The notes beneath the pieces are model-generated. The model ran no database searches. It was not told the DNA's origin and saw nothing but the letters and a program-made list of their open reading frames with translations. 20,394 nucleotides of DNA from a virus. Location: positions 1 to 20,394 of the IMG/VR virus record IMGVR_UViG_3300042307_000144, one strand, 5' to 3'. The position numbers and the translations under genes are program-made. This document shows positions 1-20,394 of the stretch, one piece after another (within the stretch, counting starts at the first letter, position 1; each line of letters opens with the position of its first letter).

Positions 1-3000
1 TTAGTTACTTCGGTAGCTAGTGGTTCTACATTTAGTGGTTCGGTATTCCTTTCATCTGGCTCTATCTTTAGTGGTAGTGGTGCAGGATTGTTCGACATAC
101 CGAGAACGGCATTGGCACCTGATGCGTTAGTTGCTACTTTAATAGGAAGTGGTAGTGTAACCGCATCGGTATCTCCTAATAATGGATTTGTAGTTACATC
201 TGCTGATAGTGGTTCTCAATTTACAGGTTCTATTAATGTAAGTGGAAGTGTAACGGCTCAATTCTTTTTTGGTGATGGTTCTCAATTAACAAATGTTCCA
301 TCAGTAGAATCTGCTAAAATAGCAAGTGGTAGTGTAACGGCATCAGTTTCACCTGATTTAGGATTTGTAGTGGAATCGCCTGATAGTGGTTCTACATTCT
401 TTGGTAATGTAACTCTTTCATCAGGCTCTATATTTAGTGGTAGTGGAGCAGGATTATTCGATATTCCTCGTTCAGCTTTAACTCCGGATGCATTATTTGC
501 TACATTGATAGCAAGTGGTTCGGTAACTGCTTCTGTATCACCTGATAGAGGATTGGTTGTGGTATCTGCTGAAAGTGGTTCTGAATTTACGGGTTCAGTT
601 GATGTTAGTGGAAGTGTAACCGCACAATTCTTTGTGGGAGATGGTTCTCAATTAACAAACATACCAGCATTAACCGCACCTCGTATAGCTAGTGGTAGTG
701 TAACTGCATCGGTAGAAGATGGACAAAGATTTAAAGTAATATCTGCAGCAAGTGGTTCTGAATTTACAGGAAGTGTTAATATATTTGGTTTAGTTTCAGC
801 ATCGGTATATAGTGGTAGTGGAGCAGGATTATTTGATATTCCTCGTTCCGCTTTAACAGCAGATGCACTTGCTGCTAATTTAATATTTAGTGGTTCGGCA
901 ACAGCATCTATTTCACCTATTGCTGGATTTAGAGTTAATGTTGATTCTTATATTGATGGTAATTTATATGTAAGTGAATCTATAATAGCAGAATCTATTA
1001 TTGTAAATTTTGTTTCATCTTCAATAATTTATTCATCGGGCTCAAATATATTTGGTGATGAATTAACTGATAAGCAACAATTTACAGGCTCAGTTGATGT
1101 AACGGGTTCTCTTAAAGTTAACGGAATTGTAACTGCATCTTTATATAGAGGTGATGGTAGTGGATTATTTAACATTCCATTATCAGCATTATCTGAAGAT
1201 AGTTTTAAAATAGCAACGGGTTCGGTAACGGCTTCGGTTGATTCGGAAAGAGGATTTATAGTTCAATCTATTGATAGTGGTTCAGAATTTACAGGTTCTA
1301 TAGAAGTTAGTGGAAGTGTAACCGCACAATCATTTAGTGGTTCATTTAGTGGTAGTGGTGCTAATTTATTTAATATACCATTATCTGCATTATCTGATGA
1401 ATCTAAACGAATAGCAACCGGTTCAGTAACAGCATCAGCAACAATAGAAGGATTCTATGTTCAATCGAGATTATCTGGTTCACACTTCAATAGTGATGTA
1501 ACTATAACAGGTTCATTAACTGTTAGTGGAAGTAATACATTTAGAAACTTTGGACCTGCTGTATTTACGGGCAACACTCAATTTATTGGTGATACAACGT
1601 TTACGGGAAGTTTATTTATAACGGGCGGTAACATCATATTAGCACCTGATGCATTCTTCTCAGGTTCTGGTGCTGGATTAACTAACATTCCATTCTCCAA
1701 TTTAACGGGAGATGCTGCTAGAATAGCAAGTGGTAGTGTAACGGCATCGGTAAGTGATAACAACGGATTTGTTGTTAAATCAATCTCAAGCGGTTCTCAG
1801 TTTACGGGTAGTTTAAAAGTAAACACATCTATTGATGGATTGGTAGCAAAATACGCAACTGAATTTGATGTAACTGCTAGTAATTTACAATATTTAATTA
1901 ATAATGAATTTACAAATGTAATTAATTTAGTTAGAGGTGAGACATATACATTTAATGTAAGTGTTCCTAATAACGCATTTTACATAAAAACTGAAGGAAT
2001 AACAGGTGGTGGTAGCACATATGAAGATGGTGTTACTGGTAATGGAACTGATGTTGGAACAATTACATTTGTAGTTCCAAACAACGCACCTAATACTCTT
2101 TATTATAATAGTGAATATCAATCAACATTAACTGGTATATTCAAAATATATGATTCAATACCAACTTCACCTATAATATTAATTGGTGATACTACAATTA
2201 CGGGTTCTTTAATTGTAAGTAGAGATATTGAAGCAAAGAGTTTTAGTGGTAGTGGTGAAAATTTATTTAATATACCTGAATCTGCATTATCATTTAATAT
2301 CGCTAGAATTGCAAGTGGTAGTGTAACTGCATCCGTAAGTGATGAGAGTGGATTCGTTGTTAAATCAGTTGCAAGTGGTTCAATATTTAGTGGAAGTGTT
2401 TTCTTAAGTAGTGGTAGTATATTTAGTGGTAGTGGTGCTGGATTATTTGATATTCCGAGAACGGCATTAGCACCTGATGCATTAACATCAACTGCATTGG
2501 CATCGGGCTCAGTAACGGCATCTGTATCGCCTGATTTAGGGTTTGTAGTTATATCACCTAATAGTGGTTCTACATTCACAGGTTCACTTAATATTACGGG
2601 TTCTGTATCAGCATCTATATTCAGAGGGGATGGTAGTGGATTATTCAATATTAGTATATCTAATTTAGCATTAGATTCATCTAAAATATTTACGGGTTCT
2701 GTAACGGCATCAGTTCACGCGGATGGATACTTTAGAGTATTTGATGCAACTGGTAGTGTAGCTTCTGAATTTAGTGGTAGTTTATATGTATCTGAATCTG
2801 CATACGCAAGATTCTTTGTTGGAGATGGTTCTCAATTAACAAATGTTCAAGCAGCAGCTGCACCATTAATAGCAAGTGCTAGTGTAACTGCATCAGTTGC
2901 GGATGGACAGAGATTTATTGTAAAATCTGCCGCAAGTGGTTCGCAATTTACGGGTTCTATAAATGTAAGTGGTTCAATATCAGCATCACTATTTAGAGGC

Positions 3001-6000
3001 GATGGTAGTGCATTATTTAACATTCCATTAGATGCATTAGAAGGACTTCAATTGGATAGAATCCAATCGGGTTCATCAACTGCTATTATTAGTAACCAAT
3101 TATTAGTTAATGTTCCGGTATCATCATCATTATTTAGAGGAGATGGTAGTGGATTATTTAATATACCACTAAGTTCATTAGAGAATCTTCAATTAAGTAA
3201 AATTAATTCAGGTTCATTCCAAGCAGAAATATCACCAAATAAAGGATTGCAAGTTAACACATCGGCTAGTATAGCTGGTAACTTAAATGTAACAGGTGGT
3301 TTATTTGTAACGGGTGGTAATATAGTAGCAGCAACAGGTTCGGGATTTGTTGGAGATGGTAGTGGATTAACTAATATCACAATTGCTAATTTAGCATTTG
3401 AAACGGCTATATTAAAGAGTGGTTCATTTACGGCATCTATTTCACCTGATAAGGGATTTGTTGTAAATACATCCGCATCAATTTGGGGTAATCTTTATGT
3501 TGGTGATAATGTTACAGCTTATGATATAACGGCATCTCATAGAATATTTGCACCTACAGTAACAGGTTCTTTATTAGGAACTTATAAATTCCAGGGTGAA
3601 GGCCCAACTGCATCTGCAGAATACAATGTGTTAAGATATGATACTAATAGAGAATATTATGTTCCTCAACCGGATTTTAGTTTAACTGAAGTAGTATCAT
3701 TTGCAAACCAAACGGATTTATATGTAACGCATAGTTTAGGTGTTAGATATCCGGTTGTTCAAATATATGAAACAGGCTCAGCTGGAACTGAAGCTCAGAT
3801 TTTACCATTGGACATTATTTCAATTAATGAAAATGTAACAAGAATAAGATTTAGTGGAGTTACAACGGGTAAGGTTGTAGTTGGAAGTGGTGGTTCGGTA
3901 TTAAGTGGAACAATCGAAGGTAATAGAGTATTAGGAACAGTCCTTTCAGCATCATTTGCAGTTAATGCTGGAACTGCTGAAAGTATTCAGGGATTTGACT
4001 CGGCATCATTATCGGCATTATCAGCATCTTTAGCAGGTGGTTCTCAATATGTATTGAATTCACAAACCTCATCTATGAGGGTGTTTTCATCATCATTTGC
4101 AAGTATAGCTGAATTTGCACTAAACGCAACTACAATTGATACGGGTTCGTTTGTTCAGACATCACAAACTGCATCAATGAGTGTGTTGTTTGCACAAACT
4201 GCATCTTATGTAAGTGGTTTGGGTAATTTGACTGGATTGGTCCAATCATCACAAACGGCTTCAATGTATGTTTACTCAGCATCATTTGCATCAGTTGCGG
4301 AATTCGCTCTGAATTCACAAAATGTTGATACTGCATCATTTGTTCAAGCAAATCAAGATAGTGTAATTAACGCTAACTTATTAGTTAGTGGTAGTTTAGG
4401 TGTGAGTGGTAGTTTATATTTAAATTTCCCAACAACAGGTTCTACTTCTCAGATAGCATTAGTTTATAACAATACAACAAAGAAGGTAGAAGCTAGAGCA
4501 TTATCTGAAATATCGGGAACTTCGGGAACATCTGGTTTAGATGGAACAAATGGAACATCGGGAACTTCGGGTACAGCAGGAACAAGCGGAACTGCTGGAA
4601 CAAGCGGAACTGCTGGAACAAGCGGAACATCTGGCGTTGATGGAACATCAGGAACTGCTGGAACTTCGGGAACTGCAGGGACAAGTGGAACTGCTGGAAC
4701 ATCTGGTACAAGTGGTATAGATGGAAGTAGTGGAACATCGGGAACTAGCGGAACTGCGGGGACTAGTGGAACTGCTGGAACAAGCGGAACTGCGGGGACT
4801 AGTGGAACTGCTGGAACAAGCGGAACGGCTGGAACATCAGGAACTGCTGGAACGAGTGGAAGTAGTGGTTCATCAGGAACCGCAGGAACGAGTGGAACTG
4901 CAGGGACAAGCGGAACTTCAGCAACAAGCGGAACTTCAGGAACTTCGGGAACATCAGGAAGTAGTGGTTCTTCTGGCTCATCGGGAAGTAGTGGAAGTAG
5001 TGGAAGTAGTGGTTCATCGGGAAGTAGTGGAAGTAGTGGTTCATCGGGAAGTAGTGGTTCTTCGGGAAGTAGTGGTTCTTCGGGAACAAGCGGAACATCA
5101 GCAACGAGCGGAACATCAGGAACATCGGGAAGTAGTGGTTCATCAGGAACTGCTGGGACAAGCGGAACTGCGGGAACGAGTGGAACTGCAGGAACGAGTG
5201 GAACTGCAGGAACGAGCGGTAGTAGTGGAACTGCGGGAACAAGCGGAACTGCTGGAACGAGTGGTAGTAGTGGAACTGCGGGAACAAGTGGAACTGCTGG
5301 GACAAGTGGAAGTAGTGGAAGTAGTGGTATAGATGGAACATCAGGAACGAGTGGAACTGCAGGAACAAGTGGAACGGCAGGGACTAGTGGAACTGCAGGA
5401 ACGAGTGGAACTGCTGGAACAAGCGGAACTGCTGGAACTTCGGGTTCATCAGGTACTAGTGGAACATCGGGAATAAGTGGAACAAGCGGAACTAGTGGAA
5501 CTAGTGGAAGTAGCGGAAGTAGTGGTTCATCCGGAACATCGGGAACATCCGGAACTACTGGAACGAGTGGAAGTAGTGGAACATCTGGAACTACAGGAAC
5601 GAGTGGTAGTAGCGGTACATCAGGATTGGATGGAACTTCGGGAACAAGTGGTGTTGATGGAACATCAGGTACAAGTGGTATCGATGGAACTTCGGGAACA
5701 TCAGGAACATCGGGAATAGATGGAACTTCGGGAACAAGCGGTATAGATGGAACTTCGGGAACATCAGGAACATCGGGAATAGATGGAACTTCGGGAACAA
5801 GCGGAACGAGTGGAGTTGATGGAACAAACGGAACATCAGGAACTTCGGGAACAAGTGGTATAGATGGAACTTCGGGTTCATCGGGAACATCAGGAACTTC
5901 GGGAATTAGTGGAACAAGTGGAACTTCGGGTTCAAGCGGAAGCAGTGGAACGAGTGGAACAAGTGGCCAAAGTGGAAGTAGTGGAACGAGTGGAACTGCT

Positions 6001-8301
6001 GGAACATCAGGCACAAGTGGTATCGATGGAAGTGCGGGAACTTCAGGAACTTCGGGAACTGCTGGAACATCAGGTACAAGTGGTATAGATGGAACTTCTG
6101 GAACGAGTGGAAGTAGTGGAACGAGTGGAACTACGGGCACATCAGGAACATCAGGAACTGCTGGAACAAGCGGAACGGCAGGGACTAGTGGTAGTAGTGG
6201 AACGAGTGGAACGGCTGGAACATCAGGAACAGCAGGAACATCGGGAACTGCTGGGACAAGTGGAACGAGTGGTGTTGATGGAACGAGTGGAACATCTGGA
6301 ACATCGGGAACTACTGGAACATCAGGAACTTCGGGAAGTAGTGGAACGGCTGGAACATCAGGAACTTCGGGTATAGATGGAACAAGCGGAAGTGCTGGAA
6401 CTTCGGGAATTTCAGGAACTGCTGGAACAAGTGGAACTGCTGGAACTTCGGGAACGAGTGGTATAAGTGGAACATCAGGAACTGCTGGAACAAGCGGAAC
6501 TTCGGGAATCGATGGAAGTAGTGGAACATCGGGAATCGATGGAACTTTTGGAACTAGTGGAACTGCTGGAACAAGTGGAACTGCTGGAACATCAGGAACT
6601 TCGGGAATTGATGGAACTTCAGGTATAGATGGAACGAGTGGAAGTGCAGGAACATCAGGAACTACTGGAACAAGCGGAACTGCAGGAACTTCTGGAACTG
6701 CTGGAACAAGCGGTATTAGTGGAACATCAGGTACAAGTGGTATAGATGGAACATCGGGAACTGCTGGAACAAGCGGTAGTGCTGGAACATCTGGTACTAG
6801 TGGATTAGATGGAACATTCTTTGGTAGTAGTGGAACAAGCGGAACTTCGGGAACAACGGGTACGAGTGGGACTGCAGGAACAAGCGGAACTGCAGGAACA
6901 TCGGGAACAAGCGGTGTGGATGGGACAAGTGGAACTGCTGGAACATCTGGTACGAGTGGTATCAATGGAACAAGCGGAACTAGTGGAACATCGGGCACAT
7001 CAGCAACTTCGGGAACAAGTGGTTTAGATGGAACTTTCTTTGGTTCATCAGGAACTTCAGGAACTTCTGGAGAAAGTGGAACATCAGGTATTGATGGTTC
7101 ACATGGAACATCAGGAACTTCGGGAACAAGCGGAAGAGATGGAACATTCTTTGGAAGTAGTGGAACTTCAGGTACAAGTGGTGTAAGTGGAACAAGCGGA
7201 ACTACGGGTACAAGTGGTAGTAGTGGAACGAGTGGATTGGATGGAACATTCTTTGGAAGTAGTGGAACATCGGGAAGCAGTGGAACATCAGGTATTAGTG
7301 GTTCTGCGGGAACTTCGGGAACTGCTGGAACGAGTGGAACAAGTGGTTTAGATGGAACATACTTTGGTTCATCGGGAACTTCGGGTATAACAGGAACTTC
7401 GGGAACAACTGGAACATCTGGTACAGCAGGAACTTCGGGAACAAGCGGTTTAGATGGAACATTCTTTGGAAGTAGTGGAACTTCAGGAACATCAGGAACT
7501 TCGGGAACTACAGGAACATCAGGAACTTCGGGAACGAGTGGATTGGATGGAACTTATTTTGGTTCATCGGGAACTTCGGGAACTGCTGGAACAAGTGGAA
7601 GTGATGGAACAAACGGAACTTCGGGAACATCTGGTACAAGTGGATTAGATGGAACTTTCTTTGGTTCATCTGGTACAAGTGGAAGTAGTGGAACTTCTGG
7701 ATTGGATGGCTCAAACGGAACTTCGGGAACATCAGGAACAAGCGGTTTGGATGGAACATACTTTGGTTCTTCGGGAACTTCGGGAACTTCAGGCTCATCA
7801 GGAACTTCAGCAACAAGTGGAACGAGTGGAACATCGGGTACATCCGGACTTTTATTATTAACTGGAACAACTGATAATGGTGTAATAACTTATGTTAACG
7901 CAACCGGATTTGGACAAGTTGAAAGTAGTTTTAAATTTGATTCTAGCAAATTAGAAGTTACTGGTTCTGTAAACCCAACTATTTATAGTGAAACTCATGC
8001 TTCTTTAGGAACGGGTGGTAGTGTAACTTTAGATTTAGCAACGGCTAATAACTTTACAAGAACTGTAAATGCGAACACAACATTTACATTTGGTAGCCCA
8101 CCACCTAATAGAGCATTTGGATTTACAATAGCATTGGTAAATGCAGGAGCATATGTTATAACTTGGCCAAACACTGTTAGATGGGCAGGAGCAACCGCAC
8201 CAATATTAACATCAGCTGGAACTGATGTATTGACTTTCTATACTTTGGATGGTGGTAATAACTACTATGGTTTCTTAATTGGATTAAACATGTCAACTTA
8301 A
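1..8301 (+). CDS. Giant collagen-like tail fibre protein, 5' partial (fibre 1)
   Basis: This is a virion fibre subunit, expected to trimerise and project from the tail. The reading frame is open from base 1, so the true start lies upstream; the TTG at 88 is an internal Leu codon inside a repeat and not a start. 2,766 residues are visible. In order: tail-fibre modules of about 60 residues, with motifs such as SGSVTASV and [10 protein letters not shown] (1 to about 3500); a cupredoxin-like insert near 1900-2160; a beta domain containing [15 protein letters not shown] (about 3682-3900); two SQTASM-type modules (about 4050-4350); a Gly-X-Y tract (4516-7848); then a cap whose end contains WPNTVRWAG and [11 protein letters not shown], a pattern common at phage fibre C-termini. 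No S74 chaperone is present. It is followed after 13 bases by the next gene. Fibre identity is confident; host receptor and virion position cannot be read. Confidence 0.88.
145..3450 (+). repeat. Tandem fibre modules of about 180 nt in fibre 1
   Basis: A degenerate unit of roughly 177-198 nt (59-66 residues) recurs in frame. The SGSVTASV-type element is seen near 145, 322, 511, 688, 886, 1213, 1411, 1726, 2311, 2500, 2689 and 2869, each usually followed by SGSxFTGS and a GDGS/GSGA-x-LxNIP element. Bases 1-130 closely match about 2353-2490 (shared [14 protein letters not shown]), so the array has duplicated internally. Related motifs occur in the 9707 and 10400 genes. Confidence 0.8.
1900..2160 (+). 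other. Cupredoxin-like domain insert in fibre 1, copper ligands lost
   Basis: Translation gives [20 protein letters not shown], then [12 protein letters not shown] and [14 protein letters not shown]. This order resembles plastocyanin-type domains found in phage fibres, where the usual end is like YYxCxxHxxMxG preceded by an HPFWI-like strand. At the four expected type-1 copper positions I read Asn (about 1972), Ser (2110), Gln (2119) and Leu (2128). The fold assignment rests on motif memory; loss of the ligands is read directly once that alignment is accepted. Confidence 0.6.
4957..5082 (+). repeat. Fourteen consecutive Gly-Ser-Ser triplets
   Basis: A 126-nt block inside the fibre 1 tract encodes 14 GSS triplets in a row. 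It mixes GGA-AGT-AGT units with GGT/GGC-TCN-TCG units, so both serine codon families are used and the DNA is less repetitive than the protein. Confidence 0.9.
6811..7767 (+). repeat. Nine GT(F/Y)FG one-residue interruptions of the Gly-X-Y tract
   Basis: The element DGT(F/Y)FGSSGTSG, mostly preceded by GL, begins its GGA codon at 6811, 7030, 7141, 7243, 7354, 7456, 7549, 7651 and 7753. After the first 219-nt gap, spacing is 93-111 nt, always a whole number of triplets plus one residue. Each copy adds one residue and two aromatics (or Tyr-Phe), shifting the glycine register once. Confidence 0.9.
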
Positions 8302-8314
8302 AATATGAATAGTT

Positions 8315-9211
8315 ATGGGAATATTTAGAAGATTAGTGCCATTGGATGGTGGGGGAGAGCCCATTCCATTTAAAATTCAAGTAACAACTACTTCGAATGG
8401 GCAAATATTTACATTACCATTGGTAAGTTTTGGTTCGTTTGCAACGGATATTGAAGTAGCTTGGGGAGATGCTACTCCCACTTCCACAATAACATCTGTA
8501 GGCGATTCTGATAGAATACATACATATGCAACCGCTGGAGTTTATACTGTTGAAATAATTGGTCAGATGCCTGGATTTAAAGTTAATAATAATGCGGCAA
8601 TACGTTCACTTATTACGGGCATTATAGATTTTGGTAGAGTTGGTTTAAGAACTTTAGATTTTAACGGATGTACAAATATAACATCTATACCAGCTAGTGG
8701 CACAATGGAAGTTGGTTATAGAGGATTGAATAATATAATTTCTTTTGCGGGATTTATGAGAGGTACAGGAATAACTTCCATACCTGCTGATATATTTGAT
8801 TTTTCACCATCAGCAACAACATTTAGTGATATATTTTCATTTACATCGGTAACGGCTATACCAACGGGATTGTTTGATAATTCTACAAATGCAAATAGTT
8901 TCGCATCGGCATTTAACTCATGTACATTATTGAATACATATTCTGCTAATCTATTTGCAAGTTCAACAAATGCAATTAACTTTTCATCAACATTTAGAAA
9001 TTGTTTAGCATTAACATTTGCACAACAATTTACAGCAAATACCTCCGTAACAATATTTGATAATGTGTATAATATGTCAACTACATCAAACGCTTTAGAT
9101 GGTAATGCACCTACACTTTGGTCAAGAAGTCCAACACCATCTGGAACTGATGCATTCAACAATTGTACAGGTTTGGATAATTTTGCATCAATACCCCTAA
9201 ATTTTAAATAA
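8315..9211 (+). CDS. PKD-like / BspA-like repeat protein, candidate receptor-binding tail protein
   Basis: A 298-residue protein, probably a virion or fibre-tip accessory. Residues about 18-85 look PKD-like, with VAWGD (48-52) and HTYATAGVYTVEI (69-81), the typical end of that beta-sandwich. Residues about 95-295 resemble BspA/DUF285-type leucine-rich repeats seen in bacterial surface proteins: IP-x-x-(I/L)F, FSSTFRNC and AFNNCTGLDNF elements recur about every 22-25 residues. No signal peptide or membrane segment is visible. It starts 13 bases after the giant fibre and ends one base before the tail assembly chaperone, so it is very likely co-expressed with tail genes. Both domain types mediate protein or glycan contacts in other proteins; host binding here is inference. 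Confidence 0.65.
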   Translation: MGIFRRLVPLDGGGEPIPFKIQVTTTSNGQIFTLPLVSFGSFATDIEVAWGDATPTSTITSVGDSDRIHTYATAGVYTVEIIGQMPGFKVNNNAAIRSLITGIIDFGRVGLRTLDFNGCTNITSIPASGTMEVGYRGLNNIISFAGFMRGTGITSIPADIFDFSPSATTFSDIFSFTSVTAIPTGLFDNSTNANSFASAFNSCTLLNTYSANLFASSTNAINFSSTFRNCLALTFAQQFTANTSVTIFDNVYNMSTTSNALDGNAPTLWSRSPTPSGTDAFNNCTGLDNFASIPLNFK

Positions 9212-9212
9212 T

Positions 9213-9659
9213 ATGTATTTAAGAATTATAGAAGAAAATATAGAATACCCATATAGTGTAGAACAACTTAGAAAAGATGCTTATAATGTAAGCTTTCCGG
9301 AAACTATATCCGATTCTACATTAGAAGAATTTGGATTATATAAAGTTGAATTAACTCCTAAACCAAACGATTACACAAAAAATATTATCGAAGGAACTCC
9401 CATTCTAACGGATGGTGTGTATTATCAAAATTGGATTCAAACTGATGCAAGTGAAACTGAAATAAGTGGAAGGATAATACAAAAATGGGCAGAGATTAGA
9501 GAACATAGAAGTGAATTACTTAAAGAGTGTGATTGGACAGTTTTATCCGATACACCACTAAGTAGTTCACTTGAAAATTGGAAAACATATAGACAAGAAT
9601 TGAGAGATATTACATCACAAGAAAATCCTTTCAATATTATCTGGCCAAATCAACCATAA
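9213..9659 (+). CDS. Phage tail (fibre) assembly chaperone-like protein
   Basis: A 148-residue protein with the hallmark C-terminus of the Phage_tail_APC type: RSELLKECDWTVLSDTPL (99-116), WKTYRQELRDITSQ (123-136) and a closing WPNQP. Members of this family sit beside tail-fibre genes and are thought to help fibre folding or attachment. The N-terminal half (YPYSVEQLRKDAYNVSFPE, then TDGVYYQNW) also looks like the usual leader of such proteins. ATG follows the previous stop by one base, which points to translational coupling. The position between two giant fibres fits a chaperone for one or both. No catalytic motif is expected or seen. Confidence 0.75.
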   Translation: MYLRIIEENIEYPYSVEQLRKDAYNVSFPETISDSTLEEFGLYKVELTPKPNDYTKNIIEGTPILTDGVYYQNWIQTDASETEISGRIIQKWAEIREHRSELLKECDWTVLSDTPLSSSLENWKTYRQELRDITSQENPFNIIWPNQP

Positions 9660-9706
9660 ACCATCAAAAGATAATTAAAATTATATTTATACATAAATAA
9701 GGTAAA

Positions 9707-10039
9707 ATGAAAATACATAGTCCCAGTTTCTCCGGTTCAATAACGCAAGACTTAAATAATGCTTATGCTAATTTAAGTGGTTCGTTTACCGGCTCTGTTA
9801 CGGGTTCATTTACCGGAGATATTAATGTATCAGCAGCTACATTTAATGAACTGACAGTTACTCAGACTATTGATATCGGTTCTACAACTGCTAATATACA
9901 ACAAATAACAGGTTCGGTTTTTATAACAGGTTCAGTAACGGTAGATGGGAATGTAAACACAATAAACGGAGGACAAGTGCAAGTGGATGGCGTGAATATA
10001 TTAGATTCAGCTATCGCATTCGCAATTGCTTTAGGATAA
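9707..10039 (+). CDS. Small tail-fibre-like protein
   Basis: A 110-residue protein built from the same Ser/Gly/Thr-rich fibre language as its large neighbours: LSGSFTGSVTGSFTGDINV (23-41), then TGSVFITGSVTVDGNV and an ending like VDGVNILDSAIAFAIALG. It has no Gly-X-Y tract and no S74 domain. It could be a short connector or a fibre paralogue reduced to N-terminal modules. The ATG at 9707 lies 47 bases after the previous stop in an A/T-rich leader holding a weak AAGG. Function is not established beyond likely structural. Confidence 0.6.
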   Translation: MKIHSPSFSGSITQDLNNAYANLSGSFTGSVTGSFTGDINVSAATFNELTVTQTIDIGSTTANIQQITGSVFITGSVTVDGNVNTINGGQVQVDGVNILDSAIAFAIALG

Positions 10040-10055
10040 AACATAAAATAAAAAA

Positions 10056-10388
10056 ATGGCAAACGTATTTAAAAATAGTGTAACTGGTTCGATAGGACTG
10101 ACTAATACGAAAGTATATCAGGCACCTGCTGGTACTGTTACTACTGTAATTGGTTTAAGTGTTGCAAATGTGCTTACACAAAATATAAGTGTGAATGTAA
10201 CTGTAACCGATTCATCCGCTACTAAAACAAATCATTTAGTAAAAAATGCTTTGATTACTGAAGGCGGGTCTATAGTAGTAATTGGTGGAGACCAAAAAGT
10301 AGTATTGGAGGCTAATGATTTTATATCAGTAGTTTCAACTCAAGCAACATCGGCTGATGTAATTGTTTCAGTTTTAGAAATATCGTAA
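10056..10388 (+). CDS. Small virion structural protein, beta-rich
   Basis: A 110-residue protein with alternating hydrophobic strands: KVYQAPAGTVTTVIGLSVAN, NISVNVTVTDSS, HLVKNALITEGGSIVVIGGD, QKVVLEANDFISVVS and ADVIVSVLEIS. The pattern is familiar from small structural proteins of marine and freshwater tailed phages, where the GGDQKVVLE-type segment is conserved; I cannot name a precise family. No signal peptide or membrane helix is seen. It lies 16 bases after the previous gene and 11 before the second giant fibre, with a purely A/T upstream region and no Shine-Dalgarno. Probable role: decoration or tail component. Confidence 0.6.
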   Translation: MANVFKNSVTGSIGLTNTKVYQAPAGTVTTVIGLSVANVLTQNISVNVTVTDSSATKTNHLVKNALITEGGSIVVIGGDQKVVLEANDFISVVSTQATSADVIVSVLEIS

Positions 10389-10399
10389 AGTTTTAATTA

Positions 10400-13300
10400 A
10401 TGGCGTATAACGGCAAAGCACCTAATGGATTCAATCAACTAAGCTCAAGCTTAGTAGCACTATTTGTGAGTGGAAGTAGATCTGCGGATTTTCAACCAAC
10501 TGCATCACAATTTTTCGGCAGTGTATCCTCCTCTGCTTTTTTGGGTGATGGTTCGGGTTTAACAAATTTATCAGTTGATTCATTAGGAGATATAACAACA
10601 TTAAAATCCGGCTCAACTACGGCAGTTATTTCTCCAAATCAGGGATTACGAGTTAATACGGCATTAACGGTAAGAGATTTTTTAATTGTAACTGGTTCAA
10701 CTACTATTGGTAGTAATTTAGTAGTAACGGGTTCAATAACAACTAATAATAATATCACTTATAATGGTGGTAGTGATTTTACAATTTCAAATAGTGGAAA
10801 TGGTAATCTTATAGTTGATACAAATGGAGCAGGAAAAATATTATTACAAAGTCCAACCGAAATCACAGGCAATTCTTTAGTTACTGGAGATTTAAGAATA
10901 ACTGGAACATTATCAGCTAGTTTAGTATCAACTACATTTATTACATCATCTCAGTTAAATGTATCTACTAATTTAATTACAATGAACACCGATTCTAATA
11001 CAATTAGATATGGTGGTATTGCGGTAATAGATTCGGGTTCAGCACCATATAGAAGTGGTTCATTATTATTTGATTCGGTGCAAGATAGATGGATATATGT
11101 TCATCAAGCAGCTGCTGGGAATACAATAACCTCATCTATTTTAATGATGGGGCCTGAAACATATAATTCATTAGGAAGTGAAACTCAAATAACTAGAAAC
11201 CGATTAACAAAAGGTTCGGCAGGACAAAGTGGTGAACATATTTCCGATTCTAATATAGAAGATAATGGTTCAAAAGTAAGAGTAAATTCAAATACAGAAA
11301 TTACAGGTTCATTAATTGTTACTGGTGATAAAATAACAGTAAACGCTATTGGTGGAGATGAGGGAGGTGAAATTTTATTAGGAAAAGCAATAACCAACAC
11401 AACACTTGTAGGTGAAGGTGTAACAATAGATGTTTTTCAAAATAGATTAAGATTTTTTGAGCAAGGTGGAACTGCTAGAGGAGGGTATCTTGATATATCT
11501 ACTTTAACTGCGGGAGTTGGAACAAATTTAGTAACTGCGGGAACGTCGGGAACATCTGGTACATCGGGTACAAGTGGAGTTAATGGTACTAGTGGAACTT
11601 CAGGTTCTTCAGGAACATCAGCTACAAGTGGAACATCGGGTGTAAGTGGAACTTCAGGTTCTTCGGGAACATCAGGAACTTCGGGAGTTAGTGGAAGTAG
11701 TGGAACAAGTGGAACGAGTGGAAGTAGTGGAACATCAGCAACATCGGGAACTTCGGGAAGTAGTGGAACTAGAGGAACAAGTGGAACATCAGGTACAAGT
11801 GCAACATCAGGTTCAAGCGGAAGTAGTGGAAGTAGTGGTTCTTCGGGGACAAGTGGTGTAAGTGGAGCCGGTGGAACTTCGGGTTCATCAGGTACAAGTG
11901 GAACATCGGGTAGTAGTGGAACATCAGCAACGGCGGGTTCATCAGGAACTTCGGGAACTAGAGGAACATCAGGAACTTCGGGAACTTCAGCAACAAGCGG
12001 AACTAGTGGGACAAGTGGAACATCAGCAACCGCAGGTTCGAGTGGAAGTAGTGGTAGTAGTGGAACTTCGGGAAGTAGTGGAACTTCTGCAACAAGCGGA
12101 AGTAGTGGAACTTCAGGAACATCAGGTACAAGTGGAACATCAGCAACTGCGGGTTCTTCGGGAACAAGCGGTAGTAGTGGGACTAGTGGTATAAGTGGAG
12201 CAGGTGGTTCTTCGGGAACTACTGGTAGTAGTGGAACGAGTGGAACATCAGGAACATCTGCAACAAGCGGAACAAGTGGAACATCTGCGACAAGCGGAAC
12301 ATCGGCAACTTCGGGAAGTAGTGGTAGTTCTGGTATTACTGGAGCAGGTGGAGGAAGTGGTTCTTCGGGAAGTAGTGGAACAAGTGGAACATCTGCAACT
12401 GCAGGTAGTAGTGGAACGAGTGGAACTAGAGGGACAAGTGGAACTTCAGGAACAAGTGGTATAAGTGGAGCAGGTGGTTCTTCGGGTCTGACTGGTTCTT
12501 CGGGAACTTCGGGAACGAGTGGAACTTCAGGAACATCAGCAACTGCGGGTAGTAGTGGAACGAGTGGAACTAGAGGGACAAGTGGAACTTCAGGAACATC
12601 AGCAACTTCGGGAACGAGTGGAAGTAGTGGAAGTAGTGGTTCATCGGGAGCACAAGGAACTTCAGGCTCAGCAGGAACTTCGGGAACAAGTGGAACTTCG
12701 GGAACAAGCGGAACATCCGGCACCTCAGCAACAAGCGGAACATCGGGAACATCAGCAACAAGTGGAAGTGGTGGTAGTAGTGGAACGAGTGGAACTAGAG
12801 GAACATCGGGAACTTCGGGAACGAGTGGTGTGAGTGGAGCATCTGGCTCAAGCGGAAGTAGTGGAACATCGGGAACAAGCGGAACATCAGCAACTTCGGG
12901 AACAAGCGGAACATCCGCAACTTCGGGAACGAGTGGTTCATCTGGTACAAGTGGAACATCGGGAACTTCAGCAACGAGTGGAACATCAGCAACTTCGGGA
13001 ACAAGCGGAACATCAGCAACTTCGGGAAGTAGTGGTGTAAGTGGAACTTCAGGAACTTCGGGAACGGGTGGTAGTAGTGGAACAAGTGGAACTAGAGGAA
13101 CATCAGGAACTTCGGGAACTTCAGCAACATCAGGAACTTCAGCAACAAGCGGAACTTCCGGTTCATCTGGTACAAGTGGGTTATCGGGAGCAACAGGTTC
13201 ATCGGGAAGTAGTGGAACATCGGGAACTTCAGGAACATCTGCAACAAGTGGAACGGGTGGAAGTAGTGGAACTTCCGGAACATCAGGAACATCAGCAACA

Positions 13301-15304
13301 AGCGGAACTTCAGCAACGAGTGGAACGAGTGGAACTTCAGCAACTTCTGGAACAAGTGGAACTAGGGGGACAAGTGGAACTTCGGGAACATCCGGAACAA
13401 GTGGAACATCGGCAACATCAGGAACTTCGGGAACATCAGCAACATCAGGAACTTCGGGAGCTAGTGGAACAAATGGAGTATTATCATTAACAGGAGCAAC
13501 TGATAATGGTTTAATAACATTAAATGGAACGGCACCAAATGCAACAGTTGAAACTAATTTAACATTCGATGGAGCAACACTTACATTAACAGGTGACCAA
13601 ATCGTAAGAGCAGCGGCAACACAAGATGGTGTAAGATTAGTTGGTAGAGCAGGTGGAACTGGAAACTTCAGAGTAAGTATTACTCCTGAAACTTTATCGG
13701 CAGATAGAACCCTAACTCTTGCTAATGGTAATACTACCTTAGTAACGGGAACGATGGTTTCTACTACGAGAACTATCACAATAAATGGAACTACAAACCA
13801 AGTAGTTTCATCAGCAGGTGGACAAGATTTATCATCAAATAGAACTTGGACATTATCCCTACCACAAAATATTCATACAGCAGCAACTCCAACATTTGGT
13901 GGATTAACTCTTTCGGGAGCACAATCTATAACAGGTGGTGGATTAACTATAAGAACTGCGGCAACGCAAGATGGTGTAATAATAGCAGGTAGAGCAGGTG
14001 GAACGGGTACTTTTGATGTAACAATTTCTCCAACAACTCTAACCGCTGATAGAACTTTAACATTAGCAGATGGTAACACTACTTTAGTTGGTGGAACAAT
14101 GCTTACAACGGCTAGAAGTATATCTACAACTGGAGGTATTACGGGTGGAGGTGATTTATCAGCAGATAGAACATTCACAATTGCAGATGGTGCATTAACA
14201 AACGCTAAATTAGCAAACTCATCTATAACCGTAACTGCGGGAACTGGTATGAGTGGAGGTGGTGCAGTATCATTGGGTGGAACTGTAACATTAACAAACG
14301 CGGGTGTAACTTCAAATGTAGCAGGAACAGGTATTAGTGTAAGTGGTGCTACGGGAGCAGTAACAATTACGAATACGGGTGTAACATCTTTAACAGGAAC
14401 ATCGAATCAAATTTCAGTAAGTGCTGGAACGGGAGCTGTAACATTATCAACTCCTCAAAATATTCATACGGCAGCAACACCCACATTTGCTAGACAAACT
14501 TTAAGTGGAACGCCAACCGTATGGAGTGCAACAACTCCTGGTACAGGAAATGGTGATTTACATTTAGGTTCTGCGAGTGGAACAGCTAACGCTGGTTTTG
14601 CAATAACTTTTGGAGCAAGAGATGCAAGTTCGGGTGGAAACGGTCAAGCGGGTATCTATATTAACTCAGATGGTTCATACGGTACAAGAATGTATATCGC
14701 TACAACCGATTCATATGCTACTGGTGCGAGAACTGCAATCAGTATTAATGAAGGTGGTGCCGTTAGTATAATAAGAAGCGGATTAACATTATCAGCAGAT
14801 TCAACATCAATATCATTCTCATCTGCAACTGGAGCTAAAACAATATCAACAGGTGGTTCAACCGATTTATTTTTAAGTCCAGGCGGTAATGTAAGAATTG
14901 GAACTGCTGGAACATCTGTAGCAGCTAAATTGCAAGTTGGTGGTGATATTAGAGCAACGGGTGAAGTTGTAGCATACGCAGCATCTGATAAAAATCTAAA
15001 GGATAATATCCAAAAAATAGAATCTCCATTAGAAATTATTTCTAAAATAGGTGGTTATACATTTGATTGGAATAAAAATCAACAAACATATACAGGCAAA
15101 GATTACGGAGTAATTGCACAAGAAATTGAGGAAGTAATGCCTGAATTAGTAATTACTCGTGAAAGTGGTTATAAGGCAGTTAATTACGAAAAAATTATAC
15201 CTTTATTGATTGAATCCATAAAAGAGCAGCAGAACGCCATAGTAGCCCAACAAACTGAAATTAAAGAGTTAAGAGAAGTAATAAACAACATTTTAAATAA
15301 GTAA
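10400..15304 (+). CDS. Collagen-like tail fibre with C-terminal S74 chaperone (fibre 2)
   Basis: A complete 1,634-residue fibre. Residues 1 to about 380 hold N-terminal attachment-type and fibre modules ([12 protein letters not shown] near 50; GGIAVIDSGSAPYRSGSLLF, then DRWIYVHQ). Residues 381-1026 are a Gly-X-Y tract without proline or aspartate. A cap follows, with a TGATDNGLIT motif also found after the tract of fibre 1, then a beta-rich shaft with internal duplications. The end is an S74 intramolecular chaperone (from Ser1529) with a coiled-coil-like tail. In known endosialidase-type fibres this domain drives trimerisation and then cuts itself off. The ATG follows the previous stop by 11 bases. 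Being a fibre is confident; its receptor specificity is unknown. Confidence 0.9.
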   Translation: MAYNGKAPNGFNQLSSSLVALFVSGSRSADFQPTASQFFGSVSSSAFLGDGSGLTNLSVDSLGDITTLKSGSTTAVISPNQGLRVNTALTVRDFLIVTGSTTIGSNLVVTGSITTNNNITYNGGSDFTISNSGNGNLIVDTNGAGKILLQSPTEITGNSLVTGDLRITGTLSASLVSTTFITSSQLNVSTNLITMNTDSNTIRYGGIAVIDSGSAPYRSGSLLFDSVQDRWIYVHQAAAGNTITSSILMMGPETYNSLGSETQITRNRLTKGSAGQSGEHISDSNIEDNGSKVRVNSNTEITGSLIVTGDKITVNAIGGDEGGEILLGKAITNTTLVGEGVTIDVFQNRLRFFEQGGTARGGYLDISTLTAGVGTNLVTAGTSGTSGTSGTSGVNGTSGTSGSSGTSATSGTSGVSGTSGSSGTSGTSGVSGSSGTSGTSGSSGTSATSGTSGSSGTRGTSGTSGTSATSGSSGSSGSSGSSGTSGVSGAGGTSGSSGTSGTSGSSGTSATAGSSGTSGTRGTSGTSGTSATSGTSGTSGTSATAGSSGSSGSSGTSGSSGTSATSGSSGTSGTSGTSGTSATAGSSGTSGSSGTSGISGAGGSSGTTGSSGTSGTSGTSATSGTSGTSATSGTSATSGSSGSSGITGAGGGSGSSGSSGTSGTSATAGSSGTSGTRGTSGTSGTSGISGAGGSSGLTGSSGTSGTSGTSGTSATAGSSGTSGTRGTSGTSGTSATSGTSGSSGSSGSSGAQGTSGSAGTSGTSGTSGTSGTSGTSATSGTSGTSATSGSGGSSGTSGTRGTSGTSGTSGVSGASGSSGSSGTSGTSGTSATSGTSGTSATSGTSGSSGTSGTSGTSATSGTSATSGTSGTSATSGSSGVSGTSGTSGTGGSSGTSGTRGTSGTSGTSATSGTSATSGTSGSSGTSGLSGATGSSGSSGTSGTSGTSATSGTGGSSGTSGTSGTSATSGTSATSGTSGTSATSGTSGTRGTSGTSGTSGTSGTSATSGTSGTSATSGTSGASGTNGVLSLTGATDNGLITLNGTAPNATVETNLTFDGATLTLTGDQIVRAAATQDGVRLVGRAGGTGNFRVSITPETLSADRTLTLANGNTTLVTGTMVSTTRTITINGTTNQVVSSAGGQDLSSNRTWTLSLPQNIHTAATPTFGGLTLSGAQSITGGGLTIRTAATQDGVIIAGRAGGTGTFDVTISPTTLTADRTLTLADGNTTLVGGTMLTTARSISTTGGITGGGDLSADRTFTIADGALTNAKLANSSITVTAGTGMSGGGAVSLGGTVTLTNAGVTSNVAGTGISVSGATGAVTITNTGVTSLTGTSNQISVSAGTGAVTLSTPQNIHTAATPTFARQTLSGTPTVWSATTPGTGNGDLHLGSASGTANAGFAITFGARDASSGGNGQAGIYINSDGSYGTRMYIATTDSYATGARTAISINEGGAVSIIRSGLTLSADSTSISFSSATGAKTISTGGSTDLFLSPGGNVRIGTAGTSVAAKLQVGGDIRATGEVVAYAASDKNLKDNIQKIESPLEIISKIGGYTFDWNKNQQTYTGKDYGVIAQEIEEVMPELVITRESGYKAVNYEKIIPLLIESIKEQQNAIVAQQTEIKELREVINNILNK
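11540..13477 (+). repeat. Gly-X-Y tract of fibre 2 with periodic Gly-to-Ala sites
   Basis: 646 residues (215 triplets plus a final Gly) with no register-shifting insertions. Triplets are mostly GTS and GSS, with GTR (about seven), GAG, GVS and GIS. About 29 [12 protein letters not shown] sites replace the obligate Gly by Ala. No Pro and no Asp are seen. If triple-helical, its length would be about 185 nm. Confidence 0.9.
13613..14122 (+). repeat. Duplicated shaft module in fibre 2
   Basis: Two in-frame copies (13613-13777 and 13958-14122, offset 345 nt) share AATQDGV, GRAGGTG, ADRTLTLA and GNTTLV. A shorter duplicate, PQNIHTAATPTF, occurs at 13862 and 14453. These are typical beta-structured fibre-shaft duplications. 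Confidence 0.85.
14984..15301 (+). other. S74 intramolecular chaperone domain and autocleavage site
   Basis: Residues 1529-1634 of fibre 2 begin with SDKNLKDNI, the signature of the peptidase S74 / endosialidase-type chaperone, followed by GYTFDWN, YGVIAQEIEEVMPELV and VNYEKIIPLLIESI. In known members cleavage occurs just before the signature Ser, here Ser1529 (codon 14984), using a Ser-Lys dyad. This would release a 106-residue chaperone ending in a helical segment rich in Gln and Glu. Confidence 0.9.
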
Positions 15305-15351
15305 TACTTATCTAAAGTGATGTTAATATTGAATAATAAAGTTTAAAAACA

Positions 15352-15600
15352 ATGGGTTTAATTCCTGCTACCGGTTCGGAAATTGCTATGGGAAAGGTAT
15401 ATAGGGCATTTGGTCTATCGGCTGGATATCCTCCTGCGGCTAATACGAACATTGGATTAAACAATACACCATCCGGCGGTGGAACATCTATTGGGCAGAA
15501 TAGAAACTTAGGATTAGGTCAAACTAATTTAGTTATAGGTGCTGAATCTGAATTGAGTATTAAATTCGGAGGTATTACAACACCACAAGATTATCCATAA
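15352..15600 (+). CDS. Small tail-associated protein
   Basis: An 82-residue protein starting MGLIPATGSEIAMGKVYRAF and continuing with NIGLNNTPSGGG. The arrangement P-x-(S/T)-G-x-I-x-M-x-x-V...FG...(S/G)LN recalls short phage tail proteins of the type PASGPISM...EFG...SLN, although I cannot assign a named family. It is rich in Gly, Asn and Ile, with no charged cluster, signal peptide or membrane helix. It follows fibre 2 after 47 A/T-rich bases, with no clear terminator or strong promoter between. It is the last structural-type gene before the promoter at 15605. Probable role: minor tail or fibre-base component. Confidence 0.5.
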   Translation: MGLIPATGSEIAMGKVYRAFGLSAGYPPAANTNIGLNNTPSGGGTSIGQNRNLGLGQTNLVIGAESELSIKFGGITTPQDYP

Positions 15601-15604
15601 AATG

Positions 15605-15636
15605 TTTGGTAATATCAGATATTTTTCGTATATTTG
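15605..15636 (+). promoter_or_regulatory. Bacteroidota-type promoter upstream of the glycosylation cassette
   Basis: TTTG at 15605-15608 is followed after 20 bases by TATATTTG at 15629-15636, an exact fit to the Bacteroidota -33/-7 consensus (TTTG, 19-21 bases, TAnnTTTG). The expected transcription start is a few bases downstream, giving a leader of only about 10 bases before the ATG at 15652. Confidence 0.7.
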
Positions 15637-15651
15637 TTAAAATGTTTTGTT

Positions 15652-16098
15652 ATGAAATTAAGTTACAAAGAATCTATGTCCGAATATGAATTAAAAAACA
15701 TAGTTTGGAATGGAATTGACTACGATAAAAGAAAACTTATTAGATTTGTTGAAAAATACGAATATCTAAAAACTCTTGCTGAAACGGATGAAGTAAAAGA
15801 AGAAATCCAAATAATGGATGGAATACTTAAATCCCACAACTCTGATAATCTTCAGAAACTCTTACAAAACGATTTAGAATATAGTAGATGGGCTACTATA
15901 GAAAGATTAGCAAGAAAAGTATCCACCGAAGTTCTTTTGGATGGAAAATACTCTAAACATACTTTTGAAACCATAAGTAATTTACCAATTGTAGATTATA
16001 AATTAATAATTAGACGTTCTAAGGAACTAATTAATATCATTAACGAAACAATTGCTGAAGCTGAAATGGATACATCTAAAATACCTGGTGTAAAATGA
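15652..16098 (+). CDS. Protein of unknown function, first gene of the cassette
   Basis: A 148-residue, highly charged and probably all-helical protein; I do not recognise a family. Lys/Glu-rich stretches such as DYDKRKLIRFVEKYEYLK and EVKEEIQIMDGILK suggest helices, with no signal peptide, membrane segment or catalytic motif. I chose the ATG at 15652 because the in-frame TTG at 15634 lies inside the promoter -7 element. The stop overlaps the next start (ATGA at 16095), so it is probably translated together with the following glycosyltransferase. It could be a regulator or accessory factor of the cassette, but nothing in the sequence decides this. Confidence 0.65.
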   Translation: MKLSYKESMSEYELKNIVWNGIDYDKRKLIRFVEKYEYLKTLAETDEVKEEIQIMDGILKSHNSDNLQKLLQNDLEYSRWATIERLARKVSTEVLLDGKYSKHTFETISNLPIVDYKLIIRRSKELINIINETIAEAEMDTSKIPGVK

Positions 16099-16808
16099 GT
16101 ATCTACAAAAACACTTTATGGCAAGGGTTACCAACATCGGTAGCTATATTAGTTCCGAGTAAAGATACGGTATATTCTCACTTTGCTTATTCATTAAGTA
16201 ATTTGGTTAAGACAACTACACAAATGGGAATTGAAACTCATTTGTTTTTTGATGCTTCAACTATTCTAATAAATCAAAGAGAAAGTTTAATCAAACAGGC
16301 AATAGAAGTTGGAGCAGAATGGGTTCTTTGGTTAGATAGTGATATGATGTTCCCACCAACCACCCTATTAAGGTTACTATCACACAATCAAAATATTGTG
16401 GGGTGTAACTATATGAAAAGAACATACCCCTTTAAATCGGTTGCATATACCGATACAAGCGATTGGGAAAGTTGGATACCCATACAATATTCAGATGAAT
16501 TGGTAACTGCTGAGGCAATGGGAATGGGTTGTGTATTAATGAGGACTGAAATATTCCAAAAATTACAAAAACCATACTTCGAATACACATATCAGCCAAA
16601 AACAGAAGATTGGGGAGGTGAAGATTTTACTCTATTTAAGAAATTAAATAAATTGGGTTATGAGTTAAAGATAGATATGAATTTAAGTAATGAAATAAAC
16701 CATATTGGAACTTTTGCCTATGGTAGGACCGTATCTACTAATGAGGTTAAGAAAAAAGAGTGGAAATCTAAAGAAAATAAGAAAAAAGATTTGGAAAATA
16801 CTAAATAA
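16095..16808 (+). CDS. GT-A fold glycosyltransferase (GT2-like)
   Basis: A 237-residue enzyme expected to transfer a sugar from a nucleotide-sugar donor in the cytoplasm. It starts with a Rossmann-like strand (SVAILVPSKD, 15-24). The sequence AEWVLWLDSDMMFP (74-87) carries the metal-binding DxD motif at 81-83. NIVGCNYMKRTYPF (100-113) and EAMGMGCVLMRTEIF (140-154) form the acceptor side. WGGEDFTLFKKLNKLG (173-188) and the NHIG histidine (about 203) complete the GT-A pattern. A Lys-rich tail (about 218-235) may be disordered. Its start overlaps the upstream stop by ATGA. The donor and acceptor cannot be read from the sequence; the adjacent Thr/Ser-rich fibres or a host glycan are candidates. 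Confidence 0.8.
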   Translation: MSIYKNTLWQGLPTSVAILVPSKDTVYSHFAYSLSNLVKTTTQMGIETHLFFDASTILINQRESLIKQAIEVGAEWVLWLDSDMMFPPTTLLRLLSHNQNIVGCNYMKRTYPFKSVAYTDTSDWESWIPIQYSDELVTAEAMGMGCVLMRTEIFQKLQKPYFEYTYQPKTEDWGGEDFTLFKKLNKLGYELKIDMNLSNEINHIGTFAYGRTVSTNEVKKKEWKSKENKKKDLENTK

Positions 16809-16821
16809 TTTCGTATCTTTA
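16790..16821 (+). promoter_or_regulatory. Second Bacteroidota-type promoter
   Basis: TTTG at 16790-16793 and TATCTTTA at 16814-16821 are separated by 20 bases. This matches TTTG-N20-TAnnTTTG except for the last base. It sits across the end of the preceding gene and only 10 bases before the ATG at 16832, so the message would be nearly leaderless. Its spacing is identical to that of the site at 15605. Confidence 0.55.
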
Positions 16822-16831
16822 CCAATATTTT

Positions 16832-17557
16832 ATGATAACTGACCAATTTTACATAGAAAACTTTATAACAACCAATGAAGGTGTGGATATACCATTCAGA
16901 TGGACACATGGAGCTACTATAAAGCACATGGGTGATGGATTATTGGTATATTCTATCATTCAACATATGAGAGCAAAGGTTTGTGTGTGTATTGGGAGTG
17001 GTGGAGGGTTTATTCCACGCATTATGACTCAAGCGAGGATGGATTTGTGGGAACAACAAATATTTGAAGGAAGTAATGATAAGAATTGGGGAGATATTGG
17101 AACAACTTACGTTGTTGATGCTTGTAATGGAGTTGGTGGTAAATCTGATATAGAAGATGAGAGTTCTTTGTTTAGAAGTGCGTTTCATCCACGATTTATA
17201 AAAGAAACATCTGAAAAGGCATACTATGATTTCTTTGTTAAGCAAGATATTAAGATAGATGTTCTTTTTATAGATGGTGACCACTCATATGAAGGTGTTA
17301 AGTTGGATTTTGATTTATATTCAACGATGCTTTCAGATAAAGGTATTATAATGATACATGATACTGATGAATCTTATGAAAATAATTTAATTGTATCTGA
17401 AGATTCTAAAAAACATTGGGATAAATTTGATGGACCTGCTAAATTGATAAAAGAATTGGCTGATAATAAAGATTGGAATATAATTAACCTTTTCAATCAT
17501 AAAATATTACCAAATAAACCTTCATCAACCGGTATAACTTTATTGAATAGAAAATGA
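16832..17557 (+). CDS. Class I SAM-dependent methyltransferase (Methyltransf_24-like)
   Basis: A 241-residue enzyme predicted to transfer a methyl group from S-adenosylmethionine. Motif I is VCVCIGSGGGFIPRI (50-64). The segment KIDVLFIDGDHSYEGVKLDF (141-160), followed by GIIMIHDTD (171-179), is typical of the Methyltransf_24 and cephalosporin-hydroxylase-like group, whose members often sit in glycan or secondary-metabolite clusters. The gene has its own candidate promoter and overlaps the next gene by ATGA (17554), so it is co-translated with a glycosyltransferase. Methylation of a sugar is the simplest reading. A small-molecule or protein substrate remains possible. Confidence 0.75.
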   Translation: MITDQFYIENFITTNEGVDIPFRWTHGATIKHMGDGLLVYSIIQHMRAKVCVCIGSGGGFIPRIMTQARMDLWEQQIFEGSNDKNWGDIGTTYVVDACNGVGGKSDIEDESSLFRSAFHPRFIKETSEKAYYDFFVKQDIKIDVLFIDGDHSYEGVKLDFDLYSTMLSDKGIIMIHDTDESYENNLIVSEDSKKHWDKFDGPAKLIKELADNKDWNIINLFNHKILPNKPSSTGITLLNRK

Positions 17558-18405
17558 TAAGATTAGTTACTGTTATTGGACATGGTGTGGAATTATTACC
17601 ACATTTTATTTCTCACTACACAAAATATGTAGATGAGATTTGTATTGTTACTTATAATTCAGAATTACATCCAAATATAGATGATGAAGTTAGAGCAATA
17701 ACCGATAATCTATTTAATGTTAAGATTGTGGGAACGACAAGACATAGAATATTTGATTGGGAGGAAGTTACCAAATTATATAATCAGGCTACTTCTAAAT
17801 ATGGGGATGATTGGTGGGTTATTGCAGATATTGATGAGTTTCATTTATATCCAAAGGATAATCTCAAAGAAATGGTTAGTGATTGTGATAGAAGAGGATG
17901 GGATGTAGTTAGAGGTGGCTTTATTGATAGAGTTGGTAAAGATGGAACATTTCCTCACATAACCGATGAATTTATTTTTAAACAATTCCCAATGATGGGA
18001 TTTTTTAGATATCCGATGAGTGGGGCTTGTCCAAATAAGATTTGTGTAAAGAAAGGATATGTTAAAATAACACCCGGTCAACATTACGCTGAATTTGATG
18101 GGCATACTACTTGGAGATGGCAAGGTTGGAATCATCCACTAATAGCACCAATAGATGAGTATTCAGTTCAAGTCCATCACTTTAAATGGGATGCTAGTTG
18201 TATAGAAAGAATACAAAAGGTAGCTGATATTGGACAAGAATATGCATACTCTGATGAGTATAAAAAGATGTATGAAGAATTACGAAAATCTAAATTTTTG
18301 ATAGATATATATAAGAATGAATTTATGTTTGAGAATTCCTCAATAGCGGAATTTCGCAGATATAGAGCTTGGAACAAATTAATAAAAAAAATAGTATCGT
18401 TATGA
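17554..18405 (+). CDS. Glycosyltransferase, GT2/GT92-like
   Basis: A 283-residue enzyme of the Glyco_tranf_2_4 / GT92-like kind. The N-terminus LVTVIGHGVELLPHFISHYT (4-23) matches the common opening in which the chain says where the acceptor site lies. DWWVIADIDEFHLYP (86-100) holds the metal-binding DID motif (92-94). GGFIDRVGKDG (121-131) and the late VHHFKW (207-212) supply a catalytic-site histidine typical of this group. No membrane helix or signal is seen, so it is cytoplasmic. It overlaps both its upstream and downstream genes by ATGA. The sugar and acceptor are unknown. Confidence 0.78.
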   Translation: MIRLVTVIGHGVELLPHFISHYTKYVDEICIVTYNSELHPNIDDEVRAITDNLFNVKIVGTTRHRIFDWEEVTKLYNQATSKYGDDWWVIADIDEFHLYPKDNLKEMVSDCDRRGWDVVRGGFIDRVGKDGTFPHITDEFIFKQFPMMGFFRYPMSGACPNKICVKKGYVKITPGQHYAEFDGHTTWRWQGWNHPLIAPIDEYSVQVHHFKWDASCIERIQKVADIGQEYAYSDEYKKMYEELRKSKFLIDIYKNEFMFENSSIAEFRRYRAWNKLIKKIVSL

Positions 18406-18578
18406 CAGAAGAAGAAATGTTATTAGAACAAAGGAAAGTTAAAGCATTAGAAAAAATTGCTAATTCCTTAGATGCACTTACCATCTGGTTTGAAGAAATT
18501 GATAAAGATGAGTGGAGTGAAAGAATGCAGTATTATCTATTTGAGTGGCACAAATCATTCAAAAATACTGAAGAGTAA
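18402..18578 (+). CDS. Small acidic protein of unknown function
   Basis: A 58-residue protein I do not recognise. The ATG at 18402 is preferred because it forms an ATGA overlap with the preceding stop; an in-frame TTG at 18369 would reach back into the upstream gene. The first half (MLLEQRKVKALEKIANSLDA) has heptad-like Leu/Ile/Ala spacing consistent with a short coiled coil. The second half is Trp/Glu-rich (WFEEIDKDEWSERM). There is no signal or membrane segment. Placed between two glycosyltransferases, it may be a partner or stabiliser, but that is inference only. Confidence 0.6.
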   Translation: MTEEEMLLEQRKVKALEKIANSLDALTIWFEEIDKDEWSERMQYYLFEWHKSFKNTEE

Positions 18579-18584
18579 TAAGTT

Positions 18585-20003
18585 ATGGCTAAATTAGGTG
18601 TAATAGTTCCCTATAGAGATAGGTATAAACATTTACTTAGTTTCAAAAAAAGTATTATAAAACATTTAAACGCAGCTGGTATTGAGTTCGAACTAATTGT
18701 AGTGGAACAAGATGGTGGAACTGCATTTAATAGAGGTAAACTTCTAAACATCGGTTTCCTAACCGCTGAGAAACTAAATTGTGATTATGTTGTATTTCAC
18801 GATATAGATATGTTGCCGGTGGAAGTTGATTACAGCTTCTCATCGGTGCCATTGCACCTAGCCACAAACTTTGTATCTGAATCAAAAACTAAAAGAACAC
18901 TATTCGATGAATATTTTGGAGGTGTTACTTTATTTCCTGTAGATTTGTTTAGACGTATAAACGGATACTCAAATAACTATTGGGGTTGGGGATTTGAAGA
19001 TGATGATTTACTCTACCGTTGTAAGTTGAATGGAATTCCGTTAGAAGAGAAAGAAATAAAAAACGTTGGTGGTAATACAGCTGCATTAAAGTTTAATGGT
19101 AACAATGCATATGTTAAAGGTAAGAATGTAATTAACGTTAGGAGACCTTTAACTATATTTGTTTCGTTTTCACCAAATGAAACTGTTTTAAATTACAAAA
19201 AAGATAAAGATATCTATGGTGTGGTTGGTATACCTGGTTATGATTTATTAATATCATATAGTTCGTATAAGAGATACAACTTTGAAATTTTTGATAATGA
19301 AAACGAAGTAATATACATAAGTACGGATATTAAACCTCATTATAAAACAAACGTAGCTATAACAATAGACCCAACTAAGAAACATATAATTATGTATCAG
19401 GATGGTGAGTTTGTTAAACGATTGATGTATAAAACTCCTTTATACAATTACATCAGAGAACCATATTTTTATTTAGGTTGTGCAGACCCATTAAGAACTG
19501 ATGATGAAAAAATGTTCAATGGGTTAATCAATTCAGTAGCAATTTATGATGAGGCTTTAGAGCCTGATGAAATATTTGATATTAGTAATAACAAATACTT
19601 TGGGTTAACTCAAAATTTTAAAGATTATAAATCAGCACATAAATTAAAATTATATTATGATGCTAAATTCATTAAAGATTATAAATTGATTGATTTGAGT
19701 GGAAGGGGTAATGATGGTGAAATTGTAAATTGTGAAATGGTTGGATATGATATTGAAGATAGTAAATTAATAGAAGTTCCTTTCAGAAGAGAATGTACTT
19801 TTAAGTTACTAGCGCATGCTGAGAATGGATATACCAATAATGAGTGGAGAGAAAAAACAACCAGATATAATCAATTAAAATTTCAAAACGAAGTAAGTAA
19901 AGGACATATTGATACAAACGAAGAGGGTTTAAATAATTGCTATTTTACAGAGCATTCTAGAACAAAAGTTAATAATCAAACACATATTATAGTAGGCTTA
20001 TGA
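18585..20003 (+). CDS. GT7-type galactosyltransferase with an inserted LamG-like domain
   Basis: A 472-residue enzyme resembling beta-1,4-galactosyltransferases (family GT7). Core motifs: LGVIVPYRDRYKHL (4-17), FNRGKLLNIGF (48-58), VVFHDIDMLP (69-78, metal DxD at 73-75), DEYFGGVTLFP (108-118) and WGWGFEDDDLLYRC (133-146). In normal GT7 enzymes the metal-binding His follows the EDDD motif by about 30 residues. Here the matching C-terminal part, KLLAHAENG (His411) with EGLNNCYF (447-454), comes about 270 residues later. The intervening region (about 163-400) looks like a concanavalin/LamG fold: AALKFNGNNAYV, IIMYQDGEFV, FNGLINSVAIYDEALEPDEI and DLSGRGNDG. The stop overlaps the next start (ATGA). 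The donor is probably UDP-galactose or a related sugar; the acceptor is unknown. Confidence 0.82.
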   Translation: MAKLGVIVPYRDRYKHLLSFKKSIIKHLNAAGIEFELIVVEQDGGTAFNRGKLLNIGFLTAEKLNCDYVVFHDIDMLPVEVDYSFSSVPLHLATNFVSESKTKRTLFDEYFGGVTLFPVDLFRRINGYSNNYWGWGFEDDDLLYRCKLNGIPLEEKEIKNVGGNTAALKFNGNNAYVKGKNVINVRRPLTIFVSFSPNETVLNYKKDKDIYGVVGIPGYDLLISYSSYKRYNFEIFDNENEVIYISTDIKPHYKTNVAITIDPTKKHIIMYQDGEFVKRLMYKTPLYNYIREPYFYLGCADPLRTDDEKMFNGLINSVAIYDEALEPDEIFDISNNKYFGLTQNFKDYKSAHKLKLYYDAKFIKDYKLIDLSGRGNDGEIVNCEMVGYDIEDSKLIEVPFRRECTFKLLAHAENGYTNNEWREKTTRYNQLKFQNEVSKGHIDTNEEGLNNCYFTEHSRTKVNNQTHIIVGL

Positions 20004-20394
20004 GTCACAAGTTAGGTATATGTATTCCTTATAGAAACAGACAAAAACATTTGGATGAATTAATTCCTGCGTTAACGGAGCATCTAAATAAGAAAGGAAT
20101 CGAACATGCTTTTTATATAGCACATCAAACGGATGATAAGTTATTTAATAGAGGTGCTATGAAGAATATAGCAGCTAAGCACGCGTTTGAAGATGGGTGT
20201 GATTACATAGCTTGGCATGATGTTGATATGATTCCATCGGATGATTGTGATTATAGTTATCCCGAAGAGATACCGATTCATATAGCAACTAAACTTTCAA
20301 AGTATAATTATGGAATGTCTTACCCTGAATACTTTGGTGGTGTTATTCTTTTTACAAAAGAACAAGTAGAAAAAACCAATGGTTACTCAAATGA
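20000..20394 (+). CDS. Second GT7-type galactosyltransferase, 3' partial
   Basis: Cut by the window end; 131 residues are visible. It is a clear paralogue of the preceding gene: LGICIPYRNRQKHL (5-18), LFNRGAMKNIA (48-58), YIAWHDVDMIP (69-79, metal DVD at 74-76) and EYFGGVILFTKEQVEKTNGY (110-129) align with the same blocks in the same order. The catalytic GWG-EDD block and any inserted domain lie beyond the window. Its ATG overlaps the upstream TGA at 20000-20003, so the two tandem enzymes are likely translated together. Both may add related sugars, or one may act on the product of the other. Confidence 0.82.
   Translation, partial: MSHKLGICIPYRNRQKHLDELIPALTEHLNKKGIEHAFYIAHQTDDKLFNRGAMKNIAAKHAFEDGCDYIAWHDVDMIPSDDCDYSYPEEIPIHIATKLSKYNYGMSYPEYFGGVILFTKEQVEKTNGYSN

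Follow-up and report, generated by a model that had tools for sequence, protein, structure and literature searches.

Near-total absence of GATC in DNA of an uncultured T4-like phage and across its clade

The tetranucleotide GATC is almost missing from a stretch of phage DNA in which dozens of copies are expected, which raises the question of whether the deficit reflects selection and, if so, what has imposed it. The window analysed here, 20,394 bp long, makes up the whole of an IMG/VR record. It is a piece of an uncultured T4-like, mostly freshwater (lake) phage, and the record is probably a fragment of that phage's genome. Both long fibre ORFs in the window consist largely of collagen-like SGTSG repeats, and the genes recognised are as follows.

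88..8301, + strand: fibre protein of 2737 aa with collagen-like SGTSG repeats, which may in fact begin outside the contig; GATC 0 vs 47.6 ± 5.4 (codon shuffle)
8315..9211, + strand: protein of 298 aa, PHROG 9915
9213..9659, + strand: tail (fibre) assembly chaperone
10400..15304, + strand: fibre protein of 1634 aa with collagen-like repeats and a C-terminal Peptidase_S74 chaperone; GATC 1 vs 25.7 ± 3.5 (codon shuffle)
16095..16808, + strand: glycosyltransferase, Anp1-like
16832..17557, + strand: class I methyltransferase domain (Methyltransf_24), inside the glycosyltransferase cluster
17554..18405, + strand: glycosyltransferase, family 2-like
18585..20003, + strand: galactosyltransferase-like protein (Glyco_transf_7) with a laminin-G domain

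The GATC deficit and its codon signature

An exact count over the 20,394 bp returned one GATC, at 10479-10482 within AGATCT, in agreement with a preliminary description of the same DNA. In the frame of the 1634-aa fibre ORF, close to whose start it lies, the site reads AGA TCT (Arg-Ser); G001 and G002, two contigs almost identical to the window, have it too. The preliminary description had put the expectation at several dozen copies, and this estimate is borne out by both models applied. A maximal-order Markov model, calculated from trinucleotides, gives 77.5 (O/E 0.01, below the value of 0.1 that marks site avoidance under a composition model), and a within-gene shuffle of synonymous codons gives 88.6 ± 6.6 (z = -13.3), with a lowest count of 73 among 200 shuffles of the window. 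The deficit is thus larger than codon use and protein sequence impose. No other four-base palindrome of the window comes close to GATC in its depletion under the Markov model. The absence, for which a palindrome count against Markov or codon-shuffled models had been proposed, stands outside the repeats as well: beyond the two collagen-like ORFs 0 copies were found vs 15.0 ± 2.4 expected by codon shuffle, so that the deficit is not a repeat artefact.

The same avoidance can be read from the choice of codons. Aspartate is encoded by GAT at 264 of the 269 positions where the next base is not C (GAC at 5/269), but exclusively by GAC, with no GAT, at the six positions where it is C (Fisher p = 8e-10). 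These positions, all of which lie within a few bases of those given when the codon switch was first described, are listed below.

10290..10293, + strand: Asp-Gln, GAC followed by C; a switch away from the usual GAT, the next codon starting with C
13595..13598, + strand: Asp-Gln, GAC followed by C; same switch
16841..16844, + strand: Asp-Gln, GAC followed by C; same switch
17279..17282, + strand: Asp-His, GAC followed by C; same switch
19368..19371, + strand: Asp-Pro, GAC followed by C; same switch
19485..19488, + strand: Asp-Pro, GAC followed by C; same switch

Likewise, glycine followed by TC is encoded by GGT in 94 cases, GGC in 12, GGG in one and GGA in none (n = 107, p = 1e-44). GGA is the commonest glycine codon in the window, and none of its 587 occurrences stands before TC; where GGA does precede serine, the serine codon is only AGT or AGC. 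The preliminary statement that glycine before a TCN codon is never GGA consequently holds (0/107), whereas its restriction to GGT and GGC has to be relaxed by the one GGG, which precedes TCT. The codon changes go both ways: T gives way to C where GAT becomes GAC, and A to T or C where GGA becomes GGT or GGC.

Missing words among the relatives

Three longer contigs are near-identical to the window (G002 99.9%, G001 99.7%, G003 98.9%), and a fourth, G004, shows 91% identity to it over 5.4 kb and extends into T4-like genes for tail sheath and tube. As the window has no sheath gene, its placement in a sheath clade rests on G004. By the G004 sheath, the closest cultured relative is Microcystis phage Mel-JY01 (PP395634, 47% aa), and after it come the uncultured LR756508 and the immuto phages of Flavobacterium. 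Relatives with 67-100% sheath identity, taken as the G004 sheath clade, amount to 39 loci after dereplication; GATC O/E is < 0.3 in 37 and < 0.06 in 27 of them, against 0/55 with O/E < 0.3 in the Flavobacterium immuto phages that served as control clade. The loss of GATC spans the window's phage clade and is not a feature of the window alone.

In a wider group of relatives, gathered with the glycosyltransferase family 2-like gene (17554..18405) as the query, the absence extends over far longer sequences. No GATC was found in contigs of 310,691 bp (G011, 975 expected), 269,133 bp (796 expected), 159,820 bp (G015, 473 expected), 106,461 bp (307 expected) and 80,716 bp (217 expected), and a contig of 145,144 bp (G049) holds 2 of 489. 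Similarly, the 190,001 bp of Mel-JY01 contain 0 vs 357 expected. Codon shuffling of the ORFs agrees with these zero counts (0 vs 717 ± 16 for G011), and a phage genome can evidently be cleared of GATC altogether even at 270-310 kb, where about 800-1,000 sites are expected. The words raised in its place are GATG, GATA, CATC, TATC and GAAC; replacements of so many kinds, together with codon changes that go both ways, agree with selection and make one mutational route improbable.

Which word is missing varies by phage, and in almost every case it is one that type II enzymes recognise. In G012 and G031 (L241-L259) GATC is normal and its place is taken by CCGG, with 0 copies vs 152 and 171 expected, respectively. 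G015 (L223-L230) lacks CATG (0/512) along with GATC, and G049 (L231-L238) lacks CTNAG (0/228), CATATG (0/38), AACGTT (0/19) and TACGTA (0/14) besides its near-loss of GATC. TTGCAA is absent from G011. Mel-JY01 contains no GATC, CTAG, GAATTC, GATATC, GGWCC, CTGCAG, GCCGGC, ACATGT or GGTACC, and TTATAA is reduced to 2/130. The status of GATC differs even between relatives that have many proteins in common: G011 has 0/975 and G031 610/751, though 103 of the 144 G031 proteins are matched in G011, and in the sheath tree the zero-GATC G011 and G045 adjoin the GATC-normal G031 and G023. The loss thus concerns a particular restriction word and varies among phages, and the absence of different type II words from different phages is the mark of restriction-site avoidance.

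Two further observations concern the cultured phage and its kin. About ten restriction words are absent or nearly so in Mel-JY01 (L217, L220, L221, L222), and among contigs with a Mel-JY01-like terminase (L318-L376) O/E is < 0.06 for TTAA in 6/43 and for GATC in 9/43.

Probable restriction by the host, and the alternatives

Long-running selection from GATC-cutting restriction endonucleases of the hosts very probably purged GATC from the window, the enzyme being one that we infer from the phage DNA. An escape from GATC-specific restriction was already the preliminary reading, and it is strengthened by the clade-wide absence, complete up to 310 kb, by the type II specificity of the word, by the purging of other words in relatives, and by the finding of no phage gene tied to the avoidance. 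The selecting enzyme would be of the DpnII/MboI/Sau3AI type, or a methyl-dependent relative of the DpnI type. Phage genomes bearing GATC would be cut on entry and point mutations that remove sites would be kept; a newly arisen GATC would be eliminated even at the cost of a rare synonymous codon, as in GAC before C and GGT or GGC before TC.

A Por-secretion (type IX, T9SS) C-terminal sorting domain in a protein of G011, from the wider group (L297, G011:300509-300739), suggests that the host of this phage belongs to the Bacteroidota; a second protein with a Por-secretion sorting domain was seen in G039 (L296). Photosystem reaction-centre genes, a marker of cyanobacterial hosts, were found in none of 50 records. 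A host scan of GTDB returned nothing but phage contigs inside bins and distant matches to glycosyltransferases. The related phage contigs, all with 0 GATC, were located in bins of Pelagibacterales and Flavobacteriales species (L301, L302, L303), from which a DpnII-family enzyme is absent; GATC-free contigs in both bins are likely to be misbinned phage, and such binning is weak as host evidence. In the class Bacteroidia, to which the Flavobacteriales bin belongs, the DpnII family is encoded by 9/395 genomes and the MutH/Sau3AI family by 16/395. GATC cutters exist in this class but are not common (a few per cent of genomes), and clade-wide persistence of the avoidance consequently needs a GATC system that recurs among the true hosts, or other families of GATC cutters.

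A deficit that arose with no selection, from biased mutation, base composition, the SGTSG repeats or the use of GATC-cutting enzymes in library preparation, might be considered for a window that is both repeat-rich and A+T-rich, and some library protocols do use GATC enzymes. This account is almost certainly wrong. Chance, composition and a repeat artefact are rejected by the Markov and codon-shuffle models, outside the repeats too, and the codon changes run both ways. A library artefact is rejected since a single metagenome (3300042391) yields one contig with 49/73 GATC (L044) and another with 0/24 (L214), and since a cultured phage, Mel-JY01, likewise has none. Alternatively, the phage clade could itself encode a GATC nuclease that destroys host DNA and to which its own GATC-free genome is immune. 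Such constant phage-borne pressure needs no common host enzyme and would fit an avoidance that is clade-wide and total over 310 kb. If true, what marks self DNA for an undescribed phage nuclease would be a missing word rather than methylation, and both the persistence over the clade and zero GATC in 270-310 kb would follow. However, genes of the DpnII and MutH/Sau3AI families, the two known families covered by the nuclease search, were found in none of 49 phage records (the closest contigs being fragments), and no protein family was detected that is present in all tested avoiders and in no non-avoiders. Moreover, GATC status flips among gene-sharing relatives, and several unrelated words have been purged together in Mel-JY01 and G049. 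On balance a nuclease of this kind is very unlikely.

The word GATC is also that of Dam and MutH, and many members of the wider group carry a gene for a D12-class adenine methyltransferase; both facts could point to Dam-related host biology, where un- or hemimethylated GATC is nicked by MutH or GATC methylation disturbs phage replication or expression. We nevertheless regard this as very unlikely. To clear 80-310 kb of every copy, selection on each site must be strong; type II words unrelated to Dam are purged equally completely in relatives, MutH-family genes occur in few Bacteroidia genomes, and the D12 gene hardly differs in sequence between avoiders and non-avoiders, that is, between zero-GATC and normal-GATC phages. 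The occurrence of the same gene in both classes also led to rejection of the D12 methylase as a cause of the GATC loss. The conserved D12-class gene (L081-L100) is kept even by phages with zero GATC, and its target is therefore likely to be a different word; none was found in the fragments G001, G002 or G004. Self-protection by a Dam-like GATC methylase of the phage's own, with GATC retained, was considered and did not agree with what was found. The Methyltransf_24 protein of the window (16832..17557) is no recognised GATC methylase, and has one weak PHROG match to a DNA methyltransferase family.

Selection by host restriction is a mechanism already known, and the window represents a new example, on a large scale, of an established way of evading restriction. 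In Staphylococcus phage K the elimination of GATC has been attributed to the host enzyme Sau3A (PMC6532042). Both cases concern a large virulent myophage that has eliminated GATC, with a host GATC restriction enzyme held responsible (PMC6532042). The two cases differ in that host and phage are unrelated, that the enzyme is known for phage K whereas the window's phage is known without its host, and that the wider group described here includes GATC-free genomes about twice as long. In the survey of Rusinov et al. 2018 (PMC6286503), roughly one phage genome in ten had lost the restriction sites of its host completely or nearly so, where elimination meant O/E < 0.1 and concerned orthodox type II sites in mostly non-temperate dsDNA phages, and GATC was under-represented in 46/46 phages whose hosts encode the enzyme (PMC6286503). 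The window conforms to this pattern in the elimination of orthodox type II sites; the survey dealt with phages of known hosts, whereas the present case is an uncultured clade in which the pressure has lasted over much protein divergence. Mel-JY01, as the closest cultured relative by sheath (47% aa), parallels the window's group with 0 GATC in 190 kb but has purged at least 8 further words completely, while the subclade of the window has retained some GATC and avoids GTAC. A literature search, of a kind that misses most subscription papers, returned no earlier report on the window's phage group or on Mel-JY01. What sets the present case apart is the unusually large scale and the variety of missing words across one uncultured group. 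The missing words are a record of the restriction enzymes that a phage has faced, readable from metagenomes without culture, and because relatives lack different sets of words, the restriction repertoires of hosts could be predicted from phage sequence.

GTAC and the window's own subclade

The 20-kb window lies at the low end of the GATC range within its own lineage. Its near relatives keep some sites (18/151 in G001, 25/159 in G004), neither falling below an O/E of 0.1, as the sister clades do, and the subclade as a whole retains about 12-20% of the expected GATC. Where G001 and G004 align (87% identity), 23 GATC sites were located, 7 common to both and 16 private to one, which indicates that sites come and go in this lineage. 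A depletion of GTAC, missed by the preliminary description, was observed in the same subclade, for which the window and contigs G001 and G004 (L101-L103, L107-L109) were examined. Outside the repeats the window has 7 GTAC vs 19.9 by codon shuffle, a significant difference; the corresponding values are 12 vs 86 for G001 and 7 vs 96 for G004, below the GATC level in both contigs, and GTAC is normal in the sister loci L152 and L155. In the sheath tree the subclade is nested inside a clade of near-zero GATC members. Together, these observations suggest a purge common to the clade, after which the window's subclade would have come under partly relaxed GATC pressure and newer pressure from a GTAC cutter.

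CATG, with 11 copies in the window vs 74 expected from the Markov model, was tried as a second avoided word and rejected as a repeat effect, the codon shuffle giving 9 vs 13. Unlike in the window, CATG is missing from the relatives G015 and L020.
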